Shown one piece after another: positions 1 to 64,000 of a stretch of DNA of 64,000 nt. The translations under genes and the position numbers were made by a program. Positions within the stretch are counted from its first letter, which is position 1. Every line of letters begins with the position of its first letter. Location of the stretch: positions 1,178,001 through 1,242,000 of the forward strand of contig NZ_LT629802.1 in the NCBI RefSeq assembly GCF_900106045.1, written 5' to 3'. This DNA is from Pseudomonas mucidolens (GTDB lineage Bacteria; Pseudomonadota; Gammaproteobacteria; Pseudomonadales; Pseudomonadaceae). The notes beneath the pieces are model-generated. The model did no database searches. It was not told the origin of the DNA and worked only from the letters and a program-made list of their open reading frames with translations.

Positions 1-11
1 TGTGAAACGGC

Positions 12-45
12 CTGTGACCGCTGCGATTTCGGGCGGCGGTCACAG
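12..45. other. Hairpin-forming inverted repeat upstream of sugar ABC genes
   Basis: Perfect 10-bp arms (CTGTGACCGC at 12-21, its reverse complement at 36-45) are separated by 14 bases and end 25 bases before the ATPase start. There is no T-run, so it is not a classical terminator. A stem-loop between a binding-protein gene (expected off-window to the left) and the ATPase gene is common in ABC operons, where it lowers downstream expression or stabilises upstream mRNA. That role is inferred. Confidence 0.4.
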
Positions 46-70
46 CTGGAATGGCGACAGTTTATAGACG

Positions 71-1591
71 GTGAACAGAATGAATGCGATGCACAAACCA
101 GCCGTGGAGATGCTCGACATCTCGAAGAAGTTCGGCGGTATCAGCGCGCTGAACAGTGCCAGTTTTTCGGCCCGCGCAGGTGAAATCCACGCGCTGATGG
201 GTGAGAACGGCGCAGGCAAATCAACTTTGATGAAAATCCTCTCCGGCGCCTATGTACGCGATGCGGGCGGGGTCAGCCTGAACGGTGAAACAGTCGATAT
301 CCGCAACCCCGGCGATGCACTCAAGCTGGGTATTTCGATCATCTACCAAGAGTTTGCCCTGGCCCCGCATTTGTCGGTGGCCGAGAACATTTGCATCGAC
401 GATCTGGGCAAGAGCAAGGGTTTCGTGCAGTGGGCGGCGATGCGCGAAAAAGCCCGGACGATTCTCGATGAGCTGGGTTTCAGCGATATCGATGTGCGTC
501 AGCCGGTCGGCAGTTTGCCGGTGGCCTATCAACAGGCCGTGGAGATCTGCAAGGCACTGTCGCGCAATTCGTCGGTGCTGGTGTTCGATGAGCCGACGGC
601 GGTGCTCACCTCTCACGAGGCGGAAAAACTGTTCAAAATCCTCGACGAGTTGCGCCGCAAGGGCGCGTGCATTGTTTACGTCTCGCACCGCATGGATGAA
701 ATTTTCCGCATCTGCGATCGCGCCACGGTGCTCAAGGATGGCAAGACTGTCGGCACGCTGGAGCTGGCCGAGATTACCGAGCGTGGCCTGATCGAGATGA
801 TGATCGGACGTGAGCTCAGCGACCTGTTTCCTGCGCGCAATAAACAGCATGGCGAGGTGCTGCTCAAAGTCGAGCAACTGAATGCCGGACGCCTGGTGCG
901 CGATGTGAGCTTTGAAGTCCGGGCGGGTGAAGTGCTGGGTTTCTGTGGACTGGTTGGTGCCGGCCGCACCGAAACCATGCGCGCGATCTTCGGCGCCGAT
1001 CGTAAAACTTCCGGCAGCCTTTACCTCGAAGGCCGCGAGATACACAACCGCACACCCCGTGAAGCGATTGCCAATGGCATCGGCCTGTTGCCCGAGGACC
1101 GCAAGCAGCAGGGCGTTCTGCTGGAAATGTCGATTCGGGTCAACGGTGCGCTGCGTCCCGACAGTCCCTATACCGGACGCATGGGCTGGATTGCCAGTGG
1201 CCGGGAAACCCAGGGGATCGAAGCCTTGCGCCAGCAACTGGCGGTAAAAACGCACTCGATCGAGCAGTTGGTCGGTGACCTGTCGGGCGGCAATCAACAG
1301 AAAGTCGCCTTGATGAAATGGGTCGATGCGGGCTGCCGCGTGTTGATCCTCGACGAGCCTACGCGCGGCGTGGACGTAGGCGCGAAAACCGAAATTTACC
1401 GGGTCATCAATGACCTCGCCGAACAGGGCGTGGCAATCATCATGGTCTCCTCGGAAATGATTGAAATCATCGGCATGTGTGATCGCGTGCTGGTGATGCG
1501 TGAAGGCGCGATCGCCGGCGAACTGGTGGGCGAGCGCATAAAAGAACAAGACATGATTTGCCTGGCAATGGGAGTCGAGCACCATGAGTAA
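71..1591 (+). CDS. Sugar ABC transporter ATP-binding protein (RbsA/XylG/MglA type)
   Basis: A double-cassette ATPase of about 506 residues, the normal length for the CUT2 carbohydrate uptake family. The N-terminal cassette has Walker A (GENGAGKST, near residue 45) and Walker B (VLVFDEPT, near residue 175), with a degenerate signature. The C-terminal cassette has a degenerate P-loop (GLVGAGRTE) and a clear LSGGNQQK signature plus VLILDEPTRG. This asymmetry is typical of RbsA. It would power import of a pentose or related sugar with the downstream permease, which overlaps its end by 8 bases. The GTG at 71 is the longest start; ATG at 80 or 89 are equally possible because no strong ribosome site decides. 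Substrate cannot be read from the sequence, and the binding protein is presumably to the left of the window. Confidence 0.93.
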   Translation: MNRMNAMHKPAVEMLDISKKFGGISALNSASFSARAGEIHALMGENGAGKSTLMKILSGAYVRDAGGVSLNGETVDIRNPGDALKLGISIIYQEFALAPHLSVAENICIDDLGKSKGFVQWAAMREKARTILDELGFSDIDVRQPVGSLPVAYQQAVEICKALSRNSSVLVFDEPTAVLTSHEAEKLFKILDELRRKGACIVYVSHRMDEIFRICDRATVLKDGKTVGTLELAEITERGLIEMMIGRELSDLFPARNKQHGEVLLKVEQLNAGRLVRDVSFEVRAGEVLGFCGLVGAGRTETMRAIFGADRKTSGSLYLEGREIHNRTPREAIANGIGLLPEDRKQQGVLLEMSIRVNGALRPDSPYTGRMGWIASGRETQGIEALRQQLAVKTHSIEQLVGDLSGGNQQKVALMKWVDAGCRVLILDEPTRGVDVGAKTEIYRVINDLAEQGVAIIMVSSEMIEIIGMCDRVLVMREGAIAGELVGERIKEQDMICLAMGVEHHE

Positions 1592-2639
1592 CCCTAATTC
1601 CAAGCTGGCCACGGCCGAGCTGCTACAGGACAACCCTCGCGCTCAAGCGGGGCGGGCGGACCGGCGTTCGTTGCAGCGCTTGTTTCTGCAACACAACGCA
1701 CTGGTGATGCTGGTGGTGCTGGCCATCGTCGCCAGCGTGTTGTCGGCGGACTTCTTCACGTATCAGAACATCGGCAATTTGTTGCGCCAATTGACCCCGT
1801 TGCTGCTGGTCAGTGTCGGCATGTTGATCGTGATCCTGACGGCGGGCATCGATTTGTCCGTGGCCTCGGTCGCGGCGGTGGGCGGAATCGTAGTGGCGAT
1901 GACCCTGAATGTGCTGCCCGTCGATGGCAGCATGGGCTTGCTGTTGGCTGTGTTGATCGCGGTGGCGGCCGGCGTCCTGATGGGGTTGGTGACCGGCACT
2001 TTCATTGCGTATTTCCGCATGGCGCCCTTTATTGCGACGCTGGCGATGATGACGGTCGCGCGAGGCCTGGCATTTATCCTGTCCAACGGCCAGCCACAAC
2101 GCCTGGATGACAGGTTGGTCAGTGCTCAATTGCTGCGTGATTTCGGGCGGCTGGCCGATGGCGTGTTGGGCATCCCGTGGCCCGTGTGGCTGGCGGGATT
2201 GGTGACTGTCGTGTTCGCCTTGATCCTGCGCTACAACGCTTACGGTCGCCTGACCATTGCCAGCGGCAGCAACGAAACGGCGGTGCGCCTGGCCGGTATT
2301 CCGGTAGAGCGTTACAAGTTGGCCGCCTATGGCATTTGCGGTGGCCTCGCGGCGTTGGCCGGCGTGGTCATCGCTTCGCGTTCGGGGGTGGCAACACCGA
2401 GTGCCGGCATGGCTTTGGAGCTGGACGCCATCGCGGCCTGCGTGATCGGTGGAGCCTTGCTGTCGGGGGGCAAAGGCACGATTTTCTACACCGTGGTGGG
2501 CGTGCTGGTGTTGGGGCTGATCGGCAACATCATGAACTTGCTGAGCGTGCCGGCTTACCCGCAGCAGATCATCAAGGGTGCGATTATCGTGATCGCCGTG
2601 CTGTTGCAAGGCGTTGGTCGCCGGGATGCGCGTATTTGA
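1584..2639 (+). CDS. Sugar ABC transporter permease (RbsC type)
   Basis: A membrane permease of 351 residues with about eight to ten hydrophobic segments, starting near residue 38 after a hydrophilic N-terminus. It belongs to the BPD_transp_2 family (RbsC, XylH, AraH); the stretch LTAGIDLSV near residue 90 and the repeated GG/GA-rich helices are typical. Its ATG overlaps the ATPase end by 8 bases, so the two are translationally coupled. It forms the transmembrane channel of a CUT2 importer. Nothing is truncated. Confidence 0.93.
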   Translation: MSNPNSKLATAELLQDNPRAQAGRADRRSLQRLFLQHNALVMLVVLAIVASVLSADFFTYQNIGNLLRQLTPLLLVSVGMLIVILTAGIDLSVASVAAVGGIVVAMTLNVLPVDGSMGLLLAVLIAVAAGVLMGLVTGTFIAYFRMAPFIATLAMMTVARGLAFILSNGQPQRLDDRLVSAQLLRDFGRLADGVLGIPWPVWLAGLVTVVFALILRYNAYGRLTIASGSNETAVRLAGIPVERYKLAAYGICGGLAALAGVVIASRSGVATPSAGMALELDAIAACVIGGALLSGGKGTIFYTVVGVLVLGLIGNIMNLLSVPAYPQQIIKGAIIVIAVLLQGVGRRDARI

Positions 2640-2766
2640 GCTAATCGTCGGCCGGAGTGGCAGGCGTAATTTGATGATGTATGATGCGTTATCTGCGTTT
2701 CAGGTCGACAGATTCACAAGTCTTTCGCCTTTTCGCATAGTAATCGACCCAGGAGATCGAGTAACA

Positions 2767-3447
2767 GTGACCGTGCATAAGCCCATTGATAAAGGCAACC
2801 TGAGCGAACGCGTGTATTCCATTATCCGCACCGCGTTGATGGACGGGCAGTATCAACCCGGGGATCGGTTGCGCATCAGTACATTGGCCGAGGAGTTCGG
2901 CGTCTCGATCACGCCGGTGCGCGAAGCGATTTTCCGCCTGGTCAGTGATCATGCGCTGGACATGAAAGCCGCGACCTCGATTTATGTGCCGGAGCTGACG
3001 GTCAGCCAACTGCGTGAAATCCAGTTGATCCGTCATTTGCTCGAAGGCGAGGCGGCAGGCGTGGCCGCCCAACGCATCACCCGACCCGAAATCGAAAAGC
3101 TCGAAGCGATTCAGGACGCTTTTCAGAAGGCCGTCACGGTCGATTACAGGCAAGCCGCCTTGCTCAACCGCGAGTTTCACTTTGGTTTGATCTCGGCAGC
3201 GCGCATGCCCGTGGTGTCGAAAACCCTGGAAAACATGTGGGTGATCATGGGGCCGCTACTGAGCCGGTTCCACGCTGAAGTGCCCAAGCGCGAGCTGGCC
3301 AGCGCCAGGCACAAGCATTTTGAAGTACTGGAAGGTTTGCGGACTCGCGACTCGGCCAAAGCCAAAGATGCGTTGCAGGCCGATATCGCCTGGGGTGAGC
3401 TGATGATCGACTGGCTGGAAAAAAAGGAAAACCTGGCGGAGGTGTAA
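2767..3447 (+). CDS. GntR-family (FadR/FCD) transcriptional regulator
   Basis: The protein has an N-terminal winged helix (LSERVYSIIRTALMDGQ then the recognition helix around ITPVREAIFRL) and an all-helical FCD effector domain with the expected metal or acid-binding histidines (NREFHFGL and later). The reading frame is open back to 2614, but GTG at 2767 is chosen because AGGAGA lies 10 bases before it and the family begins close to the HTH; this gives 226 residues. It follows the sugar permease on the same strand and probably controls that transporter or the neighbouring oxidoreductase. FCD regulators usually repress sugar-acid or carboxylate catabolic genes and release DNA on binding the acid. 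The effector here is unknown. Confidence 0.88.
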   Translation: MTVHKPIDKGNLSERVYSIIRTALMDGQYQPGDRLRISTLAEEFGVSITPVREAIFRLVSDHALDMKAATSIYVPELTVSQLREIQLIRHLLEGEAAGVAAQRITRPEIEKLEAIQDAFQKAVTVDYRQAALLNREFHFGLISAARMPVVSKTLENMWVIMGPLLSRFHAEVPKRELASARHKHFEVLEGLRTRDSAKAKDALQADIAWGELMIDWLEKKENLAEV

Positions 3448-3480
3448 TCGCGCCGTCTCTATTGGCTCATGCTGACCGTG

Positions 3481-3513
3481 TCGCCCGAGCTCCGTACCTG
3501 GAGGCTCGGGCGA
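3481..3513. terminator. Hairpin terminator between convergent genes
   Basis: Perfect 10-bp arms (TCGCCCGAGC at 3481-3490, GCTCGGGCGA at 3504-3513) are followed on the plus strand by TTGCGTTTTT. It lies between the convergent GntR gene and the MDR oxidoreductase and ends plus-strand transcription. On the minus strand the T-run is absent, so its use in that direction is uncertain. Confidence 0.7.
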
Positions 3514-3521
3514 TTGCGTTT

Positions 3522-4538
3522 TTACGCCGGGTCGAACGGCTTCGAGGCTGACTCGCTCAATCTCGCAACCCACTTGCCACCTTCGCCCCCTTCTTTGAGT
3601 GCCTGCAACGCCTGCGGCAACTGGTGGAAATCGAAGACCTGACGTTTGGGCACCGACAGGCTCCCGTCCAGAGCGCTGTCGAGCAGGCGTTCGCCGGCCT
3701 GTTTCAGCCGTTGCCGATCACACAGGCTGGCGTGGGTATGGAAGCTGTTGAGCGCCACTTCGTGCAAGGAAATCGCGGTACTGAAGGCTGGCAGCGGTGC
3801 TGTTTCCTGACGATCCTGAATGCACACCAAGTGGCCGTTGTACCCCAGCAGCGGGGCCAGTTCGGCGGCATGGGCGCCGCTGACGGTGTCGAACAGCGCG
3901 GTAATTCGACGCTCACCGAGGCTTGCCTGAAGGGCTTGCGGCCAGTTGTCGTCCCGGTAATCGAACACTCCAATGGCACCCAAGGCCTTCAGGCGCTCAT
4001 GATGTTTGATCGCGGCCGTGGCCCACACGCGATAACCGCGCTGCACTGCCAGTTGCGCCAACAGCAAGCCGACCGCACCACCGGCACCGACCACCAACAC
4101 ATCCCCAGGGGCGGCAACCGGCACCTTGTCCAGTGCCTGCCAGGCGGTCAGGCCGGGGCAGGGCAACGAGGCGGCGGCGGTGTCGTCCAGCGCAGCCGGC
4201 ACCGTCAGTACCGTGGCGGCATCGAGTAAACAGTATTCGGCGAAACTGCCATCGCGCTCCAGTGACTGGTGATACGCCACGCGAGTCCCTGGATTGATCG
4301 GCACACCGGCACCGCAGGCAACCACAATTCCCATGCCGTCGACGCCGGGAACGTGGCCGGTCTGCCAGGCAGCGTGACCCCATTCAATGATTTTCCAGTC
4401 CACCGGGTTGAGCGCTATGGCGCGGTTGGCCACCAGGACTTCACCCGGGCCGGGTTGCACCAGCGGTTTGCGGATCAGTTGTAATCCGTCAATACCTTGA
4501 CCAGCGGTCCAGGACCAGGCAGCGAAATCAGCTTGCAT
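3522..4538 (-). CDS. Zinc-free MDR-family alcohol dehydrogenase / quinone oxidoreductase-like protein
   Basis: A 338-residue medium-chain dehydrogenase/reductase. The N-terminal GroES-like domain has the hallmark NPVDWKI near residue 45 and PGVDGMG near residue 65. The Rossmann domain follows with a nucleotide loop of the GAGGAVG type near residue 153. The catalytic and structural zinc cysteines of true alcohol dehydrogenases are missing, so an NAD(P)H-dependent quinone or enone reductase is the best class. It is convergent with the GntR gene. The substrate is not predictable. Confidence 0.85.
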   Translation of the reverse strand: MQADFAAWSWTAGQGIDGLQLIRKPLVQPGPGEVLVANRAIALNPVDWKIIEWGHAAWQTGHVPGVDGMGIVVACGAGVPINPGTRVAYHQSLERDGSFAEYCLLDAATVLTVPAALDDTAAASLPCPGLTAWQALDKVPVAAPGDVLVVGAGGAVGLLLAQLAVQRGYRVWATAAIKHHERLKALGAIGVFDYRDDNWPQALQASLGERRITALFDTVSGAHAAELAPLLGYNGHLVCIQDRQETAPLPAFSTAISLHEVALNSFHTHASLCDRQRLKQAGERLLDSALDGSLSVPKRQVFDFHQLPQALQALKEGGEGGKWVARLSESASKPFDPA

Positions 4539-4751
4539 CGAGAGTCCTCATGAATGGCCGGATTGAACCTATTTCAATCCGGCAACAGGCTTCGAGTGGC
4601 ATGGGTGCGCCACACTTACGGTCGTCAGTATCCCTTCAGGCATCCACCGAGAGAACGTTGATGTACGCAAAGGTGTTGTGAACATGAATCATCAATTGAT
4701 TCGATGTACTTCCAGGTGCCACAGATTATTCATGCTTGAACGCGTCATGGG

Positions 4752-5084
4752 TCAGTTGGTAGTCGAACTCCGCTGATAAGCCAAGATCGCCGCCGCAAGA
4801 TCTTCTACTGACGCGCCAACCGACTTGAACATTTTCATGGCCTGGGCCTGGTCCTTGAGGGCGGAGCGGCCGGCATGTTTGTCAGCGCACAGTTCGCTGA
4901 ACTTGGCGATGACGCCGTTGCGAATTGGCTGGATCAGGTCACCGGTCTCTGCGAGAGCACCTTCGCGGGTATCGACGAAAATGCTGCAGCGTGCCACGAC
5001 ATCGTCGTCGACTTCGCGCATGACAGGGGTAAAGCTGCCGACCAGATCCAGATGCACCCCCGGCTGTACCCGCACAACCGCCAC
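4752..5084 (-). pseudogene. Ornithine cyclodeaminase/mu-crystallin family, C-terminal remnant
   Basis: The reading frame matches only the last third of the family: LVGSFTPVMREVDD, then VDTREGALAETGDL, and the C-terminal FKSVGASVEDLAAA. These are the recognisable blocks of ornithine cyclodeaminase-like dehydrogenases, which are about 310-330 residues long. Upstream of the GTG at 5084 the same frame stays open a little further but no longer resembles the family, and the Rossmann core and N-terminal domain are missing. It is therefore a 5'-truncated fragment, probably cut when neighbouring mobile DNA arrived. A stable small protein is unlikely. Confidence 0.8.
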
Positions 5085-5319
5085 ATGTCGCCACGGGTGC
5101 GGGTCTTTGTGGACTGGTTGGGGGAGGTGTTTGCTGAGGTGCGATGATGTGAGGGGGGGAATGAGTGTCAGGCCAGTAACGATCTTTGGAAGCGTGAACT
5201 CGAACGGGCACCTAACGCGTTTTAGTTTTATAACACGGTAATGAATATGGCAAAGGTGCAGCCAGATCGCTTCGCAGGCTGTAGCGTGGCGAATATGGTT
5301 TTTGATTTTTCTGACTGCG

Positions 5320-5511
5320 CTTTTGGCCGATCCTGTTGAAAATTACGCCGAAATCGTCGCCGTGAAAAATGACGCAATGGAGATTGAAATCCCCCGGGTT
5401 TGAGTGACGAACCGTGTCAGCTTTTTCATACGAGCGCGTAAATGATGCATTTCTAGCCTCAAACTCGACTGCTGTGACTACCCCGGCTTTTTCAACAGAA
5501 TCGGCCGAAAG
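5320..5511. repeat. 192-bp element bounded by 23-bp near-perfect inverted repeats
   Basis: The left arm (5320-5342) and right arm (5489-5511) are reverse complements with two mismatches; the core is TTCAACAG-ATCGGCC. No transposase is encoded between them. Size and ends suggest a non-autonomous insertion element (MITE-like) or the scar of an insertion sequence. It lies in an otherwise gene-free stretch (5085-5601) between the cyclodeaminase remnant and the integrase, where I see no other gene. Confidence 0.5.
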
Positions 5512-5601
5512 CTGCCCCTGAGCACCGACAATAACCGGACACCACAGGCCCTTCGTGTCTGTCTCAGTAAGCTAGGTCAATTCAGCATTGATGAATCTGA
5601 C

Positions 5602-7056
5602 CTATGAAGGCGGTAGGGATCCAGCGACGGCGGATGCTGGAAAAAACATCATCGGCTCATTCGGTGGATGCTCGTAGGTTGAGGACAATACGGCGCTGAG
5701 TCGATCGCCCAACAGATTCCAGGCGCGTTTCTTCTCTTCGGCATAGTCGTGATGCAGGTAGTGGCGTCTCACCCGAGAGCCGGCCAGCACATGGTTTTGA
5801 CAGCGATCGATGACGTCCAGGCTGACACTCAAGGCCTGCATCATGGTCGCTCCCGTTCTGCGCAGGTCATGCGGTGTCCAGTCACCGTTCTGGCCGTTGG
5901 CAAGGACCAGCGTATCGTCATGACGCCGCCTAGAGAGGGCCTTGCGGTTTTTGAACCGCGCCTGGCGATCGCCGACCTGTTTACTCACCACCTTCACGTC
6001 CACATGTCTGTCATCCTGTTTGTTCGGAAAGCACCATTGGGAGTCTCCCGTCAGGGTTTTGAGCTCCTGAAAGAAATAAAGGGCAAAGGGGGAGAGGAAG
6101 ACATGGTGGTCCTGTTTCTTGCCCCGGGTACCTTTGACGTTTTCACTAGGGAGGAACCAGGTTTGCTGTTCCAGATCGACATTTTTCCATTCGGCCTGGA
6201 GCAACTCGCCAATCCGGCACAAGGTGCCCAGGCTGATCCAGAGCGCGAGCTGCGTTTCCTTCTTTAGCGGTCGAATGCCGTCGTATTTTTGGCCCGCGGG
6301 GAGGGCGTCGTAATCGGCGGTCATTTGCTGGAAGCGGTTGTGCAGTTCCAACAGCTCAGCCGGCGAAAGAATGCGGCTTCTTTCCGCTTCGTAGTCGGCC
6401 GGGATCAATGGGGAGATGTCGACCAGTTCCGTCGGATCACCCTCAACCAGTAACGCCCGCCAAGGTTGGCGCTTTCTAGCCCAGCTGAACATCTGGGTGA
6501 GGTCGGCGAAAAAGCTGATGGCTTGCCGGTGAGCGCCGCGGTTGACCACGGCGCGGATCAGCGCCCGAACATCGTGTTCGGAAACATTGTTCACCGCGGT
6601 CTTGCCGAGTGCCGGAAAAAGGTCCTTGTTAAAGCGTCGTTGCAATTCAGCATTGCCATCTTTCCGCGCCACGCCATCCAACAGCCACGCCTTGGCCAGA
6701 TCCTGGACGGTCAGCGTTTTCACCTTCGTCATTTTTACTTGTTCAGCCTCTACGTTAGCAGCGGCGTATGCCTGTGCCTTGGCGGTTTTCTTGTGCTCGT
6801 TGGGATTGATTTGCTCATCAATGAGTGCCCGTGCCTGGTTGCGGGCCTTGCGGATGTCCGTCAGGGATTTGCGTGGCCAGGACCCGCAGGCGTATTCTTT
6901 GTTCTGGTCGCCCCACCGATAGCGATAGAAAAAGCTGACCGACACGCCGTCCTTACGCAGGGAAATTCGACCTGCGAGATTGCCATCTTCCCGGAGGATG
7001 CGGCCGGCATCGTTGGCGGTCAGCGACTCGAGTTCTCTGATGGTAATTTTGGCCAT
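5602..7056 (-). CDS. Tyrosine-type site-specific integrase (P4-like, genomic island)
   Basis: A 484-residue tyrosine recombinase with an N-terminal arm-binding domain, a core-binding helical domain (about 100-210) and a C-terminal catalytic domain. Catalytic residues are visible: Arg in LCRIGELL, the HDLRRT box, a later His in CQNHV and the nucleophile region RRHYLHHDY. ATG at 7056 is preferred over the upstream ATG at 7086 because a G-rich ribosome site (AGGGGGAG) precedes it and two other copies in the window share the MAKITI start. The gene's 5' end faces a tRNA-Pro 3' fragment 160 bases away, the normal position for an integrase of an island inserted in a tRNA gene. It is the only intact integrase here and may still act on the three att copies. 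Confidence 0.92.
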   Translation of the reverse strand: MAKITIRELESLTANDAGRILREDGNLAGRISLRKDGVSVSFFYRYRWGDQNKEYACGSWPRKSLTDIRKARNQARALIDEQINPNEHKKTAKAQAYAAANVEAEQVKMTKVKTLTVQDLAKAWLLDGVARKDGNAELQRRFNKDLFPALGKTAVNNVSEHDVRALIRAVVNRGAHRQAISFFADLTQMFSWARKRQPWRALLVEGDPTELVDISPLIPADYEAERSRILSPAELLELHNRFQQMTADYDALPAGQKYDGIRPLKKETQLALWISLGTLCRIGELLQAEWKNVDLEQQTWFLPSENVKGTRGKKQDHHVFLSPFALYFFQELKTLTGDSQWCFPNKQDDRHVDVKVVSKQVGDRQARFKNRKALSRRRHDDTLVLANGQNGDWTPHDLRRTGATMMQALSVSLDVIDRCQNHVLAGSRVRRHYLHHDYAEEKKRAWNLLGDRLSAVLSSTYEHPPNEPMMFFPASAVAGSLPPS

Positions 7057-7261
7057 GAAACGGACTCCCCCTACTTTTACCCCCACAAAAACGTCGGCTC
7101 TTGATGGACGTTACTGGACTCTCGTAGAGCAGAACGCCGCTGGAGCTCAAGTAAATACTAGCTTAGAAAAATCCAGAGTAAAATTTTGGAATCTTTCAAG
7201 AAGTATAAAAAAGGAGATGGGGTGCTAGGGGTCGAGTGTTCGAATCACTCCGTCCCGACCA
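7054..7261. repeat. Island right-end repeat, copy 1
   Basis: A 208-bp sequence from the integrase ATG to the end of the tRNA-Pro fragment. It is repeated at 15638-15845 and 25758-25965 with the same length and no insertions or deletions, only scattered substitutions. It holds the integrase promoter region and the attachment site, so it marks the right end of an integrated element lying to its left. Confidence 0.85.
7217..7261 (+). other. att site: 3' part of tRNA-Pro(GGG), copy 1
   Basis: The 45 bases match the 3' part of a tRNA. Counting back from CCA gives discriminator A73, acceptor strand CGTCCCG, T-stem GAGTG/CACTC with loop TTCGAAT, variable loop GGGTC, and T33 followed by anticodon GGG and G37. 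The 5' half is absent (the bases before it do not pair), so this is not a gene but the duplicated tRNA end left by integration. It is identical to copy 3. Confidence 0.85.
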
Positions 7262-7357
7262 TATAATTCAAAGGGTTGCGAGATTTTATCTCGCGACCCT
7301 TTTTTATTTTTATGCGTTTTTACCTCTACAAAATCACTGGCTCTCAGTGGAACCTTC
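7262..7357. repeat. Island left-end repeat, copy 1
   Basis: The bases right of att copy 1 match those right of att copy 2 (15846-15943): first about 45 nearly identical bases including a terminator, then a diverged stretch with CTACAAA and GTGGAA blocks in common. This marks a shared left end, showing that the cassettes starting at 7262 and 15846 descend from one type of element. Confidence 0.7.
7271..7306 (+). terminator. Rho-independent terminator after att copy 1
   Basis: A 12-bp stem (AGGGTTGCGAGA pairing with TCTCGCGACCCT, one G-T pair), a TTTTA loop and a run of T. It lies directly behind the tRNA end, so it could end transcription of a tRNA once restored at this site. Confidence 0.85.
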
Positions 7358-7489
7358 AAAAGAGAGGGAAGCCGCTGACGCTGACGCTGATGCGATGGTT
7401 CCCTAAGTGTCGTTTCGAGTGGGTTTAGTTCTATCATGAGCTAGCGTTCATGCATGCTCTGTTCCGATCACTCGCCGGATATTGCCCTT

Positions 7490-8395
7490 ATGAGAGACCT
7501 GCCGCCCACCGCGACCTTGCGCGCATTTGAAGTTGCCACCCGGCACTTGACCTTCACTTCAGCCGCACAGGAGCTACATGTTACTCAAAGCGCGGTCAGT
7601 CACCAGCTCAAGCATCTCGAGGCGCTTTGGGGGCTGCAGTTATTTGAACGTGGCAAGGCGTTACGCCTCACGGCAGCGGGGGTGGCGCTGGCGCCCATCG
7701 TGCGGGAGTTTTTCATGAGCCTGGAGGCGACTTTGGGTAATCTGCGCGAGCAAAAAGGCAGGGTTCGACTCAGCGTCAGCACCACCTATTCCTTCGCGCT
7801 CAAGTGGCTGCTGCCACGTTTGCCGCGTCTCTCTCGCCAGCACCCCGAACTGCTGGTCTCGCTGGACACCACGGATAAATTCATCCACTTCTCCCCCGGC
7901 CAGGCTGATGTTGCGATCAGGCTCGGTAAGGGCAATTACCCTGGCCTGTATTCGGAGTTCCTGTTCGGGGAGCAGGTATTTCCTGTGGCCAGCCCCGAAC
8001 TATTACGAAGCGTTGGGACACCACAGAGCCCCGCAGAGTTGTTGCATTTTCCGTTGCTGACTCGGGATGGTGCCGAGCTGGTGCCAAAGTGGGAGGTGTG
8101 GTTTCAAGCCGTCGGGCTGGCCTATTTACCGCTCAGGGAAAGCGTCAGGTTTGGCGATACCAACATGACTGTCGAGGCGGCCTTGCTCGGCCAAGGTGTC
8201 GCGTTGGTGCGCAGCGGACATGTCGAGAATGAAATCTGCGATGGCCGTTTGGTGCGGCTGTTCGATGTAGCGTTCCCATCGCCGCTTGCATACTACTTCG
8301 TCTGCCCCAAGGGGATCGAATCTCAGCCTCATATCGCCAGCTTTCGCCACTGGTTAGTCAGTGAGGCGTTGAAGGTACAACGCGTAGAACCGTAG
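7490..8395 (+). CDS. LysR-family regulator (GcvA-like)
   Basis: A 301-residue LysR protein. The N-terminal HTH runs over residues 6-65 (TLRAFEVATRHLTFTSAA, then TQSAVSHQLKHLE), and the periplasmic-binding-like effector domain follows. The PTATLRAFE opening is characteristic of the GcvA group. An upstream in-frame ATG exists at 7454, but ATG 7490 fits the family N-terminus. It is the first gene of the cassette bounded by att copies 1 and 2 and lies 74 bases before an EamA exporter on the same strand. It probably regulates the exporter and SDR genes. Confidence 0.88.
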   Translation: MRDLPPTATLRAFEVATRHLTFTSAAQELHVTQSAVSHQLKHLEALWGLQLFERGKALRLTAAGVALAPIVREFFMSLEATLGNLREQKGRVRLSVSTTYSFALKWLLPRLPRLSRQHPELLVSLDTTDKFIHFSPGQADVAIRLGKGNYPGLYSEFLFGEQVFPVASPELLRSVGTPQSPAELLHFPLLTRDGAELVPKWEVWFQAVGLAYLPLRESVRFGDTNMTVEAALLGQGVALVRSGHVENEICDGRLVRLFDVAFPSPLAYYFVCPKGIESQPHIASFRHWLVSEALKVQRVEP

Positions 8396-8469
8396 GTCAT
8401 GAGCATCTACTCATGCTGCGATGAGGAGACTTCTCTTTAGTCCCGGCACCGGACTACCTACAGTGGCGC

Positions 8470-9297
8470 ATGCCTATTCATCTCATCTTCCTAGTCCTTT
8501 TCGCCGCGCTCCTGCATGCGAGCTGGAACGCGCTGCTGCGTAGCGGTGCCGACCGGCTGTGGGCCATGACGGTGATGTGTATTGCCATTGCAATGGTCTG
8601 TATCGTCGCCGCAGCTTTCATGGCGCCACCCGCAGTTGAAAGCTGGAGCTATGCGCTGCTTTCGGGGTTGCTGCATGTGGGCTACAACTTGTTCCTGGTA
8701 CGCAGTTACCGAGTCGGCGACCTGGGGCAGATCTATCCGATTTCACGCGGATCGTCGCCGGTGCTGATCGCCTTGGGTGCAGCCATTTTTGCCGGAGAAA
8801 GAATCACGCCGGGCGAGTTGCTCGGTGTTGCGCTGGTGTCAGGTGGGATTATTTCGTTGGCCTTCAAAGGGCGCAGTCTGTCGGTTCCCAGCTTGCCCTA
8901 TGCACTGGGAACAGGCTGCTTCATTGCGGCCTACAGCGTTGTCGACGGCATCGGCGCCAGGCTATCCGGCGCGCCGCTTGCCTACACCGTGTGGATGTGC
9001 GCGCTGTGGGGCGTGCTGATGCCGGTGGTCTACATCGGCCTACGTGGCCCGCGCAGCTTATTCTCCGTCCGGCCAGGAATCGTTACCGCTATGGTTGGCG
9101 GACTGGTCTCTTTGCTTGCGTATGCAATGGTCATCTACGCCATGAACGAAGCGCCGCTGGGCGCGGTCTCCGCATTGCGCGAAACCAGCGTGCTGTTTGC
9201 GTTGCTGATCGGTTATGCGTTCCTTGGCGAGACGCTCACCGCGCGCCGGATACTGGCATGCGTCGTGATTGCCAGCGGCACCCTCATCATTGGCTGA
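8470..9297 (+). CDS. EamA/DMT-family inner-membrane transporter
   Basis: A 275-residue protein that is almost entirely hydrophobic, with about ten predicted transmembrane helices arranged as two EamA repeats. The second repeat carries the usual LGETLTARRI motif near the C-terminus, and the first has FAGERITPGEL. Drug/metabolite transporters of this kind export amino acids, metabolites or toxic compounds. It lies between a LysR gene and a short-chain dehydrogenase (30 bases downstream), suggesting one transcription unit. The substrate is unknown. Confidence 0.88.
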   Translation: MPIHLIFLVLFAALLHASWNALLRSGADRLWAMTVMCIAIAMVCIVAAAFMAPPAVESWSYALLSGLLHVGYNLFLVRSYRVGDLGQIYPISRGSSPVLIALGAAIFAGERITPGELLGVALVSGGIISLAFKGRSLSVPSLPYALGTGCFIAAYSVVDGIGARLSGAPLAYTVWMCALWGVLMPVVYIGLRGPRSLFSVRPGIVTAMVGGLVSLLAYAMVIYAMNEAPLGAVSALRETSVLFALLIGYAFLGETLTARRILACVVIASGTLIIG

Positions 9298-9326
9298 CTT
9301 GGCCAACTGCTCAGGAGGTAGATTCA

Positions 9327-10088
9327 ATGATCAACGTCTCAAAGGCACCGCTGATCCTGATCACCGGTGGAAGTCGTGGAGTGGGAGCGGCCACCGCCCG
9401 GCTAGCTGCCGCACGCGGCTATGACGTTGCTATCAGCTACGTTGCCAACGAGTCCGCAGCGTTGGCGGTGGTTGCGGATGTGCAAGCATTGAGGCGCAGC
9501 GCGTTGGCTGTGCGGGCCGACAGTGCGGACCCGCAACAAGTCTACGATTTGTTCGCAGCCATCGACCACTCGTTCGGACGCATCGACGTCCTGGTCAATA
9601 ACGCCGGGATGCTGGCGCCTCAGTCGCGTCTGGAGGACCTCGGCTTCGAGCGGATGCAGCGCATCTTTGCGGTCAATGCCATTGGGCCAATACTCTGTGC
9701 TCAGCAAGCGGTGAAGCGCATGTCTTACCGCCACAACGGCCCGGGAGGCGTGGTGATCAATGTCTCATCGGCCTCGGCGCGCCTTGGCAGCCCCAATGAG
9801 TACGTCGACTATGCGGCGTCAAAGGGCGCCTTGGAGACCTTCACCCTTGGATTTGCAAAGGAGGTGGCCCGGGAGGGGATACGCGTCAACTGCATTCGCC
9901 CCGGACATATCTATACCGACATGCACGTCAGTGGCGGTGAGCCGGGGCGGGTCGATCGTGTCAAGGACTCGATCCCCATGGGGCGGGGCGGTCAGCCCGA
10001 GGAAGTGGCACGGGCGATTCTATGGCTCGCCAGCGCGGAGGCGTCATTTGTTACCGGTACATTCCTCGACGTGACGGGTGGTAAATGA
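9327..10088 (+). CDS. Short-chain dehydrogenase/reductase (SDR)
   Basis: A classical 253-residue SDR: nucleotide-binding TGGSRGVG at residues 13-20, NNAG near residue 92, catalytic Ser in INVSSASA, and the YAASK pair near residue 168. The start is fixed by a strong AGGAGG 8 bases before ATG 9327. It is an NAD(P)-dependent alcohol or ketone oxidoreductase of the FabG/glucose-1-dehydrogenase type. It is co-directional with the EamA gene and convergent with the next AraC gene. Confidence 0.9.
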   Translation: MINVSKAPLILITGGSRGVGAATARLAAARGYDVAISYVANESAALAVVADVQALRRSALAVRADSADPQQVYDLFAAIDHSFGRIDVLVNNAGMLAPQSRLEDLGFERMQRIFAVNAIGPILCAQQAVKRMSYRHNGPGGVVINVSSASARLGSPNEYVDYAASKGALETFTLGFAKEVAREGIRVNCIRPGHIYTDMHVSGGEPGRVDRVKDSIPMGRGGQPEEVARAILWLASAEASFVTGTFLDVTGGK

Positions 10089-10125
10089 GCCAGGGGCTCG
10101 GATTATCGACTCCTTGCGCGCGGTT

Positions 10126-11094
10126 TCAAGTCGCAGCGGACTGCTTAACCTTACGACTCAAACCCGGTGTCTTGCCCGTAATGCGCTTGAATGCACGACT
10201 GAAAGCGGCCTGGGATGTATAGCCCAAACGCTGCGCCACCTCTTCAATCGGCAGCCTTTCGAGGGTCAACCATTGGCTCGCAAGCCGCATTCGCAGTTCG
10301 GTGACGTAGCGCAGCGGGGTCATGCCAATCGTCACCTGGAAGCGCTCCGCGAAGACCGAGCGTGAGGTATTGCAGTGGTCGGCCAACTGCGCAACGGTCC
10401 AGTCGCGGCCCGGTTGTTGATGGAGCGCAAGCAGTGCACCAGACAAGCGTGGATCGCGCAAGGCGGCGACCAGGCCAGAAGCATTCCCGCAGGCGCACTC
10501 GACCCAACCGCGAACGACCATGGCAGCCACCACGTCAGCCAACCGCGCGAGGATCCCGGCGAAGCCGACACGGGCGGCGCTGACCTCGCGTTCCATGGTG
10601 GTCAGTATCGGCACCAGCCCGGGGTAACGCTGACCGCCGGCATCAATCAGCATGAGGCCCGGCATCAGCCGGCCAAGGCCATGAATACTACCCATTTCAA
10701 ACTCCATGCAACCGCTGAACAAAATAGTGCTCGGCGTGGGGCTGGCATCGGTGCCGGTATCCACCGCGCTGACGGTGTCACCTAAGGGCGCGCCGTCTAG
10801 ACGATCAATGTCCTGAACAGGCGCGTCCGGATGGGAAAACAGCTGATGAGCTGCGCCGTGGGAGATGAACACGGCGTTGCCGGCAGACAACGCGTAGGTG
10901 CTGCCGTCCTCCATTCGCAATACCGCATTGCCGACGGCCAGGAAGTGGAACCAGGCGTGCCCAGGTTTTTCCGCGAAACTCAATCCGAAAGTTGGGCCCG
11001 CTTGGATACGCCGGTATTCAACGCCACGCAGGCGCATGCCGCGCAATAGCTCGTTGATGAGGTCCGAGGAAAGAGCAAACTGATCTGCAGGCAT
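10126..11094 (-). CDS. AraC-family regulator with cupin domain
   Basis: A 322-residue protein with an N-terminal cupin_6 ligand domain (about residues 15-200) and a C-terminal double HTH (WTVAQLADHCNTSRSVFAER, then EEVAQRLGYTSQAAFSRAF). It is divergent from the MFS gene at 11196, with about 100 bases between them, so it most likely controls that exporter and the genes after it. Confidence 0.88.
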   Translation of the reverse strand: MPADQFALSSDLINELLRGMRLRGVEYRRIQAGPTFGLSFAEKPGHAWFHFLAVGNAVLRMEDGSTYALSAGNAVFISHGAAHQLFSHPDAPVQDIDRLDGAPLGDTVSAVDTGTDASPTPSTILFSGCMEFEMGSIHGLGRLMPGLMLIDAGGQRYPGLVPILTTMEREVSAARVGFAGILARLADVVAAMVVRGWVECACGNASGLVAALRDPRLSGALLALHQQPGRDWTVAQLADHCNTSRSVFAERFQVTIGMTPLRYVTELRMRLASQWLTLERLPIEEVAQRLGYTSQAAFSRAFKRITGKTPGLSRKVKQSAAT

Positions 11095-11195
11095 CGTTCA
11101 GGTGTTTTAGTCAAAAAGTAGAGACTTTGGATCATAGATCATCCAGTTTTCGGCGCCTAGACTTCGGCTCGCAATGAAGATTGGGAGATCGTGCA

Positions 11196-12446
11196 ATGAC
11201 TGACTGTGTATGTAACGCCGTATCCGACTGCCATCCCGGCGTCGGCGCGGACGTAGAGCCTGCGACGCCCGCGTGGATGGCCGTCTTCTCGTTGGCAATG
11301 GGTGTGTTCGGGTTACTGACCGCTGAGTACCTTCCGGCCAGTTTGTTGACGCTGATGGCTACCGACCTGGGAGTGTCCGAAGCGCTGGCTGGCCAGGCGG
11401 TAACGGTGACAGCCGTCGTGGCGTTGTTCGCTGGCTTGTTGGTGCCAGGCCTGACCCGCAGCATCGACCGACGTTGGGTGTTGCTGGGTTTTTCCACGTT
11501 GATGGTCGCCTCGAATCTGTTGGTCGCCATTTCCTCCAGCTTCGCGGTGCTGTTGTTGATGCGCATCTTGCTGGGCATTGCCCTTGGCGGGTTCTGGAGC
11601 ATGGCGGCGGCGGTAGCGATGCGCTTGGTGCCGAATGCTTTGTTGCCTCGGGCGCTTTCGATCATTTTCAGCGGTATTGCCATCGGGACGGTAGTTGCAG
11701 TGCCGCTGGGCAGTTATCTGGGCGGGTTATATGGCTGGCGCAGCGCGTTCTTTGCAGCGGCGGCGGTCGGCATAGTGACCCTGGCTTTCCAGTCGTTCAC
11801 TCTCCCGCGCCTTGCGCCGCGCCGGCCGGCACGCCTGCGCACCGTGCTCGAGGTGTTGCAGCGCCCGGGCATTGCCATGGGCATGTTCGGTTGCGTGCTG
11901 GTGCACAGCGGGCACTTCGCGATGTTCACTTACGTTCGGCCATTCCTAGAAGGGACTACCGGCATCGGCACGCAAGGGCTGTCGCTGATGTTGCTGGGGT
12001 TCGGTGTGGCGAACTTCGTCGGCACGCTGTTAGCCGGGAGGTTGCTGGAGCGCCACCCTCTGGCCACTCTGGTGTTGATGCCCGCGCTGGTCGGCGTCGC
12101 AGCACTGCCGTTGGTGCTGTTGCCGGCGTCGGTGCCGGGGCAGGCGGTACTGCTGGCGATCTGGGGCCTGGCCTTTGGTGGTGTGCCGGTGGCGTGGTCG
12201 AACTGGGTCGCCCGAGCGGTACCTGATCAGGCGGAAAGCGCCGGAGGCATGGTGGTGGCATCTGTGCAGTCCGCCATCGCAACGGGCGCGGCCGCTGGCG
12301 GTGCAATGTTCAGCCTCGGAGGCAGTGCAGGCGTATTCGTAGCGGCGGCCGTGCTAATGCTGCTGGCCGCGTTGCTGATTGCACTGCGTGTCCGAATCCC
12401 TTCTGCGCATGGTATTCGCCAGTCCAAGCCCGCGTTGCACCTTTGA
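11196..12446 (+). CDS. MFS transporter, DHA1-like (AraJ/YdhP type exporter)
   Basis: A 416-residue carrier with 12 predicted helices after a hydrophilic N-terminus of about 25 residues. LTAEYLPASLL near residue 45 corresponds to the conserved helix-1 motif of the AraJ/SotB/NepI group. ATG 11196 follows TGGGAG and gives the normal family length. Divergent from the cupin-AraC regulator. It probably exports a small metabolite or drug. Confidence 0.87.
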   Translation: MTDCVCNAVSDCHPGVGADVEPATPAWMAVFSLAMGVFGLLTAEYLPASLLTLMATDLGVSEALAGQAVTVTAVVALFAGLLVPGLTRSIDRRWVLLGFSTLMVASNLLVAISSSFAVLLLMRILLGIALGGFWSMAAAVAMRLVPNALLPRALSIIFSGIAIGTVVAVPLGSYLGGLYGWRSAFFAAAAVGIVTLAFQSFTLPRLAPRRPARLRTVLEVLQRPGIAMGMFGCVLVHSGHFAMFTYVRPFLEGTTGIGTQGLSLMLLGFGVANFVGTLLAGRLLERHPLATLVLMPALVGVAALPLVLLPASVPGQAVLLAIWGLAFGGVPVAWSNWVARAVPDQAESAGGMVVASVQSAIATGAAAGGAMFSLGGSAGVFVAAAVLMLLAALLIALRVRIPSAHGIRQSKPALHL

Positions 12447-12495
12447 TCCGGTTTTTCAAACCGCTTCGATCCCGTCCGTATTCAGGAGATACACC

Positions 12496-13845
12496 ATGAA
12501 CAATACGACGTCTCACCAAGGACGCCTCAAATCGTTGCGCGCGGCAGGTATCGGCAATGCGCTCGAATGGTTTGACTGGACCCTGTACGCAACTTTTTCG
12601 GTGTACCTGGCAAGCAATCTGTTCGACAAGACCGATGCGCGCTCGGCGATGCTCTCGACCCTTGCCGTGTTTGCGGTTGGCTTTGTCGCTCGCCCTGTGG
12701 GCGGATGGATGTTTGGCCGACTGAGTGACCGACTGGGGCGGCGGACCATCATGGTGATCACCATGCTGCTGCTTGCGATCAGCAGCCTTGGCATCGCGCT
12801 TATCCCTGATTACCAGAGCATCGGCCTGTATGCCTCGGTCGCGCTGCTGTTTTTCCGCCTGATGCAGGGGCTCGCCCATGGCGGCGAGACAGGGGTGTCC
12901 TACACCTATGTCGCAGAGATCGCCCCAAGCAAACACCGTGGCTTATGGTCGAGTTCCGTTTATGTGGGGGTGACGCTGGGAGTGATGGCAGCAACGGCCG
13001 TGGCGGCGTTGCTGACTTGGCTGCTGGGCGCGCAGGCCATGGGTGACTACGGCTGGAGGATCGGTTTCGCCATTGGTGGAGTACTGGGTATTTATGCGCT
13101 GTTTTTGCGCCGTAGTGCGCAGGAATCTCATGTGTTCGTAGAGCAGCAGGGGCAAGCGCGGCCGCCGCGCAAGCTGTCCGTAGGGGAGATGCTACGCGTC
13201 GCGCGTAACATCGTCATGCTTGCAGCGGCCGCCAATGTCACTTACTACGCGTGGGTCACGTTCGGCGCTTCGACGGCGATTGCCCAAGGTATGGACGCCA
13301 CAGGTGCCTATGTGGCCAGCCTTCTCGCGCAGATCCTCTGCGTGTGCTGGTTGCCGGTCTGCGGAATGTTGTCCGATCGGGTAGGACGCCGGCCCATGGT
13401 CATCGCCTGGGGCCTTGGTGTGATCGTGCTGACCTATCCCATCTCGATAATGGTGACCACTGAACCCTACACGCTGTTCCTAGCCCAGGTGCTGGGGCTA
13501 GGCGCCTGGTCGTTGATCGCGGCGATTTTCCCTGCAGTGCTGTCCGAGCAGGTGCCGACCCAGGCACGGGCGCAGGGCGTCGGTTTGGTCTCGTCGGTTT
13601 CAGTGGCGATCTTTGGCGGCACCGCCCCTTATCTACACAACTATCTTAGCGGCGCCGACCTTGGCTACCTCTACGTCAGCTATGTCATCGGGTTGGGAAT
13701 AGTCACTGTCCTGGCAGGGTTTCTTATCGACGAAACGGCGGGCATGGACCTTGCGCACATCGAGGCGCCTGGCGTTCGAGTCAGCGTAAATACATTGGCT
13801 GGTCGAGCCGCAGAATCAGCCGAACAAAGGAGTGCGACTCTATGA
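12496..13845 (+). CDS. MFS metabolite:proton symporter (MHS family, ShiA/KgtP-like)
   Basis: A 449-residue 12-helix carrier with strong MHS features: the opening GIGNALEWFDW, the loop 2-3 motif GRLSDRLGRR and the second-half equivalent LSDRVGRRP. CAGGAG precedes ATG 12496. Members import organic acids such as shikimate, 2-oxoglutarate or citrate with protons. The last four bases overlap the start of the dimethylformamidase-like gene (ATGA), so carrier and enzyme are translationally coupled, and the carrier probably brings in that enzyme's substrate. Confidence 0.9.
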   Translation: MNNTTSHQGRLKSLRAAGIGNALEWFDWTLYATFSVYLASNLFDKTDARSAMLSTLAVFAVGFVARPVGGWMFGRLSDRLGRRTIMVITMLLLAISSLGIALIPDYQSIGLYASVALLFFRLMQGLAHGGETGVSYTYVAEIAPSKHRGLWSSSVYVGVTLGVMAATAVAALLTWLLGAQAMGDYGWRIGFAIGGVLGIYALFLRRSAQESHVFVEQQGQARPPRKLSVGEMLRVARNIVMLAAAANVTYYAWVTFGASTAIAQGMDATGAYVASLLAQILCVCWLPVCGMLSDRVGRRPMVIAWGLGVIVLTYPISIMVTTEPYTLFLAQVLGLGAWSLIAAIFPAVLSEQVPTQARAQGVGLVSSVSVAIFGGTAPYLHNYLSGADLGYLYVSYVIGLGIVTVLAGFLIDETAGMDLAHIEAPGVRVSVNTLAGRAAESAEQRSATL

Positions 13846-15506
13846 ATTCCATAGACCTCAAAAACGCCGCTGCACGAGGCGAACGACCGGGCGCCAACGC
13901 GACCGTCAGCCAGACGTCGGGGCCACGTCAGGCCGCACGCGAGACCTGGGTCGAAGTCCCTTCCGAGTCGGGCCCGGCGGCCGCCTGGTGCTACTCCGAT
14001 CGCCGCGCCTATAGCCCGGGTGATTCGGTTTGCCTGTATCTGTCGTCGAACCGCCCGCAAGTGAGACTCCGGATCTACCGTGATGGCGCCATCGCCCGCA
14101 CGCTGCATACCACCGAAAACCTTGATGCTCGATTCCACCCCATACCCGAACGTGCCTATGAGCAGGGCTGCCAATGGCCTGCCTTCATGCAATGGACAAT
14201 CCCGGCGGATGCCGAGCAGGGTGCCTATATGGTGGAAGTACGGGGCGGCGACGACAGCGTCCTTGGGCATCATCTGTTCATCGTCAAGGCGCTGCGCAAG
14301 CGTGCAGATGCCTTGGTGCTCGTCGCAGCCACATCGACGTGGGCCGCTTATAACGACTGGGGCGGTGCCAATCATTACTTTGGCATCCACCCCGGCACGC
14401 CGCGTGGTCGATCACCGTTGCTGTCGGCCCAGCGCCCTTGGGCGCGAGGGCAGGTGTGGCTGCCGGAGGATGCGCCCCGTTGCGTCAACGCGACCCGGCC
14501 CCGCAAGCCAGGGCCGGCGCGCTATGAGTTTATCGAATGGGCCAGCCTCAACGGTTACGCCAAGTACTACGCGCTGGCGGGGTGGGCTTCTTACGAGAGA
14601 CCTTTTGTGGTTTGGGCCGAGCAGCAAGGTTATACAGTGCATATCCTGACCCAGGACGATTTGCATCATGACCCGCACGCGCTTGAGGGCTACGCCTGCG
14701 CCGTCTTCACCGGGCACGACGAGTACTGGACGCGGGAAATGCGCGACCATGTCGACGCCTTTGTCGAGGAGGGCGGCAAGGTCGCGCGCTTCGCTGGCAA
14801 TTTTATGTGGCAGATCCGCTTGGAAGACGGTGGCCGGCGGCAAGTGGCCTACAAGTACGATGCCGGTACGCTCGATCCTGTGGCCGCTACCGAGCCTCAT
14901 CGGCTAACGGGGGCTTGGGAAGATCCGCGGGTAAATCACCCCGGGGCAACGACGTTCGGGGTGAATGCTCTGCGCGGGATATACGGCAGCTTTGGGGGAA
15001 TGGCACCGCGCAACCCACGCGGGTACACAGTTTTCAGGCCTAAGCACTGGGCGTTCATGGGGACGGGCCTGGGTTACGCGGACATGTTCGGAGACGAAGC
15101 CAACATCTTTGGTTATGAGGTGGATGGCCTGGAATACACGTTCGTCGATGGCCTTCCAGAACCGCTCTGCACAGACGGTGCGCCCGGTGGTTTGCAAATC
15201 CTGGCAATGGGCTGGGCGACCAATGCCGAGCATGGCCGCGCCGAGGACGCCTATTCATTCATGCTCGGCGATGGCGATGCCCGGTTTCGTGCTTCCATCC
15301 TGGCGCCTGACCTTAACGACGCCAGCATAGATTTGCATAGCCGCGGGGCCGGCATGGTGGTGCACTTTCACAAAGGTCGAGGTGAGGTCTTTACTGCCGC
15401 CACGTGCGAATGGGTGCATGGGCTCATGCAGGCAGACATCTACACCGAGATGATCACCAAAAATGTGCTTGAACGTTTTTTGCGCAATACACAGGAGGTT
15501 GGCTGA
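13842..15506 (+). CDS. N,N-dimethylformamidase beta-subunit-like protein
   Basis: A 554-residue protein resembling the C-terminal part of the large subunit of N,N-dimethylformamidase. Recognisable blocks are STWAAYNDWGG (near residue 168), TGHDEYWTREMRD (near 290), ARFAGNFMWQIR, and a later block around LGDGDARF. The characterised large subunit is about 760 residues and pairs with a small alpha subunit. Here the N-terminal part is shorter and no small subunit is seen nearby. Tyr and Glu residues that could bind mononuclear iron are present in the conserved blocks, but assignment needs alignment. It overlaps the MHS carrier gene by four bases. Amide or C-N hydrolysis is inferred from the family. 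Confidence 0.75.
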   Translation: MNSIDLKNAAARGERPGANATVSQTSGPRQAARETWVEVPSESGPAAAWCYSDRRAYSPGDSVCLYLSSNRPQVRLRIYRDGAIARTLHTTENLDARFHPIPERAYEQGCQWPAFMQWTIPADAEQGAYMVEVRGGDDSVLGHHLFIVKALRKRADALVLVAATSTWAAYNDWGGANHYFGIHPGTPRGRSPLLSAQRPWARGQVWLPEDAPRCVNATRPRKPGPARYEFIEWASLNGYAKYYALAGWASYERPFVVWAEQQGYTVHILTQDDLHHDPHALEGYACAVFTGHDEYWTREMRDHVDAFVEEGGKVARFAGNFMWQIRLEDGGRRQVAYKYDAGTLDPVAATEPHRLTGAWEDPRVNHPGATTFGVNALRGIYGSFGGMAPRNPRGYTVFRPKHWAFMGTGLGYADMFGDEANIFGYEVDGLEYTFVDGLPEPLCTDGAPGGLQILAMGWATNAEHGRAEDAYSFMLGDGDARFRASILAPDLNDASIDLHSRGAGMVVHFHKGRGEVFTAATCEWVHGLMQADIYTEMITKNVLERFLRNTQEVG

Positions 15507-15589
15507 TCGCCTCGAAAAGGAGGTAATGGCTTTCGGTGTAATAGATCCAAGGTTTCTGCTTCATCTGCAACACTCCTTCTGCTCACACA

Positions 15590-15640
15590 GAATTTAGTGG
15601 CGGTCAGCAACTTGCGTTCCTTGATGGTGATTTTCGCCAT
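15590..15640 (-). pseudogene. Integrase 5'-end remnant at att copy 2
   Basis: From ATG 15640 the frame reads MAKITIKERKLLTA, matching the first 14 or so residues of the intact integrase at 5602-7056, then similarity is lost. The rest of the gene has been deleted. Its position, 160 bases left of the tRNA-Pro fragment, is the same as for the intact gene, so it marks the right end of the cassette 7262-15845. Confidence 0.8.
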
Positions 15641-15845
15641 GAAACGGACTCCCCCTACTTTTCCCCCCACAAAAACGTCGACTCTTGATGGACGTTACTT
15701 GACTCTCGTAGAGCAGAACACCGCTAGAGCTCAAGTAAATACTGGCTTGGAAAAATCCAGAGTAAAATTTTGGGATCTTTCAAGAAGTATAAAAAAGGAG
15801 ATGGGGTGCTAGGGGGCGAGTGTTCAAATCACTTCGTCCCGACAA
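15638..15845. repeat. Island right-end repeat, copy 2
   Basis: Second copy of the 208-bp right-end sequence (see 7054-7261): same length, scattered substitutions. It separates the dimethylformamidase-like cassette from the 2-pyrone-dicarboxylate cassette. Confidence 0.85.
15801..15845 (+). other. att site: 3' part of tRNA-Pro(GGG), copy 2 (degraded)
   Basis: Same 45-base tRNA 3' fragment as copies 1 and 3 but with four substitutions, including one in the T-loop (TTCAAAT), one in the T-stem and loss of the CCA end (CAA). This copy is no longer compatible with a functional tRNA end, which suggests it has been without selection for longer or is internal to the array. Confidence 0.8.
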
Positions 15846-15943
15846 TATAATTCAAAGGGTTGCGAGATTTTATCTCGCGACCCTTTTTTATGTTTGGTCG
15901 TTTGTACCCCTACAAAGCGATTGGCTCCATGTGGAATCTACAG
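15846..15943. repeat. Island left-end repeat, copy 2
   Basis: Homologous to 7262-7357. It contains the same terminator hairpin and then a diverged stretch. It marks the left end of the cassette that runs to att copy 3. The remaining bases to the porin gene end at 16143 show no gene. Confidence 0.7.
15855..15888 (+). terminator. Rho-independent terminator after att copy 2
   Basis: Same 12-bp stem and T-run as the terminator at 7271-7306, conserved although the adjacent tRNA fragment has mutated. Confidence 0.82.
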
Positions 15944-16142
15944 CGGATAACCGACGCTGGCAGGTTTAACATAGCAACGCAGACTTAAAACGACCCATGC
16001 GTTTTCACGCAGTCTGGACCCAAAGATGCCGGTCGTCGGTCACAGCATTCTGCCAGCCCCGGTCTTCGCGTTACCGGCCGCCGCCCGTGGAACGCTATTA
16101 GGCGGCGTAACTGACTTCTCTCCAACGGCATTTGACTTCCGT

Positions 16143-17372
16143 TTAAAAGGATGTGAACACGTAACTTGCGATCAAGCGTGTCTCGTCAATATCTCTGGCG
16201 TCGTCACTACGATAGGTCGCGTTCCTCAACCGCACAGAAAAGCCTTTAAGGCTCCCCTGAAAGGCGTAGCTCACATCCACATCGCGCTCCCATTCCTTCT
16301 CGGTGCCGACTTTCTTCAATCCATCTCCATGGATGTACGCCGTAAAAAAGCTCAAGCCGGGAATGCCCATGGCTGCGAAGTCGTAACCATACCGCAGCTG
16401 CCAGCTACGTTCGCCTGCGCTTCCGAAGTCGTGGTATTGAACGTAGTTGGGTAGGTAGGGGTTATTGATGTAAGGAAAGCCCGTAGCACCGCCCATGACC
16501 TGATAGGTCGCCATAACACTGTGCCCATTATCCAGGTTGTAGCCGAACGCGGCAGCGTATGCGCGGTTATCAACCTCTCCTGCTTTAGCTGCGCCAACAT
16601 CACGACTTGAGAAGGCACGCAGGTCAGTGGTCAACATGCCTTTGCCGAGGCGCGTGTTATGTATCAATCCAGCGAACTGCTGACGGTACACGTCATCAAG
16701 CTCGCCATAAAAGTACGTTGCACTCAGTTCTGGCGTTAGCTTGTAGGTCCCGCCGCCATATCGATAGTTGTCGCCGATACCGGTTGCACGATAGCGACCA
16801 TCTTTCACTGCGAGGGTTATGTCCTGAAGGTCGGTAGAGTCGGGTGCGATTGTCTTATCGAATTGCGCCAGGTTCAGGGTCAGGCGATCTACATCGGTAG
16901 AGTTGATCTGCCAGCCCTGGAACGTCTGAGGAAGCAGTCGGCTGTTGTTGTACTGAAGCACTGGAACCTTTGGCAATGACATGCCGTAGCGCAGTGATGT
17001 TTGAGATACTTTGAGTTTGACTCCATAGCCTGCTTTTGAGTATTCATCAGCGGCCTCACCGGAAGCCCGTTTGGGGAGCAGGCCGCTACCGGAACGGTTT
17101 GGGCTCGAATCCAGTTTGTAACCTGCAAACACCAGTGCGTCGGCGCCAAAGCCGATGATTCCCGGTGTGTATCCCGACTCATAGTTGAGCAAAAAACCTT
17201 GGGCCCATTCTTCTCTTTTGGATACGCCCGTTCCCTGACGAAAATCCCCGTTATAGTAGAAGTTTCGTGCTTCCAGGCGAATCTTGCTGTCTGCGATAAA
17301 ATCATCGGCCATTGAGGTGTCGATGGAGATAAGTGCAGGTGTGAGCAAAGCAACATATAAGGCGCGGTTCAT
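16143..17372 (-). CDS. OprD-family outer-membrane porin
   Basis: A 409-residue porin: N-terminal signal sequence (hydrophobic MNRALYVALLTPAL, cleavage likely after SMA), then DDFIADSKIRLEARNFYYN, the typical first strand of OprD proteins, many amphipathic beta strands, and a terminal aromatic (VFTSF). ATG 17372 is chosen because it gives the signal peptide; the open frame extends upstream without similarity. It lies 91 bases after the DctA-type carrier gene on the same strand. As in the gal cluster of P. putida, it probably lets a carboxylated aromatic or its pyrone derivative through the outer membrane. Confidence 0.9.
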   Translation of the reverse strand: MNRALYVALLTPALISIDTSMADDFIADSKIRLEARNFYYNGDFRQGTGVSKREEWAQGFLLNYESGYTPGIIGFGADALVFAGYKLDSSPNRSGSGLLPKRASGEAADEYSKAGYGVKLKVSQTSLRYGMSLPKVPVLQYNNSRLLPQTFQGWQINSTDVDRLTLNLAQFDKTIAPDSTDLQDITLAVKDGRYRATGIGDNYRYGGGTYKLTPELSATYFYGELDDVYRQQFAGLIHNTRLGKGMLTTDLRAFSSRDVGAAKAGEVDNRAYAAAFGYNLDNGHSVMATYQVMGGATGFPYINNPYLPNYVQYHDFGSAGERSWQLRYGYDFAAMGIPGLSFFTAYIHGDGLKKVGTEKEWERDVDVSYAFQGSLKGFSVRLRNATYRSDDARDIDETRLIASYVFTSF

Positions 17373-17463
17373 TTTTATTATTTTCCTGACGCAGGGAGTC
17401 GCTGCTCGGTGCTGGACCGAACAGTGACTGTTTAGAAGTGGTGTGATCGATAGAGCAGAAGTT

Positions 17464-18786
17464 TTACGGCTTGGTGCCAAGTTCCTGGGCGAGCTTGTCG
17501 CGATCCAGTTCTTTTTCCCACGCTGAGACAACCAGCGCGGCGACACCGTTACCCACCAGGTTAGTCATGGCGAGTCCGGTGCCCATGAAGCGGTGGATAC
17601 CCAGAATCAACACCATGCCCGCCACCGGTACAAGCGGCACCACCATCAAGGTGCTGGTCAGCATGACAAAGGCGGCGCCTGACACACCGCTGGCACCCTT
17701 AGAGGTGAGCATGGCCACGATGACTAACGTCAGTTGTTGAGAAAGTGACAGGTCGATGTTCAGCGCTTGAGCGATGAAGAGCACCGACATCGTCAGATAG
17801 ATGTTGGTACCGTCGAGGTTGAAGGAGTAGCCGGTGGGAATGACCAGCCCGACGACAGGTTTGGAGCACCCGAGTCGCTCCATCTTTTCCATGATCTGCG
17901 GCAGCACCACTTCCGATGAGCTGGTGCCAAGCACGACCAGCAACTCCTCTTTGATGTAAGCGATAAAGCGCAGGATGCTGAACCCGCAAACTTTCGCCAC
18001 GCCACCCAACACCACGATGACAAACAATGCACACAGGATATAAAAACTGCCGACCAGTTTCATCAGCGGCAGGAGCGCACCGACACCGTAAGTACCGACG
18101 GTGAAAGCGATGGCGCCGAACGCGCCGATGGCGGAAAGCTTGGCGATGATGTGCACAATGCGAAAGAACACGCCGGACAGCCCTTCGATCATGTCGTAGA
18201 CCGGTTTGCCTTTCTCGCCCATGGCTGACAGTGCGCACCCGAAGAGCACGGAGACCAGCAATATGCAAAGCACGTTACCTTCTGCAAACGCCTGCACAAA
18301 CGTCGAGGGAATGATTCCCATCAGAAATTCGACCATGTGCATGTGCTGAGCCTTCTCGGCGAAACCAGTGACCGCCGACGCGTCCAGCGAATTCACATCC
18401 ACATTGAAACCTGCACCTGGACTAAACAGGTGACCACCGATAAGGCCGATCAGCAGTGAAACAGTGGAGATGACTTCGAAGTAGAGCAGTGCTTTCCCTC
18501 CGACTCGACCCACTTTTTTCAAATCGCGCATACCGGCGATGCCGGTAACGACTGTGCAAAAAACCACAGGGCCGATAATCATCTTGATCAGCTTGATGAA
18601 CGCATCGCCCAGCGGCTTGAGGTCGGCAGCAAATGTGGGCCAGAAGTGTCCGACGGCGACTCCCGCGATAATCCCCAAAAGGACTTGAAAGTACATCGCG
18701 CGATAGAAGGGCGGCTTAGTCTTCACCTTGATAGGAATGCTTACGTTTACCTGAGCAGATGCAGGACTGGGGTTCATGGCGTTCAC
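17464..18786 (-). CDS. DctA-type dicarboxylate:cation symporter (DAACS family)
   Basis: A 440-residue inner-membrane carrier with eight helices and two re-entrant loops. Hallmarks are the serine-rich GTSSSE loop (near residue 285) and the substrate/cation site FNLDGTNIY (near 320). The family imports C4-dicarboxylates or glutamate. DctA itself is about 440 residues. Its place between an OprD porin and a 2-pyrone-4,6-dicarboxylate hydrolase suggests a dicarboxylic pyrone or oxalomesaconate-type substrate instead of succinate; that is inference from context. Orthology to the housekeeping dctA is not assumed. Confidence 0.9.
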
Positions 18787-18830
18787 TCACTGAAAGTCTT
18801 ATTTTTGGAGGTGCAGCAAAGGTGTTGCGC

Positions 18831-19694
18831 TTAGCGTCCGTATAGCTTCATCGGGTTATCGATCAGCAGTTTTTGACGCAGCAGAGGATCGGTACAGAAG
18901 TCGAACATCAGGTCAACCAGCTCGCCGTCGTTGGGCATATCTTTACTAATGTTCGGATGCGGCCAATCAGTGCCCCACAGGACGCGTTCCGGCGCTAGCT
19001 CAATCAGCTTCTGCGCGAACGGAACGGCATCTTCGAATGGTCGCCGCCCGACCGATACACGCTCTGCGCCACATACCTTGACCCACGCCAGCGGATTTTC
19101 CATCAGTTGCTGCAATGCCAGGAAGGACTGCTGCTCAATACCATCCTGCGCTTTGACGCGACCCATATGGTCGATGATGAAAGGTACGGGTATCCGCGCC
19201 AATCTGTCCGCATAGGTCAGGATGTCCTGTGCATCAAGGTGCAGGACGACATGCCATCCCAAATCCGCAAGGCGGTCCACTGTGCTATCAAAGACGTCCA
19301 GATCGGGTGCGCCACCCAGGTGTGCAACGAAGTTGAACCGCACGCCACGAACACCTCCAGCGTCCATCTCGGCAAGGTATTCATCGGTCTCACTACCGTC
19401 AACGATTGCTACGCCTCGATACCGTCCTTCACTGCGAGCGATAGCGTCCAACATCGCGCGATTGTCACTTCCGTGACAACTGGCCTGGACAATTACACCG
19501 CGAGTGAATCCCAAGTGGTCGTGCAATGCCCGTAACGTTTCAAACGGGGCGTCTGGCGGGGTATAGCTACGATCTTCTGCATAAGGGAAGTCAGCCGCAG
19601 GGCCGAAAACGTGGCAGTGAGCATCCCAAGCGCCCACAGGAAGTGGCTGCTTTGGTTTTGTAGGATTGGCGTCAGGGGCGAGGCAGGTTTTCAT
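18831..19694 (-). CDS. ligI: 2-pyrone-4,6-dicarboxylate hydrolase (LigI)
   Basis: A 287-residue amidohydrolase. The N-terminal HCHVFGP (H26 and H28) and the C-terminal GTDWPHPN (Asp243, the expected general base) are the signature of LigI/PmdD, which hydrolyse 2-pyrone-4,6-dicarboxylate to 4-oxalomesaconate without a metal. The C-terminus DNPMKLYGR also fits. It feeds the GalD/GalB/GalC steps encoded just upstream. The gene lies between DctA-like and LysR genes on the same strand. Confidence 0.88.
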   Translation of the reverse strand: MKTCLAPDANPTKPKQPLPVGAWDAHCHVFGPAADFPYAEDRSYTPPDAPFETLRALHDHLGFTRGVIVQASCHGSDNRAMLDAIARSEGRYRGVAIVDGSETDEYLAEMDAGGVRGVRFNFVAHLGGAPDLDVFDSTVDRLADLGWHVVLHLDAQDILTYADRLARIPVPFIIDHMGRVKAQDGIEQQSFLALQQLMENPLAWVKVCGAERVSVGRRPFEDAVPFAQKLIELAPERVLWGTDWPHPNISKDMPNDGELVDLMFDFCTDPLLRQKLLIDNPMKLYGR

Positions 19695-19807
19695 CTCGTG
19701 TCCTTTAGTTATCGTTAGCGGAAGCGATAGCCGATGGTGGCCGTCTCGACGCCTTACAACAACAAGACACAGGCTCTAGCAGTTATGCGGATTTTGCATG
19801 CATCTAT

Positions 19808-20692
19808 TCAGTCTATGCAGATCTCACGAACCAATGACATTGTCTGTTCTGCTAGGCGAGACAGCGGACGCTGCTCAAACGTGGCGATAAATAAGTGTGT
19901 CTGGATGGACGGATCAACGATCTGTGCAGCTTTGAGTCCTTCGAGCTTCCCGTCGCCGTTTGCCAGAGCCGAGCGAAACAGTACGCCGTAGCCCATGTTG
20001 AGATTGATCAGCTCCAATAGCGACGGGATGCTATCGACCTCCAGGCAAACATTCAGATGCACCTCATGCCTCGACGCTTCATTCTCGATGAGGCGGCGTA
20101 TGGAGTGAGGTTCGCTGGGAGTGATTAAAGGGTATTGGCCCAAGTCTTTCATCGATACCTGGGAAGGGAGGTTGGAGTGCTGGCTACCTATGAGCATCAA
20201 TGGTTCTGAGTGGATGTGCTCATATTGCAGTTGTGCGCTGTGGCCAGGATTGAAGAGCAGTGCGAAATCCAGGCGACCCAGAAGCAGCCACTCGCGCATC
20301 GAATGAGTCAGGCCTTCCTTGATCCCCAATATGCAGTCAGGAAAGCGCTCTCGGAAGGCAGAGACCACTGCCACGGTGTGGCGCCGGGAAATACTGGGAG
20401 GAAGCCCGACCACTACCTTGCCAGACAATGTGTCGCGTTGTTCGCGCAGGTCTTCACGCGCCACCTGCACCTGCCGCAAGATGCCTTTGCCATGATCGAA
20501 CAAGCGTTGCCCGGAAGCGGTCAGTAAGACGCCTCGGCCATTTCGCAAGAGCAGATGCTCCTGCAGTTCGACCTCAAGCTGCCTGACCTGACGGCTAACG
20601 ACCGACTGAGAGATGTTCAGTACGGCGGCGGCCTTGGTGAAGCTTCCGAACTCGGCCACCCGTACGAAACATTCGAGCTGTTTTAGATCCAT
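19808..20692 (-). CDS. LysR-family regulator
   Basis: A 294-residue LysR protein with a standard N-terminal HTH (LKQLECFVRVAEFGSFTKAA, then SQSVVSRQVRQLE) and a full effector domain. It sits between the dehydrogenase gene (28 bases upstream) and ligI (about 110 bases downstream), all on the minus strand, so it may be co-transcribed with the gal-like operon or drive the ligI-dctA-porin part. It is unlike the second, longer LysR at 24340. Confidence 0.88.
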   Translation of the reverse strand: MDLKQLECFVRVAEFGSFTKAAAVLNISQSVVSRQVRQLEVELQEHLLLRNGRGVLLTASGQRLFDHGKGILRQVQVAREDLREQRDTLSGKVVVGLPPSISRRHTVAVVSAFRERFPDCILGIKEGLTHSMREWLLLGRLDFALLFNPGHSAQLQYEHIHSEPLMLIGSQHSNLPSQVSMKDLGQYPLITPSEPHSIRRLIENEASRHEVHLNVCLEVDSIPSLLELINLNMGYGVLFRSALANGDGKLEGLKAAQIVDPSIQTHLFIATFEQRPLSRLAEQTMSLVREICID

Positions 20693-20719
20693 GAATGCGA
20701 CTCTGGGAAAAAGGCTATG

Positions 20720-21643
20720 TTACCGCTTTTCCCGGACAGTGCTTTCATGAGCGATTGGACTGCCATACACCGTGTCGATCAGGTTTATCCAGTCGAATGG
20801 CTCAAGGTGTGAGTAATCAATATCGGCATCAAGCATGGCATCGACGAGCCCGAGCTGAGCGCTGACGATGGCTTGGCTCATGTTCGGAACCACGTCGACG
20901 TCGCGAGCGGTTTTTGCGACCTCTTTCATTTCCTCTGCGCGACGCCGACCGTGCTCGGCCACGCGACTGATCAAGTAGTGGGGTAGGGCGCCGTCCCAAC
21001 CCATCTGCGGAAAACTCTGGTGCAGTGACGCCAGCACCTCACCCTCGGCATGGTACTGGCGAGCGGTACTCAGACATTCAGTGGTGAGTGCTTCCAGGCC
21101 TTTGATCATGATGCTTCGACACATCTTTATCGCTGACGCTACGCCAATCACATTAGCCACTACCCGCACGTTCATGCCTAGCCCGCTTAATCGTTCAGCG
21201 ACCAAGGTGGCGTGTTGGCCGCCTAACAGGATGGGTGTTTTCAAGCGTTGTGGTGGTACCGGCGCCATGACTGCGGCATCAATGTAATCGACGCCATGCA
21301 GCTCCATCGCTTTGGCTGCTGCCCGCTTCGTAGAGGGCGCCACCGAGTTGATGTCGATAAACAGTTGTCCGGGCTTCATCAGTGGCGCCGCGTTCAGTGC
21401 GACTTCGAGTGCGTTATCCGCTGTGACGGCTGAAATGATCCACTCGCCAAGCGCTGTCGCTTGAGCCGCACCCTCGCACAGTTGAACGCCACACCGCTGG
21501 GCTTTTTCATGCAGCGCGGCTCGTTTGGCCGGGTCTTCAAGGAGTCGATCATAGGCGTAGATCCTCACGCCCTGTGCTGCAAGATCCTCGCCCAGAATGG
21601 CACCGGCTTCGCCGAAGCCGATCATAGATACGGTCGTGGTCAT
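20720..21643 (-). CDS. NAD(P)-dependent dehydrogenase, 6PGDH-like with DUF1932 C-terminal domain
   Basis: A 307-residue beta-hydroxyacid-dehydrogenase-type protein. The Rossmann motif GFGEAGAILG is at residues 8-17, a substrate loop around FIDINSVAPSTKR near 95, and the DUF1932 helical domain (IKMCRSIMIKGLEALTTE) carries a conserved Lys. ATG 21643 is chosen because it overlaps the galD stop (TAATG); the open frame upstream is spurious. Coupling to galD places it in the pathway, but the gallate/PDC route as known does not need this enzyme after ring cleavage. It might oxidise a semialdehyde or hydroxy acid feeding into the pathway, or be a reductase for a keto acid intermediate. Function not established. 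Confidence 0.8.
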   Translation of the reverse strand: MTTTVSMIGFGEAGAILGEDLAAQGVRIYAYDRLLEDPAKRAALHEKAQRCGVQLCEGAAQATALGEWIISAVTADNALEVALNAAPLMKPGQLFIDINSVAPSTKRAAAKAMELHGVDYIDAAVMAPVPPQRLKTPILLGGQHATLVAERLSGLGMNVRVVANVIGVASAIKMCRSIMIKGLEALTTECLSTARQYHAEGEVLASLHQSFPQMGWDGALPHYLISRVAEHGRRRAEEMKEVAKTARDVDVVPNMSQAIVSAQLGLVDAMLDADIDYSHLEPFDWINLIDTVYGSPIAHESTVREKR

Positions 21644-22740
21644 TACGATTTCACCGTTTTTTGCCAGACGTCGCCAGGAATGAGCACGTTGCCTTCGAAC
21701 AACAGCCGTGCCGTGCGCACCAACCCGCAACCGGCTAACTGACCGTCAATTACACGCAGCTCCACCGTGAACTCGCCGGTTGGATGCTCGACAGACAATT
21801 GGACTCGATCACCTGCTTCTACTTGGGCCAAACTGCTCGCGACTGTCCCTTGAATCAGGCAGGCAGAGGCGACACTGACAGCGCCGAACACCCCTATAGA
21901 TGTGTGACAGCGGTGAGGAATGAAGGTACGGCTGCCAATAGCGCCTCCGTTGCGGGGGGCTGCTATCAGGGACATTTTCGGTACTGTGCGATCGCGCACA
22001 TCCCCCAGATTCATCAACGGGCCCGCCTGCAGCCGGATCGATTCCAGCAACGCTTTGAGCGCCATGTTGGCGTCCAGTTGCTCGGGGTTTTCATCGCCCG
22101 TGCACCCCACATCAGTCGCCCTGATCAGCACAACAGGCATTCCATTGTCGATACACGTCACTTCAATGCCATCGAAGCGGTCAATGGCATTTCCGGTAGG
22201 CAAGAGCGCTCCGCAACTGGAGCCGGCAATGTCTTCGAACTCGACAATCAGAGGAGCACTGGTGCCAGGAACTCCATCGATGCGGGTATCCCCTGCGTAC
22301 TCGACGATGCGACCTGGTGTGCGGACGTTAGCCACGGCGATCTGGCCGGTGTTCATCATGAAAATCCGTACGGTCGTCAGCGATTCGTCTGCGCTGATCA
22401 GCTCTCGCTCGATTGAAAAGGGGCCGACGCCGGCAAGGATGTTTCCGCAATTCTGGCCGTAATCAACTTGAGCGTGTTCGACTGAAACCTGAGCAAACAG
22501 ATAATCGACATCAGCATCCGGGCGATCTGAACGGCTGATGATGGCGACCTTGCTGGTCAGCGAATTTGCTCCCCCGATGCCATCTATCTGGCGTGCATCG
22601 GGTGAGCCCATGACGGCCAGTAATACTTGATCACGCAGCTTACCTTCAGGCGGCAGATCGTCAGCCAGGAAGTAAGCGCCCTTGGATGTACCTCCACGCA
22701 TCATGAGGCACGGAATTCGGGTCTGGCGCATGAAGGTCAT
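21643..22740 (-). CDS. galD: 4-oxalomesaconate tautomerase (GalD, PrpF family)
   Basis: A 365-residue PrpF-like isomerase. It has the N-terminal MRGGTSKGAYF (near residue 15), the DGIGGANSLTSK block (near 55), and the catalytic-site motif DYGQNCGN (near 94). GalD in P. putida converts the keto form of 4-oxalomesaconate to the enol used by GalB. PrpF methylaconitate isomerase is the alternative, but the GalB and GalC neighbours decide. The start overlaps the galC stop by four bases (ATGA), and the stop overlaps the next start, indicating tight translational coupling. Confidence 0.88.
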   Translation of the reverse strand: MTFMRQTRIPCLMMRGGTSKGAYFLADDLPPEGKLRDQVLLAVMGSPDARQIDGIGGANSLTSKVAIISRSDRPDADVDYLFAQVSVEHAQVDYGQNCGNILAGVGPFSIERELISADESLTTVRIFMMNTGQIAVANVRTPGRIVEYAGDTRIDGVPGTSAPLIVEFEDIAGSSCGALLPTGNAIDRFDGIEVTCIDNGMPVVLIRATDVGCTGDENPEQLDANMALKALLESIRLQAGPLMNLGDVRDRTVPKMSLIAAPRNGGAIGSRTFIPHRCHTSIGVFGAVSVASACLIQGTVASSLAQVEAGDRVQLSVEHPTGEFTVELRVIDGQLAGCGLVRTARLLFEGNVLIPGDVWQKTVKS

Positions 22741-23453
22741 CCTTGCAGGTCTGTGAGGCTGTCGTAGTAAGTCAGGCCCCGGTCGACGAGCTTCTGACGC
22801 ATCTCATAGATATCCAGCCCCAATTCGCCGGATGCCAGGCGCACCCGTTTCTGCTCTTCGATTCGAGCGCGTTTTCGGCTGGTTTCAAACACGCCGGGTA
22901 ACTCTTCGCGGCGAACAATGACCACGCCGTCATCGTCAGCCACTACGACGTCACCGGGCTCGACCAACTGGCCGGCGCAGATGATCGGTATGTTGACCGA
23001 GCCCAGGGTTTCCTTGACCGTGCCTTGGGCATGAACCGCTCGCGACCATACCTTGAAGCCCATGTCCCGCAGCGTCCGGGTATCGCGTACCCCGGCGTCA
23101 ATGATCAGGGCCCGTACCCCTCGGGCCATCAACGAGGTGGCGAGCAAGTCGCCAAAGTAGCCATCGGTGCATGGCGACGATGTCGCGACCACCAGAATGT
23201 CGTCGGGTTGGCACTGTTCGACGGCTACGTGAAACATCCAGTTATCGCCCGGCGCGACCAACACGGTCACCGCCGTTCCGCTGATGCTCTGGTTCTGCTG
23301 GATGGGACGAATGGCCGAATCCAAAAGACCTTTGCGTCCTTGGGACTCATGCACGGTGGCAACGCCGAAGCGATCCAGTTCGTCGATCAGTGCCGAGTCA
23401 GCACGGGGAATATTACGTACCACAATGCCGGTTTTTCCGATCGGTGTGCTCAT
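22737..23453 (-). CDS. galC: 4-carboxy-4-hydroxy-2-oxoadipate aldolase (GalC, RraA-like)
   Basis: A 238-residue class II pyruvate aldolase of the RraA-like HMG/CHA family, the same length as known GalC. The active-site region LLATSLMARGVRALIIDAG followed by RDTRTLRD gives the Arg and Asp that hold pyruvate and the divalent metal. It splits 4-carboxy-4-hydroxy-2-oxoadipate into pyruvate and oxaloacetate, the last pathway step. Its ATG overlaps the galB stop by four bases. Confidence 0.88.
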   Translation of the reverse strand: MSTPIGKTGIVVRNIPRADSALIDELDRFGVATVHESQGRKGLLDSAIRPIQQNQSISGTAVTVLVAPGDNWMFHVAVEQCQPDDILVVATSSPCTDGYFGDLLATSLMARGVRALIIDAGVRDTRTLRDMGFKVWSRAVHAQGTVKETLGSVNIPIICAGQLVEPGDVVVADDDGVVIVRREELPGVFETSRKRARIEEQKRVRLASGELGLDIYEMRQKLVDRGLTYYDSLTDLQG

Positions 23454-24184
23454 GCCAGATTCTCCGTCACCCGTGGGAAGAGGCTTTGGTAGCCCTCGGC
23501 ATATACGATGTTACGGGTAGAGGCGATACCCACATTGCGCTTGGCCTGTACACCGCGTTGCAGGGCGACACGGGTGTAGTATTCCCAGAGATGCTCCTGG
23601 CCCGCCATGCACTGGATGGCGGCGTATTTCTTGTCCCAGACCTCGGTGATGTCCAACAGCACATCCGGGCGCCATTCGCATTGCTCGGGCTGATGGGGTT
23701 CGAAGCTGTAAACGGGTGGGGCACCCACAATTTTTTCGCCAGGCTTGTAGCCTTCGGCCTGAGCGATGATGCGGGCTTCCTGCGTCAGGTTCATCGCCAG
23801 CGGGTGATCGTAGTTGTAGGGGTCTTTGATCGAGTGACTGAGGACGAACTCCGGTTGCACGCGACGAAACACATCGGCCAAACGAAACAGTGTCTCTTTA
23901 TCGGCGCGCATCGGGTAGTCGCCGATGTCGAAGAATTCCACGCTCGCGCCAAGTATCTCCGCTGCGGCTTCAGCCTCGCTGCGACGCGCGGTTTTGACCT
24001 TGTCTTCAGACATCTCGCCTTTGCGCCAGAGCTTGGCCGACTCACCTCTTTCGCCATAGGACAAGCACACGATGTGTACGGCATAACCTTGTTGGGTGTG
24101 CAGGGCGATGGCGCCACCTGCGCGCCAGACGAAATCGGCAGAGTGGGCGCTGACGACTAATGCAGTTTTTGTTTTATTGATCAT
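23450..24184 (-). CDS. galB: 4-oxalomesaconate hydratase (GalB, PIG-L/LmbE family)
   Basis: A 244-residue PIG-L-fold protein. The metal motif is AHSADF (near residue 13) in place of the usual AHPDDE, as in GalB hydratases, with a second ligand in NYDHPLAM (near 125) and the GalB-typical CMAGQEHLWEYY towards the C-terminus. ATG 24184 (MINKTK) is chosen; the frame upstream to 24229 lacks similarity. It hydrates 4-oxalomesaconate to 4-carboxy-4-hydroxy-2-oxoadipate. First gene of the galB-C-D-dehydrogenase operon, divergent from the LysR at 24340. Confidence 0.88.
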   Translation of the reverse strand: MINKTKTALVVSAHSADFVWRAGGAIALHTQQGYAVHIVCLSYGERGESAKLWRKGEMSEDKVKTARRSEAEAAAEILGASVEFFDIGDYPMRADKETLFRLADVFRRVQPEFVLSHSIKDPYNYDHPLAMNLTQEARIIAQAEGYKPGEKIVGAPPVYSFEPHQPEQCEWRPDVLLDITEVWDKKYAAIQCMAGQEHLWEYYTRVALQRGVQAKRNVGIASTRNIVYAEGYQSLFPRVTENLA

Positions 24185-24339
24185 CGAAGGGCTCTTCTTG
24201 CGGCTGTTTGATAGCACCCACAGTCGCATTTGAGGGGGAGGTTGAATAATGCGTTCGGCGGCAATAGGTATGCGTTTTACTTATCGGGATGAGTTATGCA
24301 TGCTGTGCACCCGCTTTCTCGAAAACTCGGCAGGTAGGC

Positions 24340-25551
24340 ATGCACAGTCCTGAGTTGCCCAATTTGATGCAGGTTCGCGCGTTCCTTCGCGTTGTCGAAT
24401 ACGGCAGCGTATCCAAGGCATCTGCCGTGCTATTTCGTGCACAGCCTGTCGTGACACGCGCCATCCTGGCGCTGGAGAAGCGCCTCGGCGTCTTGCTGTT
24501 CGAACGCACCGTCAATGGTATGCGTCTGACCAATTACGGAGACCGTGTCATTCCTCGGGCTCGCCGGGCCCTGGAGGAATTGCTAGCCGTTCCGTCTTTG
24601 CTGGGGCACTCCGCCGAGCCGCTTTACCTGTTCCAGAACCGCCGCCTGGAAATGTTCGCGAAACTCTGTGAAACCCACCATATGCAAACCACGGCGAGTG
24701 CCCTAGGCGTTTCGCAGCCTGCGATCAGTGCCGCTATCAAAGTGCTGGAGCAGGGCAGTGGTGCGGGCCTGTTTGAACGCACGCCCCACGGTTTGCTGCC
24801 GACCCGCGCGTGCCTTGCAATGTTGCTGCGAGTGCGGCGAGCACTGAATGAACTGCGTCACATCGATGCGGACATCGCCGCGTTGAGTGGTTCCCTTCAA
24901 GGTGCCGTGCACGTGGGGGCCTTGCCGCTCGGGCGCACGGGAATACTGCCAGAAGCCATCGTGCGCCTGACCCTGGAACACCCCCACGTACGAGTCGTCA
25001 CAAACGAAAGCCCGTTTGACCTGCTAGCCAGTGAAATGCGCGCTGGCGATGTGGATTTCGTACTCGGCGCTCTGCGCCCGTCGGTCTACGCCAGCGATCT
25101 GCATAGCGAAGCCTTGCTGCGGGAGGAAATGGTGATCCTGGTACGCCGCGACCACCCTTGGCTGGAGCGGACGCCTGTCTATGAGGACTTGAGTGCCGCC
25201 CGCTGGATCTTGCCTCGCGCCGGCTCTCCGGCACGGCAACTGCTAGACGCGTTTTTTGCCCACATCGGCATCGCCGCACCCAGCCCAGTGATTGAAACGG
25301 GCGACCTGGCGATTTTGCGCGGTGTGTTGCTGCGCTCAGACATGCTCGCTGCTGTTTCGGCGCATCAACTGGAACACGAAATGGTCAGCGGTGAGCTGGT
25401 GCGACTGCCGCTTTCCCTTAGCCACACCACGCGCCCCATTGGCCTGATCTCCAGAGCGGGGGCGTTTCAATCGCCTGCGGCGCAGGCGTTGATGGACAAG
25501 ATTCGGGAGGTGGTAGGAGAGGCGGCGATGAGAATTACAGAATCGACCTGA
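24340..25551 (+). CDS. LysR-family regulator with two tandem HTH domains (GalR-like)
   Basis: At 403 residues this is about 100 longer than a normal LysR. Two HTH_1-like units can be read: one at about 10-75 (MQVRAFLRVVEYGSVSKAS with LFERTVNGMRLT), and another at about 105-165 (MFAKLCETHHMQTTASALG with LFERTPHGLLPT). The effector domain follows from about 190. ATG 24340 follows CAGGTAGG; an earlier in-frame start at 24289 would add 17 residues. It is divergent from galB with about 150 bases between, so it probably senses a gallate-pathway acid and activates the gal operon. The tandem HTH is the odd feature. Confidence 0.85.
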   Translation: MHSPELPNLMQVRAFLRVVEYGSVSKASAVLFRAQPVVTRAILALEKRLGVLLFERTVNGMRLTNYGDRVIPRARRALEELLAVPSLLGHSAEPLYLFQNRRLEMFAKLCETHHMQTTASALGVSQPAISAAIKVLEQGSGAGLFERTPHGLLPTRACLAMLLRVRRALNELRHIDADIAALSGSLQGAVHVGALPLGRTGILPEAIVRLTLEHPHVRVVTNESPFDLLASEMRAGDVDFVLGALRPSVYASDLHSEALLREEMVILVRRDHPWLERTPVYEDLSAARWILPRAGSPARQLLDAFFAHIGIAAPSPVIETGDLAILRGVLLRSDMLAAVSAHQLEHEMVSGELVRLPLSLSHTTRPIGLISRAGAFQSPAAQALMDKIREVVGEAAMRITEST

Positions 25552-25599
25552 CGCAGGTTTGACCCCGACGTCGCCCCGCCATTCGCCAGCAAGGTGCAG

Positions 25600-25760
25600 T
25601 GCCTTGCGTATGTCAGTCAGGGATTTGTGCGGCCAGGAACCGCAGGAGTACTCTTTATTTTCTCCTGTCCCACCGATACCAATAGAAAAAGCTGACGGAT
25701 ACACCGTCCTTCATCATTGGCGGTCAGCGACTCGAGTTCCGTGATGGTGATTTTGGCCAT
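25600..25760 (-). pseudogene. Integrase 5'-end remnant at att copy 3 (frameshifted)
   Basis: From ATG 25760 the frame reads MAKITITELESLTANDEG, matching the intact integrase. About 20 codons are then missing and the match resumes in another frame (KEYSCGSWPHKSLTDIRKA, about 25600-25660), after which it ends. The gene is thus internally deleted, frameshifted and truncated. It marks the right end of the cassette 15846-25965. Confidence 0.85.
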
Positions 25761-25965
25761 GATATGGCTTCCCCTTACTTTTACCCCCTCAAAAACGCCG
25801 GCTCTTGATGGACGTTCCTGGACTCTCGTAGAGCAGAACACCGCTGGAGCTCAAGTAAATACTCGCTTGGAAAAATCCAGAGTAAAATTTTGGAAGCTTT
25901 CAAGAAGTATGAAAAAGGAGATGGGGTGCTAGGGGTCGAGTGTTCGAATCACTCCGTCCCGACCA
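25758..25965. repeat. Island right-end repeat, copy 3
   Basis: Third copy of the 208-bp sequence, same length as the others. The sequence to its right differs from that after copies 1 and 2, so this copy borders what is probably the original chromosome downstream of the tRNA gene. Confidence 0.85.
25921..25965 (+). other. att site: 3' part of tRNA-Pro(GGG), copy 3
   Basis: Identical over all 45 bases to copy 1. As the rightmost copy, followed by a different terminator, it should be the attR formed from the original tRNA 3' end; the complete tRNA-Pro(GGG) would then lie left of the window. Confidence 0.82.
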
Positions 25966-25991
25966 TATTTACTGAATAAAATCAGTCGCTT

Positions 25992-26018
25992 AAGCCGATC
26001 AGATAGATCGGCTTTTTT
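25992..26018 (+). terminator. Rho-independent terminator (probable native tRNA-Pro terminator)
   Basis: Stem AAGCCGATC pairing with GATCGGCTT around a short AGATA loop, followed by a T-run. It lies 27 bases after att copy 3 and differs from the hairpin after copies 1 and 2. Confidence 0.82.
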
Positions 26019-26043
26019 GTGCCTGCGCAAAACCCGCGCAAAA

Positions 26044-26225
26044 CTACCCGGTGATTTCACTGATATTTAGGTCTGGAATCGCCTCGGACCAGATGATTTC
26101 CTCGTGGTCTCGCTGGTAGTTTTGGTCATGCCCTCGCTCGCATGGCCTGCGATCTTCTGCCCATCCTTTCCGGCTTTCTTGTACAGGTGTAGCGATAGCG
26201 CTCGAACCTCATGGAAGCCCGGCAT
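26044..26225 (-). pseudogene. C-terminal remnant of a second tyrosine integrase
   Basis: One frame reads FHEVRALSLHLYKKAGKD and KIAGHASEGMTK, the R-H catalytic box and C-terminal helix of P2/lambda-like phage integrases. After MTK a single-base deletion shifts the frame; in the next frame the match continues as NYQRDHEEIIWSEAIPD to a TAG at 26044-26046. No N-terminal part remains. It differs from the P4-like integrase at 5602-7056, so another element once used this site. Confidence 0.8.
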
Positions 26226-26321
26226 CATGCAGTACGATCCGGCGGTAAGAACCTCCTCAGAAGCGATGCTCATCGCTATCCCGTTGCGTGGACACGTTGG
26301 TGCGAAGTGAGGCGTGGGTAG

Positions 26322-26610
26322 GCCGGCGGTGAAGGTGTGGCCGTTCACCAGGCAGGTGAATTGCGCGTTGCTCAGGCGACTGTCGACCTTGCCTTTGGTG
26401 ACGCTGTCGCCGTGGTAGCCGAAGGTGTGGTAATCCGGGTCATGGCCCTTGGTGCCATCGGAGCGGTTGTCGAAGTGTCGCGGGTCGGTACGCAGGGTGC
26501 CGGGGCCGACCTGACAATCGTATTTGAGACCCAGAAAGTGCTGTTTGTAAAAGTCCTGCAGATTGCCGTAGTAGTACTGCAAGGTCAGGTCTTTGGTCGC
26601 TCTGTAATCC
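26322..26610 (-). pseudogene. OprD-family porin remnant
   Basis: About 95 codons match the middle of OprD porins (LTLQYYYGNLQDFYKQHFLG, then HDPDYHTFGYHGDSVTKGKV and LVNGHTF). The signal peptide, N-terminal strands and C-terminal strands are missing, and the frame runs on into integrase sequence. It is an internal fragment fused by deletion to the integrase remnant. Confidence 0.8.
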
Positions 26611-26743
26611 ACGCACTGTACCAGGCAGTGCGCGATTGCCTGTAAAAAAGCAGAAATTCGATTTGTCGGGTTTGCGCTGTGCACTGGTGCTATTTAAGGC
26701 GTGCAGGTTGTTGGCCAGTGCCCACAGCGTTGGTCGTTGCGGG

Positions 26744-27220
26744 TCAGTCTTCCGGCAGGTTATTGAATATTTTTTCCAGTGTTCCGTTCAGTTTGGTGAT
26801 CTGGGCTTCAGTCAGGCCTTTGAAACTGGTGCGGAAGATATCGCTGGTACCGTGCTGGATTTCTTCGATGGTATGGCGGCCGGTATCGGTGAGCGAAACC
26901 TGAGTTACCCGCCCGTCACTGGCGCTGGTATTGGTCTCTACCAGCCCGTCGGCTTTCATGCGATACACGATTTTGGTAATGGTCGAGAGTTTCGCGATGG
27001 CATGGATCGAGATTTCCGAAATGCTCGACTCGCCATTTTCCTTGAGGATGAACAGAATCCGCCAGCGCGGGATGTCCATATCGATTTTCTTCAGCGCTTT
27101 CTCCATGGCCATGGAGTAGCGGCCATGCAGGCGAGCCAGCCAGTAGAAGGGAAACTCTTCCTTCTTGAAGTCTGCGCTGGCGGGGTTGTATCGGCTCAGG
27201 CGCTTTTTCGGGGTGGTCAT
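26744..27220 (-). CDS. iacR: MarR-family regulator (IacR-like)
   Basis: A 158-residue MarR protein with the winged-helix core at about residues 50-115 (PRWRILFILKENGESSISEI, then STITKIVYRMKADGLV, wing DGRVTQVSLTDTG). In characterised iac clusters a MarR repressor, IacR, responds to indole-3-acetate and controls iac transcription. Here it lies with the MFS carrier gene about 12 kb from iacH. The iacR name rests on family and cluster membership. Confidence 0.75.
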   Translation of the reverse strand: MTTPKKRLSRYNPASADFKKEEFPFYWLARLHGRYSMAMEKALKKIDMDIPRWRILFILKENGESSISEISIHAIAKLSTITKIVYRMKADGLVETNTSASDGRVTQVSLTDTGRHTIEEIQHGTSDIFRTSFKGLTEAQITKLNGTLEKIFNNLPED

Positions 27221-27330
27221 AAAGGTTGGCGTAGTCTTTCTGGTGAGCTGGATTTGATAGCGGGCGCCATTGTCGCGCCGCTCGCGGCAAAAAACCAGCA
27301 GGCACGCCGGAGCGTGCCTTAGGTAAGCCT

Positions 27331-28674
27331 TCAGGTGAGGCCTTCGTGTTTGAGACTCTCACGAAAGTGTCGGCAACCCTTGATCAGCAAGAGAAGGGTG
27401 AAAGCGATTGCGAAGGCATTGAGCAGGGAAATGGACGAGCCGACCATGGCGGGGTTCTGGAATAGCCGGTCGGTGAGCAGTGCGACCAGCGTGGTACCAA
27501 GACCCAGGCCAATCAGATTGGAGATCAGCAGGAACAGCGCGCTGATTTGCGCGCGCATCTGATTCGGCGGCAGGATCTGCATGGCCGCGGTTGACGCCGG
27601 CATTGGAAACGAAGCGAAGAACATCGCCGGGGCCAATAGCGCTACGGACATCCACAGTTCGCTGACCTGGGTGAACGCGATGGCGGGCACGGCCATGCCG
27701 ATGGCTCCGATCACTCCCGCGCGGATCGGTGCATCGCTGTAACCTTTTTTCGCCAACCAATCGATCAGCCAACCGCCGCAAAACACGCCGCTGGTATTGG
27801 CTAGCAAAACCACGATCCCGAGCATGTAGCCGGTATCGCTGGGGGCGAGGCCGAATTTTCGCATATAGAAGGCCGGGGTCCAACTGAGCATGCAGAACAG
27901 CGTCATCGCGTAGAACGAAAACCCCAGGTAGTGACAGAAGAAGGTTTTGCGGTGCACTGCCAGGAACTTGAACGCCTGTTTCATGCTGGGCGCGTGGACC
28001 TTGCCCGCGGCGTCCAGTTTCAAGCCCTTGCGGGCCGGGTCGCGAATCGTCAGGGCAATCAGCAGGGCAACCAATACGCCCGGCAGGCCTACCAGAAAAA
28101 ACGTCACCTGCCACGGCCGCATTTCGCCTAGCAATGGCACGGCGACACTGTCGAGGTTCTTCAGCAAGTCGATGACATAGCCGCCAATCAGAAAGGCCAC
28201 ACCGCCGCCAATGAACGAGCCGATAGAGTAGATAGCCACGGCGCGCCCGAGTTTTTCCCGGGGGAACATGTCGCTGAGCATCGAGTAGGTGGCCGGTGAC
28301 AGCGCCGCTTCGCCAATCCCGACGCCGATGCGTGCCATGAACATCTGCAGGAAGTTTTTACTCACCCCGCACAGGGCTGTCGCCAGGCTCCAGAACGCGA
28401 CGCCGATGGCGATGATTTTCGGTCGGGAGAATTTGTCCGCCAGCAGCGCGATGGGCATGCCCATGAAAGCATAGAACAGCGAAAAAGCCAGGCCATGCAG
28501 CAGGCTGAATTGAGTGTCGGATAACTGCATATCGTGTTTGATCGGTTCGATCATCAACGCCAGGATCTGACGATCGATAAACGAAAAAATGTAGGCCAGC
28601 ATGCAAACGGTAACGACATACCATTCGTAGGCATAGCTTTTACGGGTGACCTCGGTCGGTGTTTTGCTGGTCAT
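27331..28674 (-). CDS. MFS transporter (aromatic acid/IAA uptake candidate)
   Basis: A 447-residue MFS protein with 12 predicted helices; SFIDRQILALMIEP in helix 1 and the loop motif ALLADKFSRP are typical of the spinster-like/aromatic-acid carrier group. ATG 28674 (MTSKTP) gives the normal N-terminus. It is co-directional with the MarR gene (about 110 bases downstream) and divergent from an AraC gene. P. putida 1290 carries an IAA-inducible MFS proton symporter beside its iac genes, and this gene is a good candidate for the same role. Confidence 0.85.
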   Translation of the reverse strand: MTSKTPTEVTRKSYAYEWYVVTVCMLAYIFSFIDRQILALMIEPIKHDMQLSDTQFSLLHGLAFSLFYAFMGMPIALLADKFSRPKIIAIGVAFWSLATALCGVSKNFLQMFMARIGVGIGEAALSPATYSMLSDMFPREKLGRAVAIYSIGSFIGGGVAFLIGGYVIDLLKNLDSVAVPLLGEMRPWQVTFFLVGLPGVLVALLIALTIRDPARKGLKLDAAGKVHAPSMKQAFKFLAVHRKTFFCHYLGFSFYAMTLFCMLSWTPAFYMRKFGLAPSDTGYMLGIVVLLANTSGVFCGGWLIDWLAKKGYSDAPIRAGVIGAIGMAVPAIAFTQVSELWMSVALLAPAMFFASFPMPASTAAMQILPPNQMRAQISALFLLISNLIGLGLGTTLVALLTDRLFQNPAMVGSSISLLNAFAIAFTLLLLIKGCRHFRESLKHEGLT

Positions 28675-29000
28675 GCTGTTTGGCCCCTTCAGGGTTGGCA
28701 ATCAGTCAGTCGGCGGCAGCGGTTGTTGCAGTTGGGTGTATCGGTGACACCATCGTTACCCGAGCGCCTACCCTGGTGCGTTTATTGGTTTTGTTGTGCG
28801 GTTCCAGGTTGCCAATGGCTTGGCTTGTGTGTGCTGCAAGACCTTTTTAAGCCGTTGTTTGCCTTGACTCTATGCGCCAGGCGCAGAGGCTGTTCCGCGC
28901 GCGCATAAAGCGTTTCCATGGCGTGAAAATTGCTTTCCATTTCCACTAAATTATCGATGTGCCAGCGGGCAGCATTGTCATTTTATGGAGGTGCTTCAGC

Positions 29001-29981
29001 ATGTTCGATCAACGCTCTTCGCTCCGTCACCATTGCCTTATGAGTTCCGGCGGATTCGGCGAGGTCAAGGATCGGGTCAGTCATTACCTGTGGCCCCACC
29101 AGATGAAAATGCAGCAGGGCGGCGCCCTGCAATCGCAGCTGTATGGGGTGTTCTTCGGCAGTTCGGCGCTGTTCGATCTGCACTACGGCGCACCGGTGGA
29201 AATCGACGCCGGTGATATCAGCGACTATTACCTGATCCGGGTCACCCTGGAAGGTAGTGGCATGGTCAGTCTGGGCAAACAGCGTGCATTTTTGCGCAAG
29301 GGCGGATTGACCATTTCTTCGCCTTCGGAGCGCAGTTTTATCCGTATTGACAAGGACTGCCGCAACCTGATTTTGCGCGTCGATCGCGAAGCCCTCGAAC
29401 GCCAGTTGCAAGTGTTGCTCAACCGGCGTTTGCGTCAGCCGCTGGTCTTCGATATCCAGGTCGAGGCCGAGCATCAGGGCATGGCGACGGTACGCGCCAC
29501 CCTGGACTACATCTGCCAGCTGTATGGCGACGCCAGCCAGACACTGACCACCTCGGCCATGGGCGGGAGCCTGTCGGACTATTTGTTGTCGGTGCTGCTG
29601 ACCCAGTTGCCGCACAATTACTCGGTCGATCTGCTGCAAGACCAGCGTCAGCCGATGCCTCACCACATCAAGAAGGCCCGTGACTACATCGAGCAGCACC
29701 TGGCAGAACCCATTGCCCTGGCGAGCCTGGCGCACTTCTGCGGAGTGTCCATCCGCACCTTGCAAAATGGCTTTACGCGCTTTCTCCAGCAAACCCCCAG
29801 CGACTATGTCCGCACCCGTCGGTTGGCCCTGGTACACCTGGCCTTGCAGCAGGCAGGACCGGCCGACAGCGTGACGGATGTTCTGTTGTGTCACGGGGTT
29901 GCCAGCTTCGGTCATTTCGCGATGCAGTACCGCAAGCAATACGGCTGCCTGCCGTCCGAGACCCTGCGACGACAGGCCTGA
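29001..29981 (+). CDS. AraC-family regulator (AraC_binding_2 type)
   Basis: A 326-residue protein: an N-terminal AraC-binding-like domain (about 20-200; DYYLIRVTLEGSG, ISSPSERSFIRI), then the two HTH units (AEPIALASLAHFCGVSIRTL near 235 and the second near 285). ATG 29001 is set by GGAGGTG just upstream. This group (NdmR, AntR, OxoS relatives) activates aromatic dioxygenase operons. It is divergent from the MFS carrier; the 326 bases between (28675-29000) hold both promoters and no gene. Confidence 0.87.
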   Translation: MFDQRSSLRHHCLMSSGGFGEVKDRVSHYLWPHQMKMQQGGALQSQLYGVFFGSSALFDLHYGAPVEIDAGDISDYYLIRVTLEGSGMVSLGKQRAFLRKGGLTISSPSERSFIRIDKDCRNLILRVDREALERQLQVLLNRRLRQPLVFDIQVEAEHQGMATVRATLDYICQLYGDASQTLTTSAMGGSLSDYLLSVLLTQLPHNYSVDLLQDQRQPMPHHIKKARDYIEQHLAEPIALASLAHFCGVSIRTLQNGFTRFLQQTPSDYVRTRRLALVHLALQQAGPADSVTDVLLCHGVASFGHFAMQYRKQYGCLPSETLRRQA

Positions 29982-30000
29982 CGCTTGAGGGTCGATTCGC

Positions 30001-31572
30001 TCAGCCCTGAAGAAAGCGCCGGGCCAGGTCGAGTTGGGAGTTGGCCAGTTGGTGCAGCTCCTCGCCGATCTGGGTACTGCGTCGGGACTGATCGCTACTG
30101 GTTTGCGCCAGGCTCACGATCTGGGAAATCTGCCCGTTGATCTCTTGGGCGACTTGACCTTGTTGTTCGATGGCCGAGGCCATCTGCAAACTCATGCCGG
30201 AGATCTGCCCGACTTCCTCGCAGATGCGCCGCAGCGCCGTTTGTACTTGGGCCACATCCTCGCGGGACTCTCGCGCGGCCGATTCGCCGCGTTGTGCTGT
30301 GGCCAACGCCAGGGCACTGCCGTCGCGCAATTGCTCGATGGAGCGCTGGATCTGTTCGGTGGATTCGCGGGTTCGGGTAGCGAGGCTGCGCACCTCATCG
30401 GCGACCACCGCGAAACCGCGTCCTGACTCCCCGGCACGGGCCGCTTCGATGGCCGCGTTCAGGGCCAGCAAGTTGGTCTGTTCGGCGATGCTGCGAATCA
30501 CATGAGCGACGCCACTGATTGATTCGATCGATTCCGCCAGGCGGCTGACCGCCTGACCGATCTCTTCGACCGAGGTGCACAGGCCGGTCATCGAACGCTG
30601 GCTCTGCCCGGACATCCGGTCGCCGTCGTGAGCCAGGTGATCTACGGCTTGAGTCGCTTCGGCCGCGTGTTGCAGGTTGCGCGACAGCTCCTGGATTGTG
30701 GCACTCATTTGATGGACTGCGGCGGCGGACTGCTCGGCTTCTTCAAGTTGCCGTTGCAGGTGACCCGACTGGGTCTGCACCAGCATCGAGGATTCTTGCG
30801 CGCGTTGACGCACGGTCTCACCGTTGATCCGGATGCGCGCCATGACCGTGCGCATCCTCGTGTTCTGGCTGTTGAGCGCCATGTCAAAACGGCTGGCGAC
30901 GCAGGCGCTGCCGTCCTGAAGCGATGCCAGCAAGGCATCGCTGTAGACCTGATCATGTCGAGCCATGATCCGGCGGACATCCGCGCGCTGTCTGGCTCGC
31001 CACTGCCAAGCCGAGGCGAGCACTCCGCCGAGCACCAGCAGGCCCGGTACCACGTCGATCTGTTCACCGATCATGGCGCCCATGACCAGCAGGCCCAAGA
31101 GCCACGCGATACCCTGGCTGCTGGCGTGTTCCTGCACCCGCCGGGCAAGTGTCAGTGGTCCGAGGCCGTCATTCAAGCGTCGATAGAGTTTCTCCGCTCG
31201 TAGGCTTTGGGCGGCGTCCATCGGGTGATAAGCCGTACCCAGTGCGTTCAGCTGACCGCCCTCGAGCAGCGGTACCACATAAAGATTGCACCAGAAGGTG
31301 GTGCCCTGTTTATCGCGGCCCATCATGGGCGCTGTCCACGGCACGCCGCTGCGCAGGGTCTTCCACATACGGTCGATGACTCGCTTGGGCATCAGCGGGT
31401 GATTGATCAGTTCATGTGGCTGGTTTAGCAAATCCTCCCGGCCGTAGCCGGTGAGCACCAGATAGGCGTCATTGCAGCCGAGTAAATGGCCTCGGATATC
31501 CAGGCGCGAGATCGGGATTTCTTCCAGCACCGGGGAGGTGGTCGGGTGTGCGAGTTCCACTGAGTTACCCAT
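30001..31572 (-). CDS. Methyl-accepting chemotaxis protein with PAS domain (Aer-like)
   Basis: A 523-residue receptor. The PAS domain spans residues 15-110 ([29 protein letters not shown]). One or two hydrophobic segments follow at about 152-192, then a cytoplasmic signalling domain with the hairpin-tip motif [20 protein letters not shown] near residue 370. There is no periplasmic ligand domain. This is the Aer-type energy/redox taxis layout. Lying between iac regulators and transport genes, it may couple movement to IAA metabolism, an inference. Confidence 0.88.
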
Positions 31573-31587
31573 TGAACGCTCCCGCGC

Positions 31588-32352
31588 TTACCAGCATTGG
31601 CCGCGTTCGGTGCGCATTTTGCGAACCATGGCGTCGAAGAATTTTACAGCGAAGCCGCTGTCCCGAATAAGCATGGCCGTGAGTTCCGCGCACTTTTGGC
31701 TGACCGCCTCCGGCAGCGGATTGTCTTCACCGCCCAAGGCGCCGGCCTGACACTGGATTTCGGCGGCGCGCTGCACTGTCCACAGCAGGAAGAATGCCTT
31801 GGCGATGCCGCTTTCACCGACGGCAATACCGTGGTTGCGCAGCACCAGGATGTGCTTGTCGCCGAGACTGTCGATCATCCGGGCTTTTTCGTCATCGAAC
31901 AGTGTGATGCCTTCGAAGGTGTGGTAGCCGATCCGTCCGTAAAGTTGCGCACCGTAAAAGTCGTTATGGGTAAAGCCGGCCTTTTTCGTGACGATGGCTG
32001 AAATCGGCGTGGTGTGCGTGTGGATCAGGCATTGAATGTCCGGGCGCGCACCGTGCACTGCGCTGTGCAGGGCGAAACCGGCAGGGTTGCCGTCATAGGG
32101 CGAGTCTTCGAGCTTCTTGCCGTGCAGGTCGACCTTGAGCAGGTTGGCCGGCGTCACTTCGGTGTAATTCAGGCCGAACGGGTTGACCAGGTAATGGTGC
32201 GCCGGGCCGGGCAGGCGTGCAGAAATATGGTTGAAGATGGTCTCGGTCCAGCCAAAGAAATCCACCAGGTGGTAGCAATGCGCAAGTTGCACGCGCAGTG
32301 CCCATTCTTCGTCGCTGTACTGTTGCGGTTTTTCCAATGGGCTGTGGTTCAT
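31588..32352 (-). CDS. Class II aldolase/adducin-family protein
   Basis: A 254-residue protein of the AraD/FucA fold. The zinc-binding HTHT is near residue 112 and a later His is in LRNHGIAVG near residue 170. The family includes sugar-phosphate aldolases, epimerases and decarboxylases, and many hypothetical members act on non-phosphorylated acids. It lies 15 bases from the chemoreceptor and 23 bases after the PanE-like gene, and probably works with the ABC transporter behind it. Substrate unknown. Confidence 0.87.
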   Translation of the reverse strand: MNHSPLEKPQQYSDEEWALRVQLAHCYHLVDFFGWTETIFNHISARLPGPAHHYLVNPFGLNYTEVTPANLLKVDLHGKKLEDSPYDGNPAGFALHSAVHGARPDIQCLIHTHTTPISAIVTKKAGFTHNDFYGAQLYGRIGYHTFEGITLFDDEKARMIDSLGDKHILVLRNHGIAVGESGIAKAFFLLWTVQRAAEIQCQAGALGGEDNPLPEAVSQKCAELTAMLIRDSGFAVKFFDAMVRKMRTERGQCW

Positions 32353-32375
32353 GTCGGAGTCCTTGTCGTCGTGAG

Positions 32376-33362
32376 TCAGTGGCAGGCCTGGTCGCCGCGA
32401 AAGCGCGCCAGGGCAATGAGGTGTCGAGTGACGGGCATCGGGATCGCCATGTAATCGGCCAACTCCAGCACCGCGTCGCCGATGGCGGCCAACTCCAGGG
32501 GGCGGCCTTTTTCATAGTCCTGCAGCATCGAGGTGCGCACGGCGCCCATGCTGGCGCCGAGTTCGAGAAAGGTCTGTGGGTCGATGCTCACGCGCGCGCC
32601 ATGCGCGGCGGCGGTGAGCAGGGTTTCGTGCAGGCAGGTGCGGACCAGCTCCTGCAACTCCGGTAGGCTGTAAAGCTGATCGAGGGTGGCGCCGGTAATC
32701 ACCGAGAGTGGGTTGGAGGTGATATTGGCGATGATCTTGGTCCACAGGTTGTCGCGGATGCGTTCGGTGGCTCGCGCTTCGATTCCGGCACTTTCGATCA
32801 GCGCGCGCACACGCTCCAGGCGCGGGCTGAGGCGGTTGTCGAGTTCTCCGAAAATCATCAGGTGCGGGGTGTGTGATTCGACCACGGCGTTGGCTGTACA
32901 GTGGGCGGTAATGAACACCACGCAGCCGATCACATGGCGCAGGTCCAGGGCTTCGCCAAGAATCGACTGGGGATCGACCGCGTTCACGCGTTGCCCGTCG
33001 TAGCGTCCGCCTTCGCCATGGAAGTACCACCATGGCACGCCGTTGACGACCGGAATGACCACGGTCTCGGCGCCGATCATCGGTTGGATCTGTGGTAACA
33101 GGCTGGCCAGCGCTGGCGCCTTGGTGCAGAGAAAAATCAGGTCCTGTTCGCCCAGACTGGCGGCGTCGTCGCTGGCGTGAATCCGCACATGGTGGTCGCC
33201 GTCCAGATCGGACAGGTGAATGCCGTCACGGTGGATGGCCGACAAGGTTTCACCTCGGGCCAGTACGTTGACCGTATGGCCGCGACCAGCCAGACGTGCT
33301 GCCAGGGTGCAGCCGATGGCACCCGCACCGGCGATGCCGATGCGCAAGGGGGAAGCGTTCAT
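32376..33362 (-). CDS. Ketopantoate reductase-like (PanE/ApbA family) dehydrogenase
   Basis: A 328-residue protein with the N-terminal Rossmann motif GIAGAGAIGCTLAARLAGRG and the C-terminal ApbA_C domain, where NLWTKIIANITSNPLS holds the catalytic Lys. The family reduces 2-keto acids to 2-hydroxy acids with NADPH. The gene lies in a transport and aldolase operon away from panB/panC, so a catabolic keto acid is a likelier substrate than ketopantoate. Confidence 0.87.
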   Translation of the reverse strand: MNASPLRIGIAGAGAIGCTLAARLAGRGHTVNVLARGETLSAIHRDGIHLSDLDGDHHVRIHASDDAASLGEQDLIFLCTKAPALASLLPQIQPMIGAETVVIPVVNGVPWWYFHGEGGRYDGQRVNAVDPQSILGEALDLRHVIGCVVFITAHCTANAVVESHTPHLMIFGELDNRLSPRLERVRALIESAGIEARATERIRDNLWTKIIANITSNPLSVITGATLDQLYSLPELQELVRTCLHETLLTAAAHGARVSIDPQTFLELGASMGAVRTSMLQDYEKGRPLELAAIGDAVLELADYMAIPMPVTRHLIALARFRGDQACH

Positions 33363-33448
33363 CGCGACTCCGGGTGTTCAGAAAGACCTCGAAAGGCCGG
33401 GCTCGACGCCAGATCGGCGCCGTCTCGGGCACCGGGGCGGGGCGGCAG

Positions 33449-34243
33449 TCAGTTAGCGAGCATTTCCTGGTGTTTGCTGGCCAGGCCCAGATAGGCTTCT
33501 ATCACGCGCGGATCGTCAGCCAGTTTCCGGGCAGGGCCCTGCATGGCGATCTGCCCGGTTTCCAGCACATAGGCGTAATCGGCCACCCGCAGGGCGGCGC
33601 GCGCGTTCTGCTCCACCAGCAGGATCGACACGCCTTGCTCGCGCAGCGCAGTGATGATGCGGAAAATTTCCCGGGTAATCAGCGGCGCCAGGCCCAGGCT
33701 CGGTTCGTCGAGCATCAGCAGCTTGGGCTTGGCCATCAGCGCCCGGCCCACCGCGAGCATCTGCCGTTCACCGCCGGACAACGTCGCCGCCAGTTGCTCG
33801 CGGCGCTCCCACAGGCGCGGGAACAGTTCGTAGACTTCGCCCAGGGTCTCGCTGTAGCGACGGTCGCCCCGGCGATGGCGTTGAAAGGCGCCGAGCAGCA
33901 AATTGTCGGCCACGCTCATGCTGGTAAACAGCTCGCGTTTTTCCGGCACCAGGCCCAGGCCCCGCGAGACCATCACTTCCACCTCCGGCAAGGTTTCCAG
34001 GCTGCCGTCGAAATGAACCTGACCCCGAGAGCCCAGCGCGCCCATGATTGCCGAAAGCAGGGTGGTCTTGCCGGCGCCATTGGGGCCGATTACCGTCACG
34101 ATCTGACCCTTGCCGACCGTCAGGCTGGCGTTGCTCAGCGCTTCGACTTTGCCATAGGCCACGCTCAGGTCCTTGATCTCCAACACGGCGTCGTCGACCT
34201 GGTTACGCGGTGCGAGGTGCGGTTCCACTTGCATGTTCATCAT
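33449..34243 (-). CDS. Branched-chain-type ABC transporter ATPase (LivF)
   Basis: A 264-residue ATPase with Walker A GPNGAGKTT (near residue 53), signature LSGGERQML and Walker B LLMLDEPS. LivF proteins are about 235 residues; here a 20-residue N-terminal extension precedes the core. Start overlaps the livM-livG fusion stop by four bases (ATGA). It belongs with the permeases and binding protein up to 38335. Confidence 0.92.
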   Translation of the reverse strand: MMNMQVEPHLAPRNQVDDAVLEIKDLSVAYGKVEALSNASLTVGKGQIVTVIGPNGAGKTTLLSAIMGALGSRGQVHFDGSLETLPEVEVMVSRGLGLVPEKRELFTSMSVADNLLLGAFQRHRRGDRRYSETLGEVYELFPRLWERREQLAATLSGGERQMLAVGRALMAKPKLLMLDEPSLGLAPLITREIFRIITALREQGVSILLVEQNARAALRVADYAYVLETGQIAMQGPARKLADDPRVIEAYLGLASKHQEMLAN

Positions 34244-36042
34244 TCAACTCCTCCCAGATAGGCTTCCAGCACCGCCGGATCCTTCTGTACGTCTTCGGGC
34301 AGGCCCTGAGCGATCCGCTGGCCGAACTCCATGACCACCACACGATCGACCAGGCCCATGACGAAGTCCATGTCGTGCTCGACCAGCAGAATCGCCATGC
34401 CTTCGCTGCGCAGGCGGCTGAGCAGGATGCCGAGGGCTTCCTTTTCTTTCAGGCGCAGACCGGCCGCGGGTTCGTCGAGCAGCAGCAGGCACGGATCGGC
34501 GCACAAGGCGCGGGCGATTTCCAGGATTCGTTGCTGGCCGAGGGCCAGACTCCCGGCCTCTTCATACAGGTAGTCACCAAGACCTACGCGTTCCAGCTGA
34601 CGCTTGGCTTCGCTGAGCAATTCGGCTTCCTCGCGACGATCCAGGTGCAGGGCCGCCGACAGCACGCCTTGCTTGCCACGCAAATGCGCGCCAATAGCGA
34701 CGTTCTCCAGCACGCTCATGTTGCCCAGCAGTTTCACGTGCTGGAAGGTGCGGCTCATGCCCATGCGCGCGACTTGCCGTGAGTTCAGGCCGTTGATTTT
34801 TTGACCCATGAACAGCACATCGCCGCTGCTCGGTGTATCGACACCGGAGAGCTGGTTGAACATGGTGCTCTTGCCGGCGCCGTTGGGGCCGATCAGTGCG
34901 AGGATTTCACCGGAGCGGATTTCCAGGCTCATGTCGTTGTTGGCAACCAGACCGCCGAAGCGCTTGGTCACATGTCGGGCCTCAAGGATCAGTTCGCCAT
35001 GTTTGGGCAGTTGCCGGCGCGGCAGGGGCGTCGCGCTGGCGTCGATGTTCTGTGCCTTGGCGCGCACCTTGAAGCGGGCGGGTATCAGGCGCGTCAGCAG
35101 TGGCCACAGACCACCGGGCGCACGCTGCATCAGGACCACGATCAGGATGCCGAACACGATGATTTCGTAGTTGCCGGTGTTACCCAGCAGGTGCGGCAAC
35201 CAGTCCTGCAACCATTGCTTGAGCATGGTCAGGATGCCCGCGCCGAGCAGAGCGCCCCAAACGCTGCCGACACCGCCGATCAAGGCCATGAATAGGTAGT
35301 CGATGCCCATGTTCAAACCGAATGGTGTCGGGTTGACGAAGCGTTGGGTGTGCGCATAGAGCCAGCCGGAAATCGCCGCGAAAACCGCAGAGATGACGAA
35401 GATCACCATCTTCGAGCGGAAGGTGTTGACCCCCATCGACTCGGCCATTACCTGGCCGCCCTTGAGTGCGCGAATGGCGCGGCCTTCGCGGGAATTCAGG
35501 AGGTTTTGAGTGATGACGATAGCCACCAGTAGCAAGACCCAGATCAGGTAGAAAATGTTCTCGCCTTTATCCAGCTTCAGGCCGAACAACGAAATCGATG
35601 GTAAACCGCCGACGCCGGTATGACCGCCCAGGGATTCCATGGTGCCGAACAGGTAGTACAGCGAAAGGCCCCAGGCAATCGTGCCCAGCGGCAGGTAATG
35701 CCCGGACAGCTTGAGCGTCAGCGCGCCGAGAATCAGCGCCACCGAGGCGGTGAGCACGACTCCCACCAGCAGCGTCAGCCAGGGCGACGTCCCCGCCCAG
35801 GCCAGCCAGGCCGGCAATTGTTCGGTGGTGGTCAGGTAGGCTGACGTGTAGGCGCCCAGTCCGACGAACGCGGCCTGACCGAAACTGGTCATGCCGCCAA
35901 CACCGGTGAGCAGTACCAGCCCCAGCACCACCAGGGCGTACATGCCGATGTAATTGAGCAGGGTGACGTAGTACGGCGGCAACAGCAGCGGAGCGACGCC
36001 CACCACCAGCAACAAGGCAAGCATCAGATAGCGCGGATTCAT
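34240..36042 (-). CDS. Fused ABC permease-ATPase (LivM-LivG)
   Basis: A 600-residue fusion. Residues 1-320 form a LivM-type permease with about nine helices (GQAAFVGLGAYTSAYL, and the motif GRAIRALKGG near 185). Residues 350-600 form a LivG ATPase with Walker A GPNGAGKST, signature LALGQQRIL and Walker B LLLLDEPAAG. ATG 36042 overlaps the livH stop by four bases. The fusion replaces two proteins usually encoded separately. No frameshift is needed, so it is a true fusion gene. Confidence 0.92.
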   Translation of the reverse strand: MNPRYLMLALLLVVGVAPLLLPPYYVTLLNYIGMYALVVLGLVLLTGVGGMTSFGQAAFVGLGAYTSAYLTTTEQLPAWLAWAGTSPWLTLLVGVVLTASVALILGALTLKLSGHYLPLGTIAWGLSLYYLFGTMESLGGHTGVGGLPSISLFGLKLDKGENIFYLIWVLLLVAIVITQNLLNSREGRAIRALKGGQVMAESMGVNTFRSKMVIFVISAVFAAISGWLYAHTQRFVNPTPFGLNMGIDYLFMALIGGVGSVWGALLGAGILTMLKQWLQDWLPHLLGNTGNYEIIVFGILIVVLMQRAPGGLWPLLTRLIPARFKVRAKAQNIDASATPLPRRQLPKHGELILEARHVTKRFGGLVANNDMSLEIRSGEILALIGPNGAGKSTMFNQLSGVDTPSSGDVLFMGQKINGLNSRQVARMGMSRTFQHVKLLGNMSVLENVAIGAHLRGKQGVLSAALHLDRREEAELLSEAKRQLERVGLGDYLYEEAGSLALGQQRILEIARALCADPCLLLLDEPAAGLRLKEKEALGILLSRLRSEGMAILLVEHDMDFVMGLVDRVVVMEFGQRIAQGLPEDVQKDPAVLEAYLGGVE

Positions 36043-37076
36043 TCTTCTTCCTCCACATGACGACTGGTGAACGAACGCCAAAGCAGGAACGGAATAATGA
36101 GGGTGAACACGATGATTTCTTTATAGGTACTGGCCCAGAACATTGAGAATGCTTCGATCAGGCCCACCGCCAGAGCGCCGAGCGCGGCGACCGGATAGCT
36201 GACCAGCCCGCCGATAATCGCGCCGACAAAGCCTTTGAGGCTGATGACGAAACCGGAATCGAAATACAGCGTGGTGATTGGTGCGATCAGGATCCCCGAC
36301 AGCGTGCCGATCAGCGCGGCGAGCAGGAAGGTCGACTTGCCCGCGAGGGTCGGCGAAATACCCATCAGCCGGGCGCCCATGCGGTTGACCGCGGTGGCAC
36401 GCAAGGCCTTGCCATAGAGCGTGCGCTCGAAGAACAGGTACAGCCCGACGATCAGCCCCAGGGACACGGCCAGCACCCAGAGCGTCTGGCTGTTGAAGGT
36501 GACCGGGCCCAGTTCCAGGCCGGCTTCGGAGAACGGTCGGGTGCGGGCGCCTTCAGGGCCGAACAACAACAGCGCAATACCGACCATGCTGACGTGCACG
36601 GCTATCGACACAATCAGCAGGACCAATGAACTGGCCGAGGCGATCGGCTGGAACACCAGACGATAGATCTGCGGCCCCAGCGGAACCACCAACGCCAGTG
36701 TCAGCAGCGCCTGGACCGCCATTGGCAAATCGGCCAGCGGCAAGGTGTTGATCAGCGCGGCCATCAGCCCGGCATAGCCGAGCTTGACGAGAATGCGTTT
36801 GGGAAAACGGAACGCCTGGCTCGAACGTGCGGCACCCCACACATCGAGTGCGCAATCGATCAGCGTCAGGCCGAGTAGCAGCCAGACCAGAGCAGTCGGG
36901 TGTCCACTCTGCAAAGTAGCCATGGTCAAGGCGCCGTAGGTCACGAATTCACCCTGGGGGATCAACAGGATCCGGGTCACGGTGAACACCAGGAGGATCG
37001 ACAGGGCCAACAGCGCATAGATCGCGCCGTTGGTCATACCGTCCTGGCCCAGCAGCAAGGCTATCTGGAAATTCAT
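36039..37076 (-). CDS. Branched-chain-type ABC permease (LivH)
   Basis: A 345-residue permease with about eight helices; DGMTNGAIYALLALS at the N-terminus and ALRATAVNRMGARLMGI near residue 235 are the LivH signatures (the EAA-like loop). The central part (about residues 65-125) is longer than in typical 300-residue LivH and contains an insertion with charged residues. It is the second gene of the operon, about 100 bases after the binding-protein gene. Confidence 0.9.
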   Translation of the reverse strand: MNFQIALLLGQDGMTNGAIYALLALSILLVFTVTRILLIPQGEFVTYGALTMATLQSGHPTALVWLLLGLTLIDCALDVWGAARSSQAFRFPKRILVKLGYAGLMAALINTLPLADLPMAVQALLTLALVVPLGPQIYRLVFQPIASASSLVLLIVSIAVHVSMVGIALLLFGPEGARTRPFSEAGLELGPVTFNSQTLWVLAVSLGLIVGLYLFFERTLYGKALRATAVNRMGARLMGISPTLAGKSTFLLAALIGTLSGILIAPITTLYFDSGFVISLKGFVGAIIGGLVSYPVAALGALAVGLIEAFSMFWASTYKEIIVFTLIIPFLLWRSFTSRHVEEEE

Positions 37077-37183
37077 AATGAGAGCTCTTTTCTACAGATT
37101 GAATATCAGGCCCGCCTGCCGGCGCAGGTCGACTCGCCGGCAATCGGGCAGGGCGCGCAGCGGGCTGTGCGTCCGGGTTTCGA

Positions 37184-38335
37184 TCAGTTGTCGTGCAACA
37201 GCATCCAGTTGCCGTTCTTGACCACGATCAATTCGCGACCGCGTTCGTCGAAGCCGCTGTGGTCTTGCGGCGTCATGTTGTAAACACCTTGGGTGCCGGC
37301 CAGTTCGTGGCTTTGCTCAAGCGCATCACGCAGGGCTGCACGAAATTCGGGAGTGCCCGGTGCCGCTTTTTTGGCTGCAATCGGGATCGCCTGCTGTAAC
37401 AGCAGGCCGGCGTCGAAGGTGTTCCCGCCGAAGGTCGCCGGCTTGCTGCCGTTGAGCTTTTCGTAGGCGGCGGTGTAGTCGCTGGCGATTTTCTTCGAAG
37501 GGTGGCTGTCCGGGATTTCATCGAGTACGAGCATCAGGCTGGCGGCCAAAACGGTGCCTTCGACCTTCTTGCCGCCCAGCTTGAGGAAGTCTTGCAGGGC
37601 CGCGCCGTGGGTCTGGTAGACCTGGCCGCGATAGCCCTGATCGAACAGGGTGGTCTGCGGCATCACGGCCGAGCTGCCCGGCGCTGCGACCAGCACTGCG
37701 TCGGGGCGGGAGGCGAGAATTTTCAGGCTCTGCCCGGTGACCGAAGTGTCCTGGCGCTGGAAGCGCTCGTTGGCCACGACCTTGATGTTCTGCTGCGCTG
37801 CCAGGCCGGCCATTACCTTGGCCCAGTTCTCGCCATAAGGGTCGCTGGTCCCGATGAAGCCGAGCGTCTTCACGCCTTTTTTGGCCATGTGTTCGAACAG
37901 CGCCTTGGCGATCAGGTCATCGTTCTGCGTGGTCTTGAATACCCATTTCTTCTGCTCGGTCATTGGCAGCACCACAGCGGCGGTGCCAACCGGTGCCAGC
38001 AACGGCACGCCAGCCTCGGCGACAAACTGGATCACGCCCATGGCGTTAGGCGAGCCGCTCGGGCCAATGATGGCATCGACATTTTCTTCGTCGATCAGTT
38101 TTTTCAGCGCCTTTACCGTAGCGGTCGGGTCGCTCGCATCATCCAGAGAAATGTATTTCACCGCCTGGTCACCGGCCTGGGCCGGCAGCAAGGGTACGGT
38201 GTTTTTTTGTGGCAGCCCGACCAGCGCGATCGGCCCGGTAGAGGAGGTGATGACACCGATTTTCACTTCAGCCTGCGCGGCAGCGGCGCAGGCGGCACTC
38301 AACAACAACGTGGACGCGGCTTTTCTGAAAAGCAT
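37184..38335 (-). CDS. ABC transporter substrate-binding protein (LivJ/LivK type)
   Basis: A 383-residue periplasmic binding protein: signal peptide MLFRKAASTLLLSAACAAAA, then VKIGVITSSTGPIALVG, the typical first strand of Peripla_BP_6 proteins. ATG 38335 follows GGAGAAAG. Relatives with this fold bind amino acids, amides or aromatic acids. First gene of the transporter operon, divergent from iacH across a long AT-rich spacer. Ligand inferred only as an IAA-related or aromatic compound. Confidence 0.88.
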   Translation of the reverse strand: MLFRKAASTLLLSAACAAAAQAEVKIGVITSSTGPIALVGLPQKNTVPLLPAQAGDQAVKYISLDDASDPTATVKALKKLIDEENVDAIIGPSGSPNAMGVIQFVAEAGVPLLAPVGTAAVVLPMTEQKKWVFKTTQNDDLIAKALFEHMAKKGVKTLGFIGTSDPYGENWAKVMAGLAAQQNIKVVANERFQRQDTSVTGQSLKILASRPDAVLVAAPGSSAVMPQTTLFDQGYRGQVYQTHGAALQDFLKLGGKKVEGTVLAASLMLVLDEIPDSHPSKKIASDYTAAYEKLNGSKPATFGGNTFDAGLLLQQAIPIAAKKAAPGTPEFRAALRDALEQSHELAGTQGVYNMTPQDHSGFDERGRELIVVKNGNWMLLHDN

Positions 38336-39122
38336 GACTTTCTCCGAAGAGTTGCAACGCTGCAAAAGGCTAATGGCCAGCCGCCCCGACCACGACGTGA
38401 TGCGAGTACGGCCCAAGGTACGGCCCTGTTTTTTTGTCGAACTGCTGCGACACCCGTGGTCTGTTACCGAGCCATCAGGGTGCCGGTCGACCATGAGTGA
38501 TCGGTCGAAGGCGATGAGGGCAAAAGCAGATTGCATGCCAGAAATTTTTCGGTGCGTGGCAGAAAGCCGTTACCGCGTGCCTGATGCGAAGGCGTCGAGG
38601 CGATCCGGCCAAGATGATCCGAAGGTTTGGCGGAGGGCCATCTGAAGGACGGGTAAAACCCGCTTCACGCTATGCCGGACAAGACTTTGATCTGGATCAA
38701 GAAAATCTCAAATGACAAAAAAACAGCTAGTTAAAAGTTAAAAAAATCATGTTTTTTTAAGGTGTTTTTAGTCGTTTTTTTTCTGCCGATTTATTTTTTA
38801 TCGTTTGGTTTTTTATGGAAGGGTATGGCTTGACATTTTTCTAGATGTTTCGTCGTCGTCGGCTTGTTAAATATTTATAAACAATTGATTTATAAGGATT
38901 AAATATCGAATATTCGCGTTTTTAGGCTTTCGCTGCAGTGTTACTAAACTGCACGTCGCTGGTGCGAAAAGGGAAAATATGCACCGAAAATACACACTCT
39001 TTTATTTGGTAAAATTCAATTGACATTTCACGTAAATATTACGATTTTAGATTTAAGCGTTTTCCCCGGCCCTCATGCCGAGGTCATCCGTTCTGGTGAG
39101 ACATAACGAGCAGGTACAGAGC
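38336..39122. promoter_or_regulatory. AT-rich divergent promoter region between ABC operon and iacH
   Basis: No gene is seen in these 787 bases. From about 38700 to 39060 the base composition becomes strongly AT-rich, unlike the GC-rich surroundings. It contains TTGACA at 38830 and 39020 as possible -35 boxes, without convincing -10 partners, and a 21-base palindrome at 38875-38895. It should hold promoters for the ABC operon (minus) and the iac operon (plus). Confidence 0.6.
38875..38895. promoter_or_regulatory. 21-bp AT-rich palindrome, candidate regulator site
   Basis: TTATAAA, seven bases, then TTTATAA: perfect 7-bp arms. Its size and AT content resemble MarR-family operators, so it is a candidate IacR site before iacH and the ABC operon. 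Simple AT-richness could also produce it. Confidence 0.35.
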
Positions 39123-40235
39123 ATGTCGATCGTTGTTGAGGAATTAGCCTTAGGAGGGAATGGCCTTTCGGTCATGGTGAAAGACACCATCGATATCGCA
39201 GGCTATCCGACCCGCGCTTCAAGCAGCGCGCTGGCCGATGCGCCGGCGGCCGGCGAACATGCATACGTGGTTCAGTCCGTTCTGGATGCGGGCTGCCGGA
39301 TCACCGGTAAAACCAGCCTGCATGAATTGGCATTCGGCACCACCGGCCTCAACGCCTGGACCGGCACTGCGTCCAATCCGCGCTATCCGGGCTATATACC
39401 GGGCGGCTCTTCCAGTGGTTCGGCGGCCGCGGTGGCGGCGGGCCTTTGCGACTTCGCATTGGGCACCGACACCGGAGGCTCAGTACGGATTCCAGCGGCG
39501 TGCTGTGGTGTATTCGGTCTCAAGCCAACCTTCGGTCGTGTCAGTCGTCAGGGTGTGATGCCAGCGCACAGCACCCTCGATTGTGTAGGCCCCCTGGCGC
39601 TGGATATGGATCGCTTGATTGAAGCGATGCACGTCATTGATCCCACGTTCACCTCCATCCCGGTGCCTGAGCATCTTGCTATCGGCGTAGTCGCGGTAGA
39701 GGCCAATGAACAGATCCATGCGGTGGTGAACCAGGCGCTGGGCCGTTCGCGCTTCAAATTGCTTGAGCAGACGCTGCCCGGCATGGCCGCAGCGTATGGC
39801 GCCGGCATGGTCATCATCAACGCCGAAACCTGGGCAGCGTGTGGCCATCTGCTGCAAACCGGTCGGGTCGGCAATGATGTCGCCGACCGTCTGCGAGCGG
39901 CCAGTTTGACTTCTGCCGAGTCCGTTGAAACGGCAGAAATCGTCCGTCGTGCGTTTACCGCAGAAGTGGACGCAGCCCTGGCCATCACGCCGATTCTGGC
40001 CATGCCGACCATGCCCGACTTTCCATTGCTGGTCGCCGATGCGGCTGACACTCGCGCCGCCCTGGGCATGACGTCCCTGGTACGCGCTTTCAATCTTTCC
40101 GGTCATCCGGCCCTGAGCATTCCTCTGGAAAGCGCTTCGGGACTTCCGGTAGGCCTTCAACTCATTGCCGCCCCTGGCGCGGACGAACTGCTGTGTGCAG
40201 TCGCCCGCGAGTTGGTCCGGCGCCTGGAAGAGTAA
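39123..40235 (+). CDS. iacH: Amidase-family protein IacH
   Basis: A 370-residue amidase-signature enzyme with the Ser-cisSer-Lys triad recognisable: Lys in MVKDTIDIAG near residue 21, and the Ser-rich loop GGSSSGSAAAV near 100, followed by DTGGSVRIPA with the nucleophilic Ser. ATG 39123 is chosen because the family starts shortly before the VKDTID motif. In P. putida 1290 iacH is the first gene of the iac operon; its role in IAA breakdown is not firmly known. The last bases are 26 from iacA. Confidence 0.85.
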   Translation: MSIVVEELALGGNGLSVMVKDTIDIAGYPTRASSSALADAPAAGEHAYVVQSVLDAGCRITGKTSLHELAFGTTGLNAWTGTASNPRYPGYIPGGSSSGSAAAVAAGLCDFALGTDTGGSVRIPAACCGVFGLKPTFGRVSRQGVMPAHSTLDCVGPLALDMDRLIEAMHVIDPTFTSIPVPEHLAIGVVAVEANEQIHAVVNQALGRSRFKLLEQTLPGMAAAYGAGMVIINAETWAACGHLLQTGRVGNDVADRLRAASLTSAESVETAEIVRRAFTAEVDAALAITPILAMPTMPDFPLLVADAADTRAALGMTSLVRAFNLSGHPALSIPLESASGLPVGLQLIAAPGADELLCAVARELVRRLEE

Positions 40236-40261
40236 TCGTCATGCTTACTATGGAGAAACCC

Positions 40262-41434
40262 ATGACTGCGCCAAGCGAGCTGAATTACCAGCGCCGCGTG
40301 CCGATCACGGCGAATGAAACGTTTCAGAAACTGCTGGTCGAGATTCGTGCGCGTGCCCGCAGCGAAGAATTCGACCAACAAAAATTTATCTCGCAGGATG
40401 TTATCGAGCAGTTCCGCAAGCTCGGCGTCTATCGGGCCCTGGTGCCCAAGCGCTTCGGCGGTGACGAGCGCTCACCGGCCGAGTTTTGCCAGATGGTCGA
40501 AGATATCTCCATCGCCGACGGCTCCGCCGGTTGGGTCGCCAGCTTCGGCATGAGCCCGGTTTACCTGGCGGCACTGCCGCTGGAAACCATCAAGAAAATC
40601 TATGCCGATTCGCCTGACGTGGTGTTCGCCGGCGGGATCTTCCCACCGCAGCCTGCATCATTTGTCGAGGGTGGCCTGGAGGTCAACGGGCGCTGGAAAT
40701 TCTCCAGTGGCTGCATGGGGGCCTCGCTGATCGGCGTGGGCATCAGCCCGAAAAACGGAGAGATGCTCGGCCTGCCACGCCTGGCGGTGATGCCTCGGGA
40801 AAAAGTGCAGATCGAGGAAACCTGGAACGTCGTTGGCCTGGTCGGCACCGGGAGCCATGACGTCGTCGTCGAAGGCGTAGTGGTGCCGGAGGAGTGGACC
40901 TTCGTGCGCGGTGGTCCGTCGAACCTTGACGAACCGTTCTTCCGCTACCCGTCGCTGTCTTTCGCCACTCAAGTCTTGTCGGTGGTCGGCCTCGGCGTTG
41001 CTCGCGCGGCACTCGATGAGTTGAGCGGCATGGCCAGTGGACGAATCTCCGTGACCGGTGCGCCGTCGTTGTCCGACCGACCGCTGGCCCAAGTCGAGAT
41101 GGCTAAGGCCGAAGCGTCGCTGCGCGCCGCGCGTTCGTGGTTCTACCAGTCCATCGACGATGCCTGGACCAGCGTACTGGCCGGCGATCCGGTGAGCGTC
41201 GAGCAGACCAATATGCTGCGCTTGTCCTCGACCCACGCCACCCGCGTCGCGGCCGATGTTGCGCGCACTGCGCAAATGCTTTCGGGCATGAGCGGGGTCT
41301 ACCGCACCAGTCCTCTGTCGCGTTTCGTCAACGACACCCAAGTCATTACACAGCACGCCTTCATGGGCGACATGACCTACCAGAACGCCGGCGCAATCTT
41401 CTTCGGCAACAAGCCGCTGCCTGGCTACCTGTAA
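40262..41434 (+). CDS. iacA: Indole-3-acetate monooxygenase IacA (acyl-CoA dehydrogenase-like flavoprotein)
   Basis: A 390-residue protein of the acyl-CoA dehydrogenase fold used by group D flavin monooxygenases: an N-terminal helical domain (about 15-120), middle beta domain (VNGRWKFSSGCMGAS near 145) and C-terminal helices. ATG 40262 follows TGGAGAAA. In iac clusters IacA uses reduced flavin from IacG to hydroxylate IAA to 2-hydroxy-IAA, the first step. Same order as in P. putida 1290. Confidence 0.9.
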   Translation: MTAPSELNYQRRVPITANETFQKLLVEIRARARSEEFDQQKFISQDVIEQFRKLGVYRALVPKRFGGDERSPAEFCQMVEDISIADGSAGWVASFGMSPVYLAALPLETIKKIYADSPDVVFAGGIFPPQPASFVEGGLEVNGRWKFSSGCMGASLIGVGISPKNGEMLGLPRLAVMPREKVQIEETWNVVGLVGTGSHDVVVEGVVVPEEWTFVRGGPSNLDEPFFRYPSLSFATQVLSVVGLGVARAALDELSGMASGRISVTGAPSLSDRPLAQVEMAKAEASLRAARSWFYQSIDDAWTSVLAGDPVSVEQTNMLRLSSTHATRVAADVARTAQMLSGMSGVYRTSPLSRFVNDTQVITQHAFMGDMTYQNAGAIFFGNKPLPGYL

Positions 41435-41461
41435 TTTTCTTCCTACTGATTGGTGAACCCC

Positions 41462-41821
41462 ATGACCGATAAAAAAACCCTGCGAGTCCTGTTCTGCATT
41501 GGCATCAACCAAAACTTCTTCGATGCTCCGCGCCCCGAAGCTCTGGAAGTCTGGGCCGCGTTCGGCGCCATGTGGAACGGCATCGCCGACCTGCCGGGCG
41601 TCACTGTGCTGGGCAACATGGACGACGATCAGAGCATGGTCGGCCCGTCCGCTGGTTGGCCCTGGACGACTTATCTGCTGGCCGATGTGCCAGACATCGA
41701 AACCGTCCACGCCGCGTGCAATCTGTTTCGCACCACGGAAGTCGGTGATGGCCCTTACAAACTCTGGAAGTACTGCAAGGTCGAGGCCCGTACCGGTCGC
41801 GAACTGATCATCCAGCGCTGA
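41462..41821 (+). CDS. iacB: IacB, small protein of the IAA pathway
   Basis: A 119-residue soluble protein without a well-known enzymatic motif; the C-terminal part resembles dimeric alpha/beta-barrel folds. Its size and place between iacA and iacI match iacB. ATG 41462 gives the natural length. Its step in IAA degradation has not been clearly assigned to my knowledge. Confidence 0.82.
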   Translation: MTDKKTLRVLFCIGINQNFFDAPRPEALEVWAAFGAMWNGIADLPGVTVLGNMDDDQSMVGPSAGWPWTTYLLADVPDIETVHAACNLFRTTEVGDGPYKLWKYCKVEARTGRELIIQR

Positions 41822-41837
41822 GTCGAGAGAAGTCGCC

Positions 41838-42371
41838 ATGTCATCACAAGAGCATTTGCGCGCACTGGAGCAGCGGCTCGAACAGCTGGAAAGCGAGAAC
41901 GCAATCCGCGCCTGCATGAATCGCTACATGTTTCTGTGCGACGAACTGGGTGTGGGTTCCCCACTCGAGGAGTTGGCCGGGTTGTTCACCGCTCAGGCGA
42001 TCTGGGAAGGCAAGGGTGCCAAGTACCAGAACAGCTTCGGCGGTTACCACGGGCGCGAGGCGATCAAGGCGATGTTTGCGACCTACATGATCGAACCGGC
42101 GCACTTTTCGCTGAACGTGCACTTCCTGACCTCGGAACTGATCAGGGTCAGCGGCGATATCGCCGATGCCAGCTGGGTGATGTTGCAGACCTCGACCTTT
42201 GCCTCGGGTGCTTCGCACCTCAATAGCGCCCGTCTGATGGTGCGGTTCGCCCAGGAACAAGGGCAGTGGCGCATGGCGCACTTTCAGACCGAGAACCTGT
42301 TCAGCCGTCCGGTTGATACCTGGAACAGCGCCGCGCACCTGCCCGTACCCGGCAAGTCCGACCAGTCCTGA
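41838..42371 (+). CDS. iacI: IacI, SnoaL-like protein of the IAA pathway
   Basis: A 177-residue protein with an N-terminal helix (LEQRLEQLESENAIRACMNRY) leading into a SnoaL-like alpha+beta barrel, a fold of polyketide cyclases and ring-hydroxylating small subunits. It lies between iacB and iacC, as in other iac clusters. Precise role not known; cofactor-independent isomerisation or hydrolysis is possible. Confidence 0.83.
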   Translation: MSSQEHLRALEQRLEQLESENAIRACMNRYMFLCDELGVGSPLEELAGLFTAQAIWEGKGAKYQNSFGGYHGREAIKAMFATYMIEPAHFSLNVHFLTSELIRVSGDIADASWVMLQTSTFASGASHLNSARLMVRFAQEQGQWRMAHFQTENLFSRPVDTWNSAAHLPVPGKSDQS

Positions 42372-42424
42372 AAGTAACGCCCAGAATTCTTAGAGTCGGC
42401 GAACAATGCCGACGAGGAGTGATC

Positions 42425-43699
42425 GTGAATAACCTGATAAACACCGTAACGCTGGACGCCAGCCCGTCTGACCTGGTCCTGCATGACCGCGTTCACACGT
42501 CGCTGTACACCGACGGCAAGATCTTCGACCAGGAACTGGACAAGATTTTCTACAGCACCTGGATCTGGGTCGCCCACGCCAGCGAGATTCCCGACTCCGG
42601 CAGCTACAAGAGCACCTACGTCGGTAAGCAGCCGGTGATCGTCGTTCGCGACCGCAAGAAGGATGTGCACGTGCTGCTCAACCGCTGCCGCCATCGTGGC
42701 GCAACGGTGTGCGAACACAAAAAGGGCAAGACCAACAGTTTCGTCTGCCCTTACCACGGCTGGAGCTATGCCCTGGATGGCAGCCTGCGCGGTGTGCCGC
42801 ACCCGGAAAGCTACGCCGACTGTCTGGACAAGGCCGAACTGCCTTTGGTCAGCCTGCGTGTCGAAGAATACAACGGCATGATTTTCGCCACCTTCAAGGA
42901 CGATATCGAGCCGCTGGTTGATTACCTCGGCCCGGCGAAAAAATGGATCGACCTGTTCATGAAGCAAGGCGCCGGCTACCCGGTCAAGGTGGGTGGCGAG
43001 CATCGCTTTCGCTTCCCCGGCAACTGGAAAATCCAGTTGGAAAACACCACCGACGCCTATCACTTCCCGCTGGTTCACAAGTCGTTCCTGTCGTCCGTGG
43101 ACGAACAGACCCTGGAATTGTTCGACTTCGTCAAAGGGCCGGGCTACGTCGAAGACCTGGGCAACGGCCACAGCGTGATGGTGATGATCCCCGACCTGGT
43201 CGATCTGGAAGCCAACCTCGATCTGCCGATCCCGGAGCGTTTCGAAGACCTGGCCGCGCAGCTGCGTGCCGAAGGACAGGACGAAGAAGCGGTAAGACGC
43301 ATTGTGCGTGCAGTAGGCGGTTCGGGTTTCAACCTCAACCTGTTCCCGAACATTGCCTGTTCCATGGCGTTCTTCCGAGTGCTGCAACCGATCGCGGTGA
43401 ACGAAACCGAAATCCATCACGCCGTCATCACCATGGACGGTGGCCCGGCCGTGGCCAACCGTTATCGCCTGCGCCTGCATGAGCACTTCCAGGGGCCGAT
43501 GGGTTTTGGCACCCCGGACGATTCCGAAGCCTGGGAGCGCGTACAGCGCGGCGCCAGTGCCGGCACCGATCTGTGGATCATGCTCAACCGTGGCTTGCCG
43601 GGTGAAAAAGAGTCCGAAGACGGGCTGGTGAGCGATGTGAGCGCCGAGACCGGCATGCGCGCTGGTTACCAGCAGTGGAAAAAGATGATGTCGGCCTGA
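42425..43699 (+). CDS. iacC: Rieske dioxygenase large subunit IacC
   Basis: A 424-residue ring-hydroxylating oxygenase alpha subunit. The Rieske [2Fe-2S] ligands are C88, H90, C108 and H111. The mononuclear iron site is in NTTDAYHFPLVH with D210 bridging and H213, H218 as ligands. The start is GTG 42425, because GAGGAG lies just before it and would overlap an earlier GTG at 42419. With IacD and IacF it attacks the oxindole-type intermediate on the way to catechol. Confidence 0.92.
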   Translation: MNNLINTVTLDASPSDLVLHDRVHTSLYTDGKIFDQELDKIFYSTWIWVAHASEIPDSGSYKSTYVGKQPVIVVRDRKKDVHVLLNRCRHRGATVCEHKKGKTNSFVCPYHGWSYALDGSLRGVPHPESYADCLDKAELPLVSLRVEEYNGMIFATFKDDIEPLVDYLGPAKKWIDLFMKQGAGYPVKVGGEHRFRFPGNWKIQLENTTDAYHFPLVHKSFLSSVDEQTLELFDFVKGPGYVEDLGNGHSVMVMIPDLVDLEANLDLPIPERFEDLAAQLRAEGQDEEAVRRIVRAVGGSGFNLNLFPNIACSMAFFRVLQPIAVNETEIHHAVITMDGGPAVANRYRLRLHEHFQGPMGFGTPDDSEAWERVQRGASAGTDLWIMLNRGLPGEKESEDGLVSDVSAETGMRAGYQQWKKMMSA

Positions 43700-43715
43700 G
43701 TCGATGGAGAACACC

Positions 43716-44195
43716 ATGATCAATCTGCAATTGCTCAACCAAGTCAGCGCTTTTATTTGGCAGGAAGCCGACATGCTCGACCACGGTGATTTCGTCGAGT
43801 GGCTCGATCTGTGGACCGAAACCGCCACCTACATCATCCCGATCGATCCGCTGGAAACCGATTTCGAGAACACCCTGAACTACGCCTACGACGATCACCA
43901 CATGCGTCAGTTGCGCGTCACCCGACTGACCAGCGGCGAGTCGATTTCGACCACCCCGCGGGCGCGCACTGTGCGCAGCCAGTCGCGCTTTCGCGTGCTG
44001 TCGGATGAAGACGGGATTGTCACCGTGCGTTGCGCGCAGAACCTGCGCGAGTTCCGCAAGGATGTGCTCAAGCAGTACACCGCCGATGTCACGTTTGAAC
44101 TGGTGCGCAGCGGTGACAGTTTCAAGATTCAGCGCAAGCTGATTCAGCTGATTAACTCCACCGATACCCTCGCCGGTATCGGCTACATCCTCTGA
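43716..44195 (+). CDS. iacD: Rieske dioxygenase small subunit IacD
   Basis: A 159-residue beta subunit of the ring_hydroxyl_B family (cystatin-like fold), with EADMLDHGDFVEWLDLW at the N-terminus, typical of BenB/XylY relatives. ATG 43716 is preferred to 43704, since the GGAGA between them serves as ribosome site. It supports the alpha subunit IacC structurally. Confidence 0.9.
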   Translation: MINLQLLNQVSAFIWQEADMLDHGDFVEWLDLWTETATYIIPIDPLETDFENTLNYAYDDHHMRQLRVTRLTSGESISTTPRARTVRSQSRFRVLSDEDGIVTVRCAQNLREFRKDVLKQYTADVTFELVRSGDSFKIQRKLIQLINSTDTLAGIGYIL

Positions 44196-44205
44196 GGACG
44201 TTGCC

Positions 44206-44946
44206 ATGACACAGGTTGCATTGGTCACCGGCGCGGCCCAGGGGCTGGGCAAGAGCATCGCCGAACAACTGCTGAGCGCCGGCTACCGGGTCGTGATCAG
44301 CGATCGTTCGCTGGAATCGGCACACGCCACCGCCGCTGAACTCGACGCCACTGGCGAGCGGGTCCTGGCGCTCAAGCTCGACGTGTCGAGCAAGGCCGAT
44401 TTCGAAGACGCTCTGGCGGCCGTTGTGGCGCATTGGGGCGGGTTGCAGGTGGTGGTGAACAACGCTGCGATGACCATGACCACGCCGGTGATGCAGATCA
44501 GCCCGGAAGAGTTCGACCGTGTTGTGAGCGTCAACCAGCGCGGCACGTTTGTCGGCTGCCAAGTGTTCGGCAGCTATCTGGCGGCCCAGGGTTACGGGAG
44601 GATCATCAACATGGCCTCCCTGGCCGGGCAGAACGGCGGCACCGCGACCGGTGCGCATTACGCCGCGTCCAAGGGCGCAATCATTACCTTGACCAAGATC
44701 TTTGCCAAGGAGCTGGCAGCGTCCGGTGTCACGGTCAACGCCATCGCCCCAGGCCCCATCGAGTCGCCGGCGGTGCGCGCCGCCGTGCCGCCCGAGCGCC
44801 TGGAAAAACTGATTGAGGCGATCCCGGTCAAGCAACTGGGCAACGCGGCGTTCATCGGCAAGCTGGTCGTGCAACTGGCCAGCGAAGACGCCTACTTCAC
44901 CACCGGGGCAACCTGGGATGTGAACGGCGGGATCTTCATGCGCTGA
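44206..44946 (+). CDS. iacE: Short-chain dehydrogenase IacE
   Basis: A 246-residue classical SDR: TGAAQGLG at residues 8-15, NNAAM near 86, catalytic YAASK near 152. Located 10 bases after iacD. In iac studies IacE acts together with IacA in forming the dioxindole-3-acetate intermediate, though the exact step is debated. Nothing unusual in length. Confidence 0.9.
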   Translation: MTQVALVTGAAQGLGKSIAEQLLSAGYRVVISDRSLESAHATAAELDATGERVLALKLDVSSKADFEDALAAVVAHWGGLQVVVNNAAMTMTTPVMQISPEEFDRVVSVNQRGTFVGCQVFGSYLAAQGYGRIINMASLAGQNGGTATGAHYAASKGAIITLTKIFAKELAASGVTVNAIAPGPIESPAVRAAVPPERLEKLIEAIPVKQLGNAAFIGKLVVQLASEDAYFTTGATWDVNGGIFMR

Positions 44947-45026
44947 GTCCATGGGTTTCACGGTTTGGAAAAGCAGTCGGGGGCGCCCAGATGCACCCCC
45001 TTACAACGAATTCGGGATGGTCCTGT

Positions 45027-45986
45027 ATGAGCGATCAATTATTGAAAGTCGTCGTGCGCAAGCGCGAGGAGCAGGGCGAAGGTGTCGTCGTACTGGATCT
45101 GAGCGATCCGTCGGGACAGCCTTTGCCCGCCTTCGAGGCGGGCGCGCATGTCGACATCCACCTCAAGACCGGTCTGGTTCGCCAGTATTCGCTGTGTGGT
45201 GATCCGGCCAACGCCGGCGCCTATCGCTTGGGCGTCCTCAAGGATCCTGCCTCGCGGGGCGGTTCGGTGGCGGTGCATGAATTGCTGCAAGAAGGTCGCG
45301 AAATCGAGATCAGCCTGCCGCGCAATCATTTTCCGCTGGCCAACGATGCCAGGCGCTCGATCCTGATCGGCGGCGGTATCGGCATCACCCCGATGGTTGC
45401 CATGGCCTACGCGCTGAATGCCTGCGACAGCGATTTCGAACTGCATTATTGCGGCCGTTCGCGTAGCCGCAGTGCCTTTCTCGAGGAGCTGGGTAACGCT
45501 GCGTTTGCGTCCAGGTTGCACACTCATTTCGACGACGAAGCCGCCGAACAGAAACTCGACCTGCATAAGGTGCTGGGCACCCCCCAGGCCGGCGTACACG
45601 TGTATGTCTGCGGACCGGCCGGTTTTATGGACTGGGTCATCGCCCAGGCGCTGGAATCGGGTTACGCCGACGATCATGTGCACCGCGAATACTTCCAGGT
45701 CGACGTCGACGCCTCGGGAGCCGGTTTCGAAGTGGTGGCCCAGCGTAGCGGCAAGACCGTACAGGTTGCCGAGGGTCAGAGCATCGTCGATGCACTGACT
45801 GCCGTGGGCATCAAGATTGAAGTGTCCTGTGAGCAGGGCGTTTGCGGCACCTGCTTGTGCGACGTTATCGAAGGCGAACCGGATCACCGCGACGTCTATC
45901 TCACGGATGACGAAAAGTCCGCCAATGACCAGATTCTGGTGTGCTGTTCCCGGGCCAAGTCCAAGAAACTGGTGCTGGATATCTGA
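45027..45986 (+). CDS. iacF: Ferredoxin-NAD(P)H reductase IacF (phthalate dioxygenase reductase type)
   Basis: A 319-residue reductase with the FMN/FAD domain first (RQYSLCG, residues 53-59), the NAD-binding domain (GGGIGITPM, 115-123) and a C-terminal plant-type [2Fe-2S] ferredoxin with C268, C273, C276 and a later Cys near 306. This domain order is that of VanB/PDR. It delivers electrons to IacCD. ATG 45027 gives the family start; an 80-base gap separates it from iacE. Confidence 0.9.
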   Translation: MSDQLLKVVVRKREEQGEGVVVLDLSDPSGQPLPAFEAGAHVDIHLKTGLVRQYSLCGDPANAGAYRLGVLKDPASRGGSVAVHELLQEGREIEISLPRNHFPLANDARRSILIGGGIGITPMVAMAYALNACDSDFELHYCGRSRSRSAFLEELGNAAFASRLHTHFDDEAAEQKLDLHKVLGTPQAGVHVYVCGPAGFMDWVIAQALESGYADDHVHREYFQVDVDASGAGFEVVAQRSGKTVQVAEGQSIVDALTAVGIKIEVSCEQGVCGTCLCDVIEGEPDHRDVYLTDDEKSANDQILVCCSRAKSKKLVLDI

Positions 45987-46005
45987 TAGACCGGAGGGTA
46001 AGACC

Positions 46006-46506
46006 ATGGTCGATACAACTGGATTTCGTAACTCAATGGCAATGCTTGGTGGCGCGGTCTCGGTCATCACCACCGATGGCCCCGCGGGTCGTTTCGGCTT
46101 TACCGCTTCGGCGGTGTGCAGCGTGACCGACCAGCCGCCGACGCTGTTGGTGTGCATGAATCGCTCGTCGTTTTCCAACGTGCATTTCAAGAGCAACGGT
46201 GTGCTGAGCGTGAACGTGCTGACCCCGGATCACCAGGAGGTATCGGGGGCGTTCTCCAACCGCAACCTCGATACCGAGCAGCGTTTTTCCTGCGCATCCT
46301 GGAGCACCCTGGAAAGTGGTGCGCCGTTGCTCGATGAATCTCTGGTGAGTTTCGACTGCCGAATCGCCCAGGCTCATGAAGTCGGATCGCACACGATTTT
46401 CTATTGCGAAGTGTTGGGTATTCGTATTGGCGAAAGCCAGGAAGGCCTGGTGTATTTCAATCGTGCCTACCACCGTTTGGGAGATGCTTCTAAAGCCACT
46501 TCCTGA
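46006..46506 (+). CDS. iacG: Flavin reductase IacG
   Basis: A 166-residue flavin_reduct protein (FMN-binding split barrel), similar to HpaC. GRFGFTASAVCSVTDQPPTL is the typical N-terminal block and YHRLG the C-terminal one. CCGGAGGG precedes ATG 46006. It supplies reduced flavin to IacA. Last gene of the iac run; the porin gene follows after about 230 bases. Confidence 0.9.
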   Translation: MVDTTGFRNSMAMLGGAVSVITTDGPAGRFGFTASAVCSVTDQPPTLLVCMNRSSFSNVHFKSNGVLSVNVLTPDHQEVSGAFSNRNLDTEQRFSCASWSTLESGAPLLDESLVSFDCRIAQAHEVGSHTIFYCEVLGIRIGESQEGLVYFNRAYHRLGDASKATS

Positions 46507-46733
46507 GATTGTTCGAGCCCAAAGATACCGATAAGACTTTCCATAATCGTTGAGTGTCAAAAATAATTATAAAGCGGCTGTCGCTGTTCTGGCGAACGGC
46601 TGAGTTACGACTTTTTTGCAGTAAGTGGTTATAAAAACAATACTGCGGATTGACTGCCAAAGTTGCACTTTTGCTGAGTTTATCTGCTTCCACTAGTCGT
46701 GCCTTTGCGCATGTAAAAAAGAAGGAAAGTTTG

Positions 46734-48011
46734 ATGTTTCAAAAGAACTGGGCAAGCCGTGGCGTCACCGCTGCGGCGGTGATGGGGATCTTCACACCTA
46801 TGGTTGCGCACGCCGACTTCGTAGACGACAGCCAAGTCAGTCTGGGGATGCGCAACTTCTATATTGACCGCGATTTCAAACAGCACGACGCGCCGCAATC
46901 ACGGATCGGCAGTTGGACCCAAGGCTTCGATTTTCGCGCTATCTCGGGTTACACCGAAGGCACGCTGCAGTTTGGCTTGGACCTCTCGGCGCAGTACGCC
47001 TATCGCCTGGACGGCGGCGGTGGCCGGGGGCCCGACACGATCATCCCGTACGACACCAGCAAGGGTGAGCAAGTGCGCGACTATGGCCGTGCAGCGCTCA
47101 CGGGGAAAGTTCGTTACAACAAGACCGAACTGAAAATCGGTGAACTTCGTCCGACGTTGCCGGTGGCTTACATGGACGATTCGCGGCAACTGATAACCAC
47201 TTACCACGGTGTGCAGATCGAGTCCAAAGAGGTGACTAATCTGACGCTGACCGGTGGCCGTTTTACCGAAATCAGTTCCCGGGAATCCTCCAATACCGAG
47301 AAGATGTACTTGTTCAATGGTCCCAACGTTAAACACCGCAGTGACGGTTTGAACTTCGGTGGTGCCACGTATGCGTTTACCCCGAACTTGTCCGGTACGT
47401 ATTTCTTCGGTCAGCTGGAAGATATCTATAAGCAACACTATCTGGGCTTGACCTACAACCATGATCTGGGTGCCGGTTACGGTTTGAAAACAGACCTGCG
47501 CTACTTCAATAACAGTGAAGACGGCAAGGCGCTGTATGGTGATATCGACAATAAGTCCTACGGGGTCATGACCACCCTGAAAAAGGGCGCCCATGCTTTC
47601 GGTGTCGGCTATCAGCGCATGCTCGGCGAAACGACATTCCCGACGCTCAACGGTTATGCGCCGCAACCTTACCTGGTGAACTGGTCGACGGTGGCGTTCG
47701 TCAAGCCGAACGAAAGCTCCTGGCAACTGCGTTATGACTACAACTTCGCGGGCGTCGGTTTGCCGGGGCTGAAACTGATGACGCGCTACATGCGCGGCAC
47801 CGGTGTCGACCGGGGCAACAATGCCCTTGACCAGAACGTCGAAAGTGAACGCAACATCGTACTCGGCTATGTGGTGCAAAGCGGGCCGCTCAAGGACGTC
47901 GGTTTCGAATGGCGTCGCATCGACGTCAAGACGCGCTTTGGCAATGGCAGTGCGTCGGGTGCGGATTATCAGGAAAACCGCCTGGTCACCACCTACATCT
48001 GGAAGTTCTGA
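46734..48011 (+). CDS. OprD-family porin (paralogue of the porin at 60448)
   Basis: A 425-residue porin with signal peptide (about 27 residues, cleavage near AHA) and the typical first strand FVDDSQVSLGMRNFYIDRDF. The last residues end in WKF. ATG 46734 follows GAAGGAAAG. It shares long near-identical stretches with the porin at 60448 (for example EKMYLFNGP and the region around the sequence TFPTLNGYAPQPYLVNWS). It follows the iac operon on the same strand and is closed by a terminator. Probable outer-membrane entry for indole-3-acetate or a related acid. Confidence 0.9.
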   Translation: MFQKNWASRGVTAAAVMGIFTPMVAHADFVDDSQVSLGMRNFYIDRDFKQHDAPQSRIGSWTQGFDFRAISGYTEGTLQFGLDLSAQYAYRLDGGGGRGPDTIIPYDTSKGEQVRDYGRAALTGKVRYNKTELKIGELRPTLPVAYMDDSRQLITTYHGVQIESKEVTNLTLTGGRFTEISSRESSNTEKMYLFNGPNVKHRSDGLNFGGATYAFTPNLSGTYFFGQLEDIYKQHYLGLTYNHDLGAGYGLKTDLRYFNNSEDGKALYGDIDNKSYGVMTTLKKGAHAFGVGYQRMLGETTFPTLNGYAPQPYLVNWSTVAFVKPNESSWQLRYDYNFAGVGLPGLKLMTRYMRGTGVDRGNNALDQNVESERNIVLGYVVQSGPLKDVGFEWRRIDVKTRFGNGSASGADYQENRLVTTYIWKF

Positions 48012-48086
48012 AATCCCCCGGGAGTCGTTCGTGGCTTCCGGGTCTGTCCGCGCATCCGCGCACTTTTTTAACGCTGGTTTTGCTTC

Positions 48087-48115
48087 GCCCGGATGGCGTC
48101 TCCCGGGCTTTTTTT
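48087..48115 (+). terminator. Rho-independent terminator after the iac-side porin
   Basis: Stem GCCCGG/CCGGGC around a 10-base loop and a run of seven T. It separates the porin from the FMN dehydrogenase gene. Confidence 0.75.
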
Positions 48116-48148
48116 GCAGCGATTTTTATCCCTTTTCAAGGAAGGTCT

Positions 48149-49330
48149 ATGCGCCGTTTCTATACCGGCTCCGATTTGAATCGTGTTCACAGCATTGCCG
48201 AACTAGCCGACATGGCCCGGCGACGCTTGCCTTACTTCGCCTGGGAATACCTCAGCGGTGGTGCGGAGGCCGAACTGACGCTCAAGGATAATCTCGCCGC
48301 GTTCAGTGCCTATGGCCTGCACGCCAGAGCCATGGTGCCGTGCCATGCTCCCGACACGTCCCGTGTCTTGCTCGGCCGGGTGCTGCCAATGCCGATGCTA
48401 ATCGGGCCGACGGGCTATAACGGCTTGCTGTACCGCGATGCCGACATCCACTTGGCCAGGGCGGCGACGGCGCGTGGTTTGCCGTTCACCCTGAGTACCG
48501 CGTCCAACACTTCACTGGAAGACCTTGTCACCGCTGTGCCTGGGGTCGACCTGTGGTTCCAGCTGTACGCCATGCGCGATCCGCAGGTGCAAAAAGATCT
48601 GCTGCAGCGGACCGCCGGCGCAGGTTGCCGGACTCTGGTATTGACCTGTGATGCGATGGTGCTGGGCAATCGCGAATGGGACCGGCGCAATTTCGCCAGG
48701 CCCCGGCAGCTGACATGGCGCAACAAGTTCGACGTGGTCCGCCACCCGCGTTGGCTCAAACAGGTGCTGTGGCCCTCGGGGCTGCCCGGCATGGGCAACC
48801 TCGAACCTTACTTGCCGCCGAGCGAGCGTAATCCGCTGGGTTCGATGGCGTTTATCGGCCAGCAGATGGATACCTTCCTCGACTGGGACATGCTGGCGCG
48901 TTTGCGTGACCAATGGGGCGAGCGACTATTGCTCAAGGGCGTGTTGCATCCGGCAGATGTGGAGCGTGTCATCGCCCTCGGCCTCGATGGAGTGGTGGTG
49001 TCCAATCACGGCGGCCGCCAATTGGACGGCTCCCTTGGCAGTCTCGACGCACTGGCGGCCATCGCCCCCCAGGCAAAGGGCAAGCTAAGCCTGCTGCTCG
49101 ACGGTGGGATTCGGCGTGGCAGCGATATCGTCAAAGCGCTCGCTCTTGGGGTCGATGCCGTGCTGCTCGGGCGGTCCGCTTTGTACGGCGTGGCGGTAGC
49201 GGGTGAAACCGGTGTTGGCCGGGCGCTGGACGTGTTGACGGATGAACTTGCACTGACCATGAACCTGATGGGCTGCACCCATCTCAACCATCTTGACCGC
49301 GACAGCGTGTTCCAGCGTCGACGCACCTGA
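48149..49330 (+). CDS. FMN-dependent alpha-hydroxy-acid dehydrogenase (LldD/MdlB family)
   Basis: A 393-residue (beta/alpha)8 flavoprotein, the same length as (S)-mandelate dehydrogenase MdlB. Characteristic blocks: PMLIGPTGYNGLLY near residue 82, FTLSTASNTSLEDL near 113, the active site SNHGGRQLDG (His base) near 286, and the phosphate loop RRGSDIVKALALG. ATG 48149 follows AAGGAAGG. It oxidises a 2-hydroxy acid (mandelate, lactate or an indole analogue) to the 2-oxo acid. Which one is not clear. Confidence 0.88.
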   Translation: MRRFYTGSDLNRVHSIAELADMARRRLPYFAWEYLSGGAEAELTLKDNLAAFSAYGLHARAMVPCHAPDTSRVLLGRVLPMPMLIGPTGYNGLLYRDADIHLARAATARGLPFTLSTASNTSLEDLVTAVPGVDLWFQLYAMRDPQVQKDLLQRTAGAGCRTLVLTCDAMVLGNREWDRRNFARPRQLTWRNKFDVVRHPRWLKQVLWPSGLPGMGNLEPYLPPSERNPLGSMAFIGQQMDTFLDWDMLARLRDQWGERLLLKGVLHPADVERVIALGLDGVVVSNHGGRQLDGSLGSLDALAAIAPQAKGKLSLLLDGGIRRGSDIVKALALGVDAVLLGRSALYGVAVAGETGVGRALDVLTDELALTMNLMGCTHLNHLDRDSVFQRRRT

Positions 49331-49469
49331 GCACGCGTGCAACGTAGTCCGGCCGCGCGCCCGATCAACAGGTCATTGCGTTGCAGAAACGGAATGACAC
49401 TTGCGCGTTTCGGGCAGTGGGGCGTCGGGGCCATTGCTAGCATCGAGGCTCTTCTACAGGAGTGCATTC

Positions 49470-50570
49470 ATGAATATCAGTGTTATCGGCGGCGGTCACG
49501 GTTGCTATGCGGCAGCGATAGAGCTGGCGGAAAAAGGCCATTCAGTGCGCCTGTGGCGCCGGGACAGTGCCGCGCTGGAAAAACTGCAAGGTCTCGGTCA
49601 TCTGGTGGTGCGCGACTTTCGTGGCGAACGCCAGCTGAGCCTGGGGCAGCCCGGCAACGCCCTGACTTTGACTGCCGACCTGGCGCAAGCTGTGGCCGAT
49701 GCACAGTTGTTGGTCATCGCCTTGCCGTCGACATCCCACGAAGCTCTTGCCAGTGAATTGGCTCCGCTGTTGCGGGACGGGCAAGTTGTGTTTCTGCCGC
49801 CGGGCACCTTCGGCAGCATGGTGTTTGCCCAAGCGATGGCGAAGGTGGGGAATCGCAGCCAGGTGGCGTTCGCCGAAACCGGCACCTTGCCCTATCTGGC
49901 GCGCAAGCATGGCGATAATCAGGTGGTGATCAGCGGCTATGCGACTCGTCTGCCGACCGGGGTTTTTCCGAGTCGTTTGAGCGAGTCGGCGTTTGCTGTT
50001 TTGCGCGAGGCTTACCCCAGCGTGGAACCCATCGAAGACGCCCTCAGTGGCGCACTGATGAACGCCGGACCGATTATTCACCCACCCTTGATCCTCATGA
50101 ACGCCGGTCCCCTTGAACATTTCGAGACCTGGGACATTCACAATGAGGGCACGGTGCCTTCGATTCGTCGCGTGACCAATGCCCTCGATGCCGAACGTAT
50201 CGCCGTTCGTGAAGCGCTGGGCTATGGCGCGCCGCATTTCCCTCTGGCCGATCACTACGCCACCGACGGCGATGAGTGGATGTATGGTCGCGGCGCCCAC
50301 GGCAAACTGACCGACAGCGGCGACTGGCGTGAAGACATTGACCTGCAAAAGCACCGCTACATGCTCGAAGACACACGACTGGGCTTGTCGTTTCTGGTGT
50401 CGGTCGGGCGCTGGGCCAGCGTGCCGACGCCGGTTGCGCAAGGCTTGTTGAGCCTGGCCACGGTGGTCAGTGGCATTGACCTGTATGCACAGGGTCGGAC
50501 GTTGGAAAACCTCGGACTGGATCAACTGAGTCGCAGCGAAATGGCGCAGTGCCTGAACCAGGGATTGTAG
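49470..50570 (+). CDS. NAD/NADP octopine/nopaline dehydrogenase-family protein
   Basis: A 366-residue protein with Rossmann GGGHGCYAAAIELAEKG at residues 7-23 and the all-helical opine-dehydrogenase domain (GPIIHPPLILMNAG near residue 200, with the conserved His). The start is fixed by CAGGAG upstream of ATG 49470. True opine dehydrogenases condense an amino acid with a 2-keto acid; in catabolism they oxidise opines. It is two bases before the 3-hydroxyacyl-CoA dehydrogenase gene, so they are co-transcribed. Function in this context unknown. Confidence 0.85.
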   Translation: MNISVIGGGHGCYAAAIELAEKGHSVRLWRRDSAALEKLQGLGHLVVRDFRGERQLSLGQPGNALTLTADLAQAVADAQLLVIALPSTSHEALASELAPLLRDGQVVFLPPGTFGSMVFAQAMAKVGNRSQVAFAETGTLPYLARKHGDNQVVISGYATRLPTGVFPSRLSESAFAVLREAYPSVEPIEDALSGALMNAGPIIHPPLILMNAGPLEHFETWDIHNEGTVPSIRRVTNALDAERIAVREALGYGAPHFPLADHYATDGDEWMYGRGAHGKLTDSGDWREDIDLQKHRYMLEDTRLGLSFLVSVGRWASVPTPVAQGLLSLATVVSGIDLYAQGRTLENLGLDQLSRSEMAQCLNQGL

Positions 50571-50572
50571 GC

Positions 50573-51583
50573 ATGAGCGCCGATCTGCAGCGTATCTGCA
50601 TCGTCGGCGCCGGGCGCATGGGCGAAGGCATTGCCTTGGCGTTCATGTTCGCCGGACTGCCAGTGACCCTGATTGATATCAAGCAACGCGATGAGGCGGC
50701 GCAGGACCGCTATTTCCGACAGATCGAGGACCATTTGCGCGGCGAACTGGCAACACATGCGCGCTTGGGGTCACTCGATCCGGCACAAGCCGAGCAGGCG
50801 ATGAGTCATTTGCACCTGAGTGGCCGCGAGGGCAGCGGCGGCGATTTGCAAAGCGCCGCCGTGGTGTTTGAAGCGGTGCCTGAAGTGCTTGAGCTCAAGG
50901 CCCAGACTTTCGCCTGGCTGAGTGCGGCGTGCGGCGATGAAACGGTGATTGCATCGACCACGTCGACCTTCCTGGTGACGCAGTTGGCGGCACTGGTCAC
51001 GCACCCGCAACGCTTCGTCAATGCCCATTGGCTGAACCCGGCGTTGCTGATGCCGCTGGTCGAAGTCAGCCGCAGCCAGGACACCTGTCCGCAGGTGGTG
51101 CAACGCCTGATGGCATTGCTCAAACGGATCGGCAAAGTGCCCGTGCAATGCTCCCCGGCAGCGGGTTACATCGTGCCGAGAATCCAGGCGCTGGCGATGA
51201 ATGAAGCGGCGCGAATGGTTGAGGAGGGTGTGGCCAGCGCCGAGGATATCGATACCGCGATTCGCGTCGGTTTCGGCCTGCGTTTCTCCGTGCTGGGGAT
51301 GCTCGAGTTTATCGACTGGGGCGGCGGGGACATTCTGTTTTATGCCTCGCATTATCTGGCTGAAGCCATCGATCCGCGCTTCCTGCCGCCCAAGGTCATT
51401 GCCGAGAATATGGCCCAAGGGCGCAACGGACTGCGCGAAGGTCAGGGATTTTATGATTACCAGGACGTTGACCTGGAAGCCTACAAACTGCAGAGGTTGG
51501 GTGAGTTCACCCGCAAGCTCGAGTTGATGGGGCTGTCGCCGGTGTTTAACGGTGGCGTGGCAACGTCCAGCGCGCGGAGCTGA
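50573..51583 (+). CDS. 3-hydroxyacyl-CoA dehydrogenase family protein
   Basis: A 336-residue protein with the NAD loop VGAGRMGEGIALAF at residues 10-23, the catalytic His in NAHWLNPALLMPLVEV near 150, and a C-terminal helical domain (3HCDH_C). Single-domain size, as in 3-hydroxybutyryl-CoA or carnitine dehydrogenases. It starts 2 bases after the opine-dehydrogenase-like gene stop. Probably oxidises a hydroxy acid, not necessarily a CoA ester. Confidence 0.87.
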   Translation: MSADLQRICIVGAGRMGEGIALAFMFAGLPVTLIDIKQRDEAAQDRYFRQIEDHLRGELATHARLGSLDPAQAEQAMSHLHLSGREGSGGDLQSAAVVFEAVPEVLELKAQTFAWLSAACGDETVIASTTSTFLVTQLAALVTHPQRFVNAHWLNPALLMPLVEVSRSQDTCPQVVQRLMALLKRIGKVPVQCSPAAGYIVPRIQALAMNEAARMVEEGVASAEDIDTAIRVGFGLRFSVLGMLEFIDWGGGDILFYASHYLAEAIDPRFLPPKVIAENMAQGRNGLREGQGFYDYQDVDLEAYKLQRLGEFTRKLELMGLSPVFNGGVATSSARS

Positions 51584-51704
51584 CGTGTGATCGCGACAGC
51601 TTCACGGCCTGGTTACACAACCGGCGCGCCGCAACGGCGGCGTCGGTTTTTCGTTGTGGATGAAGGTCATCCACGCACCTGCCTGGTCCTGAATCGAGGT
51701 TGTC

Positions 51705-52328
51705 ATGAAGCTGTATGAGTTGATCACGTTCACCGTACGCGTGCGCACTGTCGCCACCGCCATGGATTGTCTGGAGCAGCGCCTGGCCGCCGATGACGCC
51801 AGGGTGAAATTGATGGGTTGCTGGGTGTCGGAGATCGGCCCGTTGAATCAGATCGCGGTGTTGCGCGGTTTTGCCGACGAGGCGTCCCGTCAGGCTGAGC
51901 GCGAACGTTATCTGTCGAGTGCCGACGCGTTTGGCATCGAGGCGTGTATGACGGACATGCGCGTGGAAAACTACACGTTGTTTCCCTTTATCCAGCCGCT
52001 GCCTGCCGGGCACCACGGGCCGTTCTACGAACTTCGCATCTACGATCTGGTGCCGTCGGGCCTGGCACCCACGCTCAAGGGCTGGGAAAAAGCCGTAGGG
52101 CCAAGAACCGGTGCGCAATACTCCCCGGTGTATGCCGCTTTCTACGCCACCGACGGTCAGTTGCCGCGTTACCTGCACATCTGGCCCTACGCCTCGCTCG
52201 AACAACGCCTGGACGTGCGTACCCGCGCCGTGCAGGACGGCGTCTGGCCGCCGGAAAACTCAGGCCCGCAATTGCGCGACATGCATTCGACGATCTACCT
52301 GCCGGCGAGCTTTTCGCCGCTGCAATAA
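51705..52328 (+). CDS. NIPSNAP-family protein
   Basis: A 207-residue protein with two ferredoxin-like alpha/beta halves. The first opens with MKLYELITFTVRVRTV, the second with FYELRIYDLVPSG near residue 107, the repeated pattern of NIPSNAP (dimeric alpha/beta barrel). Such proteins are found beside catabolic oxygenases but have no agreed activity. Convergent with the ABC transporter genes. A CCCC-GAA-GGGG hairpin without T-run lies in the short gap. Confidence 0.8.
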   Translation: MKLYELITFTVRVRTVATAMDCLEQRLAADDARVKLMGCWVSEIGPLNQIAVLRGFADEASRQAERERYLSSADAFGIEACMTDMRVENYTLFPFIQPLPAGHHGPFYELRIYDLVPSGLAPTLKGWEKAVGPRTGAQYSPVYAAFYATDGQLPRYLHIWPYASLEQRLDVRTRAVQDGVWPPENSGPQLRDMHSTIYLPASFSPLQ

Positions 52329-52388
52329 AGCCACCGGGGCACCCTTGCACAAGCCCGTTCCCCCGAAGGGGGCCTGCAGCCAAATGAT

Positions 52389-53075
52389 TCAGACCCCCAG
52401 GTAACGCCGGGACAATTCCGGCGTTTCGGCCAGTTGCACCGGTGTGCCGTTCCAGACCTGTCGACCCTTTTCGATGATGTGGTGGCAGTCGACCACCCGC
52501 GCCATTTCCTTGAGGTTCTTGTCGATCACCAGAATCGTCTCGCCCTCGGCTTTCAAACTCGCCAGGCAGCTCCAGATGGTTTCGCGAATGATCGGGGCCA
52601 GGCCTTCGGTGGCCTCATCGAGAATCAGCAATTGCGGGTTGGTCAGCAGGGCGCGGGCGACCACCATCATCTGTTGTTCGCCACCGGAGAGGGTTTTTGA
52701 CAGCTGGTCCTGGCGTTCCTGCAAGCGTGGGAACAACTGATAGATCCGCGGCAGATCCCACTTGCCCCGGGTCGCGGTGGCCAGCAGGTTTTCCCGCACA
52801 CTCAGGCTGCCAAAACCGCGCCGGCCTTCGGGCACCAGCCCTAGTCCGGCCTGGGCGATGCGGTAGGGTGGCGCGCCGCGCATTTCCCGACCGTGGATCA
52901 GGACGCTGCCGGCGGTGGGTTTGAGCAGGCCCATGATCGACTTGACCGTGGTGGTCTTGCCCATGCCGTTGCGCCCGATCAGCGACACCACTTGCCCCTG
53001 TTCGATCTTCAAGTGCATGTCGAACAGCACTTGGCTCAGGCCATAGCCGGCCTGCAATCCACTGACTTCAAGCAT
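52389..53075 (-). CDS. Branched-chain-type ABC transporter ATPase (LivF)
   Basis: A 228-residue ATPase: Walker A GRNGMGKTT near residue 35, signature LSGGEQQMM, Walker B LLILDEAT. The Arg in the P-loop instead of Pro (GRNG) is common among urea/amide-type LivF relatives. Overlaps the livG-like gene by 8 bases. Last gene of the second transporter operon. Confidence 0.91.
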   Translation of the reverse strand: MLEVSGLQAGYGLSQVLFDMHLKIEQGQVVSLIGRNGMGKTTTVKSIMGLLKPTAGSVLIHGREMRGAPPYRIAQAGLGLVPEGRRGFGSLSVRENLLATATRGKWDLPRIYQLFPRLQERQDQLSKTLSGGEQQMMVVARALLTNPQLLILDEATEGLAPIIRETIWSCLASLKAEGETILVIDKNLKEMARVVDCHHIIEKGRQVWNGTPVQLAETPELSRRYLGV

Positions 53076-53817
53076 GTTCTTCTCCCAGGTAGGCGGCGCG
53101 TACTTGCGGGTCGTTGCGAATCTGCTCGACGCTGCCGGTCAGGATGGTTTGGCCGTAGACCAGCACGGTAATGCGATCGGCCAGGGCGAACACGGCGTCC
53201 ATGTCGTGCTCCACCAGCAGGATCGCGTAGCGGCCCTTGAGTTCGAGCAACAGTTGCGTCATGCGTGCCGACTCCTCTGCACCCATGCCTGCCATCGGTT
53301 CGTCGAGCAACAGCACTGAGGCTTCCTGGGCCAGGGCCAGGGCAATTTCCAGCTGCCGCCGTTCGCCGTGGGACAATTCGCTGACCAGCACCTGAGCACG
53401 TGCCGCGAGCCCGACACGTTGCAGATAGTCAGCCGCCGGGTCCAGCAGGCGGCGGTCACTGGTCAGGGGGTTCCACATGCCGAAGGTCTGACCCTCCCGG
53501 GCGGCGATCGCGACGGCGACGTTTTCCAGCAGGGTGAACTCCGGATACAGCTGACTGACCTGGAAGGCGCGCGCCAGGCCGAGGCGAGGGCGTTGATGGG
53601 CGGGCACGTCGGTAATGTCCTGGCCGTTGAGGAAGATCCGCCCCTTGTCCGGGCGGATCTCTCCGGCGATCTGCGAAATCAGTGTCGACTTGCCGGCGCC
53701 GTTGGGGCCGATGATGGCGTGCAGTTCCCCTGGGGCAATATCGAAGCTTGCACCGTTGGTGGCCTTGACCGCGCCGAAGGTTTTTTCCAGATCCTGGATC
53801 GACAGTTGCGGGCTCAT
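53068..53817 (-). CDS. Branched-chain-type ABC transporter ATPase (LivG)
   Basis: A 249-residue ATPase with GPNGAGKST near residue 38, LSHGERRQLE as signature and VLLLDEPMAG as Walker B. Overlaps livM by four bases and livF by 8, so the five transport genes form one translationally coupled set. Confidence 0.91.
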   Translation of the reverse strand: MSPQLSIQDLEKTFGAVKATNGASFDIAPGELHAIIGPNGAGKSTLISQIAGEIRPDKGRIFLNGQDITDVPAHQRPRLGLARAFQVSQLYPEFTLLENVAVAIAAREGQTFGMWNPLTSDRRLLDPAADYLQRVGLAARAQVLVSELSHGERRQLEIALALAQEASVLLLDEPMAGMGAEESARMTQLLLELKGRYAILLVEHDMDAVFALADRITVLVYGQTILTGSVEQIRNDPQVRAAYLGEEHA

Positions 53818-54839
53818 GACTGTACCTCGCTATTGGCGATGGCGGGCGGGGCTTGTGACACCGGGGGCTTGCGCCAGCGGGGCCACGGACTGAGCAGCAG
53901 GCCGTACAAACCTTTTTTGCCGAACAGCACCACCACCAGCAGCAACGGGCTGAAGATCAGCAGCCAGTGCTCGGTCCAGAGGCTCAACACCTGCTCCAGT
54001 CCCAGGTATACCGCCGCGCCGAGTATTGGCCCGAGCAGGGTGCCAACGCCGCCGAGAATGACCATCGCCATCAACTCGCCGGACTTGTGCCAGGCGCCCA
54101 TGTCCGGGCTGACGAACATTGCGTAATTGGCCCACAAGATCCCGGCCAGACCGCCGCCGACCCCGGCGATGACGAAGGCGCTCAGCCGGTAGCGCAACGG
54201 GTGCAAACCCAGGCTGATGCTGCGCCGTTCGCTTTGCTTCAGTCCTCGCAGGACATAGCCGAAGCGCGAGTTGACCAGCCGTCGGCAGAACAGCAGCCAC
54301 GCCACCAGTAGCCCTAGGCACAGGTAGTAAAACTGCACCGGATTTTCCAGATCAAGGCCCGGCAGCGTATTGCGTTCATTGAGCAGGATGCCGTCGTCAC
54401 CGCCATACAGCGACAGTGAACTGAGGAGGAAATACAGCATCTGGCCGAACGCCAACGTAATCATGATGAACTGCACACCGCTGGTACGCAGTGACAAATA
54501 GCCGACCACCACTGCAAACAGCGCGCAAACCAGCAGCGACAGCGGCCAGACGATCAGCGCGCTGTTAGAGCCGTCCCAGCCCCACAACGGCATGGCCTGG
54601 GAGGTGTGGAAACCGATGACGCCAACCACATAGCCGCCCAGGCCAAAGAACGCCGCATGACCGAAGCTGATCATCGCGCCATAGCCGATCAGCAGGTCCA
54701 GGCTAGCGGCGGCCATGCCGTAGATCGCCAGGCGCGTGAACAGGCTGACCAGAAAGGGTTCATGCAAAAACGACGCAAGCAGCGGCAGGAGGGCGAACGT
54801 CGCCAGGCAGAGCAGATCGATAAGGACTCGACGGGACAT
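53814..54839 (-). CDS. Branched-chain-type ABC permease (LivM)
   Basis: A 341-residue permease with about nine helices; GHAAFFGLGGYVVGVIG near residue 70 and RLVNSRFGYVLRGLKQSE near 200 are LivM signatures. ATG 54839 (MSRRVL) follows GGAGAA. Inner membrane partner of the permease at 54850. Confidence 0.91.
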   Translation of the reverse strand: MSRRVLIDLLCLATFALLPLLASFLHEPFLVSLFTRLAIYGMAAASLDLLIGYGAMISFGHAAFFGLGGYVVGVIGFHTSQAMPLWGWDGSNSALIVWPLSLLVCALFAVVVGYLSLRTSGVQFIMITLAFGQMLYFLLSSLSLYGGDDGILLNERNTLPGLDLENPVQFYYLCLGLLVAWLLFCRRLVNSRFGYVLRGLKQSERRSISLGLHPLRYRLSAFVIAGVGGGLAGILWANYAMFVSPDMGAWHKSGELMAMVILGGVGTLLGPILGAAVYLGLEQVLSLWTEHWLLIFSPLLLVVVLFGKKGLYGLLLSPWPRWRKPPVSQAPPAIANSEVQS

Positions 54840-54849
54840 GGTGTTCTCC

Positions 54850-55761
54850 TCAGGCGCGGGCGGGTAACAGGCCGCGTGGACGGACCAGCAGGACGACCGC
54901 CATGACGATGTAGGCACTGGCGGAAATCAATCCGCCACTCAAGGTTCCGCTGACTTCGGCGGGTAACAGTTGGTCAAGCAATTGCGGGATATAGGCGCGC
55001 CCAAGCCCGTCGACCATGCCGATCAGCAGGGCACCGGCGAGCGCGCCGCGCACCGAGCCGACACCGCCGACAACGATGACGACGAACGTGGTGATCAAGA
55101 CCTTTTCGCCCATGCCGATTTCCACCGACAGCAGCGGGGCCGCCATGAAACCGGCGAGTCCGCAGAGCACACAGCCGAAGACGAAAACCAGGGTGTAGAG
55201 ACGTGCGATGTTCACGCCCAGCGCGCCGACCATCTCGTGGTCGTCGGCCCCGGCACGGATCAGCATCCCCAGGCGGGTATGGTTGATCAGCAGCCACATG
55301 GCAATCGCCACCAGTGCCCCGGCGGCGATGAACAATAGGCGGCTGACCGGGTACATCAACCCTGGCAGGACTTCAACGAAGCTGCCGTACCACTCGGGGG
55401 TAGGCATGGCAGGCGGGCTGCGACCGAACAACACGGTGATCAACTCGTTGGTAAAAAACACCACGGCCAGGGTTGCCAGTACCTGATCGAGGTGATCGCG
55501 ACTGTAGAGCCGGCGCATGATGCTGGTTTCAATCAGCAGCCCGTACAGGGCGGAGCCGACTATCGCCGCCAGCCCGGCGAGCCAGAACGAGCCGCTGAGC
55601 GACGCGGTGTAGGCGGCGCAGAACGCCCCGACCATGTAAAAGGCACCATGGGCCAGGTTGATGACACCCATGATGCCGAAGATCAGCGTCAGGCCGGAGG
55701 CGAGCAAAAACAGCAAGGCGCTGTATTGCAAGCCGTTAAGAATTTGTTCGAGTAGCAGCAT
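54850..55761 (-). CDS. Branched-chain-type ABC permease (LivH)
   Basis: A 303-residue permease: LLLEQILNGLQYSALLFLLA at the start, IMGVINLAHGAFYM near residue 30, and VGALGVNIARLYT near 200 are typical of LivH. ATG 55761 is chosen because the frame upstream lacks similarity. Lies 64 bases after the binding-protein gene. Confidence 0.91.
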   Translation of the reverse strand: MLLLEQILNGLQYSALLFLLASGLTLIFGIMGVINLAHGAFYMVGAFCAAYTASLSGSFWLAGLAAIVGSALYGLLIETSIMRRLYSRDHLDQVLATLAVVFFTNELITVLFGRSPPAMPTPEWYGSFVEVLPGLMYPVSRLLFIAAGALVAIAMWLLINHTRLGMLIRAGADDHEMVGALGVNIARLYTLVFVFGCVLCGLAGFMAAPLLSVEIGMGEKVLITTFVVIVVGGVGSVRGALAGALLIGMVDGLGRAYIPQLLDQLLPAEVSGTLSGGLISASAYIVMAVVLLVRPRGLLPARA

Positions 55762-55825
55762 GCTGGGGAATCCTACGAAAAGTGCCGGCAGCCGAAGCCG
55801 CCGGGCACGAGACCGAAAGGTCGGA

Positions 55826-56986
55826 TCACAGGGCGCATTTGGCGGCGAAGCTGTCCACTTGCGATTTGGCGATGGTATGCACCGGCACCTGGACCAGCTT
55901 GCCGTTGGCATCGGCTTCTACGCGCAGCAAGTACCAGTCGATGACCGCATGCTGGTTTTTGCCGAAAGCGAAATCGCCACGGATCGAGTCGAACTTGACG
56001 TTGCGCAGCGCGTTACGAAAGGCCTCGGGGTCTTTCATGTTGCCGTCCACACTCTTGAGTGCAGCGCCGATCAGCCGCGCCGTGTCATAGGTCTGGGCGG
56101 CATACACGGTGGGCACGCGGTTGTATTTTTCGCTGAACGCTTTGACGAACGCCTGATTGGCCGGGTTGTTCGATTCAGGATTCCACAAGGTCACGATGTT
56201 CATGCCTTTGGCGACATCACCGGTGGCGGCGAGCATGCGTTCGTCCATGGAGAACACGGGCACTACCATCGGGATGGTTTTGCTCAGGCCCGAGCTGCCG
56301 TATTGCTTGGCGAAGTTGATGCCGGCACCGCCGGGATGGAACTCGAAAATCGCATCCGGCGCCAGAGAGCGCACCCGTGCCAGCTCGACCGAGAAGTCCA
56401 GTTGGTTGAGCTTGGTGTAGATCTCGGTGACCTCACCTTTGTAAGTGCGCTTGAAGCCTTCCAGCGCATCGCGTCCACCCTGATAGTTGGGGGCCAGGAT
56501 GACCATCTTCTTGTAGCCCAGGTCGTTGGCCGCGACACCGGCCATTTCATGGATCGTGTCGTTCTGATACGAGGCGACGAAGTAATTGGGCTTGCACTGC
56601 TTGCCGGCCAGGCTCGAAGGGCCGGTGTTGTTGCTGATGTAGAAGCCGTCCTTGGTCGCCGTGTTGACCACCGCCGCCAGCACATTGGAAAAGATCACCC
56701 CGGTGTACAGCGAAATGCCGTCCAGGCTCATGCGGTCGATGATCTGCTTGGCGCGCGCCGGTTGCAGTCCGTCGTCCTCGACCAGCAGGCTCACCGGCAC
56801 ACCGCCGAGCTTGCCGTCTTCCTGATCGATGGCCAGTTGGAAACCGTCGCGAGAGTCTTCGCCCAGGTAACCGGCGGGGGTCGAGAGGGTGGTGATAAAA
56901 CCGATGCGAACCGGGTCCTGGGCCTGGGCCAGCAGACTGGCCACGCAGCTGGCCGCCAGCAGTGTACCCACGAGTAGTTTTTTCAT
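55826..56986 (-). CDS. ABC transporter substrate-binding protein (aromatic/amino-acid type)
   Basis: A 386-residue Peripla_BP_6 protein: signal peptide MKKLLVGTLLAASCVASLLA with cleavage near AQA, then PVRIGFITTLSTPAGYLG. ATG 56986 gives the signal peptide; the long frame upstream is antisense noise. Relatives bind aromatic acids such as 4-hydroxybenzoate or benzoate. Located directly after antC on the same strand, so anthranilate or a related compound is the likely ligand (inference). Confidence 0.88.
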   Translation of the reverse strand: MKKLLVGTLLAASCVASLLAQAQDPVRIGFITTLSTPAGYLGEDSRDGFQLAIDQEDGKLGGVPVSLLVEDDGLQPARAKQIIDRMSLDGISLYTGVIFSNVLAAVVNTATKDGFYISNNTGPSSLAGKQCKPNYFVASYQNDTIHEMAGVAANDLGYKKMVILAPNYQGGRDALEGFKRTYKGEVTEIYTKLNQLDFSVELARVRSLAPDAIFEFHPGGAGINFAKQYGSSGLSKTIPMVVPVFSMDERMLAATGDVAKGMNIVTLWNPESNNPANQAFVKAFSEKYNRVPTVYAAQTYDTARLIGAALKSVDGNMKDPEAFRNALRNVKFDSIRGDFAFGKNQHAVIDWYLLRVEADANGKLVQVPVHTIAKSQVDSFAAKCAL

Positions 56987-57093
56987 AGTGCCGCCTTTAG
57001 TGAAGTCCGCATCGCGCGTGACGTAATTGTTAGTTGAGGGCAGTAAAAAATGTCCGGGTGCCTGGAAATTTGTTTTGGCTGTGGGTTCCAGTG

Positions 57094-58119
57094 TCAGGTG
57101 TTGCTTTCGGTAAATTTCTCGTAATACAGGCGGGTTTGGTCGAGGGCCTGGACGGCCAGCCATTGTTTGATCGATTCGACCATGGGCGGCGGCCCGCAGA
57201 GGTACATGTCCAGGTCCTGGTCGCGAAACTCGGCAAGCTCGAAATGCTCGGTGATATAACCGCGCTTGCCGCTCCAGTCCGAAGCCGGATCGCTGATGAC
57301 CGGGGTGAAGCGAAAACCGGGAATCCGCTCTGCGTAGGCCGCGATGCGCGTGGTTTCGCAAAGGTCGACGGCGTTGCGCACGCCGTAGTACAGATGCACC
57401 GGATGCCCGCAACCACCACGCTCGGCGATCTCATCGAGCATGCCCAGGAACGCCGAGAGCCCGGTGCCGCCGGCGACAAACACCAATGGCTTGTCGACAT
57501 GGCGCAGGTAAAAGGCGCCAAGGGGCGCTTCGAGCATGATCTCGTCGCCGATCAGGCTGCGCTCGCGGATGTAATTGCTCATCAGCCCGTCGGGCAGCAG
57601 CCGGATCAGAAACTGCAACTGGTTGCTGCTGTTGGGGCGGTTGGCGAATGAGTAAGAGCGCTTGCCTTCTGTGCCCGGCACTTGCAGCCGCGCGTACTGG
57701 CCGGGCAAAAAGTCCAGGTGCTGGCCATCGGCACCGGCGTCCAGGTGCAGGATCGCGGTGTTCGGCGATACCTGCTCGACGGCCCGCACGATGCCCTTGA
57801 GCCGATCCGGCCCGGGCGCATTGCACAGGCTCGACGCGAAGTCGAAGTAGAAGGCCGCATCGGATTCGACGCGGGTCTGGCAGGTCAGCATTTTGCGCTG
57901 GCGCAGGTCGTCGGCCGACAGTGCTTCATCGTCGACATAGTCCTGGCTGTATTGTCCCGACTCGCAGCGGCCCTGACATGTCCCGCACACGCCTTCCCGG
58001 CAGTCGAGCGGGATATTGATGCCGTTGCGCAGCGCCGCATCGAGCAGGATTTCATTGTTCTGTACCGGGAAAAACAAGGTTTTACCATCGGCAAAACTGA
58101 ACGCGACCTTGTGACTCAT
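57094..58119 (-). CDS. antC: Anthranilate dioxygenase reductase AntC
   Basis: A 341-residue reductase with an N-terminal plant-type [2Fe-2S] domain (C40, C45, C48, C80), then an FAD domain (KRSYSFANRPNSS) and a C-terminal NAD-binding domain (VFVAGGTGLSAFLGMLDEIA). This is the domain order of BenC/AntC, the opposite of IacF. It passes electrons from NADH to AntAB. Located 18 bases after antB. Confidence 0.9.
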   Translation of the reverse strand: MSHKVAFSFADGKTLFFPVQNNEILLDAALRNGINIPLDCREGVCGTCQGRCESGQYSQDYVDDEALSADDLRQRKMLTCQTRVESDAAFYFDFASSLCNAPGPDRLKGIVRAVEQVSPNTAILHLDAGADGQHLDFLPGQYARLQVPGTEGKRSYSFANRPNSSNQLQFLIRLLPDGLMSNYIRERSLIGDEIMLEAPLGAFYLRHVDKPLVFVAGGTGLSAFLGMLDEIAERGGCGHPVHLYYGVRNAVDLCETTRIAAYAERIPGFRFTPVISDPASDWSGKRGYITEHFELAEFRDQDLDMYLCGPPPMVESIKQWLAVQALDQTRLYYEKFTESNT

Positions 58120-58137
58120 GATCCAGATTTCCGCCAG

Positions 58138-58635
58138 TCAGAGGTGATAAAAATCGAGCACCGAATTGATGGTGTCGTTGAGTAGCACCACATGCTTGCG
58201 GCTGATCTTCCAGCTCTCGCCATCGGGCCGCAGGCGGTAGGTGGCGCGGCCGAAGAACTGCTCGGCGGTTTGCAGGCGGTAGTAGAGGGTGTGCCAGTTA
58301 ACCCGTACCTCCAGCTCGTCGTTGTCCAACGGAGCAATGCGCACATTGCTGATCAGGTGCAGGGTGCGCGGCATCGGAATGGTCGACGCGGCCTTGCCGG
58401 TGCGAATGCGGAACACCCGGTCCTCGAGGCCGCCACGGTTGGGGTAGTAGATCAGCGACATGCCTTTTTTCGGGTCGGTGGTATAAACATGCTCCGAGTC
58501 CCATTGCGGCAGGTGGAACTCGCTGTCGTCGCTGAACATCGACAGGTACGTATCCCAGTCCTGAGCGTCGCAGGCTTCAGCGTTGCGGTAGAAGAATTGC
58601 TCGATGCGGTATTGCAGTTGCGAATTCATGTTCAC
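58138..58635 (-). CDS. antB: Anthranilate dioxygenase small subunit AntB
   Basis: A 165-residue ring-hydroxylating beta subunit (RIEQFFYRNAEACDAQDWDT near the N-terminus, then the cystatin-like core ending VLLNDTINSVLDFYHL). Start overlaps the antA stop by four bases (ATGA). Forms the alpha3beta3 oxygenase with AntA. Confidence 0.9.
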   Translation of the reverse strand: MNMNSQLQYRIEQFFYRNAEACDAQDWDTYLSMFSDDSEFHLPQWDSEHVYTTDPKKGMSLIYYPNRGGLEDRVFRIRTGKAASTIPMPRTLHLISNVRIAPLDNDELEVRVNWHTLYYRLQTAEQFFGRATYRLRPDGESWKISRKHVVLLNDTINSVLDFYHL

Positions 58636-60035
58636 ACCTCACGCAGTTTCAACGGTTGCTCTTCGGCGGCCTTGCGCGCCAGACCTTCGAGCATGAAGCG
58701 CTGCCAGTTGCCATGTTGATTGACGTAGAGGCCTTCATGGGTGAACTCGGTGCCGGTCAGTGCCGGTGAGATGCCGATGGTTTCGCTGTTGGGCGTCGCA
58801 CCCTCGACCCATTTGCCCACGCCCCGGGAAATGTCGCTCCAGCGCTCAAGCCGTGCCTGGAAACCGCGCTGGGCTTCGCGAAACTCAACCAGGTCATCGG
58901 GGGTGCCCATGCCGGACACGTTGAAGAAGTCTTCGAACTGACGAATGCGGTTTTCCCGGTCGGCATCCGACTCGCCGACCACGCCCAGACAGAAGCTGTT
59001 GATCTCGGTCTTGTTCCACGCCAGTGGACGGATGATGCGCAGCTGCGAGCTGATCTGGTCGAGGAAGAACATGCTCGGGTAGATGTTCAGGTTGCGCAGC
59101 CGGTGCATCATCCACTCGGCCTTGCCCTGGCCGTATTCTTCGAGCAGACGCGGCATGATCGTGCCGTAACCGGGGCGCACCGCCGGGTTGGGCATATCGC
59201 TGAACAGCAGGCTGTGGCCGTTGTGGAAGGCAAACCAGCCGTCGTCGGTTTCCTTGTCGCCAGCGCCGAGCTTGCTGTAGTCCAGGGTGTCGGCACCGGT
59301 CAGGCCTTTCTCGCTGTTGATCTGCTGGCGATGCTGGACGGTGGCCACGTAGTTGTAGTGCACGGTGCTGACGTGATAACCGTCCAGACCGTTTTCGTTC
59401 TGCAGTTTCCAGTTGCCGTCGTAGGTGTAGGTGGACTTGCCCGGCAGCACTTCCAGTTCACCGGTGGGCGACTGGGCGACCATCATGTCGAAGAACACCT
59501 TGGCGTCGCCGAGAAAGTCTTGCAGCGAGTCAGTGCCCTCGACATCGAGGCTGACAAACACAAACCCTTTGTAGCTTTCGATGCGGGCTTTTTTCAGGCC
59601 ACGGGTGGCTTTGTCGAAACCCTCCGGATATTCACCGGGTGCCTTGACCTTGACCAGGCGGCCATCACTTTTATAGCACCATGCGTGGAACGGGCAGGTG
59701 AAGGTCGACTGGTTGCCCTTGCCGACGCGGGTCAGGGTCGTGCCCCGGTGCTGGCAAGCGTTGATCAGTGCATTGAGCTGGCCGTCGCCATCGCGGGTGA
59801 TGATCATCGGCTGGCGCCCGGCGCGCATCGTCATGAAGTCATGCTGGTTGGCGATTTCGCTTTCGTGGCAGGCGTAGATCCAGTTCTTCTCGAAGATCAA
59901 CTCCATTTCCAGATCAAATAAATCCGGCTCGGTAAACATATCCCGGGCAATTCGGAAGATGCCTTCCGCTGGCCGGAAGTCCAGGCAGCCTTCAATAAAA
60001 CTTTTCCATTGTTCGACGCTTTTGGCACTGCTCAT
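58632..60035 (-). CDS. antA: Anthranilate dioxygenase large subunit AntA
   Basis: A 467-residue Rieske oxygenase alpha subunit, very close in length and sequence to known AntA. Rieske ligands C94, H96, C114, H117; iron site in GLDGYHVSTVH with D218, H221 and H226. It converts anthranilate to catechol, CO2 and ammonia. Benzoate dioxygenase BenA is the main alternative, but the long stretches QNENGLDGYHVSTVHYNY and SGMGTPDDLVEF favour AntA. First gene of antABC. Confidence 0.88.
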   Translation of the reverse strand: MSSAKSVEQWKSFIEGCLDFRPAEGIFRIARDMFTEPDLFDLEMELIFEKNWIYACHESEIANQHDFMTMRAGRQPMIITRDGDGQLNALINACQHRGTTLTRVGKGNQSTFTCPFHAWCYKSDGRLVKVKAPGEYPEGFDKATRGLKKARIESYKGFVFVSLDVEGTDSLQDFLGDAKVFFDMMVAQSPTGELEVLPGKSTYTYDGNWKLQNENGLDGYHVSTVHYNYVATVQHRQQINSEKGLTGADTLDYSKLGAGDKETDDGWFAFHNGHSLLFSDMPNPAVRPGYGTIMPRLLEEYGQGKAEWMMHRLRNLNIYPSMFFLDQISSQLRIIRPLAWNKTEINSFCLGVVGESDADRENRIRQFEDFFNVSGMGTPDDLVEFREAQRGFQARLERWSDISRGVGKWVEGATPNSETIGISPALTGTEFTHEGLYVNQHGNWQRFMLEGLARKAAEEQPLKLREV

Positions 60036-60067
60036 TAATCGATACCTCGTTGCATCGGGATAATTCG

Positions 60068-60111
60068 TGCATTCAATAAGTTGTTCGTGCCTGCATTAAA
60101 TAAGTTGCCCG
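60068..60111. promoter_or_regulatory. Direct repeats upstream of antA, candidate AraC/XylS-type operator
   Basis: Two 20-bp copies begin TGCATT and share AATAAGTTG; they lie at 60068-60087 and 60092-60111, a 24-base period, 33-76 bases upstream of the antA ATG. They differ at three positions. AraC/XylS regulators such as AntR and BenR bind direct repeats containing TGCA, and AraC genes lie nearby. The rest of the 412-base antA-porin spacer (60036-60447) shows no gene; CATTAAATAAG recurs near 60426. Confidence 0.45.
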
Positions 60112-60447
60112 CGGCGGGGTCTATCCGCTTTGTCGGCAAACACAGTCCATAAAATTGGCCAGCGAGCCTTGACCCACAAACAGCTGGCCAGGAGCGGCGT
60201 GGCGAACGAGGCGGAATTGATATTTCGAAGTAAACGGATATGAGTCTCGAATTAACAGGATAGAGACTCTGGCGCCAATGCTGCCTAATCACTCTCGATG
60301 CGTGCTGGCTGTCTCACCGGACCGACATCAACCCTAACGACTCATGCTGAATATTTTAATAAAGAAACAACTGCCAACTATTGGAGTGATCACTTTGGTC
60401 GCGCCGCTACTTGATGTGTTCGCACATTAAATAAGAGGGGATAAGTT

Positions 60448-61704
60448 ATGTTTCAAGCGAGTTGGTTTACCCGTTGCGTGCAGACGGCCAGCCTGGCCGG
60501 AATGATTACACCGATGATGGCCCAGGCGGACTTCATTGAAGACAGCCACCTGGGGCTGGGCTTGCGAAACTTTTATATCGATCGCGACTTCAAGGGCGAA
60601 AACCCGAAGAACTCCCGAGTCGGCAGCTGGACCCAGGGCTTCGACCTGCGCTTCATCTCGGGCTACACCGAGGGGCCGCTGCAGTTTGGCCTGGATGCTT
60701 CGATGCAATACGCCTACCGGCTCGACGGTGGTGGTGGCAGGGGGCCTGACAGCATCATTCCTTATAGCGTCAGCAAGCAAGAACAGGCGACCGATTACGG
60801 CCGCGGCGGCTACACGGCGAAGGTGCGTTATTCCAAGACCGAGTTGAAATACGGTGAGCATCGGCCAACGCTGCCGGTGGCCTACACCGACGATTCGCGG
60901 CAACTGGTCACCACGTATCACGGCACCCTGATCGAGTCCAAGGAGGTGGACAAGCTGACACTGACGGGCGGGCGCTTCACCGAAATCAGCGGCCGCGAAT
61001 CCGCTAACAGCGAAAAAATGTACTTGTTCAACGGACCTGACGTGCAGCGCCGCAGCGACGGTTTGAACTTTGGCGGCGCCAGCTACGCGTTCACTCCGGC
61101 GCTAACCGGGACCTATTTCTACGGGCAGTTGGAAGACATCTACCGTCAGCATTACCTGGGCGCTACCTACCTGGCCGACCTGGGCGGCGGTTACGGTCTG
61201 AAAACCGACTTGCGCTATTTCAACAACAAGGAAGATGGCGACGCCTTGTATGGTCGCATCGATAACCGCTCCTACGGCGCCATGACCACCCTGCGCAAAG
61301 GTGCCCACTCCTTCGGCCTGGGTTATCAGCGGATGCTCGGTGATAGCACGTTCCCGACGCTCAACGGTTACGCGCCGCAGCCTTACCTGGTGAACTGGTC
61401 CGCCATCGCCTTCGTCAAACCTAACGAAAAATCCTGGCAGGCGCGTTATGACTTCAATTTCGCCGGTGTGGGTGTGCCTGGCTTGAAGCTGATGACGCGT
61501 TACATGCGCGGCACCGACATCGATCGCGGCGCTCTCAGCGACAACAGCGAATCGGAGCGCAATATCTACCTGTCCTACGTGGTCCAGGACGGCCCGCTGA
61601 AGGACCTCGGCGTCGAACTGCGCAACATCAACGTCAAGTTCCGCCATGGTAATGACTTCGACGAAAACCGCCTGATCACCACCTATACCTGGAAATTCTG
61701 GTAA
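60448..61704 (+). CDS. OprD-family porin (paralogue of the porin at 46734)
   Basis: A 418-residue porin: signal peptide ending near AQA, first strand DFIEDSHLGLGLRNFYIDRD, final WKFW. It is divergent from antA, so probably controlled with it. It is much more similar to the porin at 46734 than to the one at 16143, sharing for example GGGGRGPD, EKMYLFNGP and YMRGT in the same order. Likely outer-membrane entry for anthranilate or related carboxylates. Confidence 0.9.
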   Translation: MFQASWFTRCVQTASLAGMITPMMAQADFIEDSHLGLGLRNFYIDRDFKGENPKNSRVGSWTQGFDLRFISGYTEGPLQFGLDASMQYAYRLDGGGGRGPDSIIPYSVSKQEQATDYGRGGYTAKVRYSKTELKYGEHRPTLPVAYTDDSRQLVTTYHGTLIESKEVDKLTLTGGRFTEISGRESANSEKMYLFNGPDVQRRSDGLNFGGASYAFTPALTGTYFYGQLEDIYRQHYLGATYLADLGGGYGLKTDLRYFNNKEDGDALYGRIDNRSYGAMTTLRKGAHSFGLGYQRMLGDSTFPTLNGYAPQPYLVNWSAIAFVKPNEKSWQARYDFNFAGVGVPGLKLMTRYMRGTDIDRGALSDNSESERNIYLSYVVQDGPLKDLGVELRNINVKFRHGNDFDENRLITTYTWKFW

Positions 61705-61766
61705 GCGATCAGCACGACCCGAGCAAGATTTCCGTCTCCAGCTCTTCAACAATTCCTGGGGGTAAC

Positions 61767-61790
61767 ACCTGCCTGCTCATCTGGGCAGGT
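61767..61790 (+). terminator. Possible terminator hairpin after the porin
   Basis: ACCTGCC and GGCAGGT (7-bp arms) around a 10-base loop, with an outer partial stem (GGGGGTA/TACCC). There is no T-run after it, so termination is only likely. The remaining spacer to 62065 shows no gene. Confidence 0.35.
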
Positions 61791-62065
61791 AATACCCAAT
61801 CACGCCCGCCATTCAATGCGTGTCTATCGTGCGGCCTCTTGGCGTCTGCTCTTTTTTGCAGCGCCCTACCTTTGTTTACGGCGTGAGAAGGGCGCTCAGT
61901 GCATGGACGGCTCTAACGTAGCGCTGTCCCTATCCGATTATTCGGTGAATGTTATCCGCATATTTCGCCCAGCCCCCGGAGGGAGGGAGGCGGCATGAAG
62001 ATTGCTCTTTCAAATAGAGGCGTGCCGTTAGAGCGCGTTCATAAAACAGCCGTGGGTGCCCCGTG

Positions 62066-63079
62066 ATGAGTACAAGTCCTGATGTACATGTTCGTGACAT
62101 TCGTATCGAACGTTACGACCTCAATGGTGCGCGGCAGTGGATGGCCGGGATCTGCGGGCCGCATCTGCTCAAGACCAGCCACCCCAACCGCATTCAGTTC
62201 CATCACAGCGGCAACGTGCTCAAATCGATGTCCACCACACTGGGAATGATCGAGTACGGCACCGACGTCACGGTCGGCATCGAAGACGCCGAACACCTGA
62301 ACAGCTACAGCCTCAGCTTGCCCCTCGTTGGCGAACAGCATTTGACCAAGAACGGTTGTCAGGCGACGTCCGATCGCGACTGCGCAATCATTGTCTCGCC
62401 GCACGAAAACCAGGAGCTGTCGATCAACGGTGATTGCCGCAAGGTCCAGGTCGTCATCACCCGCGCGGCCATGCGCAAGTCCCTTGAAGACATGCTGCAG
62501 CGGCCATTGGAAACCCCCTTGCGTTTCGAGCCGATGATGGACGCGGTCAACGGTTCCTCCGCGTCCTGGTGGCGTATGGCGCGCTACTTTATCGGCGAAC
62601 TGGAGCGCAGCCGCGAGCTGTATGACCAGACGTTTTTCACACGCGACATCGAGAGTTCGCTGATCAAGGGGTTGATCCTTGCCCAGCCGAACAACTACTC
62701 CGATGAGTTGCGCGATGTGCTCGGCGTCAAGCTGCCGCATTACCTGATTCGAGCCAAACAGTACATCCACGAAAATGCCCGCGAAGCGCTCCATCTGGAA
62801 GACATCGAGGCGATTTCCGGAGTGTCGCGCTTCAAGCTGTTCGAAGGTTTCAAAAAGTACTTTGGCATGTCGCCGATGGCGTATCTGAAGAAGCACCGGC
62901 TGGGTGCCGTGCGCCAGGAAATCCTCGAGGATAATTCAGCGCGCAATATCTCGGTGATCGCCATGGGGTGGGGGTTTACCCACCTGGGACGGTTCTCCAG
63001 CGAGTATCGCAAGCTGTTCGATGAAACACCGAGCACCACCCTGCAACGTAACGAAGCTCGCCGCAACCGGTCGCTTTGA
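62066..63079 (+). CDS. AraC-family regulator (AntR-like)
   Basis: A 337-residue protein with an AraC_binding_2 domain (about 40-210; NSYSLSLPLVGEQHL, ISPHEN-like segment) and a C-terminal double HTH (LHLEDIEAISGVSRFKLFEG near 250). ATG 62066 and GTG 62063 are both possible. AntR, the activator of antABC in Pseudomonas, belongs to this group, and this gene is the first regulator on the antA side of the porin. Its assignment to ant is by position. Confidence 0.85.
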   Translation: MSTSPDVHVRDIRIERYDLNGARQWMAGICGPHLLKTSHPNRIQFHHSGNVLKSMSTTLGMIEYGTDVTVGIEDAEHLNSYSLSLPLVGEQHLTKNGCQATSDRDCAIIVSPHENQELSINGDCRKVQVVITRAAMRKSLEDMLQRPLETPLRFEPMMDAVNGSSASWWRMARYFIGELERSRELYDQTFFTRDIESSLIKGLILAQPNNYSDELRDVLGVKLPHYLIRAKQYIHENAREALHLEDIEAISGVSRFKLFEGFKKYFGMSPMAYLKKHRLGAVRQEILEDNSARNISVIAMGWGFTHLGRFSSEYRKLFDETPSTTLQRNEARRNRSL

Positions 63080-63082
63080 GCC

Positions 63083-64000
63083 ATGGCGGCGCTATCGGTT
63101 CATCCTATGCCTGGCGCTGGCGCGGGGCTCGATCTGTCGAGGCTGTGCCAAACACCGGTCTTCACCAGTCGCTCGCGGCAAGAAAGTCATCGGCTGCTTG
63201 CTCGTGAGTTGGTCGAACACGATCTGAGTTGGCGCAGTGGCAATGTCGACACGGCGTTTTTTCGCGCTGAAGTGGGGCGTTGCCAATTGTTTGTCCTGCG
63301 TTACGGCGCCGAGGTTGAGGTACGGCCACGGCCTTTTACCGATTTCGTGTTGATGCAGATGCCTTTGCGCGGGCGGGCCAGTATCGAGTGCGACGGGCTG
63401 GCGCTTGAGCTGGAGGAGGGTCAGGTGGCGGTGCTCTCGCCCAATCGCCAGGCCCGCCTGGTCTGGCACAGTGGCTGCGAACAATTGCTGCTTAAAGTAC
63501 CGCGTTCATTGTTGAGGCTGATGCAGGAGCGGCTGGTGGACGAAGGAGGGCTGGCCGCTGATTTCAGCTTGCCTGCCGCTTATCGGCTCAACACCGGTCA
63601 GGCGCGCGGCTGGTTGCGCCTGGTCGATGATTTGCTCGAACAGCTGGGGGCCAGCGAGGGCGAGCCGGTGCATGCTCACTGGTTGCGACATCTGGAAGAA
63701 AGCCTGCCGCTGTTCCTGCTGACCCACCCACCGAAAGTCGACGGGTCACCGATGGCGGTCATTGAGTCGCCGGCACAACGTCAGGCATTGCGGCAGTTGC
63801 ATAAGATCGAAGACTTGATGCGCCGTCGCCTGGGTGACGCGCTTTCCCTGGGCGAACTGGCAGCCGCGGCGGGCATGAGCGAGCGCAGCCTCAATACCTT
63901 GTGTCAGCGCTGTTACGGGCAAACGCCGATGGAGCGGTTGCGCAACCTGCGGCTTGAAGCGGTACGTGATCGTTTGCTCGGCCATCGGGACTTGAGCATT
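63083..64000 (+). CDS. AraC-family regulator, cut by window end
   Basis: The frame from ATG 63083 stays open to the window end (306 codons). It has an AraC_binding_2-type N-terminus (VLMQMPLRGRASIE, then VAVLSPNRQARL) and the first HTH of the C-terminal domain (LSLGELAAAAGMSERSL); the second HTH is starting as the window ends. It starts 3 bases after the preceding AraC stop, suggesting a tandem pair from one transcript. Confidence 0.83.
   Translation, partial: MAALSVHPMPGAGAGLDLSRLCQTPVFTSRSRQESHRLLARELVEHDLSWRSGNVDTAFFRAEVGRCQLFVLRYGAEVEVRPRPFTDFVLMQMPLRGRASIECDGLALELEEGQVAVLSPNRQARLVWHSGCEQLLLKVPRSLLRLMQERLVDEGGLAADFSLPAAYRLNTGQARGWLRLVDDLLEQLGASEGEPVHAHWLRHLEESLPLFLLTHPPKVDGSPMAVIESPAQRQALRQLHKIEDLMRRRLGDALSLGELAAAAGMSERSLNTLCQRCYGQTPMERLRNLRLEAVRDRLLGHRDLSI

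Follow-up and report, generated by a model that had tools for sequence, protein, structure and literature searches.

The organization of the DNA analysed here, a stretch of 64,000 nucleotides from Pseudomonas mucidolens (the window), is very probably that of tandem genomic islands at the 3' end of tRNA-Pro(GGG), two of which, E2 and E3, are deletion remnants of larger, integrase-bearing elements. Repeated integration at this site, as proposed by a sequence-only reading of the region, is supported by the presence of the full tRNA gene and of att copies with shared ends. The parts of the array that fall in the window are as follows (window coordinates).

1..7261, no strand: right-hand part of E1 (whole element C1:1144032-1185261, 41.2 kb), bounded by the full tRNA-Pro and c1
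5602..7056, minus strand: E1 tyrosine integrase, intact, 484 aa, with Phage_integrase, Arm-DNA-bind_3 and Phage_int_M domains and no internal stop
7057..7216, plus strand: E1 right end, from integrase start to att core, conserved in other Pseudomonas
7217..7261, plus strand: att core c1, identical to tRNA-Pro(GGG) positions 33-77
7262..7345, plus strand: E2 left end (terminator hairpin, arm-like motif), matching those behind the full tRNA and c2
7376..15533, no strand: E2 cargo (LysR, EamA, SDR, AraC, two MFS, dimethylformamidase-like subunit; Pfam), its extent being that common to genome G348, at 91.6%
15598..15640, minus strand: E2 integrase stub, 43 bp
15801..15845, plus strand: att core c2, four changes relative to the tRNA
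15846..15927, plus strand: E3 left end
16143..25551, no strand: E3 cargo (OprD, DctA-type transporter, amidohydrolase, LysR, dehydrogenase, oxalomesaconate tautomerase, CHA aldolase, PIG-L enzyme, LysR), the whole block being present in G208, G095 and G210
25591..25607, no strand: joint between E3 cargo and integrase stub
25600..25760, minus strand: E3 integrase stub, 53-bp deletion
25921..25965, plus strand: att core c3, identical to tRNA positions 33-77
25966..64000, no strand: left-hand part of E4 (whole element to C1:1255459, 51.5 kb), with a different left end

The three copies of a 208-bp end, at 7054 (c1), 15638 (c2) and 25758 (c3), share one orientation and have pairwise identities of 196/208, 195/208 and 188/208 (range 188-196); a repeat search of the window returned a single family, at 7014-7313, 15598-15897 and 25718-26017. 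The alignments and the repeat search bear out the three copies claimed at these positions from the sequence alone; the repeats extend beyond 208 bp on one side or both. The 45-bp tails of the copies derive from tRNA-Pro(GGG) positions 33-77, the cores of c1 and c3 without change, whereas one of the four changes in c2 converts the final CCA to CAA. The left end that follows c1 and c2, with its terminator hairpin and arm-like motif, is the same as that behind the full tRNA, and that following c3 differs from all of these. Divergence of the left ends of E1, E2 and E3 (7/77, 8/77 and 6/77, respectively) does not distinguish between the three elements.

No complete tRNA is present within the window. 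In the window's own genome (G000) the end sequence matches six places, one of which is the complete tRNA-Pro(GGG) gene at C1:1143955-1144031, 34 kb to the left of the window; its match to the 45-base fragments supports the tRNA identity that had been suggested, and it lies on the side where a search for the full gene had been proposed. The array is ordered tRNA, E1 (41.2 kb), E2 (8.6 kb), E3 (10.1 kb) and E4 (51.5 kb), with no integrase seen in E4 and with a fourth fragment, c4 (C1:1255414-1255459, an 89% match), 13 kb to the right of the window. Use of c4 as a marker of the native right flank was dropped, because the sequence behind it directly follows the tRNA in G095 and G275, with array beyond it in G275; that sequence more likely forms the left end of a different family of elements. 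No native right flank was found, and the comparison with related genomes, suggested earlier as a route to empty sites, revealed none among the genomes compared.

The integrase at c1 encodes 484 aa from an ATG at 7056 with no stop inside; at c2 only 43 bp of the start is left (15598-15640), and the stub at c3 has an internal 53-bp deletion causing a frame shift, so that the earlier description of one intact integrase and two truncated starts is accurate. The set of Phage_integrase, Arm-DNA-bind_3 and Phage_int_M domains is one which we take to denote a P4-type tyrosine integrase, and in E1 the gene stands at the tRNA-distal border. E2 and E3 have lost the integrase while keeping both att sites, the core of c2 being mutated. 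No relaxase or secretion domain was detected in 87 scanned ORFs, 82 of them within the array.

All contigs in which the element family was found here bear a Pseudomonas title, and both the family and its tandem junctions occur in many Pseudomonas; a family left end follows 28 of 75 right ends, and one array, in G275, extends over about 308 kb. At 19 of the 64 assessable right ends, from named Pseudomonas, a full-length integrase match is absent, and median divergence is 6.3% for right ends whose integrase is broken or missing (n = 19), vs 3.2% for the others (n = 45).

The elements of the family share one layout. Their left end, with its terminator and arm-like motif, lies straight after the tRNA CCA, and their right end consists of the inward-reading integrase, about 160 bp, and the 45-bp tRNA copy. 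A P4-type tyrosine integrase would recombine the end of the tRNA gene with the copy carried by the element, so restoring a complete tRNA, and elements arriving later would enter at an att copy, giving a head-to-tail stack. E1 has retained its integrase, which may be active, whereas E2 and E3 would have arrived larger and with an integrase, internal deletion then removing this and other DNA but leaving the catabolic cluster and both ends, with selection possibly keeping the cargo.

Relatives carrying the same clusters bear on this proposal. In G208 the E3 cluster (79%) is present together with the same two ends and an intact integrase, all within about 20 kb. The sequences of G000 and G208 agree for about 50 bp beyond the last gene, as far as the joint, at which those of G095 and G210 depart from them, and this shared sequence stops a few bases short of the E3 integrase stub. 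The E2 cluster (91.6%) is present in G348, 12 kb behind a full tRNA-Pro(GGG) that bears the family left end; this relative escaped notice among the first 298 genomes and came to light when 398 were used. No integrase-bearing element with the E2 cluster was seen on a single contig, the G348 contig ending first. In G409 about 110 kb separates the tRNA from the E2 cluster behind it, which is on the same strand, and no att copy was found in the 20 kb examined around the cluster.

The presence of the E3 cluster in an integrase-bearing element, the position of the E2 cluster behind a tRNA-Pro with the family left end, and the greater divergence of right ends without integrase mean that entry as larger elements that were later trimmed is a better fit than the idea, advanced in the sequence-only reading, that cassettes lacking an integrase accrete in modular fashion by means of a shared one. 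It is improbable that E2 and E3 arrived integrase-less, as non-autonomous cassettes for which an element such as E1 supplies the integrase in trans, and just as doubtful that minimal cassettes (one cluster between ends of ~100 bp on the left and ~210-370 bp on the right) circulate in Pseudomonas without their own integrase, to be stacked at tRNA-Pro(GGG) by those of their neighbours. Such movement is consistent with the retention of both ends and att cores by E2 and E3 (that of c3 being identical to the tRNA), the intact integrase of E1, the 19/64 right ends without a full-length integrase match, and an 11.4-kb integrase-less unit in G348; however, the core of c2 is mutated, the parent-like element of G208 has its own integrase, divergence is greater in right ends whose integrase is not intact, and no integrase-less unit was met twice in different genomes, in a non-systematic look. 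Local tandem duplication within this chromosome is a highly improbable origin for the three ends. They are co-oriented in one genome and the nearest end to c2 is c1, but its lead is only 94.2 vs 93.8%, c1 and c3 are closer to ends of other species (among 89 ends ranked by closeness to c1, c2 comes 72nd and c3 76th), the cargoes of E1, E2 and E3 are unrelated, and no other long repeat connects them; local duplication is thus disfavoured.

A further alternative, rather unlikely in our view, is that the same catabolic clusters were captured repeatedly from different lineages, the G000 E3 and the G208 element being separate captures. The G000 cluster has 93% identity to that of G095 and 79% to that of G208, compared with 88% and 86% for pheT; beyond the cluster, nearly all compared pairs have different flanks (the exceptions, G252/G208 and G282/G269, have one short extra match each), and clusters occur also away from tRNA-Pro. 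Against separate capture, the sequence running past the last gene to the joint is common to G000 and G208 but lacking in G095 and G210. The identity values also count against the remnant explanation, as the nearer cluster, that of G095, lies 22 kb behind tRNA-Pro, where the search for a second att copy found none; relatives with conserved gene order but no att copies had been named beforehand as evidence against stacking, and G095 provides this in part. The equal divergence of the three left ends, the lack of an integrase-bearing element with the E2 cluster on one contig, and the lack of an empty site likewise tell against it.

The order within arrays also goes partly against the favoured explanation of stacking and trimming. 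Among five arrays with the tRNA and at least two family right ends on one contig, an intact integrase is nearest the tRNA in two (G000, G277), the order is opposite in two (in G211 the proximal integrase has one stop and the distal one is intact; in G208 the proximal end has no integrase and the distal one is intact), and the G275 array has no intact family integrase. A rule placing intact integrases nearest the tRNA was therefore rejected; repeated integration and integrase loss in E2 and E3, as in the proposal that older integrases decay, are supported, whereas the idea that greater distance from the tRNA goes with greater age and decay fits only two of the five arrays.

The family thus has recognisable ends, and its stacking is common and can be large; remnants and parent-like relatives with common cargo would show a mobile pathway becoming fixed through trimming. 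The PAGI-97A-type islands of P. aeruginosa (PMC8373256) are located at tRNA-Pro(ggg), with a distal P4-type tyrosine integrase, a 49-bp repeat and diverse cargo. The array studied here is alike in its tRNA, integration at the tRNA 3' end, distal integrase (assigned by position and domains), tRNA-3' direct repeat and diverse cargo. It is unlike them in that the repeat is 45 bp in c1 and c3, although 49-bp matches are present in other G275 elements, and in that the text seen on those islands describes no tandem stacking or trimmed remnants. Tandem accretion is reported for CIMEs (PMC5704250), which lack integration genes but have att sites and lie beside an integrase-bearing element, as do E2 and E3 in tandem with E1; CIMEs are, however, defined there by ICE/IME ancestry, whereas the scan of ORFs revealed no conjugation gene. 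The Dehalococcoides ssrA islands (PMC3146451) are similarly multiple, tandem behind one RNA gene and catabolic, with only some having an integration module, but employ a serine recombinase and a tmRNA target, with the module beside attL. Other reports concern a defective prophage within tRNA-Pro of P. fluorescens Pf-5 (PMC2647930) and islands at other tRNAs (PMC9298801). A search with slight coverage of subscription journals found no paper that treats the tRNA-Pro(GGG) family, or arrays of it, in species other than P. aeruginosa. Islands at tRNA-Pro(ggg) with a distal P4-type integrase are already known from P. aeruginosa, and decay after tandem accretion is known from elsewhere; what this analysis adds is a family seen in Pseudomonas contigs only, its frequent tandem junctions (28/75) and an array of about 308 kb.

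The three 208-bp copies described in the sequence-only reading are borne out, with pairwise identities of 196/208, 195/208 and 188/208, and a repeat search groups them as one family. No tRNA genes were found in the 64-kb window (C1:1178001-1242000 of the single 5.85-Mb contig of the P. mucidolens genome, G000); the complete tRNA-Pro(GGG) expected to its left is located at C1:1143955-1144031 (ARAGORN). Positions 33-77 of this tRNA are exactly the att cores c1 and c3 (in the copies starting at window 7054 and 25758), with four changes in c2 (copy starting at 15638). There are six matches to the right end, i.e. the integrase start, about 160 bp and the 45-bp tRNA copy, across the genome, the full tRNA being one of the places matched; a fourth fragment, c4 (89%), is at C1:1255414-1255459, right of the window. 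Upstream of the tRNA is a 792-codon frame that we take to be PheT; the immediate upstream flank is conserved in 36/36 same-genus genomes, P. mucidolens included (73-100% identity). A 43-bp copy of the tRNA 3' end (93%) is also present remote from the array, just behind tRNA-Ser(CGA), at C1:3485345-3485397.

A common left end, comprising a terminator hairpin and then a ACCCCTACAAAA-like motif that recurs in similar form within the right end, follows the full tRNA, c1 and c2, so that E1, E2 and E3 are elements of one family; the left end behind c3 is different, making E4 another kind of element.

Successive elements of the tandem array, from the tRNA outward
E1, from the tRNA to c1, 41.2 kb
E2, from c1 to c2, 8.6 kb
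E3, from c2 to c3, 10.1 kb
E4, from c3 to c4, 51.5 kb

The integrase sits at the tRNA-distal end, reading inward. As had been proposed, E1 has an intact one, of 484 aa, in which Pfam finds the domains for arm binding, core binding and catalysis, and those of E2 (43 bp left) and E3 (a stub with a 53-bp deletion) are truncated. No other mobility proteins were seen among 87 ORFs scanned with Pfam (E up to 1e-3 for some, 1e-5 for others), 82 of which belong to the array and not all of which need be genes, with E1 and E4 covered in part.

The cargo of E2, as assigned by Pfam, comprises LysR, EamA, SDR, AraC, two MFS transporters and a dimethylformamidase-like subunit. That of E3 comprises OprD, a DctA-type transporter (634 bits versus a cut-off of 513), an amidohydrolase, LysR, a dehydrogenase, a 4-oxalomesaconate tautomerase (535 versus 440), a 4-carboxy-4-hydroxy-2-oxoadipate aldolase (382 versus 179), a PIG-L enzyme and a second LysR, with the amidohydrolase and dehydrogenase scoring under their respective cut-offs; E3 may encode the later steps of a pathway for gallate or pyrone-dicarboxylate. 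Among the ORFs scanned, E1 and E4 have mostly catabolic enzymes, transporters and regulators, and E4 closes on its right with a chaperone-usher fimbrial operon (C1:1249123-1255242) immediately ahead of c4. An OprD porin gene, matched as a fragment only, lies at the left edge of E4 right behind c3 (window 26067-26684); a 300-bp direct repeat (71% identity) occurs at window 46785-47084 and 60499-60798, the second copy within an OprD porin gene.

The right end was matched (E below 1e-40) in 37/298 genomes of the genus, P. mucidolens included, at most two candidates being scored per genome, so that counts from this search are lower bounds. When each was searched again alone, 10 of the 37, again including P. 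mucidolens, had at least two right ends in the same orientation on a single contig. The largest array, about 308 kb (G275:C1:2301422-2609246), has a full tRNA and at least nine further att fragments on one strand; its left ends fall into at least three families. In another genome an element has a second, partial right end (G277:C1:4486985-4487122) beside its complete one. An exact 22-base pattern retrieved 73 stretches with 75 right ends from GTDB contigs, all Pseudomonas-titled, from a search that missed ends, since trials of similar patterns caught only about 27/33 known ones, and that possibly left out records near the window's own. A family left end follows the right end in 28/75. For the 64 with enough upstream DNA, the integrase match is full-length in one piece in 45, fragmentary in 14 and absent in 5, classes defined by match extent irrespective of internal stops.

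E2 and E3 are best read as remnants of larger integrase-bearing elements, and the three ends do not look like local duplicates. Of 89 other ends, those most similar to c1 belong to other species (up to 98.6%), c2 and c3 ranking 72 and 76; the ends nearest to c3 are likewise from other species (95.7%), and c2 is nearest to c1, narrowly (94.2% versus 93.8% for the next). Over 156 positions c1, c2 and c3 differ from the consensus at 4, 10 and 9. Right ends with a broken or missing integrase have a median divergence from consensus of 6.3% (n=19) versus 3.2% (n=45) for the others (p 1.8e-4; 9.5e-4 without two outliers), in a comparison that ignores kinship and is biased towards conserved ends by the exact pattern used to retrieve them. 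Against this, no matching trend is seen in the left ends, which differ at 7 (E1), 8 (E2) and 6 (E3) of 77 positions.

The E3 cluster is matched in part, in many cases by core genes only, in 31/298 genomes including P. mucidolens; of five regions compared besides the window's, only that in G208 is att-bounded. There an element of about 20 kb has the left end, the cluster (79%), an integrase that is intact (93.6%) and the right end. Its likeness to G000 extends about 50 bp beyond the last gene, to a few bases from the point at which G000 turns into integrase sequence; two other genomes, G095 and G210, diverge there. An 8-base word at the E3 joint recurs at the G208 cargo edge; seven of its bases are present in the corresponding part of the E1 integrase and absent from the G208 integrase, so that trimming of E3 by short-repeat deletion is conjectural. 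In G095 the cluster (93%) lies 22 kb past that genome's tRNA-Pro, and the span from 117 to 170 kb showed no further att copy. The G000 cluster is closer by identity to that of G095 than to that of G208, and the cluster may therefore have been captured repeatedly into elements of this family.

The end of the E2 cluster was matched in 14/398 genomes, P. mucidolens included, with no att copies in six regions around these relatives. In a further genome, G348, a family left end lies directly behind the full tRNA-Pro and the E2 cluster (91.6%) 12 kb further on, its match being slightly longer at both edges than in the six regions. This contig stops 41 kb behind the tRNA. On a second contig of G348 an integrase that is intact, with its right end, lies 19 kb in; next to it comes a unit of 11.4 kb, where a search found no integrase. 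We infer that the two contigs join.

Distance from the tRNA is not a reliable clock of integrase decay in the five arrays that share a contig with their tRNA (G000, G277, G275, G208 and G211). The intact integrase is nearest the tRNA in G000 and G277, the G275 array has no intact integrase, and the distal one is better preserved in G208 and G211. It may be that elements also enter at other att copies. None of the genomes compared shows an empty site.

The array is of a known kind, to which it adds how widely the family is spread, how often its elements stack, and pairs of parent and remnant. In P. aeruginosa, 41/226 genomes are reported to have islands at tRNA-Pro(ggg) with a P4-type integrase at the distal end (PMC8373256), and the present array, with the same site and a distal integrase, is of that kind. 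Its form is also like that in Dehalococcoides, where catabolic islands stand in tandem after a single RNA gene (PMC3146451), and it fits the course of accretion, then decay to att-bounded remnants, set out in PMC5704250.
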